From assembly GCA_018714245.1 (NCBI GenBank), contig DVNQ01000043.1:1-64000 (forward strand): a DNA stretch of 64,000 nucleotides, written 5' to 3'. The DNA is from Candidatus Avilachnospira avicola (GTDB lineage: Bacteria; Bacillota; Clostridia; Lachnospirales; Lachnospiraceae). The position numbers were made by a program, and so were the translations under genes. This document shows positions 1 through 64,000 of the stretch, one piece after another. Position 1 is the stretch's first letter; every line of letters begins with the position of its first letter. The notes beneath the pieces are model-generated. The model was not told where the DNA came from, did not search any database, and saw nothing but the letters and a program-made list of their open reading frames with translations.

Positions 1-1601
1 GCAAGATATACCTGGTCCATCGTCCCCATACTCAGGTTTTTAAGGGCTATGCTCTTTTCCCTGGTATTTACATGTATGTCCAATGTATCCGTCACATCCA
101 GCCTGGAATAGGTGCCGTTCGTTACTCCGGAAAGTATCCTTCCGGCCTCCCTGTTTATATAGGCCCCTATGGAATTCTGCACCTCCCGGCTCAGCTCAGA
201 CAGATTCTCCATGGCGATGTCCAGGGCATCCATATCCTCCTTTATGCGTTTATTCTCTGCAATCACAAGCCTTAACTCCAGGGCCTTGTTGCGCAGTGAA
301 TTGAGGAGCAGCAGTTTTTCCTCTACCTTTCTGTTGATATCCTGCTGCCTCGAGATATCTTCTTGATATCCGCTCTGTTTCCTGCTGAGCTCAATGATCC
401 TGTCAGACAGATCCTTTTCCTCCTGGGCCGCGTTCAGCTCAGCCTCATATATCCTGCGGAAACCCTCAAATCTCTCATGAAGGTCCGAAAGCACATCTTC
501 TCTGATATCGGCAGATCCAAGCTCCTTTTCCAGATCCGCTGAAAGGATTCCCGCCGCATCCGAAAGACGTTTTTTCCTTCCATGCCTTATCGCTCCAAGA
601 ACGATCGAAATAAGGATGAGGGCTCCCGAGGCAGAAAGAGAAACTATGAACTGCCCGTCTGTCAGTCCGGTCACAAGAAAAGCCATGGCCCCCAGTGCGA
701 TCGCCATGCAGAGTGCTGTGATGGAGATCACGGGAAGCAGCTTTCCCAGAGCCCTGTTTCTGCATGCAGTATATTGGTCATGCTCCTTTTTCAGTTTTTC
801 TTCCCTGTCATCTATTGATCTTTTGTCCGTAAAGCCATTTTCCGAAAGTACGCTTCTGGAATTCTCCCTCTGTCTCCTTGCCTCCGAAAGGCTCTGCTCC
901 GCTTCGGAAAGCTCGCTGCTCACGCCATCCCTGAGTTCCCTGAAGTCTGCAAGCAGATTGGCATTTTCCGGATCAGACAGCTCTGTTTCCAGATTCTTTA
1001 TCCTGCCCATTACCGAGGCATAGGATTTTACTGCATCCTTGTCATAGAGACGGGCCTTTTTTTCTTTTTTCTCCTGCAGGAATCTGACCGCCCCGTTAGA
1101 ACTGAGTTCCAGATTTCCGGTGGTGTTCAGATTTTCTATGCATCTGCGAAGTTCCTTTACCATGTCTCTGCCGGCAGCAGATTTAAGCTGTCCGATACTT
1201 GCAGTGTTCCTGTAGGCAGAAGCCGAAAGGGAAAGAAGAGCTGAGTCCAGGAGTCCCTGAGGATCCCTGATCTCCGTCCCGTCTGATCCATGGATATGAA
1301 GGTCTTCCCTTGACAGGGCAAAATCCCTTTTCAGCCGGTAATCCTTTCCTTTATGGGTAAAATAAAGCTCTCCTCCATAGATCTCGGGCGTATCCCAGTT
1401 ACGGTACCTTTCATAGGGATCCTCCTCAAGTGACCTCTGAGACCTGTCCCTCATGCCGAACAGCATGGCCATAAGAAAGGCATGGAGCGTGGATTTCCCC
1501 GCTTCATTCCTTCCGTAAATTATGTTAAGACCCTGAGAAAGGCTGAGGTCGATCCCCCTCAGCTTTCCGAAGCCATCAATATGTATGCGGTCTATCCTCA
1601 C
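1..1601 (-). CDS. YhaN-like AAA ATPase (SbcC/Rad50-like), partial, runs off window start
   Basis: Open minus frame from GTG at 1601: VRIDRIHIDGFGKLRGIDLSLSQGLNIIYGRNEAGKSTLHAFLMAMLFGMRDR, Walker A GRNEAGKST; then coiled-coil; overlaps the stop of the exonuclease gene. Confidence 0.85.
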   Translation of the reverse strand, partial: MRIDRIHIDGFGKLRGIDLSLSQGLNIIYGRNEAGKSTLHAFLMAMLFGMRDRSQRSLEEDPYERYRNWDTPEIYGGELYFTHKGKDYRLKRDFALSREDLHIHGSDGTEIRDPQGLLDSALLSLSASAYRNTASIGQLKSAAGRDMVKELRRCIENLNTTGNLELSSNGAVRFLQEKKEKKARLYDKDAVKSYASVMGRIKNLETELSDPENANLLADFRELRDGVSSELSEAEQSLSEARRQRENSRSVLSENGFTDKRSIDDREEKLKKEHDQYTACRNRALGKLLPVISITALCMAIALGAMAFLVTGLTDGQFIVSLSASGALILISIVLGAIRHGRKKRLSDAAGILSADLEKELGSADIREDVLSDLHERFEGFRRIYEAELNAAQEEKDLSDRIIELSRKQSGYQEDISRQQDINRKVEEKLLLLNSLRNKALELRLVIAENKRIKEDMDALDIAMENLSELSREVQNSIGAYINREAGRILSGVTNGTYSRLDVTDTLDIHVNTREKSIALKNLSMGTMDQVYL

Positions 1602-2686
1602 TGCTGCCCTCCATCATCTTCCGAAGTCCGAAGCAGGGCATCTATGCCATAATACATGGCTTTTCTGTCCAGCTCCGTGAGTTCTGTCCTGTTCCTTCGG
1701 ATACGATTGATATAATATCCCAGAAGATCATAGGGATGTTCATCATAAATGGCCTCAAAATCATACTGGGGCTCCGTTTCATCTATGACCTCCGAGATCC
1801 TGTATCTTCCGGTGATCCCGGAAAAATCCAGATCCAGCTTCGGATCCCTGTTTCCAAAAAGCCTGAGCCTGTAGATGTTTTTATTTCCACGCTTTTCTAT
1901 CTCGGAAGCAATAAGCTCGTTAAGCTCCTCCATGTCCGTATTTTTATTGATCTTTATGGCAAGGGGCATATAGGTCACGGATGCCATCGGAAGAAACTCC
2001 AGCTTCACCACCCTGCCGCTGGCTCCGGATATATCTCCAACATAGATCCCATGAGGCCCTCCGTCGCTCATGGACGCCGGTTCAGGCCCTCCGCTGTAGC
2101 AGAGCTTTCCGGAAAGCAGCTCCTCATGGCTCTCCTTTCCGCCCAGGGCAGCATACGATATGTCCAGGCCGGAAAAGGCTTCCTCAGCCTTCTCCGAAGA
2201 AGGCTCCCATATGGCAGCTATGCGTATAAGCAGCTCCTCGTCCCTGTCCTCTGCTATAAATTCTGAAAGCTCCTTTGTCCCTTTTCCCGAATGTTCAAAT
2301 ACGGATATCCCGTATACCACTGCTCCAAGCCTCGGAAGCCTGTACTTTACCGGGCCGTCCTTAGGCTCAAAATGTACGTTCGGAGCCCAGTTAAAGCTCA
2401 GTATGGGACTGTTCTTCCTTATCATGTCGCCTCTTCCGGTGACCATGACTATCTCCGTGCCCGGGATGGAAAGAAAGAGCCTGTTCATGCTTTCCAGCTC
2501 TGAGGTGACAGGCTGATGTGAAAACAGATCTCCGGATATGATGAGCAGCTCACATGAAAGCTCTTCAGCCTTTTTGATTATGTTTTTCAATGTGGAAAAA
2601 ATCTCGTCGTTCCGATCCTGTTCCCACCTGCGGCCGCTTTCCGCATTATGCCCAAGCCGCAGATCACTGAAATGGATGAATCTCAT
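1598..2686 (-). CDS. SbcD/YhaO-like metallophosphoesterase (DNA repair exonuclease)
   Basis: MRFIHFSDLRLGHN... LLIISGDLFSHQ; GGAGG upstream of the ATG at 2686 (ORF extends to 2701). Confidence 0.85.
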   Translation of the reverse strand: MRFIHFSDLRLGHNAESGRRWEQDRNDEIFSTLKNIIKKAEELSCELLIISGDLFSHQPVTSELESMNRLFLSIPGTEIVMVTGRGDMIRKNSPILSFNWAPNVHFEPKDGPVKYRLPRLGAVVYGISVFEHSGKGTKELSEFIAEDRDEELLIRIAAIWEPSSEKAEEAFSGLDISYAALGGKESHEELLSGKLCYSGGPEPASMSDGGPHGIYVGDISGASGRVVKLEFLPMASVTYMPLAIKINKNTDMEELNELIASEIEKRGNKNIYRLRLFGNRDPKLDLDFSGITGRYRISEVIDETEPQYDFEAIYDEHPYDLLGYYINRIRRNRTELTELDRKAMYYGIDALLRTSEDDGGQQ

Positions 2687-2753
2687 ACCTAAATCCTCCA
2701 AGACCCGGGCATCATCACCCGGGTCTTATCAGTTCACGTCCTATAAAATAATA

Positions 2754-4142
2754 TCAGAATTCGCAGTTTCCGACTGTTCTGGGGAACGGAAGCACGTCTC
2801 TTATATTCTGCATTCCGGTTATGTACATAACAGCCCTTTCAAATCCCAGTCCAAAGCCTGAGTGTCTGACGGATCCATATTTTCTAAGGTCAAGATAGAA
2901 GTCATAGGCATCCTTGTCAAGGCCCATCTCCTCTATGCGGGCAAGCAGCTTGTCATAATCATCCTCCCTCTGGGAGCCTCCCATGATCTCACCTACTCCG
3001 GGCACAAGGCAGTCCACGCCTGCGACTGTTTTTCCATCCTCATTCATCTTCATGTAAAATGCCTTTATGTCCTTAGGGTAATCCGTAACGAATACAGGCT
3101 TTCCATAGACCTTCTCAGTCAGATACCTCTCATGTTCCGTCTGAAGGTCACATCCCCATTCCACCTTGTTCTCAAAGATGTCATTATGCTTTTCCAGAAG
3201 CTCCACGGCCTCCGTGTAGGTTATCCTTGCAAAGTCACTGTTTATGATGCCATTGAGCCTCTCGATCAGTCCCTTTTCGATAAAGCTGTCAAAAAACTTC
3301 ATCTCTTCCGGCGCCTGCTCAAGTACGAATGAGATTATGTACTTCAGCATGGCTTCCTCTACATCCATAAGATCATTGATGTCTGCGAAGGCTATCTCAG
3401 GCTCTATCATCCAGAACTCAGCGGCATGTCTTGTGGTATTGGAGTTCTCAGCACGGAAAGTAGGACCGAAGGTATAGACATTTCTGAATGCCATGCAGAA
3501 TCCTTCCACATTGAGCTGTCCGGAAACAGTCATGAAGGTCTGCTTGTCAAAAAAGTCCCTGCTGTAGTCTACCTTGCCGGTTTCTGCCACCTTGTCAAGA
3601 TCAAGAGTGGTTACCTGGAACATCTCTCCTGCTCCCTCACAGTCAGATGAGGTTATGATGGGAGTATGCACGTATACAAAGCCTCTCTCCTGAAAGAACC
3701 TGTGTATGGCATATGCCACAAGGGATCTTACCCTGAACACTGCCTGGAAGGTATTTGTCCTGGCACGAAGATGAGGCATGGTCCTTAAATATTCCAGAGT
3801 ATGTCTCTTCTTCTGCAGGGGATAATCCGGAGTGGAGGTTCCTTCTATGTCTATATGTTCCGCCTGTATCTCAAAGGGCTGCTTTGCCTCCGGAGTCGCA
3901 ACAAGCTTTCCGGTAACTATGATGGATGAGCCTACATTGAGCTTTGAGATCGCAGTAAAATTATCCAGGTCATCATGATAAACTATCTGAAGTGTCTCAA
4001 AATATGTTCCGTCATTCATGACTATAAAGCCAAATGTCTTTGAGTCCCTTACTGAGCGTACCCATCCGCCCACGGTCACTTCCTTATCCAGATAGCTTTC
4101 TCTGTCCTTGAATATCTCTTTTACCGTTACAAGCTTTTCCAT
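2754..4142 (-). CDS. asnS: Asparaginyl-tRNA synthetase
   Basis: 462 aa; OB-fold [20 protein letters not shown], class II motifs [21 protein letters not shown] and [27 protein letters not shown]. Confidence 0.96.
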
Positions 4143-4171
4143 TTTCTGTTCCTTCCTGTCTGTTTCTTTAT

Positions 4172-5254
4172 TTATTTGGACCTGAGTTTTTCCAGGGCTT
4201 CTCCGATCGACGCGGCCTCACCGCTCTTAACCAGATTCAGCATGCGCTGAAGCTTATCATGATCCATATTTTCATTTCCGATGTACTGGACATACTGGGA
4301 AAGTCCCATGTCCTCAGCCGCCAGTTCCTTTTCCAGGGTGGCTGTCCTGCCGCTCTTATCGCTTACCTCTATGCTAAGCTTTTCAAGCCTGGATCTGTAT
4401 TTTTCATCCACCTCGTCCGACAGAACCTTGCTGGTGGTTTCTTCGAAATTCCTGAGGGCCTCAGCCTTCTTTCTGTCTATCTCAGTCTTTTCTTCACTGA
4501 GCTTATTGATCTCCGCATCATAGGAGCCCAGATCGTAGGATCCGTCATCCCGGTCCTTTCTTATGTTCCTTTTTACATTTTTTATGCTCCTGTCCCGTTC
4601 ATTGATCTCACTCACAAGCTCCCGCCCTCTTTTTACGCCCTCCGGGGATCTCAGCCTTGTACGGTGAAGCGTGGCTACATATGCGCCTCCGAAGATCAGT
4701 ATTATCGCAGCATATATAAGGACAACCTTTATGATACTGGATCCCGGTATCAGCAGGATGAGAAGCGCCGGCAGCAGGATAAACACCAGGATAAAGCAGA
4801 GCGCGGCAATCCCCCATTCCTTGAAGCCTCTTGGCATGAAAAGGGCATAATAGAGCCTAGAGCGGCTGTATCCTGGAAGCCTGGACTCAGAAGTGCTCTG
4901 TTTAAGTTCCTTCTGTTTCTCTGCCTTTTCCCGATAGAGTTCTGCAGTCTCCGTCTTGATACGGGTCTTTACTCCCGCTTCCCTGGCCTTCTTCCTTTTG
5001 TCTCCCAGTTCCTTTATGCTGGCATCAAGATTCCTCAGCTGCCTGTCATAACCTGACAGTATGTCTTCCCGTCTGGCATCAAGGACAGATGTCTTTTCCT
5101 TATCCACCAGAACCCGGAGCCTTTCAAGCTCTTTTGCAAGGCGCCCGTTTTCATCCTTCAGTTTCTGCAGCTCTATTTCATGCAGTTTCTTTTTGTCATA
5201 TGCCTCCAGGGCCTCCGAAAGGAATGCCCCAGGCGAAGTTTTTGGATCTTGCAT
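4172..5254 (-). CDS. Coiled-coil membrane protein of unknown function
   Basis: 360 aa; Lys/Glu-rich coiled-coils flanking two hydrophobic segments ([43 protein letters not shown]). Confidence 0.7.
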
Positions 5255-5257
5255 GGA

Positions 5258-6157
5258 TCACCTGCTCCTTTTCTGAAGTGCTATGCCCATGAGATAAGGG
5301 CCATTATGGGCTCCGACCATGGTTCCTATCTGCGAAAGCCCGGGATCTGCCTCAATGCCGGCCTCCCGAAGGGCTGAGACAAAGAGTTCCTTCAGTTCTT
5401 CCCCATCCTCCTCATGCAGGCCATAGCCCACCTCGAGATAATAGTCTGAGGGGTCTTCCTTCTTGTTTATAAAATACTGAGCCGCATGTCTTGCAAGCTC
5501 TCTGAGAGATTTATGCCTGCTCCTTGTGATCGAGCAAAGGCTTATGCTGCCTTCTGAAAACAATATGACCGGTTTTATGCCAAGGCCTACTGCAGCCAGC
5601 TTTACAAGCCCGCCTATACGTCCTCCCCTTGAGAGGTAGCTCAGATCTCCTATGGTAAAATAGGCTCTTCCCTCATGTCTTATCCTATCGAGCTCCTTTG
5701 CAGTCTCTTCTGCATCCATCCCAAGGTCCCGCATCCTGCAGGCCTCCCTTACCAGCATGCCCTCATAAAGGGTCAATGCCTTGGAATCCAGGGTCACCAC
5801 AGGCACATCCGGATACTTTTCCGATATGATGGAGGCTGCATTGGCCGCGGAATTATAGGATCCGCTCATCATGGATGTCATGCTTATGCTGAGCACCGGG
5901 ATGCCTTCCTTAAGATATGGTTCCCACGTCCTTATATAGTCCTCCACTCCCGGAAGCGAAGTCTTGGGGTATCTTCCCGGCTCGTCTGCCATCCTCTGAT
6001 AGAACTCATGATATGTAAAATCAAAATAGTCCCTTTCGTAATTTTCCCCGTCAAAGGAAACATATAAAGGGACTATCTCTATCCCAAGCTGTTCCACGCA
6101 AGCTCTGGGAAGATCGCAGCAGCTGTCACAAATGATCTGAAATTTCCGTTCCTGCAT
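5258..6157 (-). CDS. DegV family fatty-acid-binding protein
   Basis: FQIICDSCCDLP, PKTSLPGVEDYIRTWEPYL, SYNSAANAA, DLSYLSRGGRIG. Confidence 0.92.
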   Translation of the reverse strand: MQERKFQIICDSCCDLPRACVEQLGIEIVPLYVSFDGENYERDYFDFTYHEFYQRMADEPGRYPKTSLPGVEDYIRTWEPYLKEGIPVLSISMTSMMSGSYNSAANAASIISEKYPDVPVVTLDSKALTLYEGMLVREACRMRDLGMDAEETAKELDRIRHEGRAYFTIGDLSYLSRGGRIGGLVKLAAVGLGIKPVILFSEGSISLCSITRSRHKSLRELARHAAQYFINKKEDPSDYYLEVGYGLHEEDGEELKELFVSALREAGIEADPGLSQIGTMVGAHNGPYLMGIALQKRSR

Positions 6158-6300
6158 ATGTAAGCCAGTCTTTCATGATTATTGCATCCCCGGTTTCTCA
6201 GGCCTGAGCCTTTGGGATGTCATATAATTATACAATCAATACCGTTATTTTAAAAGCCAATTAATTTTTGCATACCGGACGGGCCTTTGGGCCTTCCGGC

Positions 6301-6720
6301 TCAAAGCTGCTTCCTTATGGCTTCCTCAATCCTTTTCTGCTCCTCCGGATCAGAGTCATGAGGTGTCCAGTTCACCATGCCCTTATCATCTCCCTCATAC
6401 CGGGGGATGACATGCATATGAAAATGCTTCACCGTCTGGCCCGCAGCCTCGCCGTTATTCTGTACAAGGTTGATGCCGTCTGCACAAAGGGCCTTTCTGG
6501 CAGCCAGTCCCACCTTCTTTGCCACCAGCATCAGCTTCTGTGCATATTCGTCCGAAAGCTCAAAAAGATCATCAAAATGCTCCTTGGGAAGGATGAGCAT
6601 ATGTCCCTTTGATCCTGGATTCAGGTCCAGGATGACCCTGAAGTCCTCATCCTCATATACCGTATTGGATCCTATCTCTCCATTTGCTATCCGGCAAAAG
6701 ATACAGTCATCTTTTTTCAT
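6301..6720 (-). CDS. HIT family hydrolase
   Basis: CIFCRIANGEI N-terminus and histidine triad HFHMHVIPRY. Confidence 0.95.
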   Translation of the reverse strand: MKKDDCIFCRIANGEIGSNTVYEDEDFRVILDLNPGSKGHMLILPKEHFDDLFELSDEYAQKLMLVAKKVGLAARKALCADGINLVQNNGEAAGQTVKHFHMHVIPRYEGDDKGMVNWTPHDSDPEEQKRIEEAIRKQL

Positions 6721-6840
6721 CTGAATCTGCTCCTTGTTTTTTCTTTAGTATAGCAGAAAAAGGCACAAATGGGTATGCCATATCGGCATTTCCATAAGTG
6801 CCTTTTGATTGTCTGTCTCAAGAGATGCCAGAACCGTCAG

Positions 6841-7524
6841 CTATCCTCTGTATCTGTCATATTCATTGCAGAGCAGCCTGTAGGGAACTTCATCCTCCTC
6901 GATCTCCGGAAATCTGCCCACCGGCTCATAGAAGCGGTTGTCAGCATTGTCGTCATTGCACATGGACACCTCTCCTATGAGGCAGTAGCCCTCACCCTCT
7001 TTCACATAGAACTCATGATAGCATCCAGGATATAGGGTAAGTGACTCTCCGGGCAAAAGCTCGATCTCGCTTCCTGCAGGCACCTTATAGGAGCGCCCGT
7101 CCCTGTGAACCTCCACCTCCGAATCAGAAAGCGCCTCATCCCCGGTCGAGTTCCACAGCCTGAAGCAGAGTCTCCCTCCGCCACGGTTTATTATATCCTC
7201 CATCTTGTTCCAGTGAAAATGATTGGGCGACAGCTGTCCTTCCTTAAGGAACATGATCTTTTCAGCATAGGTCTTTTTATAGCGGGGGTCCTTCACGTTT
7301 CCGTTGCGGAGAGTTATGAGTGCAAGCCCCGTTTTCCAGTAATCCCCCAGGCCGTAATCGGTAATGTCCCAGCCCAGCAGATTGTCCCTGATCTCATCGT
7401 ACTCTGCTCCCTTTTCTTTCCATTCCTCTGGAGAAAAGCTAAGGTACGGAGGGAGCATGAAGCAATGCTTTTTAAGAAGTCCCTCAAATTCCCTTATGAC
7501 AGAATTTATCTCAGAACGTTTCAT
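6841..7524 (-). CDS. D-lyxose/sugar isomerase, cupin family
   Basis: MKRSEINSVIREFEGLLKKHCFMLPPYLSFSPEEW..., EGQLSPNHFHWNKMEDIINRGGG metal-binding cupin motif; internal start at 7524 fits the end of the upstream kinase. Confidence 0.82.
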   Translation of the reverse strand: MKRSEINSVIREFEGLLKKHCFMLPPYLSFSPEEWKEKGAEYDEIRDNLLGWDITDYGLGDYWKTGLALITLRNGNVKDPRYKKTYAEKIMFLKEGQLSPNHFHWNKMEDIINRGGGRLCFRLWNSTGDEALSDSEVEVHRDGRSYKVPAGSEIELLPGESLTLYPGCYHEFYVKEGEGYCLIGEVSMCNDDNADNRFYEPVGRFPEIEEDEVPYRLLCNEYDRYRG

Positions 7525-7526
7525 GT

Positions 7527-8486
7527 TCAGCTCTCCCTTTCCATGCGGCTGAGTACTTCTCCCATGTCTCTTATGCTGTAAATGCCTCCCATATGCTCGG
7601 TGGAAAGGCTGGCTGCCGCAGTGCCGAACAGCGCCGCCTGCCTGAGTTCCTTCTCTGAAAGCTCCTCCGGTGACTTTCCGGCCCTTAGGATCCTGCTTAA
7701 TGCACTTCCAAAGAAAATGTCTCCAGCTCCGGTAGTATCCACCGGCTCTACCTCCGGACAACCCACGTATCCGCTGTCCTTCCTGTTGGAATAATATGTT
7801 CCCCGAGGGCCCATAGTAACAAAGATAAGTCTGGCCTTTGTCTCGGAAAAGATCCTTTCAGCCCCCTCCTCCGGAGAAAGTCCGAAAAGGAACTCTATCT
7901 CTTCATCGCTTATCTTTATGATATCGGCCTTTGACAGTCCCCATCTGATCTCTTCCCTGGCTTTTTCAAGGTCTTCCCAGAGAGGCCTTCTCAGATTGGG
8001 GTCATAGCTTATCAGCTTGCCCCTTGACTCTGCATACTCAACAAGCTTCCTGGTAGTGGTCCTTGCCGGCTCATCCGTAAGTGACAGAGATCCAAAGTGA
8101 AATACTCTCGCCTCGTCGATAAGCTTCAGGTCACACTCCTCATAGCAAAGCATGGTATCTGCCCCTGGCTTTCTGGAAAAGCTGAACCTCCGCTCTCCTC
8201 CCTCTTCAAAGGTCACAAAGGCAAGGGTAGTAAAAGCTTTATCTGTCCTTACCACTCCCCTGACATCGATCCCTGCCTCTTTGAGGGTCTTTATGAGCAT
8301 GTCTCCGAAGGCATCCTTGCCCACTTTTCCGATAAATCCGGAAGCAGCTCCATACCGTCTTAAGGCAGCCAGGAAGTTGCAGGGTGCTCCGCCCGGATTC
8401 CCTTCAAATATCGGGTATCCGTATTCATTTTGTCCCTTGACTGCAAAATCTATCAGCAGCTCACCCATGGCACATACGTCGATCAT
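7527..8486 (-). CDS. PfkB family carbohydrate kinase (fructokinase-like)
   Basis: IDVCAMGELLIDF, NPGGAPCNFLAAL, DTTGAGDIFFGSAL. Confidence 0.9.
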   Translation of the reverse strand: MIDVCAMGELLIDFAVKGQNEYGYPIFEGNPGGAPCNFLAALRRYGAASGFIGKVGKDAFGDMLIKTLKEAGIDVRGVVRTDKAFTTLAFVTFEEGGERRFSFSRKPGADTMLCYEECDLKLIDEARVFHFGSLSLTDEPARTTTRKLVEYAESRGKLISYDPNLRRPLWEDLEKAREEIRWGLSKADIIKISDEEIEFLFGLSPEEGAERIFSETKARLIFVTMGPRGTYYSNRKDSGYVGCPEVEPVDTTGAGDIFFGSALSRILRAGKSPEELSEKELRQAALFGTAAASLSTEHMGGIYSIRDMGEVLSRMERES

Positions 8487-9451
8487 ATTATATCCTCTCC
8501 GATATCCAGATGTCCTTCATGGCTGATCACATGCCCTGCGATCCGGTTTGCAAACTCTACGCAGTCCCTGACAGGCAGACCCTTATTGAATGCATGCATG
8601 AATGCAGCGTCAAAAGAATCTCCCGCCCCTACAGTGCTTACTACCCTGACAGGCGTAACGGGAACTGAGCTTATCTCTCCTCCCTCTGCGATGATCACTT
8701 CTCCTGACCCATTCCTGGCTATCACGGTGCGCCGGGTGCCGGCTTTCTTTTCATCCTTCCATCCCAAAGCCAGCTTTTCCGCACAATCCCTGAGATCCTC
8801 TCCTCCGGCTATAGGTCCGAACTCTTCCATGCCTGAGCCCATCACCACATCCGAAAGCTCAATGAAGCGGTCATAATAATACCTGCGTTTCTCATCCAGC
8901 CCATAGCTTTCTATCCTGGTATTCAGATCAAAAACAAAGAGTGAATCCGTCATCTTCTTCATCTTTTTTATGAACTGATATACCGCCTCCATGCTTGCAG
9001 GATCATTGTTCAGGGCCATACCTCCGGTAAAGAGGAGCGTGTCCATGGAAAAAAGCCTTTCAGAAAAGCTCTCCTCCGTAAATGTGGGATATCTGGATCC
9101 CGGCGGCACCCAGGAAAACATGGTCCGGTCTCCGGTCTCATCCAGTACCGCTATGCAGACCATGGCTCCATACTCTCCCAGAGGAGCATAGGACATATCC
9201 ACTCCGCAGGCCTCCATCTCCGCCCGAAGGAACTTCCCAAGGCTGTCTTCGCAAAGATCCGTAATGAACACGGGATCCGCACCCAGTTTTCCAAGCACCA
9301 TGGAAGTATTTCCCACGGTGCCTCCGGAACGCAGGGTCACACTCTGGCTCTTTATGTTTCCCTCTTTTATGGCAGAGATATTTTTCTTTGCTTCCCCATA
9401 GGGAATGATGAGATCAGCACAGAGATCTCCTATACAGACTATCCTTCTCAT
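8483..9451 (-). CDS. PfkB family carbohydrate kinase
   Basis: IVCIGDLCADLIIPYG, GGTVGNTSMVLGKLG, STVGAGDSFDAAF. Confidence 0.9.
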   Translation of the reverse strand: MRRIVCIGDLCADLIIPYGEAKKNISAIKEGNIKSQSVTLRSGGTVGNTSMVLGKLGADPVFITDLCEDSLGKFLRAEMEACGVDMSYAPLGEYGAMVCIAVLDETGDRTMFSWVPPGSRYPTFTEESFSERLFSMDTLLFTGGMALNNDPASMEAVYQFIKKMKKMTDSLFVFDLNTRIESYGLDEKRRYYYDRFIELSDVVMGSGMEEFGPIAGGEDLRDCAEKLALGWKDEKKAGTRRTVIARNGSGEVIIAEGGEISSVPVTPVRVVSTVGAGDSFDAAFMHAFNKGLPVRDCVEFANRIAGHVISHEGHLDIGEDII

Positions 9452-10119
9452 ACTGTCTCTTTCGCTATCCTGCAGAATTCCCTGACTCTCTCGATATCCT
9501 TATGAAGGATGACTCCGTCCTTAACTACGCTGGTCTTTGTAAGGGAATCTACTCCATCGGGGTGAACTGCCTTTATGGCCTCAGCAACATTTTCAGGTCC
9601 CAGTCCGCCTGCAAGTATAACGGGGATATTTACCGCCTCCACTATGGCCCGGTCTATGCCCCAGTCATGGGTTATGCCTGCCGCTCCGACTCCGGGCACG
9701 GTCTTTGAAACGCTGTCAAGGATCAGAAGATCCGCATACTCTGCCTTCTTTTTTGCATCCTCTATGGCAGACTCATCCACTATGCCCACTGCCTCCATAA
9801 GTTTTACTTCCGGCATGCGCTTCTTAAGCTTTTCGCAAAACTCCGCACTGCCCTCAAAGTTGGCACAGAGGTGAAGTACATCGGGGCTGAGCCTTTCAGT
9901 CTGGCTAAGGATGTCCTCTTCATTGTCTGCAACCGAGATGAGCACCCTTACGGCCTTTCCTGAAAGGGCATCAAATATCCTCTTGGCTTCATCCTCATGG
10001 ATGGCACAGGGGAACTTGCCTCCCGGCACTCCCACGAGCACCCCCACTCTGTCAGCTCCTGCCTCCACACAGGCAAGAGCCTCCTCAACAGTCTGTATTG
10101 AATATATCTGTGTAAACAT
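9448..10119 (-). CDS. TrpF-fold (phosphoribosylanthranilate isomerase-like) protein, probably not a true PRAI
   Basis: TIM-barrel similarity to TrpF (ILDSVSK...HDWGIDRAIVEAVNIPVILAGGLGPENVAEAI) but N-terminal KxCG motif replaced by QIYS. Confidence 0.75.
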   Translation of the reverse strand: MFTQIYSIQTVEEALACVEAGADRVGVLVGVPGGKFPCAIHEDEAKRIFDALSGKAVRVLISVADNEEDILSQTERLSPDVLHLCANFEGSAEFCEKLKKRMPEVKLMEAVGIVDESAIEDAKKKAEYADLLILDSVSKTVPGVGAAGITHDWGIDRAIVEAVNIPVILAGGLGPENVAEAIKAVHPDGVDSLTKTSVVKDGVILHKDIERVREFCRIAKETV

Positions 10120-10236
10120 AAAATACCTCCCTTGTATTGTTTTTCCATTAGCCTAAGTATACCAGCAAACATAAAATAATGATACAATAAAAACAACACT
10201 TTGGAACCTGCGGGCATAAAGCAGAAAGAGGCTATT

Positions 10237-11166
10237 ATGGAACAGATATTTGAAAAACTGAGGTCAGACTATGACGGTCTCTGGATAGACCTGCTCCGTG
10301 TCCCTGCTTCAGGGGACATAAAGGGCATCGTACAGATCTCCCATGGCATGACCGAGCATAAGGAACGCTATCTTGATTTCATGAGATACCTGTCTGAGCA
10401 TGGCTATGCCTCAGTCATCCATGATCACAGAGGGCATGGTGCAAGCATAAAGGATGAGGAGGATCTGGGATATTTTTATACGGATGATCCCTCTGCCATA
10501 ACAGAGGATCTCCATCAGGTCACCTCTTATATAAAAAAGATCTGGCCTGACAGACCTGTCATCCTTTTCGGGCACAGCATGGGCTCCCTTGTAGCCAGGG
10601 CCTACATAAAAAAGTATGATGAAGATATCTCCGGGCTGATACTCTGCGGACCTCCCACCAAAAATCCCGCTGCGGTCCCTGGCCTTGCCCTGCTTCGCAT
10701 ACTGGAGCGCATCCAGGGCGGAAAACATCGCGGCCGGCTGATAGATCATCTTACCTTCAGCCTCTATAATAAAGGCCATGATCAGAAAAACGGCTGGCTC
10801 TCCTCTGACAGAAAGTCAGTAACAGGCTATAATGAAGATCCTCTCTGCGGTTTCACATTTACAAATAACGGCTTTATAAATCTTTTCAGCCTCCTTAGGG
10901 ATGCCTATGTGAGCAAGGATTATGAGGTCAGAAATCCCTGGCTTCCGATCCTTCTTATTGCAGGTTCGGAAGATCCGGTTATCCAGAACAGGCGCAGGTT
11001 CGGAGAACTTAAATCCTTCCTTAAGGAGCTGGGCTATGCTGATGTACGCTCAAAGCTCTATCCGGAAAAACGGCATGAGCTTTTGAACGAGCTTGGAAAA
11101 GAAGAGGTCTATAAGGATGTCCTTCGTTTCTGTATCAAAGCATCAAAAAATGGGCAGGGCCGCTGA
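10237..11166 (+). CDS. Alpha/beta hydrolase (monoacylglycerol lipase/lysophospholipase-like)
   Basis: QISHGMTEHKERY, VIHDHRGHG, nucleophile GHSMGS, SEDPVI; start chosen at internal ATG. Confidence 0.9.
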   Translation: MEQIFEKLRSDYDGLWIDLLRVPASGDIKGIVQISHGMTEHKERYLDFMRYLSEHGYASVIHDHRGHGASIKDEEDLGYFYTDDPSAITEDLHQVTSYIKKIWPDRPVILFGHSMGSLVARAYIKKYDEDISGLILCGPPTKNPAAVPGLALLRILERIQGGKHRGRLIDHLTFSLYNKGHDQKNGWLSSDRKSVTGYNEDPLCGFTFTNNGFINLFSLLRDAYVSKDYEVRNPWLPILLIAGSEDPVIQNRRRFGELKSFLKELGYADVRSKLYPEKRHELLNELGKEEVYKDVLRFCIKASKNGQGR

Positions 11167-11254
11167 GGCCCTGCTCATTCAATAAAGTTAAGTATATCTT
11201 CTGCTCCGGTCCAATCTCCTGATACCCGAAGTATTTTATAGACTTATCCCCGGA

Positions 11255-12208
11255 TCAGTCCGGCATCACGAGCTTTGCAGCCCCGTATATGCCTGCATTG
11301 TTTCCAAGGGTAGCAAGTGTCACATCATACCTCTCGATGTCCACTATGCTCTGATAGCTCTTGAGTTTTTCCGCGATCATGTCCGTCAGGAAAGTCCCGG
11401 CCTTTGAGACTCCTCCGCCAATGACAAACACCTGTGGGTCTGTAGCAAGAGCGATATGAGACAGTATAAATGCCAGCCTGTCCATGGAATAGCTGAGTGA
11501 CTTAAGAGCCAGAGGATCCCCCTCCTTTGCAAGATCACACACATCCTTTGCCGTAAGTTCTTCCACCTCACGCATTTGGCTTTCGGAGGTATCATGTGCA
11601 AGCATCCTCTTAGCCACTCTGACGATACCTGTGGCCGAGGCATACTGTTCGAGGCATCCGTGTCCTCCGCAGTTGCACATCTCCTTTTCCTCATCGTCCA
11701 CACGCATATGGCCTATCTCTGCTCCGGCCCCGTGCATTCCGGAAATGATCCTTCCTTCATTTACTATGCCGCCGCCGACACCTGTGCCCAGGGTGACCAT
11801 GCATATGGAATCATGTCCCTTTCCGGCTCCCTGCCACATCTCACCAAGGGCTGCTACATTTGCATCATTTGCCACCTGCACAGGGATGCCTCCCATAAGA
11901 TCGCTCAGAAGCTTTGCAGGATAAATATCCTTTACCCCGAGATTTACGCAGACTTCCACATATCCGTCAGGCAGTACGGGACCCGGGATGCCCATTCCTG
12001 CTCCCAGCAGGTCCTCCATCTCCATGCCTTCCTTTTCATCCACATATTTCCTGAGCTCATCTGCAATATCCTTCATGAAAAGAAGGCCGTTTTCCCCTTT
12101 TCTGGTAGGTATCTCCCACTTGGATATAAGCGCCCCTTCCTCATCTATGATGCCCAGCTTGATGGTGGTCCCTCCGATGTCTATCCCCGCACAGTACTTC
12201 ATACCCAT
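11255..12208 (-). CDS. ROK family sugar kinase (glucokinase-like)
   Basis: GIDIGGTTIKLGI, GAEIGHMRV, CNCGGHGCLEQYASA. Confidence 0.93.
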   Translation of the reverse strand: MGMKYCAGIDIGGTTIKLGIIDEEGALISKWEIPTRKGENGLLFMKDIADELRKYVDEKEGMEMEDLLGAGMGIPGPVLPDGYVEVCVNLGVKDIYPAKLLSDLMGGIPVQVANDANVAALGEMWQGAGKGHDSICMVTLGTGVGGGIVNEGRIISGMHGAGAEIGHMRVDDEEKEMCNCGGHGCLEQYASATGIVRVAKRMLAHDTSESQMREVEELTAKDVCDLAKEGDPLALKSLSYSMDRLAFILSHIALATDPQVFVIGGGVSKAGTFLTDMIAEKLKSYQSIVDIERYDVTLATLGNNAGIYGAAKLVMPD

Positions 12209-12214
12209 TCTCCT

Positions 12215-13450
12215 TTACTGCAGATTTATGCCTATATGATCATTGCCGCTTACGATCGTGTATGAAGATGGAAGATTTCCCTTCATAACTTTCGATATGC
12301 GGAATTCGTCCGTGGTGATGTGAGCCTTTTCCCTTCCGCTCTTTGTAAAGATCAGAAGCTCAGAATCATTGAAGATATATATCTCATTGCCCGAAATGTC
12401 AAATCCGGTATACTGCATGTCGAAAGAGGCATCACCTGCCACTCCTCCGTCCGCATTGAAAATCATTAATCTGTAGGGCCTCTCCCCATTCTGCTCTTCC
12501 ACTATGACAGCCACATACTTCTCCGAGCATGCCACCGATCTTATCTCATCATCCAGGTCCGCTCTTGCGATGACCTCAGGGCTAGTAAGTACCCTGGTAG
12601 AAAAGAATACTATGCCTCCGTCAAAAAATGCCTGGGAATACTCATCCGAGGAAAAGTTTACCTTTCCCACATAGCTTCCGGCAAATTCATCGGAAAACCC
12701 TCCCACTATACGTCTGGCATCAGCATTCTGCCCTATATCGTCAAAGTTCCTGAATATGACCTGGCTCTTTACGGAACTTCCGTCTATGCTCACGTAAGCC
12801 GTTATAAGCTGGCTTCCGTCAGGAGAAGCGGAAATACAGAGCGGATATCCGTCACCTGTTATCAGGGATTTTACCGTAAGATCTATGGCAGACCCATCGG
12901 CTCTGTAGGCATTTATATATTCAGCACTGCCATCCGTACTCACCGTATAGACCACGCCTTCACTGGAAATAGCAGCAGTTATAAGGGGCATCGAAGTGTT
13001 GAATGAGCCTGTATTTTCACTGTCATCGAAAATATATGCACTTGTGCCGCCAATATCGCATATAACCGAATAATTTCCGTTTACAAAAGCCCTGGGAGCG
13101 TCCATCTGATAGCTTCTCTCCCATACTGCATCTCCATTTCGGTCAGAGTAGGAAGCCCCATCCTTGGAATAATTTATGACTCCTTCAGAAAACAGCTCAT
13201 AACCCTTAAAGGTGGTACTTTCCCCTCTTTCTCCTGCCGCAGGCTTTTCCCAGCTTATCACATAGTCCGTCATATGTCTGGTACTGAAATAGAGCCATCC
13301 CCCTGCTGCCGCACAAAAAAGTAACAGAAGGCACAGGACCGCGGCCCTGAACCTCCGCGGCTTTCCCGTGCTTTCCGTCTCCATGTTATTTTCTTCAGTA
13401 TGAAACCTTTGCCTCTGTATCTTATTATGTCTGTCCCGGCGATCAGTCAA
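12215..13450 (-). CDS. Membrane-anchored beta-propeller-like protein (possibly DUF5711)
   Basis: One N-terminal TM segment followed by a WD/propeller-like extracytoplasmic region; TTG at 13450 with AAGGAG upstream, ATG at 13384 alternative. Confidence 0.55.
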   Translation of the reverse strand: MTDRRDRHNKIQRQRFHTEENNMETESTGKPRRFRAAVLCLLLLFCAAAGGWLYFSTRHMTDYVISWEKPAAGERGESTTFKGYELFSEGVINYSKDGASYSDRNGDAVWERSYQMDAPRAFVNGNYSVICDIGGTSAYIFDDSENTGSFNTSMPLITAAISSEGVVYTVSTDGSAEYINAYRADGSAIDLTVKSLITGDGYPLCISASPDGSQLITAYVSIDGSSVKSQVIFRNFDDIGQNADARRIVGGFSDEFAGSYVGKVNFSSDEYSQAFFDGGIVFFSTRVLTSPEVIARADLDDEIRSVACSEKYVAVIVEEQNGERPYRLMIFNADGGVAGDASFDMQYTGFDISGNEIYIFNDSELLIFTKSGREKAHITTDEFRISKVMKGNLPSSYTIVSGNDHIGINLQ

Positions 13451-14369
13451 ATAACTTCTCCTTATATATGCCTTCTTCCGTCATCCTTCTCATGGCAGAC
13501 TCCACATATGCCCTGTCTTCCGCATATGTCACTCCGTACCATTTTCCGGAGGTCTCCAGGAGCCTTACCCGGCCCTTCCCTGCCTTTATCAGGCTGTCTA
13601 TCTCCTTTGGCAGGAGGTATTCAGCCTTGAGGCTGTTTTCGGATATCCCGTCAAGGAACCTGGGAAATCCTTCCTCGAGGACATCAAGTATCCCCCTGGG
13701 AAGTCCCCACATATTCATCGATACCCGGTCTTCGGCTGAAAGCGGTACTTCATTTCCATCCTTGTCAAGTCCGGATATCCTGCCGTCCCTTTCAGCTATC
13801 TCATAAGTCTCGGTCACCGAGATAAGCTCCCCAGAGCCTTCCTTGGTCCTGCAGACCCCTCTCGTGACCGTCCCGTTATCGCTCAATGTATTTCCCAGTA
13901 TAAAGCCTGCCATGCACATGTCAAGAACATCTGCATTCTCATCCATCTCATTTACGAGATAATCATGGACTATTTTGAAGCCGTCAGCCCCATAGAAGTC
14001 ATCGGCATTTATAACAAGGAAAGGACAGTCGATCAGATCCTTTGCGCAGAGTACGGCCTGTGCAGTCCCCCAGGGCTTGGTCCTTCCTTCGGGGAGACTG
14101 TAGCCCTCCGGAAGATCATTTATATCCTGGTAGGCATACTGCACCTTCACATGCTTCTCGATACGGTCTCCTATCACAGCCCGGAATTCATCCTCTATAT
14201 CCTTTCTTATTATGAAGATGACCTTGTTGAAACCTGCATTGATCGCATCATGGATACTGTACTCCATGATTATCTCTCCCGAAGGTCCTACCTTGGCAAG
14301 CTGCTTTATGCCCTTTCCATATCTGGACCCTATACCGGCAGCCATGATCACAAGCGCTGTCTCTTTCAT
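13443..14369 (-). CDS. Sugar-phosphate nucleotidyltransferase-like protein
   Basis: LVIMAAGIGSRYGKGIKQL, GTAQAVLCAKDLI, FLVINADDFYG. Confidence 0.85.
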   Translation of the reverse strand: MKETALVIMAAGIGSRYGKGIKQLAKVGPSGEIIMEYSIHDAINAGFNKVIFIIRKDIEDEFRAVIGDRIEKHVKVQYAYQDINDLPEGYSLPEGRTKPWGTAQAVLCAKDLIDCPFLVINADDFYGADGFKIVHDYLVNEMDENADVLDMCMAGFILGNTLSDNGTVTRGVCRTKEGSGELISVTETYEIAERDGRISGLDKDGNEVPLSAEDRVSMNMWGLPRGILDVLEEGFPRFLDGISENSLKAEYLLPKEIDSLIKAGKGRVRLLETSGKWYGVTYAEDRAYVESAMRRMTEEGIYKEKLFD

Positions 14370-14376
14370 GATTCCT

Positions 14377-15045
14377 TTACTCCATTTCCATTTTTTCTTT
14401 ATAATGATGTGCCGTTTCCAGCATCATGTCCTTGACCTTCATGAGCCTTACCTGGGAGCTCCTCTCATTTTCGTCAAGCTTCATGCTTATATATCTGATG
14501 CTTTCTTCAGTCTCAGGTATCATCACATGTTCCAGGGCATTGACCCGCCTTCTGGTTTTCTCTATCTCAGCCGCAAGGAGCTGGCAGGCCTTTTCACATT
14601 CCGCAAGCCGAAGCATGTCAGGCAGGATATCGGCAATGCTTTTTACCGCACTGTCCAGATCCGAGGATGTAAATGCATATCCATAGGGATATATGTCATT
14701 TTCATCCTGGGTCCTCGTCCTGAAGCTGAATGAGGGGACATCCACTGACATGATGTTTCTAACCTCGGTTTCCAGGCTCACCTCCTGCTTGGGAGCCATC
14801 AGTGCCACATTCAGGGATTCCCTGCTCATGGATGCCCTTGCAAGCACAAAATTCCTGTTGCAGTCCTTTATCCCTTTTTCCACCTTTTCCCTGAGTTCCC
14901 GATTTTCTCTTACAAGTATCAGAAACTGCCTCATGAGCTCATCCCGCTTGTCTTTAAGGAGCTTATGGCCCCTCCTCGCGGTAACGAGCTTTTTTTTGAG
15001 CCGGCTAAGTTCCATCCTTGTGGGGTTCTGTTGTGTCTTTGCCAT
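14377..15045 (-). CDS. ntpD: V-type ATP synthase subunit D
   Basis: NPTRMELSRLKKKLVTARRGHKLLKDKRDELMRQF; operon position. Confidence 0.95.
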   Translation of the reverse strand: MAKTQQNPTRMELSRLKKKLVTARRGHKLLKDKRDELMRQFLILVRENRELREKVEKGIKDCNRNFVLARASMSRESLNVALMAPKQEVSLETEVRNIMSVDVPSFSFRTRTQDENDIYPYGYAFTSSDLDSAVKSIADILPDMLRLAECEKACQLLAAEIEKTRRRVNALEHVMIPETEESIRYISMKLDENERSSQVRLMKVKDMMLETAHHYKEKMEME

Positions 15046-15062
15046 GTCCCTACCCCTGTACG

Positions 15063-16442
15063 TCAGCCATCGTACGGCCTGTAATATTTTTCGATATATT
15101 CATCCTTTATTCGTTTGAGCTCAGACTTCGGCAGTATGCCAAGGAGCTTCCATCCTATGTCCAGGGTCTCTTCTATGCTTCTGTCAGTATTATAGCCCTG
15201 GGAGACATACTGCTTTTCAAATTCATCGGCAAATTTTGCATACAGCCGGTCCATATCAGTAAGCGCTGCCTCTCCAAGCACCACGCTCAGCTCCTTTGCA
15301 TCCTTGCCTCGTGCATAGGCGGAAAAAAGCTGGTTCATGGTATCCGCATGATCTTCCCTGGTCTTGCCCTTTCCTATACCCTTGTCCTTGAGCCTGCTGA
15401 GAGATGGCAGCACGTCTATGGGAGGAGCTATGGATTTACGATAAAGCTCTCTTGAAAGGATTATCTGCCCTTCTGTTATATACCCCGTAAGATCCGGGAT
15501 CGGATGGGTCTTGTCATCCTCCGGCATGGTAAGTATGGGCATCATGGTTATGGAGCCCTTATGTCCTTTCTGTCTTCCAGCACGCTCATAAATGGAAGCA
15601 AGCTCGGTGTACATATATCCGGGATAACCTCGTCTTCCCGGTACTTCCTTACGGGCAGCCGATATCTCTCTCAGCGAATCCGCAAAGTTGGTTATATCAG
15701 TCAGTATGACCAGTACATGCATGTCCTTTTCAAAGGCAAGGTACTCTGCCGCGGTAAGGGCTATCTTGGGAGTTGAAACCCTTTCCACCGCCGGGTCATT
15801 TGCCAGATTCAGAAACAGCACGGCCCTGTCTATGGCTCCTGTCTCACTGAAGGATCTCATGAAGAAATCCGCTTCCTCAAAGGTTATGCCCATGGCCGCA
15901 AAAACCACGGCAAAGCTCTTGTCTGAGCCCCGGACCTTTGCCTGTCTGGCGATCTGGGCAGCCAGGTTGGCATGGGGAAGTCCTGAACAGGAGAAGATGG
16001 GCAGCTTCTGTCCCCTTACAAGGGTATTGAGCCCGTCTATGGCAGAAACTCCGGTCTGGATGAACTCCTCCGGATAGTTCCTCGCCGCAGGATTCATGGG
16101 CGTTCCGTTTATGTCCATGCGCTTTTCAGGAAGTATCTCAGGGCCTCCGTCTATCGGCCTTCCCAATCCGTCAAACATTCGTCCGAGCATATCCTCCGAC
16201 ACTCCAAGCTCCATGCTGTGTCCGAGAAAACGGACCTTTGAAGAGCTCAGATTTATCCCTGCCGAAGCCTCAAAAAGCTGGACCAGGGCATTGCCCTCAT
16301 CTATCTCAAGGACCTTGCAGCGGCGTCTGGTACCGTCGGAAAGCTCGATCTCCCCAAGCTCATTATAGGCGACGCCTTCCACTCCACGGATGAGCATAAG
16401 GGGGCCGGCTATCTCCTGTATGGTCTTATAATCTCTGGACAT
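15063..16442 (-). CDS. ntpB: V-type ATP synthase subunit B
   Basis: [40 protein letters not shown]. Confidence 0.97.
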
Positions 16443-16443
16443 A

Positions 16444-18216
16444 TCAGAAGTCCTCCCTTCTGCTTACCGCCTTTTTACATTCCTCGGAGATCCGGGTCTC
16501 GATGGTCTCAAATTCCGCCTCCGTCTCATCTTCCTTTACATATTTGAAACGGCCTATGGCCTCCCTGCAGGGAAGTGCCACAAGATCATTTACGCTGGCG
16601 CCCTGGGCAAGGGCCTTGTTGGACGCATCGTAAAGATCCAGTATGGCCTGCATCATAAAGCGCTGCTTCTGAAGGGAGGTATATGTATCCGTATCATCAA
16701 AGGCATTCTGATGGAGATAATCCTCCCTTATGGATCTGGCGGTTTCAAGCTTGAGGCGGTCCTGGGCTGAAACCGCATCCATGCCCACAAGCTTTACTAT
16801 CTCCTCCAGCTCTGCCTCCTCCTGGAGGAGCCTCATGATCCTCTGCCGAAGCTCTGACCAGCCGGGATCCACATTTTCATTGAAATATTCCTCCATGCCG
16901 TCAAGATAGAGGGAATATGAATTAAGCCAGTTTATCGCAGGGAAATGTCTCTTATATGCCAGCGAGGAATCCAATGACCAGAAGACCTTGACTATCCTAA
17001 GTGTAGCCTGGGTCACCGGCTCGGAGATATCTCCGCCTGCAGGAGACACGGCTCCGATGACCGAAAGCGCACCTTCACGGTCATCGCTTCCAAGGGTCAC
17101 CACCCGTCCGGCTCTCTCATAAAACTGAGCCAGCCTGGATCCCAGATATGCAGGATAGCCCTCCTCTCCGGGCATCTCCTCAAGACGTCCGGACATCTCC
17201 CTTAAGGCCTCTGCCCATCTGGAGGTGGAATCCGCCATCAGGGCTACGGAATATCCCATGTCCCTGAAATACTCAGCTATCGTAATCCCAGTATATATGG
17301 ATGCCTCTCTGGCTGCCACCGGCATGTCAGAGGTGTTGGCTATGAGTACGGTCCTCTCCATCAGGGTCCTGCCGGTCTTGGGATCCCTGAGCTCGGGAAA
17401 TTCATTAAGAACATCCGTCATCTCGTTTCCCCGTTCTCCGCATCCTATATATACCACTATATCAGCGTCTGCCCATTTTGCAAGCTGATGCTGTACAACC
17501 GTCTTGCCTGATCCAAAGGGGCCTGGCACTGAAGCCACGCCTCCCTTCGCTATGGGAAACAGGGTGTCTATCACTCTCTGACCGGTAACTAGGGGTGCAT
17601 CCGGCGTAAGCTTTTTCTTATACGGCCTTCCGCGCCTTACTGGCCAGCGCTGCATAAGGGAAAGCCCTGTTTCTCCCTTGTCGGTGATCAGTGTGCCCAC
17701 ATCCTCTGTGACCGTATAGTCCCCTTCATTTATGCTCTTTATGCGCCCCTTTACGCCATAGGGGACCATGATCTGGTGAAGGACAGCCTCCGTCTCCTGG
17801 ACGGTGCCGATGATGTCTCCGCTCTCCACCTCATCCCCCACAGCCTTAAGGGGAGTAAAATGCCATTTTTTGTCTCTGTCAAGGGCTGCTGCCTCTACTC
17901 CCCTTTTCAGAAGATTGGATCCGGTAAGCTCAAGTATCTTGTCGAGCGGCCTCTGTATGCCGTCATATATGCTGCTTATGAGTCCCGGCCCAAGCTCCAC
18001 CGACATGGGCACGCCGGTAGATTCCACAGGCGCTCCCGGAGCAAGTCCCGAGGTCTCCTCATACACCTGTATGGATGCCTCATCTCCGTGCATCTCTATG
18101 ATTTCTCCGGTGAGATGGTCCTCAGAGACCTTCACCATGTCAGACATGTTTGCATCTCTCATGCCCTTGGCTATGATCAGAGGGCCTGCAACCTTTTTAA
18201 TAACTCCACTGCTCAT
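16444..18216 (-). CDS. ntpA: V-type ATP synthase catalytic subunit A
   Basis: [39 protein letters not shown]. Confidence 0.98.
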
Positions 18217-18228
18217 TTTTCCTCGTCC

Positions 18229-18558
18229 TTATCCTTCACCGAATATTATGTCGGAGCCTATGGCACGCTCCACGGATCTCTTTACGGATCTGAGCCCGTT
18301 TCCTGTATTGCCCGAAACTCCCGGTATCAGTATGATCGCAGGCAGAGGCCTGTCCGCATATCTGGAAATGTCCCTGTCTATCTTTTCCGCCAGCCCTTCA
18401 GTTATGTAAATGACTGCATAATCCTCTGAGACCAGTTCCTTAAGCTTCGCCGAAGCCTCCTCGGCTCCTTCCACCTCCACGGGCTCAAGTCCTACGGCAG
18501 CAAAACCATAAATGCTGTCCCGATCGCCCATGACCGCTATCTTATACATAGGTCTCAC
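18229..18558 (-). CDS. ntpF: V-type ATP synthase subunit F
   Basis: MYKIAVMGDRDSIYGFAAVGLEPV, AVIYITEGLAEKI. Confidence 0.93.
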   Translation of the reverse strand: MRPMYKIAVMGDRDSIYGFAAVGLEPVEVEGAEEASAKLKELVSEDYAVIYITEGLAEKIDRDISRYADRPLPAIILIPGVSGNTGNGLRSVKRSVERAIGSDIIFGEG

Positions 18559-19519
18559 GCATCCTTTCCCTTATCATCTCCATCGGGAATCCATTCTGCT
18601 TTGCCGTAAGCAGTATACGGACCGATTTTATCTCTGTCTCCTTGGCAATAATATATGCTGCCACCGGCCCGAGCCCGAAGGAATTCCAAAGCTGAGAACG
18701 CACCTTCCGTATGATCATATCATCACACCATCTCTCAAAGGCTGCAGGTGAACTTTTAAGCTCCGGCACCGCATCCGAAAGATCGGTGTTTGCAAGATAT
18801 GCATATATGGCATCCCTTCCTGAAAGTGCAGCCTTTTCAAGGGAATCCGTATCAATCAGGCTGCAGTCTGCCAGAGCTCGGGATATAAAATCCCTGTCCT
18901 TACCTGTATCCGCCGCCCTGATCGCGATCTTTATGTCCGCCGAAGCGGCACGAAGCTCTGCATAATCCCCGAGTACCTGCTCCTTTGTGGACGCTGCTGC
19001 CTTCTGCATGGCCTTGAGCGCCGCCCGGTCCAGTATCACGTCACAGAGCTGACCGTCTCCCGTACGAAGGAAAATGTCATGACAGATCTCAGCTTCTCTT
19101 GCCATGTCATCAGGAAGCAGCCTGTAGTTTCTTTCCCTGACTGCCCTCCGTACAAGCATGGGGTCAAGGCCCGCCTCCCTGGTATAGATATCTTTCATTT
19201 CATGATCCAGGACAGACTCCTTTATGGCCGCCTTAAGGTTGTCATAATCATTCTGAATCCGGAACACATCAAATACGGACATGTCAGGTACCAGCTCTCC
19301 TATCAGGCTCCAGAGCCTGTGTCTCTCCTCTGTAAGTACCATGTCGATATCTCCGGAGGCTGTATCATAGCCTTTCTCCGACAATACGGACATGCATTCC
19401 TTCATATCTGAAGCAGCGGAAAGCCTTTCAAACGTATCAGCCTTAAGAAGCCGAAGCTCCGCAAATCTGATCCTCGATACAGCATATATGTAATTTTTAT
19501 CAGTATAAGCTATGGACAT
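18542..19519 (-). CDS. ntpC: V-type ATP synthase subunit C
   Basis: Operon position; YIYAVSRIRFAELRLL..., DYDNLKAAIKE, GLGPVAAYIIAKETEIKSVRIL. Confidence 0.93.
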   Translation of the reverse strand: MSIAYTDKNYIYAVSRIRFAELRLLKADTFERLSAASDMKECMSVLSEKGYDTASGDIDMVLTEERHRLWSLIGELVPDMSVFDVFRIQNDYDNLKAAIKESVLDHEMKDIYTREAGLDPMLVRRAVRERNYRLLPDDMAREAEICHDIFLRTGDGQLCDVILDRAALKAMQKAAASTKEQVLGDYAELRAASADIKIAIRAADTGKDRDFISRALADCSLIDTDSLEKAALSGRDAIYAYLANTDLSDAVPELKSSPAAFERWCDDMIIRKVRSQLWNSFGLGPVAAYIIAKETEIKSVRILLTAKQNGFPMEMIRERMRETYV

Positions 19520-19549
19520 ATATAGCTCCGCCTGGCCTCCGGTCCTTTC

Positions 19550-20140
19550 TTACGAAAACAGTATACGATTCAGGATATCCCTGAGATAGGGATCATTTTC
19601 CTCGATCAGGGAATGAAAGCTCAGGTCCTCCTCCGTATCACCGAAATCCATGATAAAGCCTCCGCCTATATCTTCGGTATGATCCGAAACTGATATCCTG
19701 CCCCTGTTATCTGCGACCCTGCAAAGATCCCGGACAAATCCCTCCGGCATCCTTTTTCTGTCTTTTTCCGAAAGCCGAAGCTCTGCATCTCCTCCCTGAT
19801 AGTGCCTTTCAAAAAGTCTCTCGAGCAGCCTGAAATATTCCTCATCCGGAAGAGCCAGAAGCTCCCGAAGGCATTCATCCAGCAGGCCGGATATGATCTC
19901 CTGTCTTGCGGACAGCAGCATCTGCTTTTTTCTCAGCTCTGCAGATGCCTGCCCCCTTTCCAGGATAAGCCGGCTTTCCAGGGCAGCCTTTTCCAGGATC
20001 CTTCCGCACTGCTCATCACTGCGGCGCAGCATTTCCTCAGAGACTGCCTCGATCCTGGCATCCGCCTCAGTCATGATGCCTTCCACCTGTCTTTGGGATT
20101 CATCACTTATATAATTCAAAATCTCCTGAAGTCCGCTCAT
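19550..20140 (-). CDS. ntpE: V-type ATP synthase subunit E
   Basis: Coiled-coil stalk protein in conserved operon position; GGGFIMDFGD...SFHSLIEE C-terminal motif. Confidence 0.88.
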   Translation of the reverse strand: MSGLQEILNYISDESQRQVEGIMTEADARIEAVSEEMLRRSDEQCGRILEKAALESRLILERGQASAELRKKQMLLSARQEIISGLLDECLRELLALPDEEYFRLLERLFERHYQGGDAELRLSEKDRKRMPEGFVRDLCRVADNRGRISVSDHTEDIGGGFIMDFGDTEEDLSFHSLIEENDPYLRDILNRILFS

Positions 20141-20173
20141 AAAGCTTCTCCTTCAAATCCGGAAAATATCCTG

Positions 20174-22683
<2,510 letters not shown>

Positions 22684-22691
22684 CCCCTCCT

Positions 22692-23009
22692 TCAGTCTTT
22701 GCCAAACAGGAACTCCTTAATGGTATCCTTGGCTCTGTCCGCCCTTGACTCGCTCTGCCTGCGAAGCTTTTCCTTCTCAGAAAAGGCTTCAGCCTCGGCT
22801 TTTGCCATCATCTCTTCAGCTTCCTTTTTTGCTCTTTTGGTCATCTCCCCCGCTTCCCTGCGGGCATTTTCGACCTTTTTTTCAAGTGAAGCCTCCGCCT
22901 CCTGCGCAGCCCTGCTGAATCTGTCTTCAGCCTCATTTTTGGCATTTTCCACATTATATCTGCCGTTAAGCTCGGCTTCCTTCACGGCATCAATGATCTC
23001 TTTTGCCAT
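22692..23009 (-). CDS. V-type ATP synthase subunit G/H-like coiled-coil protein
   Basis: Short helical protein first in V-ATPase operon: EIIDAVKEAELNGRYNVENAKNEAEDRFSRAAQEAE. Confidence 0.8.
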   Translation of the reverse strand: MAKEIIDAVKEAELNGRYNVENAKNEAEDRFSRAAQEAEASLEKKVENARREAGEMTKRAKKEAEEMMAKAEAEAFSEKEKLRRQSESRADRAKDTIKEFLFGKD

Positions 23010-23121
23010 ATCAAATCTCCAGTTGATATTAAAAAACGCCGCAGAGCTACATGTCTATGTCTTCCTGCGGCTTTGAATAATAAAAATATTATACAGTTCC
23101 GGCCAGTATTTGTCAAAACAA

Positions 23122-23162
23122 AAACGATTTTTTATCGCGTTGAAGCAATAAAAAATCGTTTT
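23122..23162 (-). terminator. Hairpin terminator downstream of the DJ-1 gene
   Basis: Perfect 14-bp arms AAACGATTTTTTAT/ATAAAAAATCGTTT followed on minus strand by TTTTTGTTTT. Confidence 0.7.
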
Positions 23163-23188
23163 CTCCGTAAAATATATGTATTTTCAGT

Positions 23189-23743
23189 CTATCTGTCCTC
23201 GTACTGGATGGAATCCTTAAGCTTCAGAGCTGTGTCTTCATCTATGAGCAGCCTTACCAGCTCGAGCCCCAGATCCAGGGCATAGCCAAGTCCTCTTGCG
23301 GTGGTTATGCATCCATCCGTTACGACTCCCTCATGAGTATAATCCGCTCCCAAAAGCTTATCCTCAAACCCAGGATAGCAGGTCGCCTTCTTTCCCTTAA
23401 GCAGCCCCAGCCCTCCGAGAACTGAAGGAGCGGCACATATCGCAGCCACTCTTTTTCCTGACTCTGCCTGTTTTTTTAGAGCATCACAGAGTATTTTATT
23501 TCCTGCCATGTTAAGTGTGCCGGGCATACCTCCCGGTATGAAAAGAACGTCTGCCGCAGAAAGATCTGCTTCTTCTATCTTGGCATCACATACTATGCTG
23601 ATACCGTGGGATCCCGTAACCGTAAGCTCATCTCCCACAGCTATGAGCCTGGTATCGATTCCGGCACGTCTCAGTACATCCACGCATGCCAGGCATTCCA
23701 CCTCTTCAGAGCCTTCCGCAAGAAAAGCATATATAAGAGCCAT
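23189..23743 (-). CDS. DJ-1/PfpI family protein
   Basis: FLAEGSEEVECLACVDVLRRAGI, FIPGGMPGT, AICAAPSVL, CYPGFEDKL. Confidence 0.93.
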   Translation of the reverse strand: MALIYAFLAEGSEEVECLACVDVLRRAGIDTRLIAVGDELTVTGSHGISIVCDAKIEEADLSAADVLFIPGGMPGTLNMAGNKILCDALKKQAESGKRVAAICAAPSVLGGLGLLKGKKATCYPGFEDKLLGADYTHEGVVTDGCITTARGLGYALDLGLELVRLLIDEDTALKLKDSIQYEDR

Positions 23744-23773
23744 GTCATTTCCCTCCTTTTTGTTTGATTATAC

Positions 23774-23804
23774 ATCAAAAACCGCCCGAGGTCATCGGGC
23801 AGTT
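23774..23804 (-). terminator. Rho-independent terminator downstream of feoB
   Basis: Minus strand CTGCCCGATGACCTCGGGCGGTTTTT. Confidence 0.75.
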
Positions 23805-23873
23805 CTTGACTCATTCAAATAGATGTATGGAGATATGTATGAGTAAATCAGTCAGTAAGCAATTTTAATATTG

Positions 23874-26075
23874 TCAGCTCCTTGCAGCCTCCACTGAGGA
23901 CCTGGTATAGCGCCTGGTCTCCTTATAGGGGTCAGGTCTGAACAGCAGGAACAGAAGTACTGCAAGCACTGCGAATGCCACTATGGTCCATATGCTGAAA
24001 CCTACCATGCCAAGAGCAAGTCCGCCTATCTGGTAAATAACCAGAGATACGCAGTAAGCGAATACATTCTGATATATGATGGCGAACCAGAACATCTTCC
24101 TGGACTGCATCTGCTGAGCCATGGTTGCTATGGCAGCAAGGCAGGGTGAGTTGAGCAGGTTGAAGGTCAGGAAGGAAAATGCGGCTACAGCTGTAGGGAA
24201 CCAGCCTGTGATAGCTGCCGCCACCACATCAGCCTCCTCCGAAAGCTCCTCGGATACATTGGCCAATACTCCCATGGTAGAAACAATGGCTTCCTTTGCG
24301 GTAAATCCCGCTATTGATGCTGCAACCGGCTGCCACTGTCCGAAGCCAAGAGGCGCAAATATCCAGGCTATTGCATTTCCAAGGTAAGAGATCAGGGATG
24401 CATTGGAATCTTCGACCATTCCAAATGCCCCATTCTCAAATCCAAAGGTGGAAAGGAACCACATTATCACGCATGCCACGAACAGTATTGTACCTGCCTT
24501 TATAAGGAATCCCTTAAGCCTCTCCCAAACATGCAGGAGGACCGTCTTTACCTGGGGGATATGATATGCCGGAAGTTCCATTACAAAGGGTGCCGGTTCG
24601 CCGGAAAAGGGCCTGGTCTTTTTGAGTATGACTGCGGAAATGATCACCGCCGCCACGCCGATGAAATACATGATCGGCGCAAGGAATGCCCCTACTGCCG
24701 CAGACCCTGTAGTGTAGCCTGCAAGCACGCCTGCCATAAGCGCGATAACCGGGAGCTTTGCTCCGCAGGGGACAAAGGTAGCTGTCATGATGGTGAGCCT
24801 TCTGTCATTTTCCTGCTCTATGGTCCTGGATGCCATGATACCGGGAATGCCGCAGCCTGATGAGATAAGAAGCGGTATGAAGCTCTTTCCCGAAAGGCCG
24901 AAATGCCTGAACACCCTGTCCATGACAAACGCGATCCTGGCCATATAGCCCACATCCTCAAGGATGGAAAGAAGCAGGAAGAGAAGCGCCATCTGGGGCA
25001 CGAAGCCAAGCACTGCTCCAAGGCCTCCCACTATGCCGTCCACGATAAGTCCGGTTATAAGGTCTCCTGCACCCACTGAGGCAAGCAGGCCTGCCACCGC
25101 ATCCTGAACGGCAACAACAAAGGAATCATTGGTCCAGTCGGTCATGACAGTTCCCACCGTCGTTACAGTGACATAATATACAAATATCATTACTGCCGCA
25201 AAGATGGGAAGACCCAGGATCCTGTTTGTGACTATGCTGTCTATCCTGTCGGATATGCTCATCTTGCTTCCCGGTTTTTTCACGGCAGCCTTGCATATAT
25301 CCTGGATATAAACATAGCGTTCATCAGTGATTACAGCCTCAGCCTCGTCATCATGTTTTTTTTCTATCTCATCCGTATATTTCCTGAACTGGTTCTGGGC
25401 TGAAAGGCCAAGTTCCTTAAGGACCCTTCCGTCCTGCTCAAGGAGCTTTACCGAATACCATCTTTTCTCTTCCTCCGGTATCCCCGCAGGAAGCTCTGCC
25501 CTGATCTCGGAAATGAGCTTTTCAGTATCTTCAGAAAATATCTGCTTGTCATATACTGCCTGTCTGTCACCTCTTGCCGCTTTTTTTGCGGTATCCCTGG
25601 CAGTCTGTATGAGTTCCTTTAACCCGGTGCCTCTCAGTGCCGAAGTATCCACCACGGGACATCCAAGGATCTCGGAAAGCTTTTTATTGTTGATGGATAT
25701 GCCGTTCTTATGCAGAAGGTCCGTCATGTTGAGGGCGATGACCACAGGCACTCCTGTCTCGATAAGCTGGGTAGTCAGATAGAGGTTTCTCTCAATATTG
25801 GTGGCGTCCACGATGTCTATCACCACATCCGGCTTTTCCTTAAGGATAAAATCTGCGGATACCACTTCTTCAAGTGTATAAGGTGAAAGGGAATAGATTC
25901 CCGGAAGGTCCACGATCTCTATCTCGTCTTCTCCTGAATTTCTGAGTTTTCCGCTTTTCTTCTCCACGGTCACTCCGGGCCAGTTTCCCACATACTGATT
26001 GGCACCCGTAAGTGCATTGAACATGGTCGTCTTTCCGCAGTTGGGATTTCCGGCCAATCCGAACTTCAGTTTCAT
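23874..26075 (-). CDS. feoB: Ferrous iron transport protein B
   Basis: GNPNCGKTTMFNALTG, VTVEKKSG, DLPGIYSLSPYTLEE; C-terminal polytopic transporter region. Confidence 0.97.
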   Translation of the reverse strand: MKLKFGLAGNPNCGKTTMFNALTGANQYVGNWPGVTVEKKSGKLRNSGEDEIEIVDLPGIYSLSPYTLEEVVSADFILKEKPDVVIDIVDATNIERNLYLTTQLIETGVPVVIALNMTDLLHKNGISINNKKLSEILGCPVVDTSALRGTGLKELIQTARDTAKKAARGDRQAVYDKQIFSEDTEKLISEIRAELPAGIPEEEKRWYSVKLLEQDGRVLKELGLSAQNQFRKYTDEIEKKHDDEAEAVITDERYVYIQDICKAAVKKPGSKMSISDRIDSIVTNRILGLPIFAAVMIFVYYVTVTTVGTVMTDWTNDSFVVAVQDAVAGLLASVGAGDLITGLIVDGIVGGLGAVLGFVPQMALLFLLLSILEDVGYMARIAFVMDRVFRHFGLSGKSFIPLLISSGCGIPGIMASRTIEQENDRRLTIMTATFVPCGAKLPVIALMAGVLAGYTTGSAAVGAFLAPIMYFIGVAAVIISAVILKKTRPFSGEPAPFVMELPAYHIPQVKTVLLHVWERLKGFLIKAGTILFVACVIMWFLSTFGFENGAFGMVEDSNASLISYLGNAIAWIFAPLGFGQWQPVAASIAGFTAKEAIVSTMGVLANVSEELSEEADVVAAAITGWFPTAVAAFSFLTFNLLNSPCLAAIATMAQQMQSRKMFWFAIIYQNVFAYCVSLVIYQIGGLALGMVGFSIWTIVAFAVLAVLLFLLFRPDPYKETRRYTRSSVEAARS

Positions 26076-26094
26076 AATCCTTGCCTCCTACAAT

Positions 26095-26110
26095 GTTAGC
26101 CTCCGCTAAC
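26095..26110. promoter_or_regulatory. GTTAG-N6-CTAAC palindrome upstream of feoB, candidate metalloregulator box
   Basis: gttagcctccgctaac. Confidence 0.5.
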
Positions 26111-26141
26111 TAATGTCCTAAAAAAATGACTGATCTTTCTG

Positions 26142-26369
26142 TCAGCCAACTTCCTTGATCTCAACACATTCGGCGTCATTCTTTCTGAGCGAAAGCTCGT
26201 AGCCCCGCACCGTAAGCTCCACCGGATCTCCGAGGGGCGCCACCTTCCTTACAAAAAGCTCACTGCCCTTTGTAATGCCCATGTCCATGATCCTGCGCTT
26301 ATATGCACCCTCTCCAAGGATCCTGGTCACCACGACCGTCGAACCCACCTTTGCTTCCTTAAGTGTCAT
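26142..26369 (-). CDS. feoA: FeoA family protein
   Basis: Small SH3-like FeoA domain: KRRIMDMGITKGSELFVRKVAPLGDPVELTVRGYELSLRKNDAE. Confidence 0.92.
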   Translation of the reverse strand: MTLKEAKVGSTVVVTRILGEGAYKRRIMDMGITKGSELFVRKVAPLGDPVELTVRGYELSLRKNDAECVEIKEVG

Positions 26370-26390
26370 CTTCCGACCTCCTGCATATGT

Positions 26391-26603
26391 TCATACTAGG
26401 ATATGGCGTGCCTCTTCTGCATTGATGGCAACTCTCGTATCCTTTACGGCGAGTATCACATTGCCTGAAAGTCTGGATACTATCGTCACCTCTGTGCCGG
26501 GATTGAATCCCATGGAATTGAGATGGGCCTTGACCTCTCCCGAGCCAGTCAGTCTCTGGATTATATAGCTGTTTCCATTTGTACCCATTGATATAGGCAT
26601 CAA
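26391..26603 (-). CDS. feoA: FeoA family protein (second copy)
   Basis: RLTGSGEVKAHLNSMGFNPGTEVTIVSRLSGNVILAVKDTRVAINAEEARHI. Confidence 0.9.
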   Translation of the reverse strand: MMPISMGTNGNSYIIQRLTGSGEVKAHLNSMGFNPGTEVTIVSRLSGNVILAVKDTRVAINAEEARHILV

Positions 26604-26615
26604 TATCTCACCTCC

Positions 26616-26631
26616 GTTAGCTTCTTCTAAC
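26616..26631. promoter_or_regulatory. GTTAG-N6-CTAAC palindrome upstream of feoA
   Basis: gttagcttcttctaac. Confidence 0.5.
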
Positions 26632-26640
26632 TTTCATTAT

Positions 26641-26656
26641 GTTAGCACCAACTAAC
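26641..26656. promoter_or_regulatory. GTTAG-N6-CTAAC palindrome upstream of feoA
   Basis: gttagcaccaactaac; centre 25 bp from the adjacent box. Confidence 0.55.
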
Positions 26657-26716
26657 CTTAATGTCAACTACATTTCATTGATTTATGTCTGTCAATAAAA
26701 ATGCGCCTCTCCCCAA

Positions 26717-26748
26717 TAAAAAACGGAGCGGACCAGAAGTCCGCCCCT
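26717..26748 (-). terminator. Rho-independent terminator of the nucleoside hydrolase/SIS operon
   Basis: Minus strand GGGGCGGACTTCTGGTCCGCTCCGTTTTTT. Confidence 0.8.
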
Positions 26749-26802
26749 GCATGTATCTTCGGTATGTTCATATTTCATATGGTGATATCATGAAAAGGCT
26801 GT

Positions 26803-27531
26803 CTATCCTCTCACGATACGGCAGTTTACCTCTTCGGGTTTTTCTCTGCGATCCATTACCAGAGCTCCTGTTCCTATGTTTCCAAGCTGAATAAGACAGT
26901 GCTCATTTCTTATATCCATAAAGCTTTCTTCACCCGCAGCATATCTTACGGCAGCCTTCAAAGTCTTCTGTTCATCATCGTCAGCCGGAGTCACAAGCAG
27001 CGTATCCACTCCGCTGTCAAGAATGATCTGCATGGCCTCAGGATCCCTGCGGATGTTGTCATATACATGTATGCCCCTGTCCACGGTCATATCCCTTCCG
27101 CAAAGAAGTATCACCTTTTCAATCTTTTTTGAAAGCCCGGGCCTTATCCTCAGGGTATGGGCCAGGTCCGTAAGAGGGCCGGTACTTAGAAGTATCACCC
27201 TCTCCTCCGAAGCCTTGAGAAGCTCCAGAAGCATAAGGGCTGCAGGCTTTTCCCTGTCATCATCACAGGCCTTTCCGGAGCATTCAGTTTTTTCTTTTTT
27301 CAGAAGGTATCTGCTCATGGAGTTTTTAGCTCCGGCACATACGGGTACGGGTATGTCCAGGCCTTCTGCCTTCACGGCAGCCAAAGCCTCTTTGACCGCA
27401 GCCTTCTGATCCTCGCAACTCCAGGATACGCATACGGCCTTTAGGGAGAAATCTCCGGCAAGAAGCCCATGAAGTACCTCCTCTGCAGTTCCTCCGAAGG
27501 CCCCAAGATTCAGTATGACATTTTTAGACAT
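26803..27531 (-). CDS. Degenerate nucleoside hydrolase-like protein
   Basis: Retains STGPLTDLA and RRDPEAMQIILDSG, but N-terminal DxDxxxDD replaced by NLGAFGGTAEE; internal start at 27531. Confidence 0.7.
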   Translation of the reverse strand: MSKNVILNLGAFGGTAEEVLHGLLAGDFSLKAVCVSWSCEDQKAAVKEALAAVKAEGLDIPVPVCAGAKNSMSRYLLKKEKTECSGKACDDDREKPAALMLLELLKASEERVILLSTGPLTDLAHTLRIRPGLSKKIEKVILLCGRDMTVDRGIHVYDNIRRDPEAMQIILDSGVDTLLVTPADDDEQKTLKAAVRYAAGEESFMDIRNEHCLIQLGNIGTGALVMDRREKPEEVNCRIVRG

Positions 27532-27532
27532 A

Positions 27533-28498
27533 TCACTTTCCCTCCTTGAGATATCTGCAGAGCATGTCCATGAACATTTTCTTATCTGCTTTTTTTGCAA
27601 ATGAGGCATTGATATCTGCAGGATCCGCAGCATGGTCAACTATGGTCTCTCCTTCGTTGTATCCATCCAGCCCTATCTCCACATGGGCCTCCTCCACATC
27701 CGTAAGTATGCTTCTGTCTATTACCGCACAGACTGCCAGAGCATCATGTATGGCCGTTGATATCTTCCCGGGGCCTATGGCGGCATGCTCATACTCTATC
27801 CTCTGTTCCGTCATGGTTGCAGCAAAATCTCCGGCAAAGCTTCCAAGACTTCTTAAGGTTTTGCAGTCCTCAAGGTCCAGTGCCACGGAATGGGTGGCAT
27901 CAAGAGGAATAAAGGTAACTTTTGCGCCGCAGTCCAGCACCTTCTGAGCCGCCTCCGGATCATGCCAGATATTTGCCTCAGCGCAGGGCGTAACATTTGC
28001 TATATCCTCTCCTCCTCCCATAAGGACTATCTCTTCAATATTTTCCGCTATATCAGGAGCAATTGAAAGAGCCTCTCCAAGATTAGTCAGAGGGCCTACG
28101 GGTATCAGCGTCAGCTTTTCATCGGTATTTCTCAGCTTGTTTACATAGAAGCTGACCGCATCCATGTCCTCTTCCTTCCAGTCCGTCGGTTCCAGTCCTT
28201 CAAGATGGTCGTAGTGTATCTTAAGCTCCTTGCCATCTTTAAATACAGGCTTGTAATCGTTGGATGCACATCTGGGAGCCAGATATTTCACCATGGCGGT
28301 ACCGCAGCCCTTATATACGGGTACAGGCTTCCCGAGTCTGTCAAGCAGCCTCAGGGTGTTGTCAGTGGTCAGATCCACATTCATGTTGCCCCATACGGTA
28401 CAGATCCCCACTACTTCCAGATCCGGACACAGAAGGGCCGTCATGATCGCCACGGCATCATCTGAACCGGTATCCACGTCCAATATAACTTTTCTCAT
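27533..28498 (-). CDS. Inosine/uridine-preferring nucleoside hydrolase family protein
   Basis: VILDVDTGSDDAVAIMTAL, PVGPLTNLGEAL, HDPEAAQKVLDCGA, AIHDALAVC. Confidence 0.93.
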   Translation of the reverse strand: MRKVILDVDTGSDDAVAIMTALLCPDLEVVGICTVWGNMNVDLTTDNTLRLLDRLGKPVPVYKGCGTAMVKYLAPRCASNDYKPVFKDGKELKIHYDHLEGLEPTDWKEEDMDAVSFYVNKLRNTDEKLTLIPVGPLTNLGEALSIAPDIAENIEEIVLMGGGEDIANVTPCAEANIWHDPEAAQKVLDCGAKVTFIPLDATHSVALDLEDCKTLRSLGSFAGDFAATMTEQRIEYEHAAIGPGKISTAIHDALAVCAVIDRSILTDVEEAHVEIGLDGYNEGETIVDHAADPADINASFAKKADKKMFMDMLCRYLKEGK

Positions 28499-28536
28499 AT
28501 GTTTGTAACCCCTTAATCCTTAACTTTTAAAATTAA

Positions 28537-28566
28537 AGGCCTGCACGTATTACGCTGTGCAGGCCT
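28537..28566 (-). terminator. Intercistronic hairpin
   Basis: Arms AGGCCTGCAC/GTGCAGGCCT, weak T-rich tail on minus strand. Confidence 0.5.
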
Positions 28567-28594
28567 CGAATCCGTGACTTAAACCTTAAGTTTA

Positions 28595-29005
28595 TCAGTC
28601 AGAGATCACCTTTACGAAAAACTGTCTGTCTCTGGGGCCGTCAAATTCAGCAAACAGAATGCCCTGTGAAGATCCGAGCAGAGCCTTTCCTCCGGTAACG
28701 ATAAGAGGAATAGTTGTTCCGCAGACTGCGGACTTTATATGTCCCGCAGCATCCGTAGGGGTGTCGAACTGATGTCTGTAGTCATAACGGGTAGGGATCA
28801 GCTTGTCTATCTCCTCCATGAAGTCCACATGACCGCGCTTGTCCCAGAAAGACGTAACTATGAGGCTGGCAGTAGTGTGGTTGCACTGGATGATGCAGAA
28901 GCCTTCCTTGATGCCGCTCTTTGCCACTGCCTCCTGGACCTTGTCAGTTACATCATGCATACCCTCAAACTCTGTCCTGAGGGATATCTTTTCCATATAG
29001 CTCAT
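28595..29005 (-). CDS. YjbQ/UPF0047 family protein (canonical-looking copy)
   Basis: CNHTTASLIV, DAAGHIKSAVCGTTIPLIV, LGSSQGILFAEFDGPRDRQFFVKV. Confidence 0.85.
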   Translation of the reverse strand: MSYMEKISLRTEFEGMHDVTDKVQEAVAKSGIKEGFCIIQCNHTTASLIVTSFWDKRGHVDFMEEIDKLIPTRYDYRHQFDTPTDAAGHIKSAVCGTTIPLIVTGGKALLGSSQGILFAEFDGPRDRQFFVKVISD

Positions 29006-29018
29006 TATAAAAGCCTCC

Positions 29019-30209
29019 TTAACGAATGATCTCGATCTGACTCTTCCTGAACCTTACGCAATCCGCATCCTTCTGATGTATCTCGCTGTCAGCTCTGAAA
29101 GGCTTTGTTCCCCTCATCTCAGCTATAAGTGCAGCCACAAGATCCATGGGGATGTGCTGCATGAATACATGCATCCAGGGTGATCTTGCCTCAGGTGTCC
29201 TGAATACTACTGCATTCTCAGGGAACAGTGAAGCATCTCCGTTAGTGATTACGGCAACATGGCTCCTGAGCCTGCACATTACTCTTATGGTCTCCAGCTC
29301 ACGCCCAAAGGAAGGAGAATCAGTATTTGCTATGATGAATGTTCCTACCTTGTCCACGTTCTCGATGAAGTAATTGATATGGCACCAGCCCTCAGAGTCA
29401 TCGTTGGTGGTAAGTCCGCCGAAGGCCTCTACCATCTTGGCAGATCCGAAGAAGGCAGTCGCATAGTCAGCTCCGTCTCCAACGAAGTCCATAACCTCAA
29501 CTCCGTCCTTCTCCCACTTCTCTGCAAGCTCAAGAGCCTGCTCGGAAAGTCTGCTCATAACACTTCCGCTGTAGGAGTTTGCATATGCCAGAAGTCCGTT
29601 CCTGCAGGCCTCTGCCTGGGACATGGTGATCTGTCCCTTTGCCCTGCTCATGTAAAATCCGAACATCATGAGCGAGAACATGGAAGTGTAATAGCTGGTA
29701 ACATTGGGTGCCGAGCCATAGGAAGGCAGATACATGGGTATAATATAAGAGGAATTCTCTGCCAGCTCGCTGTTGGGGTTGGTGGTAAATGCCACGCTGG
29801 TACCGCCTATTTCCTTCATCCTCCTGGCAGCCTCAGTAGGCCTTCTGGGTGATCCGGATATGGACACCGAGCAGAGCAGGTTCTTGGTAAGCGTAGTAGG
29901 CTCCCATCCCTTATAAGTATTGTAGTATCTGGAAAATTCTATGTTCCTGAGAGCGTCAGTGGGGGTTCCGGGTACCATACCGGTCTTTGTGGAAGTATCG
30001 GCATTTTCGAAAACAGGCTTTGCTGCTATGGAAGCACAGTAGCTGTCCCCACATCCGGTAAGCATTACACGGGAAGTGTTTCTAACCACATCCTCAGGAA
30101 CGCAATTGCTGAACAGCTCAAAGGGCTCATTTGCAGCTATTGCATTTATATCCTTTACAGAATTTCTGATCTGATCCAGCATAACGCTGTTGTAATCCTT
30201 ATGAGTCAT
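29019..30209 (-). CDS. SIS-domain sugar isomerase/deglycase-like protein
   Basis: VMLTGCGDSYCASIAAKPVFE, CSVSISGSPRRPTEAARRM, DDSEGWCHINYF. Confidence 0.85.
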   Translation of the reverse strand: MTHKDYNSVMLDQIRNSVKDINAIAANEPFELFSNCVPEDVVRNTSRVMLTGCGDSYCASIAAKPVFENADTSTKTGMVPGTPTDALRNIEFSRYYNTYKGWEPTTLTKNLLCSVSISGSPRRPTEAARRMKEIGGTSVAFTTNPNSELAENSSYIIPMYLPSYGSAPNVTSYYTSMFSLMMFGFYMSRAKGQITMSQAEACRNGLLAYANSYSGSVMSRLSEQALELAEKWEKDGVEVMDFVGDGADYATAFFGSAKMVEAFGGLTTNDDSEGWCHINYFIENVDKVGTFIIANTDSPSFGRELETIRVMCRLRSHVAVITNGDASLFPENAVVFRTPEARSPWMHVFMQHIPMDLVAALIAEMRGTKPFRADSEIHQKDADCVRFRKSQIEIIR

Positions 30210-30225
30210 CGCTGCTTTCTCCTCC

Positions 30226-30639
30226 TTATTCTCCCATGATCAGAACATCGATCTTTCTGTTCTGCGGGCCGTCATAATCAAGCATGAATACACCCATGCC
30301 TTCCATGTCCAAAAGAGCTCCGTCCTTTAGTGCCAGTGTCAGGCTCTGTCCGAATATGGCAGCCTTGATATGTCCTGCAGCATCCTCAGGGGATTCCTCA
30401 TTTTTAAAATTGATCCTTGCGGGTACGATCTTTCTGATCTCGCTGATCACGTCGCATAAAACCGTATCCTTTACGGCAGTCCTTACGATTCCGACTGTAG
30501 GGTCGCAGCTCTGGATCACTGCTATGCCATTCTTTATACCGCTTTTTTCGATGTCCTTTGCGATGAGATCATTGAGGATCTCTGCGCCGTCTCTCTTTGA
30601 GCCAATTACATGAGAATCTGTATATACCATATCATTCAC
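30226..30639 (-). CDS. Divergent YjbQ/UPF0047-like protein
   Basis: ESPEDAAGHIKAAIFGQSLTLALKDGALLDMEGMGVFMLDYDGPQNRKIDVLI; HTTA motif replaced by CDPTVG. Confidence 0.75.
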   Translation of the reverse strand: MNDMVYTDSHVIGSKRDGAEILNDLIAKDIEKSGIKNGIAVIQSCDPTVGIVRTAVKDTVLCDVISEIRKIVPARINFKNEESPEDAAGHIKAAIFGQSLTLALKDGALLDMEGMGVFMLDYDGPQNRKIDVLIMGE

Positions 30640-30640
30640 C

Positions 30641-31789
30641 TCACACGATCTCTATCCTGGTGCCTTCCTTGAGCCTCTGATTGAGCTCGGGAACGTCAAA
30701 CCTGGGATCTCCTTCTCTGAATGCCTTGCCGTCCTTCATAGCTGCAATATATCCTGCAACCATATCAAAAGGAATGTGCTGAAGCAGTGGATTCAGCCAG
30801 AAATATCTGGGAGAAACAGTAGTTACCACATCCATGCCCTCAGGGAACTCCGAAGCATCCGCATCGCTCACTATCATGCAGGGGCTTCCAAGAGACTTTA
30901 TGGCATTGATGGTCTCCTTTACCCTTCCAAAGGAAGGCGTGGTCTTGTTGGTGGTTACGACTCTGCCGATGGTCTCAGGATTCATGAGGAAATAGTTGAT
31001 ATGGCACCAGTCCTCGGAATCATCATAGGTGGTATATCCGCCCCAGGTCTCAATAACCTTCGCGGATCCGAAATATGCAGTAGCATATTCTGCATAATCA
31101 CCGATGAAGTCCATACATCTGAGATCCTTCCATCTCTGGGCTATGTCAAAGCACTGATCCTCCATGGCCGGGAGGCTCTTATTGAATTCATGGGACCAGT
31201 CCGTGATTGCCGCCTTCATATCCTTGTACTCTTCAGCGGATATGGTAGTCTTTGCCCTTCCGATCCTGAGTGCAAGAAGCATCAAGGAAAGCATGGAAGC
31301 TATGTAGGTGGTACCTCCGGGGAAGTACTCTCCGCCCTCAGGAAGTCCGACATTTATCATATGCCTGCAGGCCTTTGCAAGCCTGGACTGGGGATTTGCG
31401 GTTATGGCAAGGGTATTTGCGCCATACTTTGCAGCACGCTGAGCACACTCCACTGCCCTTGTTGCCTCTCCGGAATATGAGATTGCAATAACGAGAGGGG
31501 TGTTGGGGCTGTATCCAAGGTTCTTTGAGTTGAGATGTCTCGAGAAATCCACTGCACGCATAACATTGGTCTCCACCTTTGTAAGCGCCTCAAATGCAGG
31601 CTTTGCTGCTACGCCTGCAAGCCAGCTGTCTCCGCATCCGGTGATGAAGATCTTCTGAGCGTCAAAGATCTCCTTTGCCGGAAGAACCGTATCAAGCTGG
31701 GCCTCCACCTTGGCCTTTACGATCCCGATCATCTCATCAGCTACTCTTGCCTGTCTGATCAATGATGTTTCAAAATCATTCTTATTCAC
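30641..31789 (-). CDS. SIS-domain sugar isomerase/deglycase-like protein
   Basis: IFITGCGDSWLAGVAAKPAFEAL, IAISYSGEATRAVECAQRA, DDSEDWCHINYF. Confidence 0.87.
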   Translation of the reverse strand: MNKNDFETSLIRQARVADEMIGIVKAKVEAQLDTVLPAKEIFDAQKIFITGCGDSWLAGVAAKPAFEALTKVETNVMRAVDFSRHLNSKNLGYSPNTPLVIAISYSGEATRAVECAQRAAKYGANTLAITANPQSRLAKACRHMINVGLPEGGEYFPGGTTYIASMLSLMLLALRIGRAKTTISAEEYKDMKAAITDWSHEFNKSLPAMEDQCFDIAQRWKDLRCMDFIGDYAEYATAYFGSAKVIETWGGYTTYDDSEDWCHINYFLMNPETIGRVVTTNKTTPSFGRVKETINAIKSLGSPCMIVSDADASEFPEGMDVVTTVSPRYFWLNPLLQHIPFDMVAGYIAAMKDGKAFREGDPRFDVPELNQRLKEGTRIEIV

Positions 31790-31802
31790 AAGAATTCCTC
31801 CT

Positions 31803-32756
31803 TTATCCTTGAGTCATCTTTTTATATATGGTCTGCGCCAATTCAAGTGTTTCCTTCTGAGTCTTTTCAGACATATCCGGATAAGGGCCATACTGTCTTA
31901 CATTATAGGATGCTATCACATTTCCGATTATGCAGCACATAAGGGGATCATAGCCCTCGCAGTATGCCCACATAGTAGCCGCCGTGGAGCTGTTTCCGCA
32001 GCCTGTGGGATCTATCTCCTGCTCTCTGGGCACTGAGCTGATCATGGGAACGAAATATTCCTTGCCCTCATCGATCATGCATGCTCCGGCACTTCCGACC
32101 CTGAAATATACGGGACGGTCAAGCTGCTTCAGCATCTTTACGGAGTCCTCCACATTGTCTGTTCCGAAGATACGATAGCTCTCAGGCTTGTTGCAGGAAA
32201 AGATGTCCACTATCTTCAGTCTCTCCTTGACCTCATCCATTCCTCCATGTCTGAAGGATTCTCCAAGGCTGTCCACCTGTGACTCCGGGATTTCCCACAT
32301 GAGCTTGAAATCATATTTTTTCTTGTATTCAAGCATTCCTTTTTCAAACTCTTCATCTATGCCTGAGCTTCTGGATATGCCCTTTACCTCAGATATGAAG
32401 GGCTCATAATCCTTTGCACTCATGATCATCTCGGGAATGTTATAGAACTCATATTCATCACCGTAAATTGAATACTCAATATATTTTCCCTCAGGATCAT
32501 ATACGAGTTCATTGTAGATGGTTTTGTCCGAGCGTACATAGAGGCCGTCTCTGGTACAGTTATTCCTGTTGAACCACTCTCCGTAATACTTTTCAAAGTC
32601 CTCTCCGACTCCGCTCAGAAGCATGGAGTCCGGAGTGCATTGTCTGAGTGCTGCAAAGGCATACATCCCCGAGCCGCCCATGATGTCCTCTATCACTCTT
32701 CCATCTGTAAATATCAGTCGGTTGGTGATGACAGAGCCGTCAGCTATATACTTCAT
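31803..32756 (-). CDS. PfkB-fold carbohydrate kinase-like protein, catalytic Asp position changed
   Basis: MGGSGMYAFAALRQC, GVGEDF, and DPTGCGNSSTAA in place of DTxGAGD. Confidence 0.75.
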   Translation of the reverse strand: MKYIADGSVITNRLIFTDGRVIEDIMGGSGMYAFAALRQCTPDSMLLSGVGEDFEKYYGEWFNRNNCTRDGLYVRSDKTIYNELVYDPEGKYIEYSIYGDEYEFYNIPEMIMSAKDYEPFISEVKGISRSSGIDEEFEKGMLEYKKKYDFKLMWEIPESQVDSLGESFRHGGMDEVKERLKIVDIFSCNKPESYRIFGTDNVEDSVKMLKQLDRPVYFRVGSAGACMIDEGKEYFVPMISSVPREQEIDPTGCGNSSTAATMWAYCEGYDPLMCCIIGNVIASYNVRQYGPYPDMSEKTQKETLELAQTIYKKMTQG

Positions 32757-32772
32757 AAGCCTTCTCTCCTGT

Positions 32773-32803
32773 AAAAATGGGGGCCGGAAATCCGACCCCC
32801 ATC
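32773..32803 (-). terminator. Rho-independent terminator downstream of the ABC importer operon
   Basis: Minus strand TGGGGGTCGGATTTCCGGCCCCCATTTTTA. Confidence 0.8.
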
Positions 32804-32890
32804 ATTTGATTTGTAAAAGCTTCCTTGATCTATCGGGATAAGATTGCTCTTTTACCTTATATTCTTTTGTCAAGGGATCAAAACCCGGGC

Positions 32891-33811
32891 TTATTTAGCC
32901 TTTACCTTCTTCTTTCTGGTTCCGCTCATTCCGGCGAAGCACAGACCGATGATGGTGATGATATAAGGTATCATGGAAGCGAACTGGTAAGGAAGCCTGA
33001 AGCCCTGAGCTATGTTTGCAAGGGCGTCAGCGGCTCCGAATACCAGGGCAAACAGGGCGGCTCCGATGGGATGGCCCGATGCCAGGTTGCAGGCAGCTAT
33101 ACCTATGAATCCACGTCCGGAAACCATGTCCTTTGTGAAGTAAGGTATGTATGCCATTGACATGAAAATGCCTCCGAAGGAAGCAAGCAGTCCGGATATC
33201 AGAAGGGCGATGAACTTTGTCCTGTTGACATTGATACCTACGGATACTGCAGCTGAAGGATCCTCACCAACGGATCTGATCCTCAGTCCAAGAGGTGTCT
33301 TGAATATGAATATGAACACCAGTATCGTGCATATGATGGCTACATATGTCAGTACGTTCTGATCTCCTATGAGTGCTCCGATAACGGGTACATTCTCAAG
33401 GAACTCAAGATGAATGTTGGGGAATGCATAGCTCGTAACCGAGGTGGTATCGGACTTACGTCCAAGAAGCATATACATAAGGTATATGGTACCACAGCTT
33501 CCCAACGTATTAAGCGCCAGACCTATAAGCATTGCATCCGTATCCAGATAAAGCACGAAATATGCAAATATCAGTGCTATGATCATTCCGGCTATGATGC
33601 CTACCAGTGCTCCTAAAAGTACTGATCCGGTAAAAGCACTGCCGAGGGCTCCGCCAAGTGCAGCAAAGAGCATCATTCCTTCATAGGCGATACAAAGGAT
33701 ATCTGCCTTACGGCCTAAGCATGCCGCCATGGCTACAAACACCAGAGGAGTAGCCATGCGGACGGCTGAGCTTAAAAAGTTCGCGGATAAAATCGCATCA
33801 ATTATACTCAT
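32891..33811 (-). CDS. Nucleoside-type ABC transporter permease (BMP-associated)
   Basis: Polytopic; MATPLVFVAMAACLGRKADILCIAYEGMM, FLISGLLASFGGIFMSM-like region; adjacent to BMP and ATPase. Confidence 0.9.
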   Translation of the reverse strand: MSIIDAILSANFLSSAVRMATPLVFVAMAACLGRKADILCIAYEGMMLFAALGGALGSAFTGSVLLGALVGIIAGMIIALIFAYFVLYLDTDAMLIGLALNTLGSCGTIYLMYMLLGRKSDTTSVTSYAFPNIHLEFLENVPVIGALIGDQNVLTYVAIICTILVFIFIFKTPLGLRIRSVGEDPSAAVSVGINVNRTKFIALLISGLLASFGGIFMSMAYIPYFTKDMVSGRGFIGIAACNLASGHPIGAALFALVFGAADALANIAQGFRLPYQFASMIPYIITIIGLCFAGMSGTRKKKVKAK

Positions 33812-34920
33812 CCTTCTACCTCCTCATGATTTTCCATGCTCTCCATCTGCTTTCTGGCATTCTTTACTATCGCCTTCTTCTCGAAGCTATAGAGCAGTCC
33901 GCGGGCAGCTATCATAACGATGATTACCTGCTGAGCGATCTCTACGATCTCTACAGGTACTACGGAAGTTATGTTAAGTACATCCGCAGATGTTCTGATA
34001 TATGCCAGGAACGCTGAAGCCGCAAGTGCACCGATGGGGTTGTTTCTTGCAAGGGTCGCAACCATGATTCCATCCCATCCATACTGAGGGGATGCTACCC
34101 AGTTAAGCCTTGCATAGTAGCCGCTGACCTCAGTTGCTCCTCCGACACCTGTCAGAAAGCCTGCAACGATGGAAGAAAGGAGGATGACTTTCGCTACCTT
34201 TATTCCTGAGAAGTGTGCAAACCTTGAGTTGGCGCCGACTGTACGGCACTGGTATCCGAAGGTGGTCTTGAAAAGTATGAACCAGGTAAGTGCAACAGCA
34301 GCCAGGGCAATGAATATACCTACATGGAACTGTCCGCCGCCAAGGCTCACCTTAGCAAGCTTTGCGCTGTCGGCTACAAGATAAGTTGCCTCATATCCTG
34401 CTCCGGGATCACGGAAGGGACCCGTAACAAGATAGTTTGCAAAGAATGTACATACATAGTTCAGCATCAGGGATGATACGACTATGTTTGCATTGAACTT
34501 GACCTGAAGGATGGCAGGGATCAGAAGCACTGCCGCTGCTGAAACCGCACCCGTAAGGGCCATGATCACAAAATGGATAACAGGAGGCATGCCCTGAGCC
34601 GCACCTACTGCTGCAGCCATAACCGCTGCCACATAGAATGCTCCTTCAACCGCCAGGTTCGATACGCCTGACTGGAACAGGAGGCAGATCGCGCAGCTGG
34701 TGAATATTATAGGGCACATCTTGATGATGAATGTGGTGAATCTGCTGAGGCTGGAAACCGGAGCAGTAATGAATGTTATGACATCATTTGCAAGGTTCTC
34801 CGAGCTCAGCGCAATCATTATAAAGCAGAATACGAGTGCCACTGCTACGGAAATAAGGGTCCTTATGACAGAAAACCTTTTCTCTATCTGTTCCGCTGTG
34901 AGATAAGTCTTCTTATTCAT
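33808..34920 (-). CDS. Nucleoside-type ABC transporter permease (BMP-associated)
   Basis: Polytopic; GVSNLAVEGAFYVAAVMAA, GVGGATEVSGYYARLNWVASPQYGWDGIMVATLARNNPIGA. Confidence 0.9.
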   Translation of the reverse strand: MNKKTYLTAEQIEKRFSVIRTLISVAVALVFCFIMIALSSENLANDVITFITAPVSSLSRFTTFIIKMCPIIFTSCAICLLFQSGVSNLAVEGAFYVAAVMAAAVGAAQGMPPVIHFVIMALTGAVSAAAVLLIPAILQVKFNANIVVSSLMLNYVCTFFANYLVTGPFRDPGAGYEATYLVADSAKLAKVSLGGGQFHVGIFIALAAVALTWFILFKTTFGYQCRTVGANSRFAHFSGIKVAKVILLSSIVAGFLTGVGGATEVSGYYARLNWVASPQYGWDGIMVATLARNNPIGALAASAFLAYIRTSADVLNITSVVPVEIVEIAQQVIIVMIAARGLLYSFEKKAIVKNARKQMESMENHEEVEG

Positions 34921-36499
34921 GAACTACACCTCCTATCTCCGCATCATCCTGTTTCTTTATACCAAGCATGTACTCTCCGAGTACCTCAGGGGTGATGCCC
35001 GTAAGGTCAGGGAAGTATGCCACTATCTTTCCTTCAAACATAACTACTATACTGTCACTGACATTTATCAGCTCGTTAAGGTCTGCTGAGAACAGGAGCA
35101 CTGCGGTGTCCTTTTCATCTCTCAGTTCAACAATCTTACGACGGATGAGGTCAGTAGCTCCTACGTCTATACCTCTGGTAGGGTGAGCTACCACAAGGAG
35201 CTTAGGATCGGAAGAGAACTCTCTTGCTGCAACGACCTTCTGTACGTTACCGCCTGAAAGAGTCTTGATAGGCGCCTCAGGTCCGTCACACTTTACAACG
35301 AACTCCTTGATGAGTCTCTTTGCCTCATCTCTGATATATGCCTTGTTCTGAACACCGTTCTTCTGGTATTCAGGCTTATAATATCTCTCAGAGATCATGT
35401 TCTCCTCTATGGACTGATTTGAAGAAACTCCATAGATCATACGGTCCTCATGGACCATGGATACCTTTCTCTTTCTGATACTATCTATGCTGCAGCCTGC
35501 AATGCTCTTTCCTTCGATCTCTATGGTACCCTTCTCTATGGGAAGAAGTCCGCATATGGTCTCGGAAAGCTCAGACTGTCCGTTACCTTCTACTCCGGCA
35601 ACGCCAAGGATCTCTCCGGCTCTTACGTCAAAGGAAATGCCGTCAATGGCCTTGACTCCGAATTTGTTTGTGTGTACAAGATCTCTCACCTTAAGGACTG
35701 TCTGCTTGGGCTCTGCCTTCTTCTTCTCTATGTCGAGGATGACATCCCTGCCGACCATCATCCTGGATATACCATGGATGGAAACGTCCTTAAGCTCTGC
35801 GGTACCGGTCACCTGTCCAAGTCTCAGAACGGTGATCCTGTCGCAGATCTGCTTTACCTCCTGGAGCTTATGGCTGATGAACACTATGGTATAGCCCTGG
35901 TTCTTCAGATTTATGAGCTGCTCAAAAAGCTCATCCGTCTCCTGAGGAGTAAGTACCGCCGTAGGCTCGTCAAGGATAAGTATCTTGACGCCTCTCAGAA
36001 GTACCTTAAGTATCTCAACTCTCTGCTTATAGCCTACCGAAAGATCCTTGATAAGTGCTTCAGGATCAATGGGAAGGTTGAATTTCTTGGCAGTTTGCTC
36101 GGTAAGCTCAACTGCCTTCTTATGGTCAAATAAAAATCTTGACTTTCTGGGTTCTACGCCCAGGACCATATTCTCTGCCACACTGAGGGAATCCACCAGC
36201 ATGAAGTGCTGATGCACCATTCCGATACCAAGATCTATGGCCTGAAGAGGATTCTGTATATGGACCTCCTTGCCGTTGAGCATAATCCTTCCGCTCTCAG
36301 GCTGCTCATGTCCAAACAGGACTTTCATAAGCGTCGTCTTTCCTGCACCGTTCTCCCCTACCAGTCCGTGTATCTCGCCTCTGCGCAGCTCAAGGGTAAT
36401 GTCCTTGTTGGCGACAAAACCGTTGTCGTAGATCTTGGTTATGTTTTCCATAGCCAGCACGACATCGTGGTTATTATCCATTATTTTTTCGTTTTCCAT
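34913..36499 (-). CDS. Nucleoside-type ABC transporter ATPase, two nucleotide-binding domains
   Basis: GLVGENGAGKTTLMKVLFG, DLSVGYKQRVEILKVLLRG, LILDEPTAVLTPQE; second domain GVEGNGQSEL, LSGGNVQK. Confidence 0.94.
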   Translation of the reverse strand: MENEKIMDNNHDVVLAMENITKIYDNGFVANKDITLELRRGEIHGLVGENGAGKTTLMKVLFGHEQPESGRIMLNGKEVHIQNPLQAIDLGIGMVHQHFMLVDSLSVAENMVLGVEPRKSRFLFDHKKAVELTEQTAKKFNLPIDPEALIKDLSVGYKQRVEILKVLLRGVKILILDEPTAVLTPQETDELFEQLINLKNQGYTIVFISHKLQEVKQICDRITVLRLGQVTGTAELKDVSIHGISRMMVGRDVILDIEKKKAEPKQTVLKVRDLVHTNKFGVKAIDGISFDVRAGEILGVAGVEGNGQSELSETICGLLPIEKGTIEIEGKSIAGCSIDSIRKRKVSMVHEDRMIYGVSSNQSIEENMISERYYKPEYQKNGVQNKAYIRDEAKRLIKEFVVKCDGPEAPIKTLSGGNVQKVVAAREFSSDPKLLVVAHPTRGIDVGATDLIRRKIVELRDEKDTAVLLFSADLNELINVSDSIVVMFEGKIVAYFPDLTGITPEVLGEYMLGIKKQDDAEIGGVVHE

Positions 36500-36540
36500 A
36501 TACCCCTAACTCCAATACAGAACTGCTACTTGTTATTATG

Positions 36541-36573
36541 GGCGGGACGCCCCATAACGCGGCGTCCCGTCCC
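36541..36573 (-). repeat. Intercistronic inverted repeat between BMP gene and ABC ATPase gene
   Basis: ggcgggacgcc...ggcgtcccgtcc; strong GC hairpin. Confidence 0.6.
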
Positions 36574-36602
36574 TTACCAAATGCTATTTGATATCAATCT
36601 GA

Positions 36603-37802
36603 TCAGAAGGGAGCTGCCTCTGCCTTCTTCTCGTTTACATAATCCTCGGTAGCGCCTACAGCTGTACCAACCTCGATCTTGCCGGCCTTAAGGTCCTCAA
36701 CGATAGCCTGGAACTGCTCGTAAACCTCGGGCATTCCTTCCTTAACAATTCTGTCGAACTGAGGAGTCTCGATCATCTCAAGATATCCGGAGTCAACTCC
36801 GAAGTTAACGTTCTGACCGAACTCAAGCTCTCCGTTGTAGAATGCTACCATTGCATCATATACTGCATAGCCGAACTGCTTGATAGCCGAAGATACAACA
36901 TACTTTGCGGTCTCGGGCTGAGTCTGCTCAAGAGTTGCACCAAAGTCGGTATCAACGCCGAATGCATAATGTCCGGTCTCAGCTGCTGCCTCGCAAAGTC
37001 CGAATCCAGCGCCGCCGCAAACTGCGAAGCTTACATCTGCGCCCATGTCGTACTGGGTAAGAGCGAGCTCCTTACACTTTGCAGTGTTAGCCCAGTCACC
37101 AACGTAGGAGTAAAGAACCTCTATGCTGCTGTCAACATAGTTTACGCCATCGATGTAACCAACGAGGAAGTCGTTAACTGCGGTGTTCTCTCCGCCGCCT
37201 ACCCAACCAACTACCTTGTCTTCGTTGGTTCCTTCATATCCTGAAGTGGTCATGAGGGCTGCAAGTGCACCTGCCATGAATGCAAGGGTGTTCTGATCCA
37301 TGGTTATGCTGTAGATGTTGCTGCAGTAGGGAAGTGTATAATCAACGGAAGTATCGAAGAGTATCCACTTCTGATCCGGGAACTGCTCAGCGGTCATCTG
37401 AACATACTCAGGGATGTTGTAGTATCCGGTAACGATAACGTCATAAGCTCCGGATGCTGCGATCTCTCTCAGAGTTGTCTCATGAGCGGAGTTGTCGTTG
37501 TTGCACTCGTAGGTGTTGAGTGTGGATCCTGTCTCCTCACAGAACTTTGTAAGCTCTTCATAGATAAGGTCCTCACAGGACATGGTTCCGAGTGACTGGA
37601 TAACATACATCATGATGTTGAGGGGCTCTCCGGTAGCTTCTGCTGCCTCTCCCTCTGCTGCAGCCTCTTCTCCCTCAGCTGCTGCTTCAGTCTCAGCCGC
37701 TGCCTCAGTAGCGGCCTCAGTGGCATCTGCTCCGCCACCGCATGCTGCAAGGCTCATCACTGTCATAGAGAGAGCCAGTACCAATGATAACAGTTTTTTC
37801 AT
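36603..37802 (-). CDS. BMP family (Med/PnrA-like) nucleoside-binding lipoprotein
   Basis: Signal peptide with lipobox SLAACGGG, Ala/Glu-rich linker, VGWVGGGENTAVNDFLVGYIDGV. Confidence 0.93.
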   Translation of the reverse strand: MKKLLSLVLALSMTVMSLAACGGGADATEAATEAAAETEAAAEGEEAAAEGEAAEATGEPLNIMMYVIQSLGTMSCEDLIYEELTKFCEETGSTLNTYECNNDNSAHETTLREIAASGAYDVIVTGYYNIPEYVQMTAEQFPDQKWILFDTSVDYTLPYCSNIYSITMDQNTLAFMAGALAALMTTSGYEGTNEDKVVGWVGGGENTAVNDFLVGYIDGVNYVDSSIEVLYSYVGDWANTAKCKELALTQYDMGADVSFAVCGGAGFGLCEAAAETGHYAFGVDTDFGATLEQTQPETAKYVVSSAIKQFGYAVYDAMVAFYNGELEFGQNVNFGVDSGYLEMIETPQFDRIVKEGMPEVYEQFQAIVEDLKAGKIEVGTAVGATEDYVNEKKAEAAPF

Positions 37803-37849
37803 ATTCTTCTCCTTTTTTCTATTTTTTACGCTTGCGCGCAATTTTCATA

Positions 37850-38827
37850 TCAGTCGTAGGAAGCCATGGTCTCTATCAGAAGCTTCCTGAATCCGGGGAA
37901 GTCAAGCCTCATGCCCACATGGGTATTGGGTGCCTGTCCCCTGAACGGGGATCCTACCGGAGGATCATCCCATTTCTTGGGTGAGCCAAGATCAAAGTCC
38001 ACATCCCTCTCATTTGTCTGAAGTGTCCTCAGATCCGTTACGGTCATGCCTCTTGTAAGGCTTCCATTAAGCTCTATGTCCACATGAAGATATGCGGAAT
38101 CTACCAGCGAAGGATCTATGAGCCATGCTACAGCACATGCATCATGAAGATGGGCATCTCCGCCTCCTGCGAAGAAATCCATGAGCTCTGCCCCGAATAC
38201 TCCTGCCCTGTTTCCAAGTCCGCGGAGCTCTTCGATGAGGTCCTTGTTTACCGGACACTGACGGGTCAGGTTTACGCCTACCATATAGATCGGAATGCCG
38301 CTGTGGAATACCTTGTATGCAGCTTCCGGATCAACATATATATTGAACTCTGCCGCCGGCGTCCAGTTTCCGCAGTAAGCTCCGCCGCCCATGATGTAAA
38401 GTGCTTCCGCACGCTCTGCCACCTTGGGCTCCTTGTTTATGGCCGATGCTATGTTTGTAAGCGGTCCGGTCGCTACAAGGGTTACCCCGTCAGTATTCAT
38501 GACGGTATCTACTATGAAATCCACCCCATGCTTTGTTTCGGGCTTGCGTTTGGGCGGATCCAGCTTCGGGCCGTCCATACCGCTCTTTCCGTGAACATTG
38601 TCCGCTATTACAAGCGGCACCGTTGAAGGGCCTGCATGTCCGGGATATACGGGAACATCCGTACGTCCGATCACTTCCAGCACGGAAAGTGCGTTTCTGG
38701 TCACATTTTCAAGGTATCCGTTTCCGCCCACCGTGGTAACTCCCAGAAGATCACAGTGCTTAGCTGCCAGCATGATCGCAAACGCGTCATCATGCCCCGG
38801 ATCGCAGTCAAGAATCACCTTCTTCAA
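37850..38827 (-). CDS. Nucleoside hydrolase family protein
   Basis: VILDCDPGHDDAFAIMLA, ATGPLTNIASAI, PAAEFNIYVDPEAAYKVFHSG, LHDACAVAWLIDP. Confidence 0.95.
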   Translation of the reverse strand: MKKVILDCDPGHDDAFAIMLAAKHCDLLGVTTVGGNGYLENVTRNALSVLEVIGRTDVPVYPGHAGPSTVPLVIADNVHGKSGMDGPKLDPPKRKPETKHGVDFIVDTVMNTDGVTLVATGPLTNIASAINKEPKVAERAEALYIMGGGAYCGNWTPAAEFNIYVDPEAAYKVFHSGIPIYMVGVNLTRQCPVNKDLIEELRGLGNRAGVFGAELMDFFAGGGDAHLHDACAVAWLIDPSLVDSAYLHVDIELNGSLTRGMTVTDLRTLQTNERDVDFDLGSPKKWDDPPVGSPFRGQAPNTHVGMRLDFPGFRKLLIETMASYD

Positions 38828-38856
38828 TTCTATCGCCTCCTCCCTTAATCTTCAGA

Positions 38857-40041
38857 TCAATAATGATCCTTTGCTATGTCGAGGATCTTTAGGATATCCT
38901 CTTTATCAAGAACCTTGAAGGTTCCAATTTTATCCGTTCCGAACTCATGGCTTGCCATCTCTGCTATCTCATCCATCCGATCCACGGGCACTCCGCCCTC
39001 TGCAAAGGATGTGGGAAGCTTGAGCTCCTTGAAGAACTCCGTGGTAAGCCTGATGCCCTCAAGGGCTGCCTTTTCATCATCCGGCTCATTCACATCAAAT
39101 ACGGTTCTTGCAAACCTTGCAAATCTCCACAGATGGTCCTTGTAAACATATTCCATCCATGCAGGAGTGATGATGGTAAGGGTTATGCCATGAGGCGTAT
39201 CAAACAGTGCGCTGAGCTCATTGCCTATGTTGTGACTGGACCAGTCCTGATTCTTTCCTACGCCTATGGTATTGTTCTGAGCCACGGTACCAAGCCACAT
39301 GACCTCTGCCCTGTACCTGTACTCCTTGGGATGCTGCATGACAAGCCTTCCGAAGGTCACTATGGCTTTCATGACTCCCTCTGCCATGTAATCTATGCAG
39401 TTCAGCTCATCATCATCCGTAAAATATCTTTCCATGCTGTGTGAAAGCATGTCCGCTATGCCGCAGGCCGTTATCTTTTCAGGAAGGGTGCAGCCGAGTC
39501 CCGGATTCATGAACGCATATCTGGGCCTCAGACAGTCCGCACTTGTAAGGGCTTTTATATGCTCCTCATCATTGTTTATTACGGCAACGGCTCCTGACTC
39601 GCTTCCCGTGGCGGGAAGGGTAAGTATGACAGAAACGGGCAGGGCCTTTTCAGGCTTCTTGCCTCCCGTAAAGAACTCCCATACATCACAGTCATTTACT
39701 GCTCCGCAGGCCACGGTCTTTGCCGTATCTATGACGCTTCCGCCGCCGAGGGCAATGATCATATCTACATCATTCTTCTTGGCAAGCTCTATGCCCTCAT
39801 AGGCCTTGGTAAGCCTGGGATTCGGAACTATGCCGTCAAGTTCAAATACTTCAATTCCTCTTTCTGTCATGGACTTTTTGACCCTGTCAAGCAGCCCTGT
39901 CTCAAAGAGGAAGCTGTCGGAGCTCCTGCAGAGCAGGACCTTCTTTATACCGTCAGCCTCAAGTCTTTCCCCGACCCTGGTCTCGGCATCGTGTCCGAAT
40001 ACGAAACAGGTCGAAATGCAGATACTAAAATCATTAAGCAT
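38857..40041 (-). CDS. Iron-containing alcohol dehydrogenase (YqhD/BdhA-like)
   Basis: ALGGGSVIDTAKTVACGA, LPATGSESGAVAVI, GIADMLSHSMERYF, PHGITLTIITPAWM. Confidence 0.93.
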   Translation of the reverse strand: MLNDFSICISTCFVFGHDAETRVGERLEADGIKKVLLCRSSDSFLFETGLLDRVKKSMTERGIEVFELDGIVPNPRLTKAYEGIELAKKNDVDMIIALGGGSVIDTAKTVACGAVNDCDVWEFFTGGKKPEKALPVSVILTLPATGSESGAVAVINNDEEHIKALTSADCLRPRYAFMNPGLGCTLPEKITACGIADMLSHSMERYFTDDDELNCIDYMAEGVMKAIVTFGRLVMQHPKEYRYRAEVMWLGTVAQNNTIGVGKNQDWSSHNIGNELSALFDTPHGITLTIITPAWMEYVYKDHLWRFARFARTVFDVNEPDDEKAALEGIRLTTEFFKELKLPTSFAEGGVPVDRMDEIAEMASHEFGTDKIGTFKVLDKEDILKILDIAKDHY

Positions 40042-40703
40042 CAGAATAACCCCCTTCTGAAGCAGTCAAGCAGATCCACGGCAGTATCAAACAGACAATC
40101 CGGATGCTCCCGTTTCACCAGCTCCCTGTCACCGTCTCCATACAGTACTCCTGCAGACAGAAGTCCATTGTCTCTTGCCGCAGTGATATCCGTATAAGAA
40201 TCCCCTATATATATTGCATTGCTAATGTCAAAATACTTCACGAACTCCCGAAGGCGTATGGTCTTGCTTAAGCCATAGCTCTCATCGGTGGTTCCCTGAA
40301 ATCTGTCAAAATAGATATCCCAGCCCTTTTCCTTAAGAAGCCTGCTGAGAGAAATATGTCCCTTGTTTGAAAGCACCCCGCAGGGAATATTTTCTGCTCT
40401 GATAAACTCAAGCAGCTCTTTTATCCCTTCATACATCACGGTATTGTCAAAGCTGTTTACATACCTGTAATGCCGGTTGCAGTTTTCTTCCGCTATCCGG
40501 ATCTGCTCTTCGGATGCCCCGGGATAAAGGGCCTTGATCATCTCACCCACAGTATATGCCAGATTTCGGTCATCTCCGGCATAGTCCTCATCCAGTATAA
40601 GGCCTGCACTTTCAAAGCCGTATCTTACGGACACCCAGACATCCGAAGCCGTATATGCCAGTGTGCCGTCAAAATCAAAAAGTACTGCACTGAATCTGTA
40701 CAT
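40041..40703 (-). CDS. HAD family hydrolase (phosphoglycolate phosphatase-like)
   Basis: VLFDFDGTLAYTASDVW, GVLSNKGH, IYIGDSYTDITAARDNGL. Confidence 0.93.
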   Translation of the reverse strand: MYRFSAVLFDFDGTLAYTASDVWVSVRYGFESAGLILDEDYAGDDRNLAYTVGEMIKALYPGASEEQIRIAEENCNRHYRYVNSFDNTVMYEGIKELLEFIRAENIPCGVLSNKGHISLSRLLKEKGWDIYFDRFQGTTDESYGLSKTIRLREFVKYFDISNAIYIGDSYTDITAARDNGLLSAGVLYGDGDRELVKREHPDCLFDTAVDLLDCFRRGLF

Positions 40704-40715
40704 CTTGCTATTCCG

Positions 40716-41654
40716 TCACTGTTCTACGGGCGTAACGCATTTCTTGCACCAGATGGTCCCTGCAACTACCAGTATGGAACCGATAACCATGAACGGGGTC
40801 ACCTTGACTCCAAGAAACAGGGCACTTATCACCGTCGAAAATACCGGTATGAAGTTTGCAGCAAATACCACCAGCATCTGGTTGCCCTTCTGCATGGAGC
40901 TGTTCCAGAACAGAGTCCCCAGGAAGCTCGAGAATACTACTATGTAGATCACTTCCCCGATCTGCTGCATGTAAAAATGCTGGGGCTCATCTATGAAAAA
41001 CGTAACTGCAAATGCTATCACACCTGTTATGATCATGAAAAGTCCGGCTGCATCATAGTTTTCCTCTCCGACTATCTTGCGGTTCAGGTTGGAGTAAAAT
41101 GCCCAGGAAATACAGGATACTACCGAAAGTGCACTCGCCCAGAAACCTTCTCCGAACATGACCTTCAGGGTATTTATAAGGGAAAAGCTGTCTCCCTCAG
41201 TATTGGCCACAAGGATCCCCAGGGCACTCAGGATGATGCCTGCGGGAAACGCCTTTGATACCTTGTTTTCATCCCTGAACATGATCACGGCTACGATAAG
41301 TGTAAGCAGCGGCCACATGACTCTGATAAGTCCGCTTGTTACCACCTGTTCCCTTGTGACTGCCACGCCAACCGCCAGATTGGTAGAAAGCTTGTAGACC
41401 ACATACAGGATGCCACAGGTCAGCCAGTATCTGAGTGGAGCACGCTTGTAGCTCTCTATGCCCGTCTTTCTGATCTGATATATCGTGGAAATGATTCCTG
41501 CGCCGATGTTGGTAAGTCCTGTGGATGAAAAATTGCCAAATGTCTCAGCAAGCGACCTGCCGAAGGCATTGCTGGCTCCCCATATGAGGACTCCCAGAAA
41601 TCCCAAGAAGGTATATTTGCTTTTTTGTGAGACATTTTTATTTTCCTGTTCCAT
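40716..41654 (-). CDS. EamA/DMT family transporter
   Basis: About ten TM helices; LGFLGVLIWGASNAFGR. Confidence 0.88.
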   Translation of the reverse strand: MEQENKNVSQKSKYTFLGFLGVLIWGASNAFGRSLAETFGNFSSTGLTNIGAGIISTIYQIRKTGIESYKRAPLRYWLTCGILYVVYKLSTNLAVGVAVTREQVVTSGLIRVMWPLLTLIVAVIMFRDENKVSKAFPAGIILSALGILVANTEGDSFSLINTLKVMFGEGFWASALSVVSCISWAFYSNLNRKIVGEENYDAAGLFMIITGVIAFAVTFFIDEPQHFYMQQIGEVIYIVVFSSFLGTLFWNSSMQKGNQMLVVFAANFIPVFSTVISALFLGVKVTPFMVIGSILVVAGTIWCKKCVTPVEQ

Positions 41655-41666
41655 AAGTCCTTACCC

Positions 41667-42653
41667 TTAAAGATCAATTCCCTTTTCTTTGATAAACTCC
41701 TGAAGCTCCTCCTCATTGGGAGTCTGTCTCGCTCCTCCATGGGATATCTTATAACCTGCCACTGCATGGGCCATCATCACTGCTCTGTCCGCATCAAGGC
41801 CCTTCAGCACCCCAGCTATGAATCCTGCGTTGAAGGAATCTCCGGCTCCGGTCGTGTTGACTACCGGTACCCTGAGAGAAGCTCTTTCTATCTCTTTTCC
41901 ATCAGCTATCATGAAGGATCCTTCGCCGCCCATCCTGGCGATTACGGTCCTTCCGGGAGCCGCAAAGCTCCTTACGCTGTCCTTCCAGTCCTCGTGAGGG
42001 CTGAAGCTGTAAAACTCATCCTTGGCCGAACCCAGAAGGTAGGTAACATAAGGTATGGTCTCGAGTATTGAATCCCTTATACCCGGGTCCAGACTTCCCG
42101 GATCCTTGACCCTTGTATTGAGGTCAAATGATGTAGGAACCCCTGCTTCAAAAGCTGTTTTGAATATGAGCGGCAGTTCCCTTCTTACGCTTCCGTCAAA
42201 CATCACCGTCATGCCTGAGGCATGTACCCAGGAAGCCGTCCTTATCAGATCCAGGTCTATCTTGTCAAGGTCATAATTGACATAGGAAACGTCCGTTCTG
42301 GGAAAGGCCCAGAGTCTCCGCTCTCCTGTCTTATCTATGAAAGCAAACACATATACCGTATTGCTCTGATCATCTGTAAGCGTAAGTCTCGTATCTATGC
42401 CAAGATCCGCAAACTCCTGCCTGATGAATCTTCCTCCGAAATCCGCGCCCAGGGTCCCCATGAATGCAGTGGGGATACCGAGCTTTGAAAGGGAAACCGC
42501 AGTGTTTGCACTGGTTCCGCCTCCTCCGGTCTGCGGAATAAGTGACTCATCCCTGGGAGCACCGTCCGAACCGCCGAGTATGGCAGCAAGGGGAACGGTC
42601 ACATCCACACAGGCATCGCCTATGACTATGGCTTTATTAAATCTCTCAGGCAT
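41667..42653 (-). CDS. PfkB family carbohydrate kinase
   Basis: AIVIGDACVDVTVPL, GGGGTSANTAVSLSKLG, NTTGAGDSFNAGFIAG. Confidence 0.92.
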   Translation of the reverse strand: MPERFNKAIVIGDACVDVTVPLAAILGGSDGAPRDESLIPQTGGGGTSANTAVSLSKLGIPTAFMGTLGADFGGRFIRQEFADLGIDTRLTLTDDQSNTVYVFAFIDKTGERRLWAFPRTDVSYVNYDLDKIDLDLIRTASWVHASGMTVMFDGSVRRELPLIFKTAFEAGVPTSFDLNTRVKDPGSLDPGIRDSILETIPYVTYLLGSAKDEFYSFSPHEDWKDSVRSFAAPGRTVIARMGGEGSFMIADGKEIERASLRVPVVNTTGAGDSFNAGFIAGVLKGLDADRAVMMAHAVAGYKISHGGARQTPNEEELQEFIKEKGIDL

Positions 42654-43362
42654 TGCGGGCCGCCTCTATGAATGCTTTTACCTTCTCAGGATCCTTGCCG
42701 TTTCCGATAGAATCGGTCTGTCCCTTGTCAAGGTTTGTCCTGGTGCAGCTGTCCACACCGTAAGGGTGGGTGATATGTATGGCCTCTGCCACATTTGAAG
42801 CATCCAGTCCTCCGGCAATGATACATTTTACCTTGGTGGCCTCTACTATGGCCCTGTCTATATTCCTGTCATGGACAGCGCCCGTAGCTCCTATGCCTAT
42901 GGTACTTGTAGGCTCCTTTGTATCTATAAGGAAGAAGTCGGTAACGGGCTCATATTTCCTTATAAGCTCCTCTATCTCAGGCCACTGCTCCTCATAAGGG
43001 ATGCCCGCATATACGGGAAGGGCCTGCATTATCTTAAGTCCGGGATATGCATCCCTTATCTTCTGTACATTTTCAGGGGAAATGTCCCTTATGTCTCCGG
43101 AAAGATGATAAACATCCGGTGTGAAAAGTGAAAGATCATTGAGAATCTCGTCTATGTCGCATGCTATGGTAAGTCCTACCTTGACCACGCTGTCGGGCAG
43201 CTGGTCAAATATGGCCTTGGCCTGTGCGCAGCTCTTCTGCTCAGGACCGAGGTGCTTTACCTCACCGAATGCTATACCTATGTGATCTGCTCCAAGCTCC
43301 GCACACATAAGGGCATCCTCAAGGTTCTTGATACCGTATATCTGTGTAATAACGTCTGCCAT
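42646..43362 (-). CDS. TrpF-fold (phosphoribosylanthranilate isomerase-like) protein, probably not a true PRAI
   Basis: ITQIYGIKNLEDALMCAELGADHIGIAF, FLIDTKEPTSTIGIGATGAVHDRNIDRAIVEATKVKCIIAGGLDASNVAEAI. Confidence 0.8.
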   Translation of the reverse strand: MADVITQIYGIKNLEDALMCAELGADHIGIAFGEVKHLGPEQKSCAQAKAIFDQLPDSVVKVGLTIACDIDEILNDLSLFTPDVYHLSGDIRDISPENVQKIRDAYPGLKIMQALPVYAGIPYEEQWPEIEELIRKYEPVTDFFLIDTKEPTSTIGIGATGAVHDRNIDRAIVEATKVKCIIAGGLDASNVAEAIHITHPYGVDSCTRTNLDKGQTDSIGNGKDPEKVKAFIEAARNA

Positions 43363-43399
43363 GGCTTCCTTCTCCTTTTCTTTTTTTTGCTTTAAACCC

Positions 43400-43433
43400 G
43401 GTCATACCTCCCCGCGCAGGCGGGGAGGTGACC
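43400..43433 (-). repeat. GC-rich inverted repeat in the leader of the TrpF-like gene
   Basis: ggtcatacctccccgc gcag gcggggaggtgacc; no T-tract on either strand. Confidence 0.6.
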
Positions 43434-43467
43434 ATTAACCCCAATACTTAGCAACGCTAAAGATCTG

Positions 43468-44367
43468 TCATCTTCTTTCCCTGAGGAATTCCTCCACTTC
43501 ATTGAGTGTGGGAACGCTGGGAGCTGCTCCTTCTCTTGAAACGGCTATGGCGCTTGCCGCACTTGCGTATTCAAGAAGCTTTTCGCTGTCCCATCCCTTT
43601 GTAAGGCCTGCTATGAAGTACCCGCAGAACGTATCCCCCGCTGCCGTGGTATCCACTGCCTTGACCCTGAATATCCCGTGTGAAGTCTTTTCCTCACCGT
43701 TTACATAAACCGCTCCGTTCTCTCCGAGGGTAAGCACGAAGGCTGCCTTCGGAAAAGCCTTCCTGAGCGCTTCCATGACTCCGTCCGGATCCGCTGCTGA
43801 AACTCCCGTAAGAGCCTCGCCTTCCACCTCATTCAAAATGAAGCAATCCACCAGATCCAGCCTGCACTTCTTCAGGCCCTCTGAAATCGGGGAAGGATTG
43901 AGCATAACGGTAAGTCCCTTTTCATGTCCCTTTTCTATGGCATAATCCAGATTGGATATCTCGTTCTGAAGAAGAAGCACATCCCCCTTTTCAAAATCTG
44001 CAAGGGCCTTGTCTATGTCTTCTTTCGTAACGTCATCATTGGCTCCGCCGCAGATGATGATGCAGTTCTGTCCGTTCTCCTCCACCTGGATGATGGCGTG
44101 TCCGGTAGGAAATCTGCTGTTCTTAATATGGTCCACATTGACGCCTGCAGCAGTAAGAAGTCCCGTAAGGATGCGTCCGTCATCGCCTATGCTTCCGGCA
44201 TGGTAAACCTCTGCTCCTGCCTTTCCGAGAGCTATGGACTGGTTAAGGCCCTTTCCTCCGCTGGACTCATCATAATCCAGGGCCTTTATGGTCTCCTTTG
44301 CCTGCACAAAATGCTCTACCTTATATACTTTATCTATGTTGAGTGAACCGATATTGAGGACCTTCAT
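43468..44367 (-). CDS. Ribokinase-like PfkB family kinase
   Basis: VLNIGSLNIDKVYKVEHFV, DESSGGKGLNQSIALGKAG, AVDTTAAGDTFCGYFIAGL. Confidence 0.93.
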   Translation of the reverse strand: MKVLNIGSLNIDKVYKVEHFVQAKETIKALDYDESSGGKGLNQSIALGKAGAEVYHAGSIGDDGRILTGLLTAAGVNVDHIKNSRFPTGHAIIQVEENGQNCIIICGGANDDVTKEDIDKALADFEKGDVLLLQNEISNLDYAIEKGHEKGLTVMLNPSPISEGLKKCRLDLVDCFILNEVEGEALTGVSAADPDGVMEALRKAFPKAAFVLTLGENGAVYVNGEEKTSHGIFRVKAVDTTAAGDTFCGYFIAGLTKGWDSEKLLEYASAASAIAVSREGAAPSVPTLNEVEEFLRERR

Positions 44368-44386
44368 CACTGCCTCCTGGGATAAT

Positions 44387-44408
44387 GTTTAGGAAAACTT
44401 TCCGAAAC
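44387..44408. promoter_or_regulatory. Candidate operator palindrome
   Basis: GTTTaGGAAAacTTTCCgAAAC, 9 of 11 half-site positions symmetric, between divergent regulator and ribokinase operon. Confidence 0.55.
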
Positions 44409-44424
44409 TTATTTTGTTATCAGA

Positions 44425-44453
44425 ATGATACAAAATAATTACAATAAAGTCAA
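44425..44453 (-). promoter_or_regulatory. Sigma70-type promoter for the ribokinase-first operon
   Basis: Minus strand TTGACT (44453-44448), 17-nt spacer, TATCAT (44430-44425). Confidence 0.6.
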
Positions 44454-44493
44454 TGTATTTAGGGCAAAATATACATTCAAATACAATTTTCCC

Positions 44494-44523
44494 TTGTAAC
44501 CTTTGCCCAAACACCTATATAAT
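44494..44523 (+). promoter_or_regulatory. Candidate sigma70-type promoter for the LacI-ribokinase fusion gene
   Basis: TTGTAA, 18-nt spacer, TATAAT, 38 bp upstream of the ATG. Confidence 0.5.
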
Positions 44524-44561
44524 AGCTGTACATAATTATTAAAAATGCAAAAGGGCTTCAT

Positions 44562-46454
44562 ATGACTATCAATGAACTGGCAAGAATGGCCGGAGTATCC
44601 ATATCCACGGTATCGAAGGTCATGAACAACAAAGACAGCAGCATAAGCAAGGCCACGAGGGAGCGAATACTTGAGCTGGCAAAGGAATATCACTATTCTC
44701 CGCCCTCCTCTCCCCTTTCCAAAAAGACCAGAACGCTGACCATAGGCGTAGTCTTTCGTTCATCAGGAAGGATCAATCTCACCCTGAACGGTATCCTTGA
44801 CGCTGCTCAGGAAAAGGGATATACCCCTCTGCTCCGCGAAAGCCGGGATGACCTCAGCACCGAGCGCAAAAACCTGCTCGCCCTGCTTTCATACAATGTG
44901 GATGGAATCCTCTGGGAGCCCGTAAGCGAGGACAGTCTGGCCTTCACGGAAGATATAGAAGCAAAGGGCGTTCCCTATATCATCTTCAATCACTCCTCCG
45001 AGGATGCCATGGATATCGATTATCGGTCTCTTGGCTACCTTGCCTGTGAAGAGCTTATCAAAAGAGGCCATCAGCATATAGCCTGTCTCCTTACCGAAGG
45101 GGAGAGATCCGAAGGCTTTGAAGCCGGATACAGGCAGTGCCTTTTTGATAACCGGATGTCTCTTTCAGAAGATCAGATCTTTCCTTCCATAACGGACAAG
45201 CTGCTCTGGGGCATTTCAAGGCACAGGATAAGCGGAGTGGTAAGCTCCCATTTCCGGACTGCCACCAGACTGTATGACGAGATACACGCCCTTTACTATA
45301 CACTGCCCTACGATGTTTCCCTGATATCCCTCAGGGATGCCGGAAAGAGCGGGGCAGGATATCCGCGCATATCCACCATGACCATTCCTCATTATGAATA
45401 CGGGGCCTTTATGTGCGGAAAGCTGATAAATGTTATCGAGGATCCTTCCCAGGATCTTCCCTCCGGGCCCTTCAGGCACGAGATACACCTTGACAGCACT
45501 GATACCATAGGCATTCCCTATGACAGCAGGAAAAAGCACATGGTCGTACTTGGCAGCGTCAACATCGACAACTATCTCAATGTGGAGGCCCTCCCCTACA
45601 GCGGAAAGACGGTAAAGTCCTACATCTCCGCATCCTATGCGGGGGGAAAGGGACTGAATACTGCAGTAGGAGTTTCCATGCTTGGCCACCAGGCAGCGCT
45701 GATTGGAAATGTGGGAAGCGACGCAGGATCCGATCTGATCTTTTCAACTCTTAACAGCTTTCACATAAATCCTTCCACAGTCAGGAGGATTCAGGGAGAG
45801 CAGACCGGACAGGCCCATATTTTCGTGCAGCCTGACGGAGAGTCCATGATCACCATCATGTCAGGCGCCAACAATCAGCTTAACGTCTCCGATATAGAAA
45901 AGGATATCCGTATTTTTGAAAATGCAGCCTGCTGCCTGCTGAGCACGGAGATCCCGCTGGATACCATAGAAAGAGCTGCGGCCATATCCCGTGAAAAGGG
46001 CATAACCACGATCCTTAAGCCTGCAACCTGCGGAGAGCTGCCTTCTTCCATATTAAAAAATGTGGATATCCTTATTCCTAATGAGAGCGAGCTGAATGAG
46101 ATATGTCCATCCGGAAAGGACCTGAAGGAAAAGGCTCAGAGGCTCATGGATCTCGGAGCCGGCTCGGTCATCGTAACCCTCGGTGAAAGGGGTTCCATCC
46201 TTATAAACAGGAACGGAGAAAAGCTCTATCCTGCCCATAAGTTTGATGCAGTGGATTCTTCCGGAGCCTGCGACGCATTCATAAGCGCTCTGGCATCATA
46301 TCTCCTTTACGGATATGACATGGACAGGGCCATACGGATAGCCACCTATGCGGCAGGCCTCAGTGTTACCAGGCAGGGAGTCATCCCCGCCCTCACGGAT
46401 AAGAACAGCCTGGAATCCTATATCCGGCAGAGGGAACCTGAGCTTCTTGACTGA
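44562..46454 (+). CDS. LacI-family regulator fused to a PfkB/ribokinase domain
   Basis: N-terminal HTH TINELARMAGVSISTVSKVMNNKD with LacI sensor region; from about residue 327 HMVVLGSVNIDNYLNVEALPYSGKTV...GGKGLNTAVGVSMLG...VDSSGACDAFISALASYLL. Confidence 0.93.
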   Translation: MTINELARMAGVSISTVSKVMNNKDSSISKATRERILELAKEYHYSPPSSPLSKKTRTLTIGVVFRSSGRINLTLNGILDAAQEKGYTPLLRESRDDLSTERKNLLALLSYNVDGILWEPVSEDSLAFTEDIEAKGVPYIIFNHSSEDAMDIDYRSLGYLACEELIKRGHQHIACLLTEGERSEGFEAGYRQCLFDNRMSLSEDQIFPSITDKLLWGISRHRISGVVSSHFRTATRLYDEIHALYYTLPYDVSLISLRDAGKSGAGYPRISTMTIPHYEYGAFMCGKLINVIEDPSQDLPSGPFRHEIHLDSTDTIGIPYDSRKKHMVVLGSVNIDNYLNVEALPYSGKTVKSYISASYAGGKGLNTAVGVSMLGHQAALIGNVGSDAGSDLIFSTLNSFHINPSTVRRIQGEQTGQAHIFVQPDGESMITIMSGANNQLNVSDIEKDIRIFENAACCLLSTEIPLDTIERAAAISREKGITTILKPATCGELPSSILKNVDILIPNESELNEICPSGKDLKEKAQRLMDLGAGSVIVTLGERGSILINRNGEKLYPAHKFDAVDSSGACDAFISALASYLLYGYDMDRAIRIATYAAGLSVTRQGVIPALTDKNSLESYIRQREPELLD

Positions 46455-46523
46455 CAGAAAGGCCGGGCTCCGATATCCGCAGAGTACCGGGCAGTGAACC
46501 TACGTCTATATTCATATATGCCA

Positions 46524-46556
46524 AAATGAGCAGGACCAGACCGGTCCTGCTCATTT
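46524..46556. terminator. Bidirectional terminator between convergent genes
   Basis: aaatgagcaggacc agacc ggtcctgctcattt, perfect 14-bp arms. Confidence 0.75.
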
Positions 46557-46588
46557 GATTTATTTCATATATGATTGTTTGGCCTCTG

Positions 46589-47950
46589 TCAGATGGTCAT
46601 ACCGCCAAGCAGGGGCAGGGGCGAAGGCTCTACTTTCTCAGTGGTCTGCATGCTGTCCATGAACTCTATGTACTCTTCCTTGGTCATAAGAGGCTTATAG
46701 TCAGCTATGTTCTCCTTGGCCTTCTCAGCTCCGTTCTTCATGAGTCTGTATGCAGTAAGGGCAAATATCTTTGCGGTCACTACATATGCAAGATAAGGAT
46801 CCTCTACCCTGATGTCAGGATTGTGAAGGCTTCCCACATAGCCGCCGGTGCAGAAATGTACCAGAGGCATGAGCGTAGCCACATCGCCAAAGTCGTCGCT
46901 TCCGGTAGTATGCCCGTTAAGGTCGCGGCGGTTAGTATATTTTCCTTCTGCAGCTATGTCATCAAATACGCTCTCAAGGACCTCGGTATGAGGATTGGGA
47001 ACGCAGGACATATAGCCGGCAATGGTATCTATGGTTACTCCGCAGCCCGTAGCCATGGCAGCCGCCTTGAGGGAACGGTCCACCTTGAGGGATGCATCCT
47101 TATATGCGGCAGGGGTCTTGCCTCTTACCGAATACTGCATGGTCACATGATCTGCAATGACATTTACGGCAGTTCCGCCCTCTGAGATGAAGCCATGTAC
47201 CCTGACGGTATCCTCATCCCTGAAGCTCTCCTGCTGAAGTGCTATGTTGACCATTGCAGCAGTAGCTGCATTAAGGGCATCGATACCCTCATGAGGGCTT
47301 CCTGCAGCATGAGCCGCTCTTCCCTTGAAGGTAACGGTCTTATTTACAAAGCCGTTGCTGCTTCCGTTATAAAGTCCGTAATCAGCACCGGGCATGGTGT
47401 GATGTCCAAGGGCGATGTCCACATCATCGAATGCTCCCTCATGGATGAGCTCGCACTTTCCGCCGCCATAGGCCAGCTTTCCGTCCTTGATCATCTGGTT
47501 CTTGAACTCTATATCTACGAATTCCTCTGCAGGGACTGCCATGAAGCAGATATTGCCTCCCATGGCCTCAGCCACCTCAGGATCCGCAAGAGCCATGGCT
47601 GCACCTACCACACCGGTAAGCTGTGCGTTATGTCCGCAGCAGTGAGATGCTCCCGTTTCCTTCCATGAATCCGGATGATTGGGTATGGGAAGAGCATCCA
47701 TCTCTCCGATAACCGCAAGAGTAGGGCCTTCCGCAGAGCCTTTCTTCTTCAGGTAACTCTTTACTCCGGTGATGGCAAGCCCTGTCTCAGGGTCCATGCC
47801 AAGCTTCTTCATCTCCTCAACGAACTTCTCGCTGGTGCGCTTCTCCTTGTACCCCAGCTCTGCATGACAAAAGATATCTTTTCCGAAAGCCATGATCTCA
47901 TCCTTGCGGCTCTCGATAATGTCACAGATCTTTTGTTCAATCCTGTCCAT
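46589..47950 (-). CDS. M20 family amidohydrolase/peptidase (AbgB-like)
   Basis: IGEMDALPI, HCCGHNAQLTGVVGAA, PAEEFVDI, GRAAHAAGSPHEGIDALNA. Confidence 0.92.
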   Translation of the reverse strand: MDRIEQKICDIIESRKDEIMAFGKDIFCHAELGYKEKRTSEKFVEEMKKLGMDPETGLAITGVKSYLKKKGSAEGPTLAVIGEMDALPIPNHPDSWKETGASHCCGHNAQLTGVVGAAMALADPEVAEAMGGNICFMAVPAEEFVDIEFKNQMIKDGKLAYGGGKCELIHEGAFDDVDIALGHHTMPGADYGLYNGSSNGFVNKTVTFKGRAAHAAGSPHEGIDALNAATAAMVNIALQQESFRDEDTVRVHGFISEGGTAVNVIADHVTMQYSVRGKTPAAYKDASLKVDRSLKAAAMATGCGVTIDTIAGYMSCVPNPHTEVLESVFDDIAAEGKYTNRRDLNGHTTGSDDFGDVATLMPLVHFCTGGYVGSLHNPDIRVEDPYLAYVVTAKIFALTAYRLMKNGAEKAKENIADYKPLMTKEEYIEFMDSMQTTEKVEPSPLPLLGGMTI

Positions 47951-48029
47951 TTTTATGACCTCCCAATAAAAAGTTTTATCGTTACTTCATATTAGCACTT
48001 TATCCCTATCGGTACAATATCAAAGCTCA

Positions 48030-50126
48030 TTATCCAAAAATGGAAGCCGTAAGGAACAGGGATGACATGAGCGAAGATATCAGTGATACTACCGTGATCT
48101 GGGTATTGATCGAAGGTCCCGCCGTATCCTTGAAAGGATCACCTACTGTGTCGCCGACAACCGCCGACTTATGGGCTTCGGAGCCCTTTCCTCCTTCATG
48201 TCCTGCTTCCACATACTTCTTTGAGTTGTCCCAGAGGCCTCCGGAATTGGACATGAAAAGCGCAAGCAGAAGTCCGCTTATGATATTTCCGCATAGGAAA
48301 CCTCCCACCGCTTCAACGCCGCCGATAAAACCTACCAGCATGGTGGCTATAATGGCCATGAGTCCAGCGGGGATCAGCTCCCTGATGGCTCCGTCCGTAG
48401 CTATATGTATACATTTGTCATATTCGGGGGCAGCTGTGCCTTCGCGAAGTCCCGCTATCTCCCTGAACTGTCTGTGAATCTCTGCTACCATCCTCTGGGC
48501 ATTCTTGTCAACTCCCAGTATCAGCATGGCTGAAAATACCGCCGGTACTGCAGCTCCTATCAGCATGCCGAAGAAAACCAGAGGATCCAGGATATCAAAT
48601 CCGGTTATGCCTTCTATCCCGAGTCCTGCAGCAGCTTCATTTACCTCACTCATGAATGCTCCGAGAAGCGAGATTACCGTAAGTCCTGCAGCAGCTATGG
48701 AAAAGCCCTTTGTTACCGCCTTTACGGTATTGCCGGCAGAATCCAGCTCGTCAGTGATCTCAAGGACCTCATCTCCCAGTGAACCCATCTCCGCAAGGCC
48801 TCTTGCATTGTCTACTATGGGGCCATATGCATCGTTCGAAACTATCATGCCCACTATTGAAAGCATGCCTACTGCAGCCATGGCTATGCCGAACATGGCA
48901 TATTCCACTGCATGTGCTCCCGTGGGATCCAGCCCCTCACAGAGCTTATAGGCTGCAAGAGCCGAAATGCCAATACCCACCATGGCGGGAAGGGCGCTTA
49001 TAAATCCATAGGAAACTCCTGAAAGTATGGTAAATGCAGGTCCGGATCCGGAAGCCTTTGCAACGTTATGTACCGGAGGCTTGGTATCATCAGTAAAGTA
49101 GTCAGTGGCTATGCCGATGATCACTCCGACCAGAAGTCCTACTATGCAGGCTCCCCATATCCTCATATCATATCCAAAGATCAGAGTAGCCGCTCCGGTA
49201 AGTACCACATATATGCCCGTAGTAATATAGGTAAGGGAATTCAAAGCCTTTGTAGGGCTTCCGTCCTTTCCGATGCGGGCGCACATGATGCCGATCACGG
49301 AAGCAAGAAGTCCAAGCGCGGTAAAACAGAATACCATGCCCACATACTCTGTGCCTCCCTCAAGCTTATCGAGGGCAGCCGCCATAATAAGTGCTGCCGC
49401 CATGGATGCCACATTGGAATCAAAAAGGTCAGCTCCCATGCCCGCAACATCACCCACATTGTCACCCACATTGTCGGCTATAACAGCAGGGTTTCTGGGA
49501 TCATCCTCAGGGATCCCGAGTTCCACCTTACCCGTAAGATCGGCACTTATGTCGGCAGTCTTTGTGAAAATGCCACCGCCGGCTTTTGCAAACAGAGCCA
49601 TGGAGCTGGCTCCGAAGGAAAATCCAAGACATACGGTGGAATCGCCGGTAAGAAGATACACAAGGGCAACTCCGATAAGGCTGGCTCCTACCACCGCCAT
49701 ACCCATGACTGCTCCACCCCTGAAGCCTGTCATGAAGGAAGGAGCTATACCCTTCTTTGCAGCCTCAGCACATCTTCCGTTGGCCAGGGTCGCAACCTCT
49801 ATACCGATCTTTCCGGCAAATCCCGAAAATACGGTGCCGGCAATATAGGCAATGACCATCATAATATTGGGGATTATGCTTCCCGTCCATACAGGGGACG
49901 GAAGAAAGATAAAAATAAGCAGCGCTGCCACTGCACAGAACCTTGCAAGCACCAGAAATTCCCTCTTAAGAAAGGTTCTGGCACCGTCTCTGATGAGACC
50001 TCCTACCCGTTCGATCTCCTTATTCTGAAGGGGCTGCTTCTTCACCCAGGAAAACAGCCACGCAGCATAGAAAAATGCCACGAAAGAAATAATGATCGCA
50101 ACGATCTCCATAATTGACGCATTCAT
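48030..50126 (-). CDS. hppA: Membrane-bound proton-translocating pyrophosphatase
   Basis: IPEDDPRNPAVIADNVGDNVGDVAGMGADLFDS, VGDTVGDPFKDTAGPSINTQI; start at internal ATG 50126. Confidence 0.97.
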   Translation of the reverse strand: MNASIMEIVAIIISFVAFFYAAWLFSWVKKQPLQNKEIERVGGLIRDGARTFLKREFLVLARFCAVAALLIFIFLPSPVWTGSIIPNIMMVIAYIAGTVFSGFAGKIGIEVATLANGRCAEAAKKGIAPSFMTGFRGGAVMGMAVVGASLIGVALVYLLTGDSTVCLGFSFGASSMALFAKAGGGIFTKTADISADLTGKVELGIPEDDPRNPAVIADNVGDNVGDVAGMGADLFDSNVASMAAALIMAAALDKLEGGTEYVGMVFCFTALGLLASVIGIMCARIGKDGSPTKALNSLTYITTGIYVVLTGAATLIFGYDMRIWGACIVGLLVGVIIGIATDYFTDDTKPPVHNVAKASGSGPAFTILSGVSYGFISALPAMVGIGISALAAYKLCEGLDPTGAHAVEYAMFGIAMAAVGMLSIVGMIVSNDAYGPIVDNARGLAEMGSLGDEVLEITDELDSAGNTVKAVTKGFSIAAAGLTVISLLGAFMSEVNEAAAGLGIEGITGFDILDPLVFFGMLIGAAVPAVFSAMLILGVDKNAQRMVAEIHRQFREIAGLREGTAAPEYDKCIHIATDGAIRELIPAGLMAIIATMLVGFIGGVEAVGGFLCGNIISGLLLALFMSNSGGLWDNSKKYVEAGHEGGKGSEAHKSAVVGDTVGDPFKDTAGPSINTQITVVSLISSLMSSLFLTASIFG

Positions 50127-50251
50127 ATTAACCTTCTCCTTTTTTGTTGAATTGCGACAAAAAAAACGTTGTGCCACTATGATTTTATTGTATTTTAAAC
50201 AAAAATACAAGGGGTTTCTGCCTTTATGTATGAAGGATAATATAATAAAAA

Positions 50252-50280
50252 AATCTCAGCTCCTTATCGGAACTGAGATC
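50252..50280 (-). terminator. Rho-independent terminator downstream of tRNA genes
   Basis: Minus strand GATCTCAGTTCCGATAAGGAGCTGAGATTTTTTT. Confidence 0.75.
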
Positions 50281-50286
50281 CCTTCA

Positions 50287-50358
50287 TGACGCCAACGAGA
50301 ATCGAACTCGTGTTACCACCGTGAAAGGGTGGTGTCTTAACCGCTTGACCATGGCGCC
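50287..50358 (-). tRNA. tRNA-Glu (TTC)
   Basis: Cloverleaf GGCGCCA...CCACC CTTTCAC GGTGG...TGGCGTCA, T-arm GTTCGATTC. Confidence 0.95.
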
Positions 50359-50389
50359 TCATTATGTGATTTTGATCGGATATGACCGA

Positions 50390-50463
50390 CGCCCCAACTA
50401 GGACTTGAACCTAGGACCCCCTGATTAACAGTCAGATGCTCTAACCAACTGAGCTATTGAGGC
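50390..50463 (-). tRNA. tRNA-Asn (GTT)
   Basis: GCCTCAATAGCTCAGTTGGTTAGAGC A TCTGA CTGTTAA TCAGG ... GTTCAAGTC ... TTGGGGCG. Confidence 0.95.
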
Positions 50464-50584
50464 AAGTGTCTGTCCAAGCGGACAGCTACTATATTCTACC
50501 GAAACAAGCTATTTATGTCAAGCTGTTTTTTCGGTCAAAAGATCTCCGCAGGCTCTGAAAGATCAGAGCCCTTGGCAGTTATGA

Positions 50585-51007
50585 TCAGGCCTCAGCCTTG
50601 GTCTCCTCAAGAACGGAAGTGCAGTGAGGACACCTGGTAGCCTCGATGGGTATCTCGGACTTGCAGTAAGGACATACCTTGGTGGTAGGAGCCTTTTCCT
50701 CTTCCTCAACGAGCTTCTTCTTTCCAAGATCCACTGCCAGGTTGAATGCCTTAAGGATGCAGAAAAGTATGAAGGCCATGATAAGGAAGTTTACGATGGA
50801 AGATACCAGATTGCTTCCAAAGCCTGCAATATCCTTAAGATCGTAGCTCTCAGCGCCTGTCACGAAATAAAGTATGGGATTGATAAGATTATCCGTAACT
50901 GCCGTAACGATGCTTGTGAAGGCTCCGCCTATGATAACGCCGACTGCCATGTCAATGACATTTCCGCGAAGTGCAAAAGCCTTGAATTCCTCAATAAACT
51001 TTTTCAC
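50585..51007 (-). CDS. mscL: Large-conductance mechanosensitive channel with C-terminal zinc ribbon
   Basis: MKKFIEEFKAFALRGNVIDMAVGVIIGGAFTSIV; C-terminal CPYCKSEIPIEATRCPHC. Confidence 0.95.
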   Translation of the reverse strand: MKKFIEEFKAFALRGNVIDMAVGVIIGGAFTSIVTAVTDNLINPILYFVTGAESYDLKDIAGFGSNLVSSIVNFLIMAFILFCILKAFNLAVDLGKKKLVEEEEKAPTTKVCPYCKSEIPIEATRCPHCTSVLEETKAEA

Positions 51008-51116
51008 TTTTTGATTTCCCCTTTCATCGGATCCTTGAGGATCCAGAATATTTTTTATGCTCCGGGCAGACTGCCCGGCAGAGTTCGTGCCGGAAACCGG
51101 CTATATCATTATCGGC

Positions 51117-51938
51117 TCAGATGATGCCGTAATGCTTCATCGCATATTCTATGCCGTCATCCTCCAGATCCCTGGTGATAAACTCGGCATAAGGTTCAAG
51201 CTCCCGATCGTGCTTTCCCATGATCACCGAATGGCCGGCAAAGCGTATCATGTCCAGATCATTTGTACTGTCTCCGAAAACATAGACATTTTCCTTTTCT
51301 ATGCCGCAGAGCTCCATGACCTTTTTTATTGCAAAAGCCTTACCATGGCCACAAGGCACACATTCCAGAAAGCCGTGACCCCTGTCTATGATGTCGAACC
51401 ATTCCCTGGCAAATGAAGTAAATGAAGGGATGTCTGTTTCCTCATCATACTGGATACAGAACTTGTTTGCCCTGTAGCCTGGGTCATAAAAATCCAGTGG
51501 CCAGATCGCATCCTGTTCCTTTATGAACCCGATCACATCAAAAGTCTCTTTGAGCCTTGCCCAGGGAGCGACAGCCACTCCATCTCTTCCCTCAAGCACC
51601 AGATCGGCCCTGTCCTTCCTGCACTCCTCTTCTATACCCTTCAGTACCTCCGCAGGAACCTCATGGCTGTAGAAATTATCTTTTCCATAGTACAGGTCAG
51701 TGCCGCATCCGCAGAGGAGTCCGTCATTTTCCACGAATCTTTCTATGTATTTTGCAAGCTTGTAGATCCGTCCGGAATTGATGAATACCAGATCCCCATG
51801 CTCCCTGGCTTTTCTTATGGCTCTTTTGGCGCTTTCCGGAACATATCCCCCGTAAGCCATCAGGGTCCCGTCCACATCGAAGAACAGGGCCCTTCTTCCG
51901 CTTACGATGTTCTCATCAGATCTCATGTCCGGCTTCAA
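51117..51938 (-). CDS. Cof-type HAD family phosphatase
   Basis: ALFFDVDGTLMAYG, FINSGRIYKLAKYIE, VYVFGDSTNDLDMIRFAGHSVIMGK. Confidence 0.92.
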   Translation of the reverse strand: MKPDMRSDENIVSGRRALFFDVDGTLMAYGGYVPESAKRAIRKAREHGDLVFINSGRIYKLAKYIERFVENDGLLCGCGTDLYYGKDNFYSHEVPAEVLKGIEEECRKDRADLVLEGRDGVAVAPWARLKETFDVIGFIKEQDAIWPLDFYDPGYRANKFCIQYDEETDIPSFTSFAREWFDIIDRGHGFLECVPCGHGKAFAIKKVMELCGIEKENVYVFGDSTNDLDMIRFAGHSVIMGKHDRELEPYAEFITRDLEDDGIEYAMKHYGII

Positions 51939-52365
51939 GCTCAGCTACCTCGTCTATCCTGTGCTGATGCCTTCCGCCCATGAATTCAGCGGCAAGCCAC
52001 TCATCAACTATCATCTTTGCAAGCTCAGGTCCTATGACCCTTGCTCCGAAGCAGAGCACATTGGAATTATTGTGCTGACGGCTGAGCTTTGCAGAGAAGG
52101 GCTCAGAGCAGCACACTGCACGTATGCCCTTTACCTTGTTGCAGGCAATGGAAATACCAACTCCTGTACCACAGATGGCTATGCCAAGATCGGCCTCTCC
52201 CGATACTACCTTGTCACAGACCTTCTTTGCATACACCGGATAATCCACGCTCTCATGTCCATCCGTTCCCACGTTGATCATCTCATATCCCTTTCCGCTG
52301 AGATATTCCATGATCTCATTCTTCATGTCCGTGGCCGCATGATCATTTCCTATGGCTATCTTCAT
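51916..52365 (-). CDS. rpiB: RpiB/LacA/LacB family sugar-phosphate isomerase
   Basis: MKIAIGNDHAATDMKNEIMEYL, GIAICGTGVGISIACNKVKGIRAV, NNSNVLCFGARVIG. Confidence 0.93.
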   Translation of the reverse strand: MKIAIGNDHAATDMKNEIMEYLSGKGYEMINVGTDGHESVDYPVYAKKVCDKVVSGEADLGIAICGTGVGISIACNKVKGIRAVCCSEPFSAKLSRQHNNSNVLCFGARVIGPELAKMIVDEWLAAEFMGGRHQHRIDEVAELEAGHEI

Positions 52366-52379
52366 GTCCTCTCCTCCTT

Positions 52380-53393
52380 TTATCTTTCCTTATCATCAAT
52401 GGGTTCATAGCTCTCAGGCGCATAGTGGATGATAGTGCTTCCCCCGTTTTCAAATTCAAAGGGGATATAAAGCAGATCCGACATTGCCTTCATGAGCTCC
52501 ACCCTGCGCTCACCCGGAACATAGAACAAAAGGAATCCTCCGCCTCCGGCTCCGAGGAGCTTGCCTCCCAGGGCGCCTGCCGACATGGCCCTTTCGTACA
52601 TCGCATCTATGGAATCCGTACTTATGCCTCCGGAGATCCCCCTTTTCAGTTTCCAGGTATGGTCCAGAAGCCTGCCGAATTCATCCAGATCCCTGTGTCT
52701 GTCGGTAAGTATGTCCTCGGCTTCATCCACCAGTCCCTTCATCTCGCAAAGTTCCCTGGTCTTGTCCTCAAGGGCCTTCTGGGTACCTGTCTGGATGTCG
52801 GCAGAAAACCTGGAAAATCCGGTAAAGAACATGGCCAGATTATCGTTGAGCTCCCGCTTTCGCTCCGGTGCTATGATCACGGGACGTACCCTGTATCCAT
52901 CCGCATCGAAATCTATCCGGTTAAGTCCGCCAAAAGCCGCAGCTATCTGGTCCTGGATCCCTCCGGCCTCACCGCAGAGTTCCCTCTCAAGCCTTATGGC
53001 TTCATCGGCAAGCTGTCTCTTTCCCGCATATCTGCCCTTCAGTGCATGGAAGGCATTGAGCATACCCACCGCAAAAGCGCTGGAAGTCCCAAGGCCAGAT
53101 CTTGCCGGAAGGTCCGCATCATAGGTCAGCCTTAATTCATGCATGTCCATCATCTGCATGGCATTTCTGATGGCAGGATGGATTATGTCCGAAGTATGCT
53201 GTACCCTTTCGATCTTTGAATAGATCAGCTCATTTCTGTAATCAAAGAATCTTGGAAGGTGACGCACGCTAACATAGCAGTACTTGTCAAAGGTAGTGCT
53301 CAGCACCGATCCGCCGTATCTTCTGAAATGATCCGGAAAATCCGTGCCTCCCCCGAAAAATGACATCCGAAACGGAGTCTGAGTTATGACCAT
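52380..53393 (-). CDS. GHMP family kinase (D-glycero-D-manno-heptose 7-phosphate kinase-like)
   Basis: VITQTPFRMSFFGGGTDFPDHF, ARSGLGTSSAFAVGMLNAF, GGKLLGAGGGGFLLFYVP. Confidence 0.88.
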   Translation of the reverse strand: MVITQTPFRMSFFGGGTDFPDHFRRYGGSVLSTTFDKYCYVSVRHLPRFFDYRNELIYSKIERVQHTSDIIHPAIRNAMQMMDMHELRLTYDADLPARSGLGTSSAFAVGMLNAFHALKGRYAGKRQLADEAIRLERELCGEAGGIQDQIAAAFGGLNRIDFDADGYRVRPVIIAPERKRELNDNLAMFFTGFSRFSADIQTGTQKALEDKTRELCEMKGLVDEAEDILTDRHRDLDEFGRLLDHTWKLKRGISGGISTDSIDAMYERAMSAGALGGKLLGAGGGGFLLFYVPGERRVELMKAMSDLLYIPFEFENGGSTIIHYAPESYEPIDDKER

Positions 53394-53409
53394 GATCCCT
53401 CTCCAGTAA

Positions 53410-54606
53410 TTATTCAGCCGCAGCTGTCTCAGTTTCAGCAGCCAGCTCTTCGCCTGTCAGGTAGCTGACGTCGGCATTTTCAGCTATGAGCTTTGCAGCC
53501 AGCCACGCCCTGCACCTTATGTTTATCTCATCCTCATCATAGGTTTCATTTACGGTAGCCATATCTACATTGTTGGCCTCTGCCCAGTTCTCAAGCTCTT
53601 CTTCTGTTGCATCCAGGCCTTCCGCATCACATACAGCCTCCGTTACCAGATACTGTCTGACCTGACTCTCACAGGTCTCCCTGATGGACTCCTTATAATC
53701 ATCGAGGGTAAAGCCATATACGCTGATATAATCCGCAAGTCCTATTCCATAGGTATTTCTGAGCATGTTGTCATCCGAAACTATCATCTCATCCATGCGC
53801 CAGTTTACCGCTTCCTCAGAGGGCTCAAGCACTGCGCATCCGTCTATGACAGCATTTACTGCATTGTCATAAAGGACGAATTCCGCACTCAGGTCCTCCT
53901 GGGCCTGGAGCTCGGACCTTACAAACTCAATGTACTCATCCCTGGTGCTGCACTCATTATTGAGCTCATTGGCAAGCTTATCATCCAGCACCCTCTCCTT
54001 CTGTACGCTGTTGAGCGTAATGGTAAAGACCGCATCCTTGCCTGCCAGCTCCTCGGTATAATCCTCAGGGAAGGTGACCTCCACATCTTTGGTCTCTCCG
54101 GCAGTCATGCCTATGATGCCGTCCTCAAATCCGTCGATGTATCCGCCCATGCCAAGCACAAGGGTCTGTCCCTCGGCACTTCCTCCGGAGAATTCCTCTC
54201 CGTCCATCTTTCCGACAAAATCTATATTGACCGTAAGCCCCTCAGCTGCGGGCTCGTCAGTCTCTTCCAGATAATAGGGAAGGACGTTTTCCTCTATGAA
54301 AAGAAGTGCATCATCGTCCGTGATCTCAGCTGCCGCCTGGGTATCCACGGCTATGCCCTTGTATTCTCCAAGCTCGATCTCTCCAAGACTTTCCGGCCTC
54401 TTGGGATCCACGGCATCAATCTCAGCCTGAAGCTCCGAATATGCGGCATCCGCTGCCCCTGTTTCAGTCTGGGCTCCGGTCTCAGCCTCAGACGAAGCAT
54501 CCTCATCCGAGCTTCCGCATGCAGCAAGCATGGCTGCTGCAGCCATTATGACCATAAGTCTCCTGATCCCCTTTGACATAAGCTTTGGGGTCATAAATCT
54601 CTTCAT
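53410..54606 (-). CDS. Lipoprotein with FKBP-type PPIase and trigger-factor C-terminal-like domains
   Basis: Lipobox MLAACGSS; GLTVNIDFVGKMDGEEFSGGSAEGQTLVLGMGGYIDGFEDGIIGMTAGETKDVEVTFPEDY; helical C-terminal region. Confidence 0.88.
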   Translation of the reverse strand: MKRFMTPKLMSKGIRRLMVIMAAAAMLAACGSSDEDASSEAETGAQTETGAADAAYSELQAEIDAVDPKRPESLGEIELGEYKGIAVDTQAAAEITDDDALLFIEENVLPYYLEETDEPAAEGLTVNIDFVGKMDGEEFSGGSAEGQTLVLGMGGYIDGFEDGIIGMTAGETKDVEVTFPEDYTEELAGKDAVFTITLNSVQKERVLDDKLANELNNECSTRDEYIEFVRSELQAQEDLSAEFVLYDNAVNAVIDGCAVLEPSEEAVNWRMDEMIVSDDNMLRNTYGIGLADYISVYGFTLDDYKESIRETCESQVRQYLVTEAVCDAEGLDATEEELENWAEANNVDMATVNETYDEDEINIRCRAWLAAKLIAENADVSYLTGEELAAETETAAAE

Positions 54607-54623
54607 AATATATGTTCCTCCAA

Positions 54624-55340
54624 TCATTCATCCAGCCACTTTATACCGGGCCAGTATCTGAAATATACCTTGGCAAGCATCCTGTCCTCTGGAATGTAGG
54701 GATCATTCCAGTAGCGGGCATCCTCAGAGTTGTTCCTGTTGTCACCCAGCATGAAATAGCAGTCCTCAGGCACTTCAAACTCCTGATCTCCCGTATAGAG
54801 CATGGGCTCCTTGAGATAAGGCTCACTGAGCTTCTCTCCGTTGACATATACCGCAGCCGTCACAAGCTCAGTATCTTCCGAAAGTCCCGCAAGGCTTCCC
54901 GGAGGAGCCTCGGTTATGTCGCCGACAAGGACTGTCCCCTCCTGTTTTATCTCTATCTTATCACCCGGAAGGCCTATCACTCTTTTTACATAGTAAAGCG
55001 TCTTTGCTCTTCCTATCTCGGCTCCGCAGTATGGACAGATCTCAGGTGCTTCTCCCTCGCCCATGGCAACTCCGCAGTCAGGGCATATCCATCCGAAATC
55101 GAAGATGGCTATGTCGCCCCTCTTTGGCTCGCCGAAGGTGTATGTCAGCCGAAGGCCCATGACCCGATCACCCTCCATGATGGTATCCTTCATGGAACCT
55201 GTAGGTATGGTGGAATTGGCTATGACGAAGTTATTGAGGAGAAAAGCGATGATGAATGCCGCTATGATGATCTGTATCCAGCTTATGATCTCAGATCTTA
55301 ATGAAGTCTTTTCCTTGATTTCAGTATCGTCTTTTTTCAT
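54624..55340 (-). CDS. lepB: Signal peptidase I with internal zinc-ribbon-like insert
   Basis: TIPTGSMKDTI (Ser), YYVKRVIGLPGDKIEI (Lys), CYFMLGDNRNNSEDARYW; insert CPDC...CPYC. Confidence 0.94.
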   Translation of the reverse strand: MKKDDTEIKEKTSLRSEIISWIQIIIAAFIIAFLLNNFVIANSTIPTGSMKDTIMEGDRVMGLRLTYTFGEPKRGDIAIFDFGWICPDCGVAMGEGEAPEICPYCGAEIGRAKTLYYVKRVIGLPGDKIEIKQEGTVLVGDITEAPPGSLAGLSEDTELVTAAVYVNGEKLSEPYLKEPMLYTGDQEFEVPEDCYFMLGDNRNNSEDARYWNDPYIPEDRMLAKVYFRYWPGIKWLDE

Positions 55341-55449
55341 ATCTCTTCCTTTTTCAGAGAATTATCATACAGTAGCGCCAGGGATTTTGCAAGTTGCATA
55401 AAGTAAAAGTTCTATGAACAAAGCCTTTCATAATGATATATTTCCCATA

Positions 55450-55480
55450 AAAAGACCCGGGGCTTTCGCCTCGGGCCGAA
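55450..55480 (-). terminator. Rho-independent terminator downstream of rubrerythrin
   Basis: Minus strand CCCGAGGCGAAAGCCCCGGGTCTTTTT. Confidence 0.75.
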
Positions 55481-55502
55481 ATTCAGCTCAGATATCAGCG
55501 GA

Positions 55503-56042
55503 TCAGTAATTTTCGCAGAGCCTCTCAAAATATGCCTTGGGATGTGCACAGCAGGGGCAGAGCTCAGGTGCCTCGGTTCCCTCATAGACATAACCGCAGT
55601 TGCGGCACTTCCAGAGTATGGGCACATCTGACTTGAATGTGGTCCCCTCAGTGTACTTCTTGAGGAGCTCCAGATATCTCTTTTCATGATGGGCCTCTAC
55701 CTCAGCCACCATCCTGAACTTGGCAGCAAGCTCGGTAAAGCCCTCTTCCTCAGCCTCTCTTGCCATGCGGGCATACATGTCTGTCCACTCATAGTTCTCA
55801 CCTGAAGCCGCATCCTTGAGGTTCTCTGCGGGATCAGAGATGTCATGGAGCTCCTTGTACCAGAGTTCTGCATGCTCCTTTTCATTTGCGGCAGTCTCAA
55901 GGTAAAGGGCTGCCATCTGCTCATAGCCCGCCTTCTTTGCCTTTGAAGCGTAAAATGTATACTTGTTGCGAGCCTGGGACTCACCCGCAAAAGCGTCCAT
56001 CAGGTTCTTTTCCGTCTTTGTTCCTGCATATTTGTTTGCCAT
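55503..56042 (-). CDS. Rubrerythrin (C-terminal rubredoxin domain)
   Basis: [59 protein letters not shown]. Confidence 0.95.
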
Positions 56043-56230
56043 TGTAACCCTCCTTATATAATGCATCACCGATACTGATGATTCGGCTTAATTATACCAT
56101 AGGGCGATAAATAAATCCACTTATCAGACCCATCCTCTGATATGTAATACGGATACACTTAAAGATTGTTTGTTGTCCGGAGAAAATGAATATATAATGG
56201 TAAATATAAATCTGAAAAGGAATGTTTAAA

Positions 56231-57616
56231 ATGAGCCCCGTAAAGTATCTGCAGGCACACAGATCCCTGCTAAAAAGAGTCATAACCCTGAGCATACCCG
56301 CCATACTTGCTGAGATCAGCTCTATGGTCATGCAGTATATCGATGCCGCCATGGTAGGCAGTCTCGGCGCAAATGCTTCTGCCTCCATAGGCCTGGTATC
56401 CACCTCCACATGGCTGATGGGAGGCCTCTGTATCTCCGTCGCCACAGGCTATTCCGTCCAGGCAGCTCACCTCATAGGAGCTGAGCGTGAATCAGAAGCA
56501 AGGGATGTATTCCGGCAGGGGATCATATCCGCACTTTTCATAGGTATCGGACTCTGCATCCTCGGCATTTCCATTAGTCATGGACTGCCCCGCTGGCTGG
56601 GAGGCGATCCGGCGATCATAAATGATGCCGAAAGCTACTTTTTCATATACGCCTGCGCTCTTCCCGCAGTACAGATGAGGCAGCTTGCCGGCAGCATGCT
56701 CCAGTGCAGCGGCAACATGCGGACTCCAAGCATGCTGAATGCCATGATGTGCGGTTTTGACATCATATTCAACTGGCTCTTCATCTTTCCGGACCATCAC
56801 CTGCCATTTCTCGGCATTGTGATCCCAGGAGCAGATATGGGAGTTGCAGGTGCTGCCCTCGGCACCACCCTGGCAGAATGGGTAACGTCCTTTCTCATGA
56901 TGTATGCCGCCTGCATACGTTCTCCGAAGCTCCGGCTCCTTGGAGGCGGCAGCTGGCGTCCCACCGTCGAATGTTCCTCCCGCGCAGCACGCATAGCCAT
57001 CCCTCTTGCCTTCGAGCACACTGTCCTCTGCGGTGCACAGATCGCATCCACAAAGATCGTGGCTCCCCTGGGCACCATATCCATAGCCGCCAACTCACTG
57101 GCGGTAACGGCAGAAAGCCTCTGCTACATGCCGGGCTACGGTATAGCATCGGCAGCCACCACTCTCGTGGGCCAGAGCCTGGGTGCTGGAAACCGGGATC
57201 AGGCAAGGAGCTTTGCCCGGCTTTCAGTGGGGCTTGCGGTATTCATCATGACCCTGACCGCTGGTCTTATGTTCATCCTTGCACCTTTTGTGTTCCGTAT
57301 CCTAACTCCTGATCCTGCAGTCCAGGAGCTGGGCGTGCATGTACTTCGGATAGAGGCCTTTGCAGAACCTCTGTTTGCGGTATCCATAGCCGCAGCAGGA
57401 GCCATGCGCGGAGCCGGAGACACGCTGATCCCCAGCATACTCAATCTGGCAAGCATGTGGGGCGTGCGGATCACCGCCGCGGCCTTCCTCGCGCCAAGGC
57501 TTGGACTTGCCGGAGTATGGATAGCCATGTGCGGGGAGCTCTGCATCCGGGGGATCCTGTTCCTTGTCCGCCTTCTCCGTGAAAAATGGCTCAATACCGG
57601 ATTCCTCTCCGGCTGA
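56231..57616 (+). CDS. MATE family efflux transporter
   Basis: 12-TM protein; ITLSIPAILAEISSMVMQYIDAAMVGSLG, ATTLVGQSLGAGN, GAMRGAGDT. Confidence 0.94.
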   Translation: MSPVKYLQAHRSLLKRVITLSIPAILAEISSMVMQYIDAAMVGSLGANASASIGLVSTSTWLMGGLCISVATGYSVQAAHLIGAERESEARDVFRQGIISALFIGIGLCILGISISHGLPRWLGGDPAIINDAESYFFIYACALPAVQMRQLAGSMLQCSGNMRTPSMLNAMMCGFDIIFNWLFIFPDHHLPFLGIVIPGADMGVAGAALGTTLAEWVTSFLMMYAACIRSPKLRLLGGGSWRPTVECSSRAARIAIPLAFEHTVLCGAQIASTKIVAPLGTISIAANSLAVTAESLCYMPGYGIASAATTLVGQSLGAGNRDQARSFARLSVGLAVFIMTLTAGLMFILAPFVFRILTPDPAVQELGVHVLRIEAFAEPLFAVSIAAAGAMRGAGDTLIPSILNLASMWGVRITAAAFLAPRLGLAGVWIAMCGELCIRGILFLVRLLREKWLNTGFLSG

Positions 57617-57634
57617 GCTTATCTCCGGACCTTT

Positions 57635-59236
57635 TTACTCATTCGAAAGCATTGTATAGCCCATATAGTTTCGGGCTTCATCCAGCAGGAGGACGCAGAC
57701 ATAGCGTCCTTGGCTTACATGTGTCCTTTTAAGTCGTTCGATATCTCTGGCATAACGGTCCACATGAGGTGAATTGAGCTCATACCAAAGATGATACATC
57801 TGGCAGTCATCCTCTCTGGGATCCATGCTCCTTCCAGTATTATAGCCCTGGATCATATATGAAGCCCCGCAGTCCATGGCCTCATCGTAAGGTATATAAT
57901 TCGTATAAAGGAGTTCCTTTCCGTTTTGAAATGAGTCAAGCTCCTGTTCATAAAGATGGCTTATATCATAATCACAGTGTCTGAGCTTTACCAGCCATGT
58001 GCCCTCAGCATACTTTTCAAGCCGTCCAACGAAATATCCTGTAAGTCTCACACTATCCGAAGAATCATCAAAGGCCAGAAGGCAGAAATTGCTTTCCCTT
58101 TCTCTTTCAGGATCCGTGCTGTTTCTGTCACTCCGGATCCCCGCATGAAGACCGTCCGCTATCAGCCCTGCAAAGCAGAAGCTGTCCCTTATGTAGCTGT
58201 CTATTTCATCTCCCACATACATGGTCCCAAAAAAGCAGGATGCGGTACAGTCAGGGAAATACTCATTTATTAGTTCCTGATCTATGTGTATCTCTCCCTC
58301 TTCATCCTCATGAAGATAGATCGCAGTATAATCCAGCCCCGCTCCAGGAGCATTCACCTCTATGTCATCCTCTGCCGAAGAAGCCTTTTCTTCATTATCT
58401 TCTTCTGCCACAGCTTCGGTCTCCTCTGCCATAGCTTCAGTCCCTTCGTATACGGATGTGGTCTGCTGCGCCTCCGAGGCTGCCATCTCTGTCAGGCTTT
58501 CATCTCCTTTGCACTTACCCAAAACAAAGCTTATGATCAGAACCGCAAAAAGAACTCCTCCGGCAATGCCCCCGGGTACGATCCATCTTTCTGCCTTTTT
58601 TCTAAGCTCCGTTCCGGATGGAAATGAAAATGTTGGCTTTTGCAGCTCCGACTTGACAGGCCTTTTCCAATCATCTGCTTCCTTCCTGACAGGAAGATCC
58701 TTAAGAGGCATTTTCTCTGCAGGGTCAGATCCAGCCAGGATCCGGGGCTCTCCAAATCTCCTCCCGCAGACATGACAGACCGCTTCATCCTCACGATTAA
58801 GTCCTCCGCAGGTACAGTACCAAAGATCCGCATGCTTTTCCTCTGCAAATCTTCCGCCGCCTGCCGGGTGAAATTGCGGAAGGACTCCCCAGAGGGCCTC
58901 CTTCGGACATTTCCACTCTCCCCCATCAGAAAATGAGACCTTTTCCACAAAAACCCTGATCTCTTCTTTCTCTCCCTTGTCGATCGGGATGGCTTTATAC
59001 TGTCCGAAGCTCTCTCCTCTTCTAATGCCGGTCCCCGTATATTCGGCAGTCCTGCCCGCTATGCGCACATAAAGCCCATTTATCTCCCTTTGGGATATGC
59101 TCTTCCACTTAAGCTGGGCAACGGTCCTCTCTTTTTCATAGTCCCAGAGCAGTCTTCCCGCCATAAGTATGACCGGGCATCCCAGTGTATACTGCCTTTC
59201 CGACAGATTTTTTAGTATCTTATATCTTTCTTCCAT
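57635..59236 (-). CDS. Zinc-ribbon, single-TM protein of unknown function
   Basis: CTCGGLNREDEAVCHVC zinc ribbon, TM WIVPGGIAGGVLFAVLIISFVLG, acidic linker, extracytoplasmic domain. Confidence 0.65.
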   Translation of the reverse strand: MEERYKILKNLSERQYTLGCPVILMAGRLLWDYEKERTVAQLKWKSISQREINGLYVRIAGRTAEYTGTGIRRGESFGQYKAIPIDKGEKEEIRVFVEKVSFSDGGEWKCPKEALWGVLPQFHPAGGGRFAEEKHADLWYCTCGGLNREDEAVCHVCGRRFGEPRILAGSDPAEKMPLKDLPVRKEADDWKRPVKSELQKPTFSFPSGTELRKKAERWIVPGGIAGGVLFAVLIISFVLGKCKGDESLTEMAASEAQQTTSVYEGTEAMAEETEAVAEEDNEEKASSAEDDIEVNAPGAGLDYTAIYLHEDEEGEIHIDQELINEYFPDCTASCFFGTMYVGDEIDSYIRDSFCFAGLIADGLHAGIRSDRNSTDPERERESNFCLLAFDDSSDSVRLTGYFVGRLEKYAEGTWLVKLRHCDYDISHLYEQELDSFQNGKELLYTNYIPYDEAMDCGASYMIQGYNTGRSMDPREDDCQMYHLWYELNSPHVDRYARDIERLKRTHVSQGRYVCVLLLDEARNYMGYTMLSNE

Positions 59237-59240
59237 GGCA

Positions 59241-60209
59241 TCAGAGTTCCGGAAGCTGATCAGGATTGGTCTCCTCTGTCCTGATGACAGGAGCCTTGCT
59301 GCCCTCCTGCATCTCACCTTTTGCTATGGCGTTGATCCTTTCCTGCATAAGCATGGAGGGAAGGATGATATTGAGGGGCGAAAGGAATTTCAGAGCCAGA
59401 CAGGGCAGTGTAAGCTTAAAGGTATATCCCTGCTTTCTGCTAAGAGCATCCAGCTTGAGCGAATTTTTATAGATCCAGTAGGTCAGATAAAAGGGAACAA
59501 AAAGTCCGGCTATGACCTGGGTAGAGGGTTTCATGGACTCATAGCCTTCCACCTGATTCAGATATCTGGTGGTGCGATACATCCATACCAGCTGCCAGAT
59601 TCCAAGGGTAAATGCGGAAAGGAGCAGATGCTTGATGATGCCGCAGTACCCATTTTGATAAAAGGCGTCTTCCTCATTCTCCTCCGTCTTTCCTATCAGC
59701 TGATGGGAATAAAAAAGCAGTATCCCTCCTGAAAGCAGAGTAGTTAGTATGCCCGAAAGCAGGAGCGGCCCTCCATTCCAGTCACTGAATAAGGAAAACC
59801 AAAGAAATATGATGATCTGGAGCGGAAGCTTAATCAGGCGTATGACCGCTGGCATGAACCAGCGCTTCTGTGCCTCAAGCCTATCTCCTCTAATATATTT
59901 ATAACAGACATCTGCCATCAGTATCCATGCAGCCATGGCAGTTATATCCGGAAGCATGCACAAAAAGCTGGCTCTTCGATCCCTGCTGGACCCAAGCCAG
60001 CTGGAATAGTGATACTGGCTTATGTCATAAAGATTAAGCCCGTAATTCACTATGATAGTAAACAGGATCGATCCCGCAATCAAAGACGGGGCCAGTACCG
60101 TCAGCATATCGTTCTTTTTAACTATCAGGATGTATACCCCGATCATAAGTCCCGCGGCCAATAACATCTTTGATAATGCGTTTAAGTTGGACAATGCAAA
60201 TATTTCCAT
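59241..60209 (-). CDS. Polytopic membrane protein, possibly DUF4234-like
   Basis: Multiple TM segments; HLLLSAFTLGIWQLVWMYRTTRYLNQVEG. Confidence 0.6.
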   Translation of the reverse strand: MEIFALSNLNALSKMLLAAGLMIGVYILIVKKNDMLTVLAPSLIAGSILFTIIVNYGLNLYDISQYHYSSWLGSSRDRRASFLCMLPDITAMAAWILMADVCYKYIRGDRLEAQKRWFMPAVIRLIKLPLQIIIFLWFSLFSDWNGGPLLLSGILTTLLSGGILLFYSHQLIGKTEENEEDAFYQNGYCGIIKHLLLSAFTLGIWQLVWMYRTTRYLNQVEGYESMKPSTQVIAGLFVPFYLTYWIYKNSLKLDALSRKQGYTFKLTLPCLALKFLSPLNIILPSMLMQERINAIAKGEMQEGSKAPVIRTEETNPDQLPEL

Positions 60210-60287
60210 CACGTTACTCCCCCCACATAGCATAACAGGGAAACAGGACAAGCCTGTTTCCCCGTTTTAGTTTATATCCTTATAGAA

Positions 60288-60833
60288 TCAGCCGAAGTAC
60301 CTCTTAAGAAGTCCCTCGAAGGCCTTGCCATGTCTTGCCTCATCGCGTGCCATCTCGTGAACGGTGTCATGGATCGCGTCAAGGTTGAGCTCCTTTGCCC
60401 TCTTTGCAAGGTCTACCTTGCCCTGGGTAGCGCCTCTCTCAGCCTCTACTCTCATCTCAAGGTTTTTCTTTGTGGAATCGGTAACTACCTCGCCGAGGAG
60501 CTCTGCAAACTTTGCAGCATGCTCAGCCTCCTCAAGGGCTGCTCTTCTCCAGTACTCACCGATCTCAGGATATCCCTCTCTGTGAGCTACTCTTGCCATA
60601 GCAAGGTACATGCCTACCTCGGAGCACTCTCCTTCGAAGTTGGCCCTGAGTCCCTCGATGATATCCTCGGGAGCTCCGTTTGCAACTCCTACTACATGCT
60701 CTGCTGCCCAGCCCTTGTCATCGGCAGCCTTCTCCTTGAACTTATCTGCTCCTGCATGGCATACAGGGCACTCTGCAGGGGGATTCTCTCCCTGAGCCAC
60801 ATAACCGCATACTGTACAAACCCAAGTCTTCAT
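60288..60833 (-). CDS. Rubrerythrin with N-terminal rubredoxin domain
   Basis: [31 protein letters not shown]; ferritin-like ExxH motifs [25 protein letters not shown]. Confidence 0.93.
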
Positions 60834-60911
60834 AGTTTTGATTCTCCTTAATTATTGATATATTGATGCAAAATTGCAAACTGCCTTTCCAAAGATCCCA
60901 AGCCGCCTTTT

Positions 60912-61310
60912 TCAGGAAGCTTTGCTCTCAGATTTTTCGATACATGCATTGCATGTTCCGTAGCATGTAAGCGCCTGCGATTCGATACGTCCCGGAAGTT
61001 CGACCCCGTCTTCAAAACTGAGGCTCAGATCCCTGAGCCAGAGGTCGTAGACCCTTCCGCAATGCTGGCATATGAAGTGGTAATGCCTGCTCACGTTACA
61101 GTCAAAATGATCGGGCCCCTCCGGAAAAGTGAGCTTCTGGATCTCTCCGCATTCCGAAAGCAGGTTCAGATTGCGGTATACTGTACCAAGACTGACGCTT
61201 GGAAACTCTTCCCTGACTTTTACGTATATCTCGTCAGCCGTGGGATGAGAGCATTCAGAAAGGATCTCCTTGATGGCTTCCCTCTGTCTGGAATACTTAA
61301 TCTTTCTCAT
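60912..61310 (-). CDS. Fur family regulator (PerR-like)
   Basis: RQREAIKEILSECSHPTADEIYVKVREEFPSVSLGTVYRNLNLLSECGEI; HYHFICQHCGRVYD; CYGTCNAC. Confidence 0.92.
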   Translation of the reverse strand: MRKIKYSRQREAIKEILSECSHPTADEIYVKVREEFPSVSLGTVYRNLNLLSECGEIQKLTFPEGPDHFDCNVSRHYHFICQHCGRVYDLWLRDLSLSFEDGVELPGRIESQALTCYGTCNACIEKSESKAS

Positions 61311-61345
61311 CTCTTGATCTCCAAACTAGTTTCAGTATTTTTATA

Positions 61346-61364
61346 AACAGTAATTATTACTGTT
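61346..61364. promoter_or_regulatory. Candidate PerR/Fur-type box
   Basis: Perfect 19-bp palindrome aacagtaat t attactgtt, 36 bp upstream of the fur-family gene. Confidence 0.65.
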
Positions 61365-61417
61365 ATTGATATATTATCATATTTTCAGTCTTTGTCAACA
61401 GTTTTTTTAAGATTTTT

Positions 61418-63241
61418 TCATGTACTTTCCAGAGCTTCGGAAGAATCGAACTGGGCCTTGTAAAGTTCGCTGTAATATCCTCGTTTTTCCATAAGCTCCT
61501 TATGCCTTCCCTGTTCAACTATCCTTCCACCCCTCAGTACGGCTATGATGTCCGCATTCTGGATGGTGGAAAGCCGGTGGGCTATCACAAAACAGGTCCT
61601 GCCCTCCATCAGCTTCAGCATGGCAGCCTGTATGCTCTGTTCAGTGCTCGTATCCACGTTTGAAGTGGCTTCATCCAGTATAAGCATCGGAGCGTCCAGA
61701 AGCATTGCCCTTGCTATGGTCAGGAGCTGCTTCTGTCCTTTTGATATATTCTGTCCACCGTCTTTCAGTACCGTATCATAGCCTTTGGGGAGGGATCTTA
61801 TGAATCCGTCTATCCTGGCAGCCTTTGCGGCATTTCTTACCTCCTCAAGGCTTACCCCCTCCTTTCCATAGGCAAGGTTCTCATAGACTGTGCCCGTAAA
61901 GAGCCAGGTATCCTGAAGTACCATGGAATAGGCCTTTCTCAGGCTCTGTCTCCTGATATGCCGTATGTCCCTGCCGTCTACCCTTATGCTTCCGCTTTCC
62001 GGATCATAAAATCTCATAAGCAGATTTATGACCGTGGTCTTTCCGGCACCTGTGGGTCCTACTATGGCAGCCACCTTTCCCGGCTCCACCCTGAGGCTGA
62101 AGCCTTTCAGCACATCCTCTTCCCCGTATCCGAAATGTATATCCGAAAGTTCTACCTCTCCCCGGACATCCGTAAGCTCTCCTGCATCCTCTGCATCCGC
62201 TTCCTCCATGGGCTCATCCAGCAGCATAAAGGCTCTTTCAGCCGCAGCAAGCGCCGACTGCAGCTCACTGACTATATTGCTGAATTCATTTATCGGCCCC
62301 GAAAATTTCCTCGAATACAATACAAATGAAGAAACATTTCCAAGGCTTATGCTGCCTGACATATAAAGGAGAGCACCGAACATGCTGACAAGCGCCAGGG
62401 AAAAATTATTGATAAAGTTGACTGCAGGCCCGGTCATGCTGGCAAAGGCATCGGCCCTGTAGTTCGCCTCGCAGGCATCCCTGTTTTTCTCCTCAAACTG
62501 ATCCCTGAAATAATCCTCCCTGCCATAGGCCTTTATGGTACGGAGTCCTCCCGTCATCTCCTCAGCAAAGCCGTTCAGTCTTCCAAGCTCTATGGAACGC
62601 TTTCTGAAAAGAGGCCTGACCTTGCCCGAACGGTATTTGGTAAATATCATGGATGCGGGTATGGTCACAAAAAATATGAGTATGAGCTTCGGAGAAATGG
62701 AAAGCATCATTAAAAATGAGCCTGTCACGGTAACTATGCTGGTCAGCATCTGCACCAGGTCATTTGAAAGGGATGCGCTTACCGTATCTACATCATATGA
62801 CAGGACGCTTATGATGTCGCCTGCCTGATGGGTATCGAAGAATCTGACCGGAAGGCGCATCAGGTGCTCATATATGTCCTTTCTCAGGCTGTATACCACA
62901 TTTCTGGCAAGATGGACCATGATGGCCGCCAGCAGATAACTTAAGCCGGAGGATATCAGATAAAATACTATCATTAGTCTCGCGTAATAAAATACCCTGT
63001 CAAAATCCACCTTTCCGGGGCCTCCGGAAAGGGCATCCACGGCATAGCCGGAAAGCTTGGGCCCGTAGAGGGCAAGGATATTGCTGACAAGGCTCAGCAT
63101 GATGGCTGCGATCAAAAGCACTTTATACCTGTACAGATACCTCCACAGCCTCCTGATGATGGATACGGAAGATGCTCTGGGACGCTCAAAGGCGCCGTTT
63201 CCGGAGGGGCCTTTCCCTCCTATATTGAGTTTCGCCGGCAT
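61418..63241 (-). CDS. ABC exporter, fused permease-ATPase
   Basis: TM domain plus IVGPTGAGKTTVINLLMRFYDPESG, NISKGQKQLLTIARAML, LILDEATSNVDT. Confidence 0.94.
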   Translation of the reverse strand: MPAKLNIGGKGPSGNGAFERPRASSVSIIRRLWRYLYRYKVLLIAAIMLSLVSNILALYGPKLSGYAVDALSGGPGKVDFDRVFYYARLMIVFYLISSGLSYLLAAIMVHLARNVVYSLRKDIYEHLMRLPVRFFDTHQAGDIISVLSYDVDTVSASLSNDLVQMLTSIVTVTGSFLMMLSISPKLILIFFVTIPASMIFTKYRSGKVRPLFRKRSIELGRLNGFAEEMTGGLRTIKAYGREDYFRDQFEEKNRDACEANYRADAFASMTGPAVNFINNFSLALVSMFGALLYMSGSISLGNVSSFVLYSRKFSGPINEFSNIVSELQSALAAAERAFMLLDEPMEEADAEDAGELTDVRGEVELSDIHFGYGEEDVLKGFSLRVEPGKVAAIVGPTGAGKTTVINLLMRFYDPESGSIRVDGRDIRHIRRQSLRKAYSMVLQDTWLFTGTVYENLAYGKEGVSLEEVRNAAKAARIDGFIRSLPKGYDTVLKDGGQNISKGQKQLLTIARAMLLDAPMLILDEATSNVDTSTEQSIQAAMLKLMEGRTCFVIAHRLSTIQNADIIAVLRGGRIVEQGRHKELMEKRGYYSELYKAQFDSSEALEST

Positions 63242-64000
63242 TCAGTCCACCTCCCCCATCTGTATCCTTGCGATCTCCCTGTAACTTTCACAGCTCCTCA
63301 TAAGCTCCTCATGGGTGCCGGATCCCACCTCACACCCTTCAGAAAGCACCAGTATCCTGTCTGCATTTTTTATGGAGCTTATCCTCTGGGCTATGATGAT
63401 CTTGGTCACGGATCCGTATTTTTTTGAAAGCGCCTTTCTCAGCATCGAATCCGTCTTATAATCCAAAGCACTTGAGCTGTCATCCAGAAGAAGTATCTCC
63501 GGATCTCCCGCAAAGGCTCTTGAAAGCAGTACCCTCTGCCGCTGTCCTCCGGAAAGGTTGCTGCCCCTTGAAGCTAGCTGCTCCGAAAGTCCATCCTTCT
63601 TTTCATATATGAAACTTGCCTGGGCACTTTCTATCGCCTGCCGGATATCCTCATCGCTTATGCCTTCTCTTCCGAAGCGTATGTTTCCCTCTATGTCATC
63701 AGAATATATGAAGTCATTCTGGAATACTACGCCGAAGATCCCGTGAAGCTCTGACTTCTGCATGCTGCGTATGTCTCTTCCCCTTATTCTTATCACTCCG
63801 CTGTCCGGGTCGTAAAACCTGAGCAGCAGATTCATGATGGTGGATTTCCCGCTGCCCGTAGGCCCAATTATTCCGAGAGTTTCTCCTTTTCTGATCGAAA
63901 AGTTTATGTTTTTAATATTATCTTCAATCTTACCATAAGAAAAACTCACATTTTCAAAGGATATCTCTGCATCATCCTCCTCATTTCCAGTCTCTAGAAG
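63242..64000 (-). CDS. ABC exporter, partial, runs off window end
   Basis: IIGPTGSGKSTIMNLLLRFYDPDSG, LSGGQRQRVLLSRAFAGDPEILLLDDSSSALD; frame open through window end. Confidence 0.93.
   Translation of the reverse strand, partial: LLETGNEEDDAEISFENVSFSYGKIEDNIKNINFSIRKGETLGIIGPTGSGKSTIMNLLLRFYDPDSGVIRIRGRDIRSMQKSELHGIFGVVFQNDFIYSDDIEGNIRFGREGISDEDIRQAIESAQASFIYEKKDGLSEQLASRGSNLSGGQRQRVLLSRAFAGDPEILLLDDSSSALDYKTDSMLRKALSKKYGSVTKIIIAQRISSIKNADRILVLSEGCEVGSGTHEELMRSCESYREIARIQMGEVD

Follow-up and report, generated by a model that had tools for sequence, protein, structure and literature searches.

The region between positions 26803 and 46454 of the window, the whole 64,000-nucleotide stretch analyzed here, raises the question of whether an importer, nucleoside hydrolases (NH), sugar kinases, a TrpF-like protein, paired SIS proteins and paired YjbQ proteins serve a single pathway and, if so, on what substrate and by what chemistry. 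We addressed it computationally, by examining which genes are present, how far the locus resembles an operon, how well the set is conserved, whether its members co-occur, how they associate with riboside-cleaving genes and which motif states they show. An earlier note on this DNA had listed, over about 20 kb, a BMP/ABC importer, three nucleoside-hydrolase-family proteins, a PfkB/TrpF-like pair, SIS, YjbQ, Fe-ADH, HAD and EamA proteins and a LacI-ribokinase; profile searches recover every one of them in this region with scores above the Pfam cut-offs (Table 1).

Table 1 Features of the locus and of the second TrpF-like set in the window.
Feature	Position	Strand	Remarks
LacI-ribokinase fusion, presumed regulator	44562..46454	+	LacI 8e-15, PfkB 2.5e-50
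Perfect dyad 9-12-9, candidate operator	44409..44438	.	TTATTTTGT-N12-ACAAAATAA
Ribokinase RbsK	43468..44370	-	PfkB 1.3e-49
TrpF-like protein	42646..43362	-	QIY replacing KIC; PRAI 6.6e-11, 42.7 bits
PfkBb sugar kinase	41667..42653	-	GAGD intact; PfkB 1.7e-41
EamA exporter	40716..41654	-	Closest curated model YddG, below cut-off
HAD phosphatase	40041..40703	-	
Iron-containing alcohol dehydrogenase (Fe-ADH)	38857..40041	-	
NH1 nucleoside hydrolase	37850..38827	-	DxDxxxDD intact; PF01156 4.6e-92
BMP-type substrate-binding lipoprotein	36603..~37802	-	Bmp 8.5e-41
ABC ATPase	34913..36499	-	Two domains
ABC permease 1	33808..34920	-	
ABC permease 2	32891..33811	-	
PfkBc, ribokinase fold	31803..32756	-	GCGN replacing GAGD
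SIS1, GlmS-isomerase-like	30641..31789	-	Glu247 and His263 conserved
YjbQ2 (UPF0047)	30226..30639	-	Diverged at HTTA histidine and EFDGPR glutamate
SIS2	29019..30209	-	SIS1 paralogue
YjbQ1 (UPF0047)	28595..29005	-	HTTA and EFDGPR retained
NH2 nucleoside hydrolase	27533..28498	-	DxDxxxDD intact
NH3, degenerate nucleoside-hydrolase homologue	26803..27531	-	PF01156 1.1e-15, partial match
Intrinsic terminator-like site	26725..26747	-	10-bp stem and T tail; just past NH3, operon end
Second TrpF-like set	6841..10119	-	TrpF-like 9448-10119, PfkB 8483-9451, PfkB 7527-8486, D-lyxose isomerase 6841-7761

The genes from 44370 to 26803 are collinear on the minus strand, with intergenic distances ranging from short overlaps to 134 bp. 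The dyad, the sole such match in the window (chance expectation 0.01), overlaps the -10 element of the best minus-strand promoter-like site, a strong one at 44453-44425. The promoter lies under a perfect dyad, the 18 genes share one orientation and a single terminator follows them; the run is therefore probably one operon, and the divergent LacI-ribokinase fusion is its presumed regulator; at another locus, L039, a fusion 41% identical to that of the window adjoins a TrpF-like gene. The dyad, which in the window lies upstream of RbsK, was not found in L039 or L143. In Erysipelotrichaceae loci, sites with one or two mismatches to it lie about 350 bp upstream of the BMP gene; they are AT-rich and unconvincing. 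Riboswitch control was rejected, as the Rfam matches across the window are two tRNAs only.

Eight Erysipelotrichaceae metagenome-assembled genomes (MAGs) carry a compact operon in a single run, BMP-ABC-perm-perm-PfkBc-SIS1-YjbQ2-SIS2-YjbQ1-TrpF-like-PfkBb-NH1, all eight belonging to this one family and two of the runs (L046, L054) being truncated by contig ends; their NH1 is 74-78% identical to that of the window. In an Oscillospiraceae MAG (L045/L143) the gene order of the window is retained from the TrpF-like gene to YjbQ1. Across 28 genomes, a TrpF-like orthologue is present in 13 of the 14 with SIS1 of at least 50% identity and in none of the 14 with SIS1 below that level (Fisher 7.5e-7), although these genomes were picked via SIS and are phylogenetically clustered, so that p-values overstate their independence. 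Chance neighborhood was rejected given conservation of the gene set in two families, and the claim that this is one system thus passed the co-occurrence test. Two or three unrelated modules might still lie side by side (transport with SIS/YjbQ, TrpF-like/PfkB, and ribose), as each cassette is found alone elsewhere: some genomes with SIS/YjbQ cassettes lack TrpF-like genes altogether, and the TrpF-like genes of G048 and G537 lie together with an ECF transporter at loci devoid of SIS and YjbQ. Such a mosaic is quite improbable, however, as the genes form one compact run in both families, in differing orders, and both cassettes co-occur without close linkage in three further genomes (G676, G679, G680).

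The company these genes keep points to ribosides. NH1 or NH2 homologues are present at the conserved loci, L039 carries an MFS-NH fusion together with an ECF transporter, and other SIS/YjbQ/PfkBc clusters include ADP-ribosylglycohydrolases, uridine phosphorylase, NDT, PNP and phosphopentomutase-superfamily genes. Among the genomes compared, nucleoside hydrolase density is 9.2 per Mb with a TrpF-like gene and 1.2 without; in a less biased sample of the order and class, nucleoside hydrolases occur in 4/4 TrpF-like genomes versus 6/20 others (Mann-Whitney p = 0.0013). Co-occurrence, conserved runs and riboside-gene neighbors together therefore make an N-riboside (nucleoside-like) catabolic system well supported, in line with the substrate class first suggested, and the recurrence of the set in distantly related bacteria makes one uncharacterized riboside pathway very probable. 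That the entire 18-gene operon is a single such system we consider likely.

Judged by its sequence, the operon appears to be a variant of nucleoside salvage in which the TrpF-like protein, PfkBc and NH3 are altered at key motifs, and its substrates are probably nucleosides or nucleoside-like compounds outside ordinary salvage. We infer the direction of transport, the substrate class, every enzymatic step and export as follows. The BMP-ABC system would import the compound, NH1 (and NH2) would hydrolyze its N-glycosidic bond, RbsK would convert ribose to ribose 5-phosphate, and EamA would move the unused aglycone out of the cell. The PfkBb/TrpF-like and PfkBc/SIS1/YjbQ2/SIS2/YjbQ1 cassettes may handle a sugar phosphate or aminosugar that would not arise by hydrolysis alone, the SIS pair perhaps catalyzing an isomerase- or deglycase-like proton transfer via its conserved Glu and His. 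Known nucleoside salvage operons, which combine a BMP/PnrA-type ABC importer, a nucleoside hydrolase and a ribokinase, share with this one the importer class, N-ribosidase, ribokinase and LacI-type control, but this operon adds TrpF-like/PfkBb, PfkBc, paired SIS and paired YjbQ, additions that are not known from any described nucleoside operon. In open-access papers, searches that paired YjbQ with SIS and PfkB returned nothing relevant, nor did those that combined TrpF, nucleoside hydrolase and BMP, and the view that no pathway of this kind has been described holds for the papers searched.

RbsK retains its catalytic Asp and scores 246 bits against TIGR02152 (cut-off 299.65). While all three nucleoside-hydrolase-family proteins are present as proposed, and NH1 and NH2 have the IU_nuc_hydro domain with its DxDxxxDD metal motif, NH3 lacks this motif. 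The start given for NH3 in the list of open reading frames (27639, TTG) falls within NH2; translation probably begins instead at the ATG at 27531, which is preceded by AGGAGG and lies one base past the NH2 stop.

The fold of the TrpF-like protein is that of TrpF: in a search with its AlphaFold model (pLDDT 86.6), Foldseek ranks 1-9 are all PRA isomerases (TM 0.70-0.76 by query, 0.83-0.88 by target). It shares with TrpF the equivalent of Asp126 and the GGL phosphate loop, whereas the Arg36 region is unconserved, LHG is changed, the usual partner is a PfkB protein and no trp genes accompany it. The catalytic Cys7 (T. maritima numbering) is Tyr in 15/15 aligned members, which retain the Asp126 equivalent, and 21 further copies read QIY, QVY or QLY, hence Tyr at the Cys position. 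It could nonetheless be a TrpF of tryptophan biosynthesis beside incidental sugar genes, as the PRAI family match might suggest; we rejected this reading, which has next to no chance of being correct, as Cys is lost, the score of 85 bits falls far short of the curated TrpF cut-off of 216, and trpB is not detectable in the MAG. The MAG has only two PRAI-family genes, one in the operon and one in the second set (6841-10119), which was absent from the earlier note and is partly conserved in L028 and L159; without a detectable trpB, neither is plausibly a tryptophan biosynthesis gene. TrpF-like genes are rare, at 3/296 in the order and 7/392 in the class, the latter count including several ordinary KIC-type TrpF. 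In 28 of 35 cases, the gene next to TrpF-like matches a PfkB-type kinase or a kinase fusion, and PfkBb adjoins a TrpF-like gene throughout its subfamily wherever neighboring sequence is present.

The PfkB-like proteins proposed as kinases differ in their catalytic motif: PfkBb stands as proposed with GAGD intact, but in PfkBc, by alignment to the GAGD of MJ0406, the motif is GCGN and the catalytic Asp is replaced by Asn, as in nearly all homologues (every one in which the motif was found). PfkBc retains the ribokinase fold (pLDDT 94.1; best Foldseek match the nucleoside kinase 3kd6, TM 0.71-0.75, with ribokinase also among the best matches). SIS1, SIS2 and all full-length homologues examined keep a Glu/His pair with the GlmS spacing of 16 residues, the catalytic pair expected of an SIS deglycase. 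Against NCBIfam, no FrlB/FraB deglycase model matches SIS1 or SIS2 at E 0.001; GlmS, HxlB and others match below cut-off. YjbQ1 exceeds the TIGR00149 cut-off of 67.75 (101.4) and YjbQ2 falls just under it (66.5).

These motif states bear on the chemistry first proposed, in which phosphorylation would be followed by a TrpF-type Amadori step and SIS deglycation. PfkBb would phosphorylate an imported exocyclic-amine N-riboside, the TrpF-like protein would yield 1-amino-1-deoxyribulose 5-phosphate, and SIS1/SIS2 would release the amine and ribose 5-phosphate, with NH1 hydrolyzing in parallel. The intact PfkBb motif and the aromatic-exporter-like EamA fit this scheme, and the SIS Glu/His pair, the retained general-acid Asp and the TrpF fold make its chemistry possible; fructoselysine metabolism offers a precedent in pairing a kinase with a deglycase (PMC4697335). 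The frl and fra operons for fructoselysine and fructose-asparagine likewise share an importer, a PfkB-type kinase and SIS proteins with a GlmS-type Glu/His pair, but the SIS proteins here are paired, about 390 aa long and closest to the GlmS isomerase half, and they are accompanied by nucleoside hydrolases, YjbQ and TrpF-like proteins. As stated, however, the proposed sequence of reactions is unsupported, given the Cys-to-Tyr exchange and remodeled LHG motif, the lost PfkBc base, the lack of a deglycase model match and the separability of the modules, G048 and G537 having no SIS near their TrpF-like genes. The rearrangement is moreover impossible for ring-nitrogen nucleosides, and we regard this route as rather unlikely.

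Fe-ADH and HAD, which have no part in the Amadori route, would find a role if the locus instead resembled the DHAP shunt, which comprises a nucleosidase, kinase, isomerase, aldolase and aldehyde reduction. NH1 would free a modified pentose such as deoxyribose or O-methyl-ribose, which PfkBb would phosphorylate and the TrpF-fold enzyme would isomerize or cleave; Fe-ADH would reduce the resulting small aldehyde, and HAD would remove a phosphate. The grouping of TrpF-like, PfkBb, HAD, EamA, Fe-ADH and NH1 in the window, L143 and L027 (and in L146, where NH1 was not seen) is consistent with such a route, as is the presence of an N-ribosidase, sugar kinase and alcohol dehydrogenase at one locus. 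Nevertheless, no MtnA-type isomerase, class II aldolase or other aldolase-family gene was found in the operon, the Erysipelotrichaceae operons lack both Fe-ADH and HAD, and SIS and YjbQ are left unused, making this an unlikely account.

The importer raises a further alternative, that the operon acts not on an RNA nucleoside but on a vitamin-like compound with a ribityl or ribosyl group (flavin, lumazine or benzimidazole riboside). The lipoprotein carries a Bmp domain (140.3 bits, cut-off 24.1), and its closest solved structure is Treponema TpN38(b) (4iil), which we take to be the riboflavin-binding RfuA, followed by PnrA-type proteins, other lipoproteins and TmpC; being nearest to TpN38(b) and not PnrA among solved structures, it may bind a flavin-like ligand. 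In L027 and L039, the place of the BMP system is taken by ECF transporters that resemble the CD3073 family with scores under the cut-off, and there are weak matches to a putative B6 transporter. A B6 transporter identity was itself rejected, as the matches lie far under the curated cut-offs, and naming the substrate through the ECF S component was rejected because its sole match is to CD3073, a family of unknown substrate for which a literature search yielded no paper. NH1 and NH2, by contrast, are ordinary members of their family with intact motifs, and cassettes elsewhere sit with phosphorylases and phosphopentomutase-superfamily genes, so a vitamin-like substrate seems doubtful.

Within a riboside-catabolic system, we tentatively propose, as a reading with a real if minority chance of being right, that PfkBc (of the GxGN family), the SIS pair and the YjbQ pair form one N-riboside-breaking enzyme system, coupled here to a TrpF-fold enzyme that would use Tyr/His/Asp and not Cys/Asp, and that this is the first pathway role for YjbQ. 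YjbQ/UPF0047 proteins have many crystal structures, yet curated models describe their function as merely hypothetical; if true, this proposal would provide them with a substrate class and partner enzymes. It would also point to a non-kinase or unusual role for all GxGN members of the ribokinase fold as a branch, and to a TrpF-fold family that is misnamed as tryptophan biosynthesis. The high load of nucleoside hydrolase genes in the genomes concerned, up to 35 per ~1.8 Mb, points to gut and rumen bacteria that specialize in ribosides, such as those derived from RNA of the diet or of microbes.

Every protein named in the earlier note is encoded at the locus, on the strand stated and with a significant domain match. 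The 18 genes of the block, from the ribokinase RbsK to the nucleoside-hydrolase-family protein NH3, all lie on the minus strand with intergenic gaps of -8 to 134 bp, and are presumably expressed as a single transcript, most obviously under the control of the divergent LacI-ribokinase fusion.

Features of the window at and around the block
Feature	Coordinates	Strand	Remark
18-gene block	44370-26803	minus
LacI-ribokinase fusion	44562-46454	plus	divergent
Sigma-70-like site	44453-44425	minus	top site near block start; overlaps dyad
Perfect 9-12-9 dyad	44409-44438		0.01 expected in window
Terminator-like site	26747-26725	minus	top site; 10-bp stem and T tail, directly after last gene
NH3	26803-27531	minus	start better placed at ~27531 than at 27639
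V-type ATPase operon	15063-22683		flanks block region; Pfam matches
Membrane H+-pyrophosphatase	48030-50210		flanks block region; Pfam match
Second TrpF-like/PfkB set	6841-10119		with further PfkB and D-lyxose isomerase

A GTDB-wide scan with the alignment of SIS (GlmS-isomerase-like) proteins yielded 78 loci, whose gene order was read by tblastn. Loci L046, L048-L051, L053, L054 and L076, all from Erysipelotrichaceae MAGs with mostly ruminant-gut names, carry BMP-ABC-Perm1-Perm2-PfkBc-SIS1-YjbQ2-SIS2-YjbQ1-TrpF-like-PfkBb-NH1 as a single run (interrupted by contig ends in L046 and L054), while one Oscillospiraceae MAG (L045, L143) has the window's order, TrpF-like-PfkBb-EamA-HAD-FeADH-NH1-BMP-ABC-Perm1-Perm2-PfkBc-SIS1-YjbQ2-SIS2-YjbQ1; the neighbourhood search proposed earlier thus finds the set recurring in both families. 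The TrpF-like and SIS/YjbQ/PfkBc parts lie ~17 kb apart in genome G680 and on different contigs in G679, the former as NH2-NH2'-NH1-HAD-EamA-PfkBb-TrpF-like. Of 28 genomes compared, 13 of the 14 with SIS1 at least 50% identical encode a TrpF-like orthologue (64-82% identity) and 0 of the 14 with a more distant SIS do, a co-occurrence whose p-value is only indicative because the genomes are related and were picked through SIS. In the SIS tree, SIS1 and SIS2 of these genomes form two parallel clades.

YjbQ is present at 63 of the 78 loci, and SIS precedes YjbQ in 89/132 assessable cases. Elsewhere in the Bacillota (Paenibacillus, Bacillus, Lachnospiraceae), one SIS-YjbQ pair together with PfkBc adjoins two ADP-ribosylglycohydrolases. 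Uridine phosphorylase, a member of the nucleoside deoxyribosyltransferase family, purine phosphorylase, a phosphopentomutase-superfamily metalloenzyme and a nucleoside hydrolase join them in varying combinations. Another SIS branch is paired with BtpA and MFS genes, and BtpA may stand in there for the TrpF-like protein. These SIS/YjbQ clusters (L025, L066, L070, L073, L090-L094) hold up to five SIS genes each, a BtpA-family TIM barrel, MFS and small membrane proteins.

Nucleoside hydrolase genes average 9.2 per Mb with TrpF-like genes vs 1.2 without, and in a sample assembled independently of SIS they occur in 4/4 TrpF-like-positive vs 6/20 negative genomes. The window's 1.58-Mb MAG has 9, G683 has 35, G680 34 and G679 21. 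The expansion in these last three (loci L061, L057, L055; 21-35 per 1.8-2.5-Mb genome) is extreme and often in tandem runs.

The conserved set, the riboside-cleaving neighbours and the hydrolase-rich genomes support the N-riboside system first proposed, and we predict that the locus probably serves uptake and breakdown of an N-riboside. Because the closest solved relative of the BMP lipoprotein is TpN38(b), a flavin-like or other vitamin riboside is a possible substrate.

For the steps after import, the earlier note envisaged Amadori rearrangement followed by SIS deglycation, a route that makes chemical sense for glycosides of exocyclic amines. The TrpF fold is consistent with this route, as is a Glu/His pair, 16 residues apart, kept in SIS1, SIS2 and every full-length homologue (matching E488/H504 of GlmS). 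The TrpF-like protein shares Asp126 with TrpF; Cys7 is replaced by Tyr, and His86, invariant throughout the family, is Gln in TrpF. Since this Cys is lost, the SIS proteins match no deglycase model and the TrpF-like and SIS cassettes also occur separately, we regard the Amadori-deglycase route as rather unlikely. A DHAP-shunt-like reading would account for Fe-ADH and HAD but leaves SIS and YjbQ unexplained.

TrpF-like genes adjoin a PfkB-type kinase or kinase-fusion match in 28/35 cases, of which one or two (e.g. L154) may match only the fusion's LacI part; Pfam adds L038. In G537 and G048 they accompany an ECF transporter, Fe-ADH and nucleoside hydrolase, the last as a transporter fusion in G537. 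Multi-copy pairs (6-7 TrpF-like copies in G680, G681 and G683) adjoin amidohydrolases, nucleoside hydrolases or YhfS-like PLP enzymes.

The catalytic Asp is kept in PfkBb, RbsK and the LacI-ribokinase fusion. PfkBc (31803-32756) reads GCGN, its Asn aligning to Asp of the nucleoside kinase MJ0406. Among its homologues, close to 60 gene copies carry GCGN, GGGN or GAGN; L118 and L122 alone escaped the motif search, and the alignment still gives GCGN for L118. The family is an entire ribokinase-fold branch with the catalytic Asp replaced by Asn, with five tandem copies in L096 (13892-18714). DxDxxxDD is kept in NH1 and NH2 and absent from NH3, which directly follows intact NH2; both tandem partners at L145 keep the metal motif, unlike NH2/NH3. 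YjbQ1 is near canonical; YjbQ2 lacks the HTTA histidine and the EFDGPR glutamate. Pairs of paralogues in which one member is altered thus recur (YjbQ1/2, NH2/3, PfkBb/c), which suggests hetero-oligomers.

In line with the earlier claim that no such pathway is described, the open-access papers searched hold no description of a cluster of this composition, and we take the locus to be a novel variation on nucleoside/riboside catabolism whose core is as yet unexplained.
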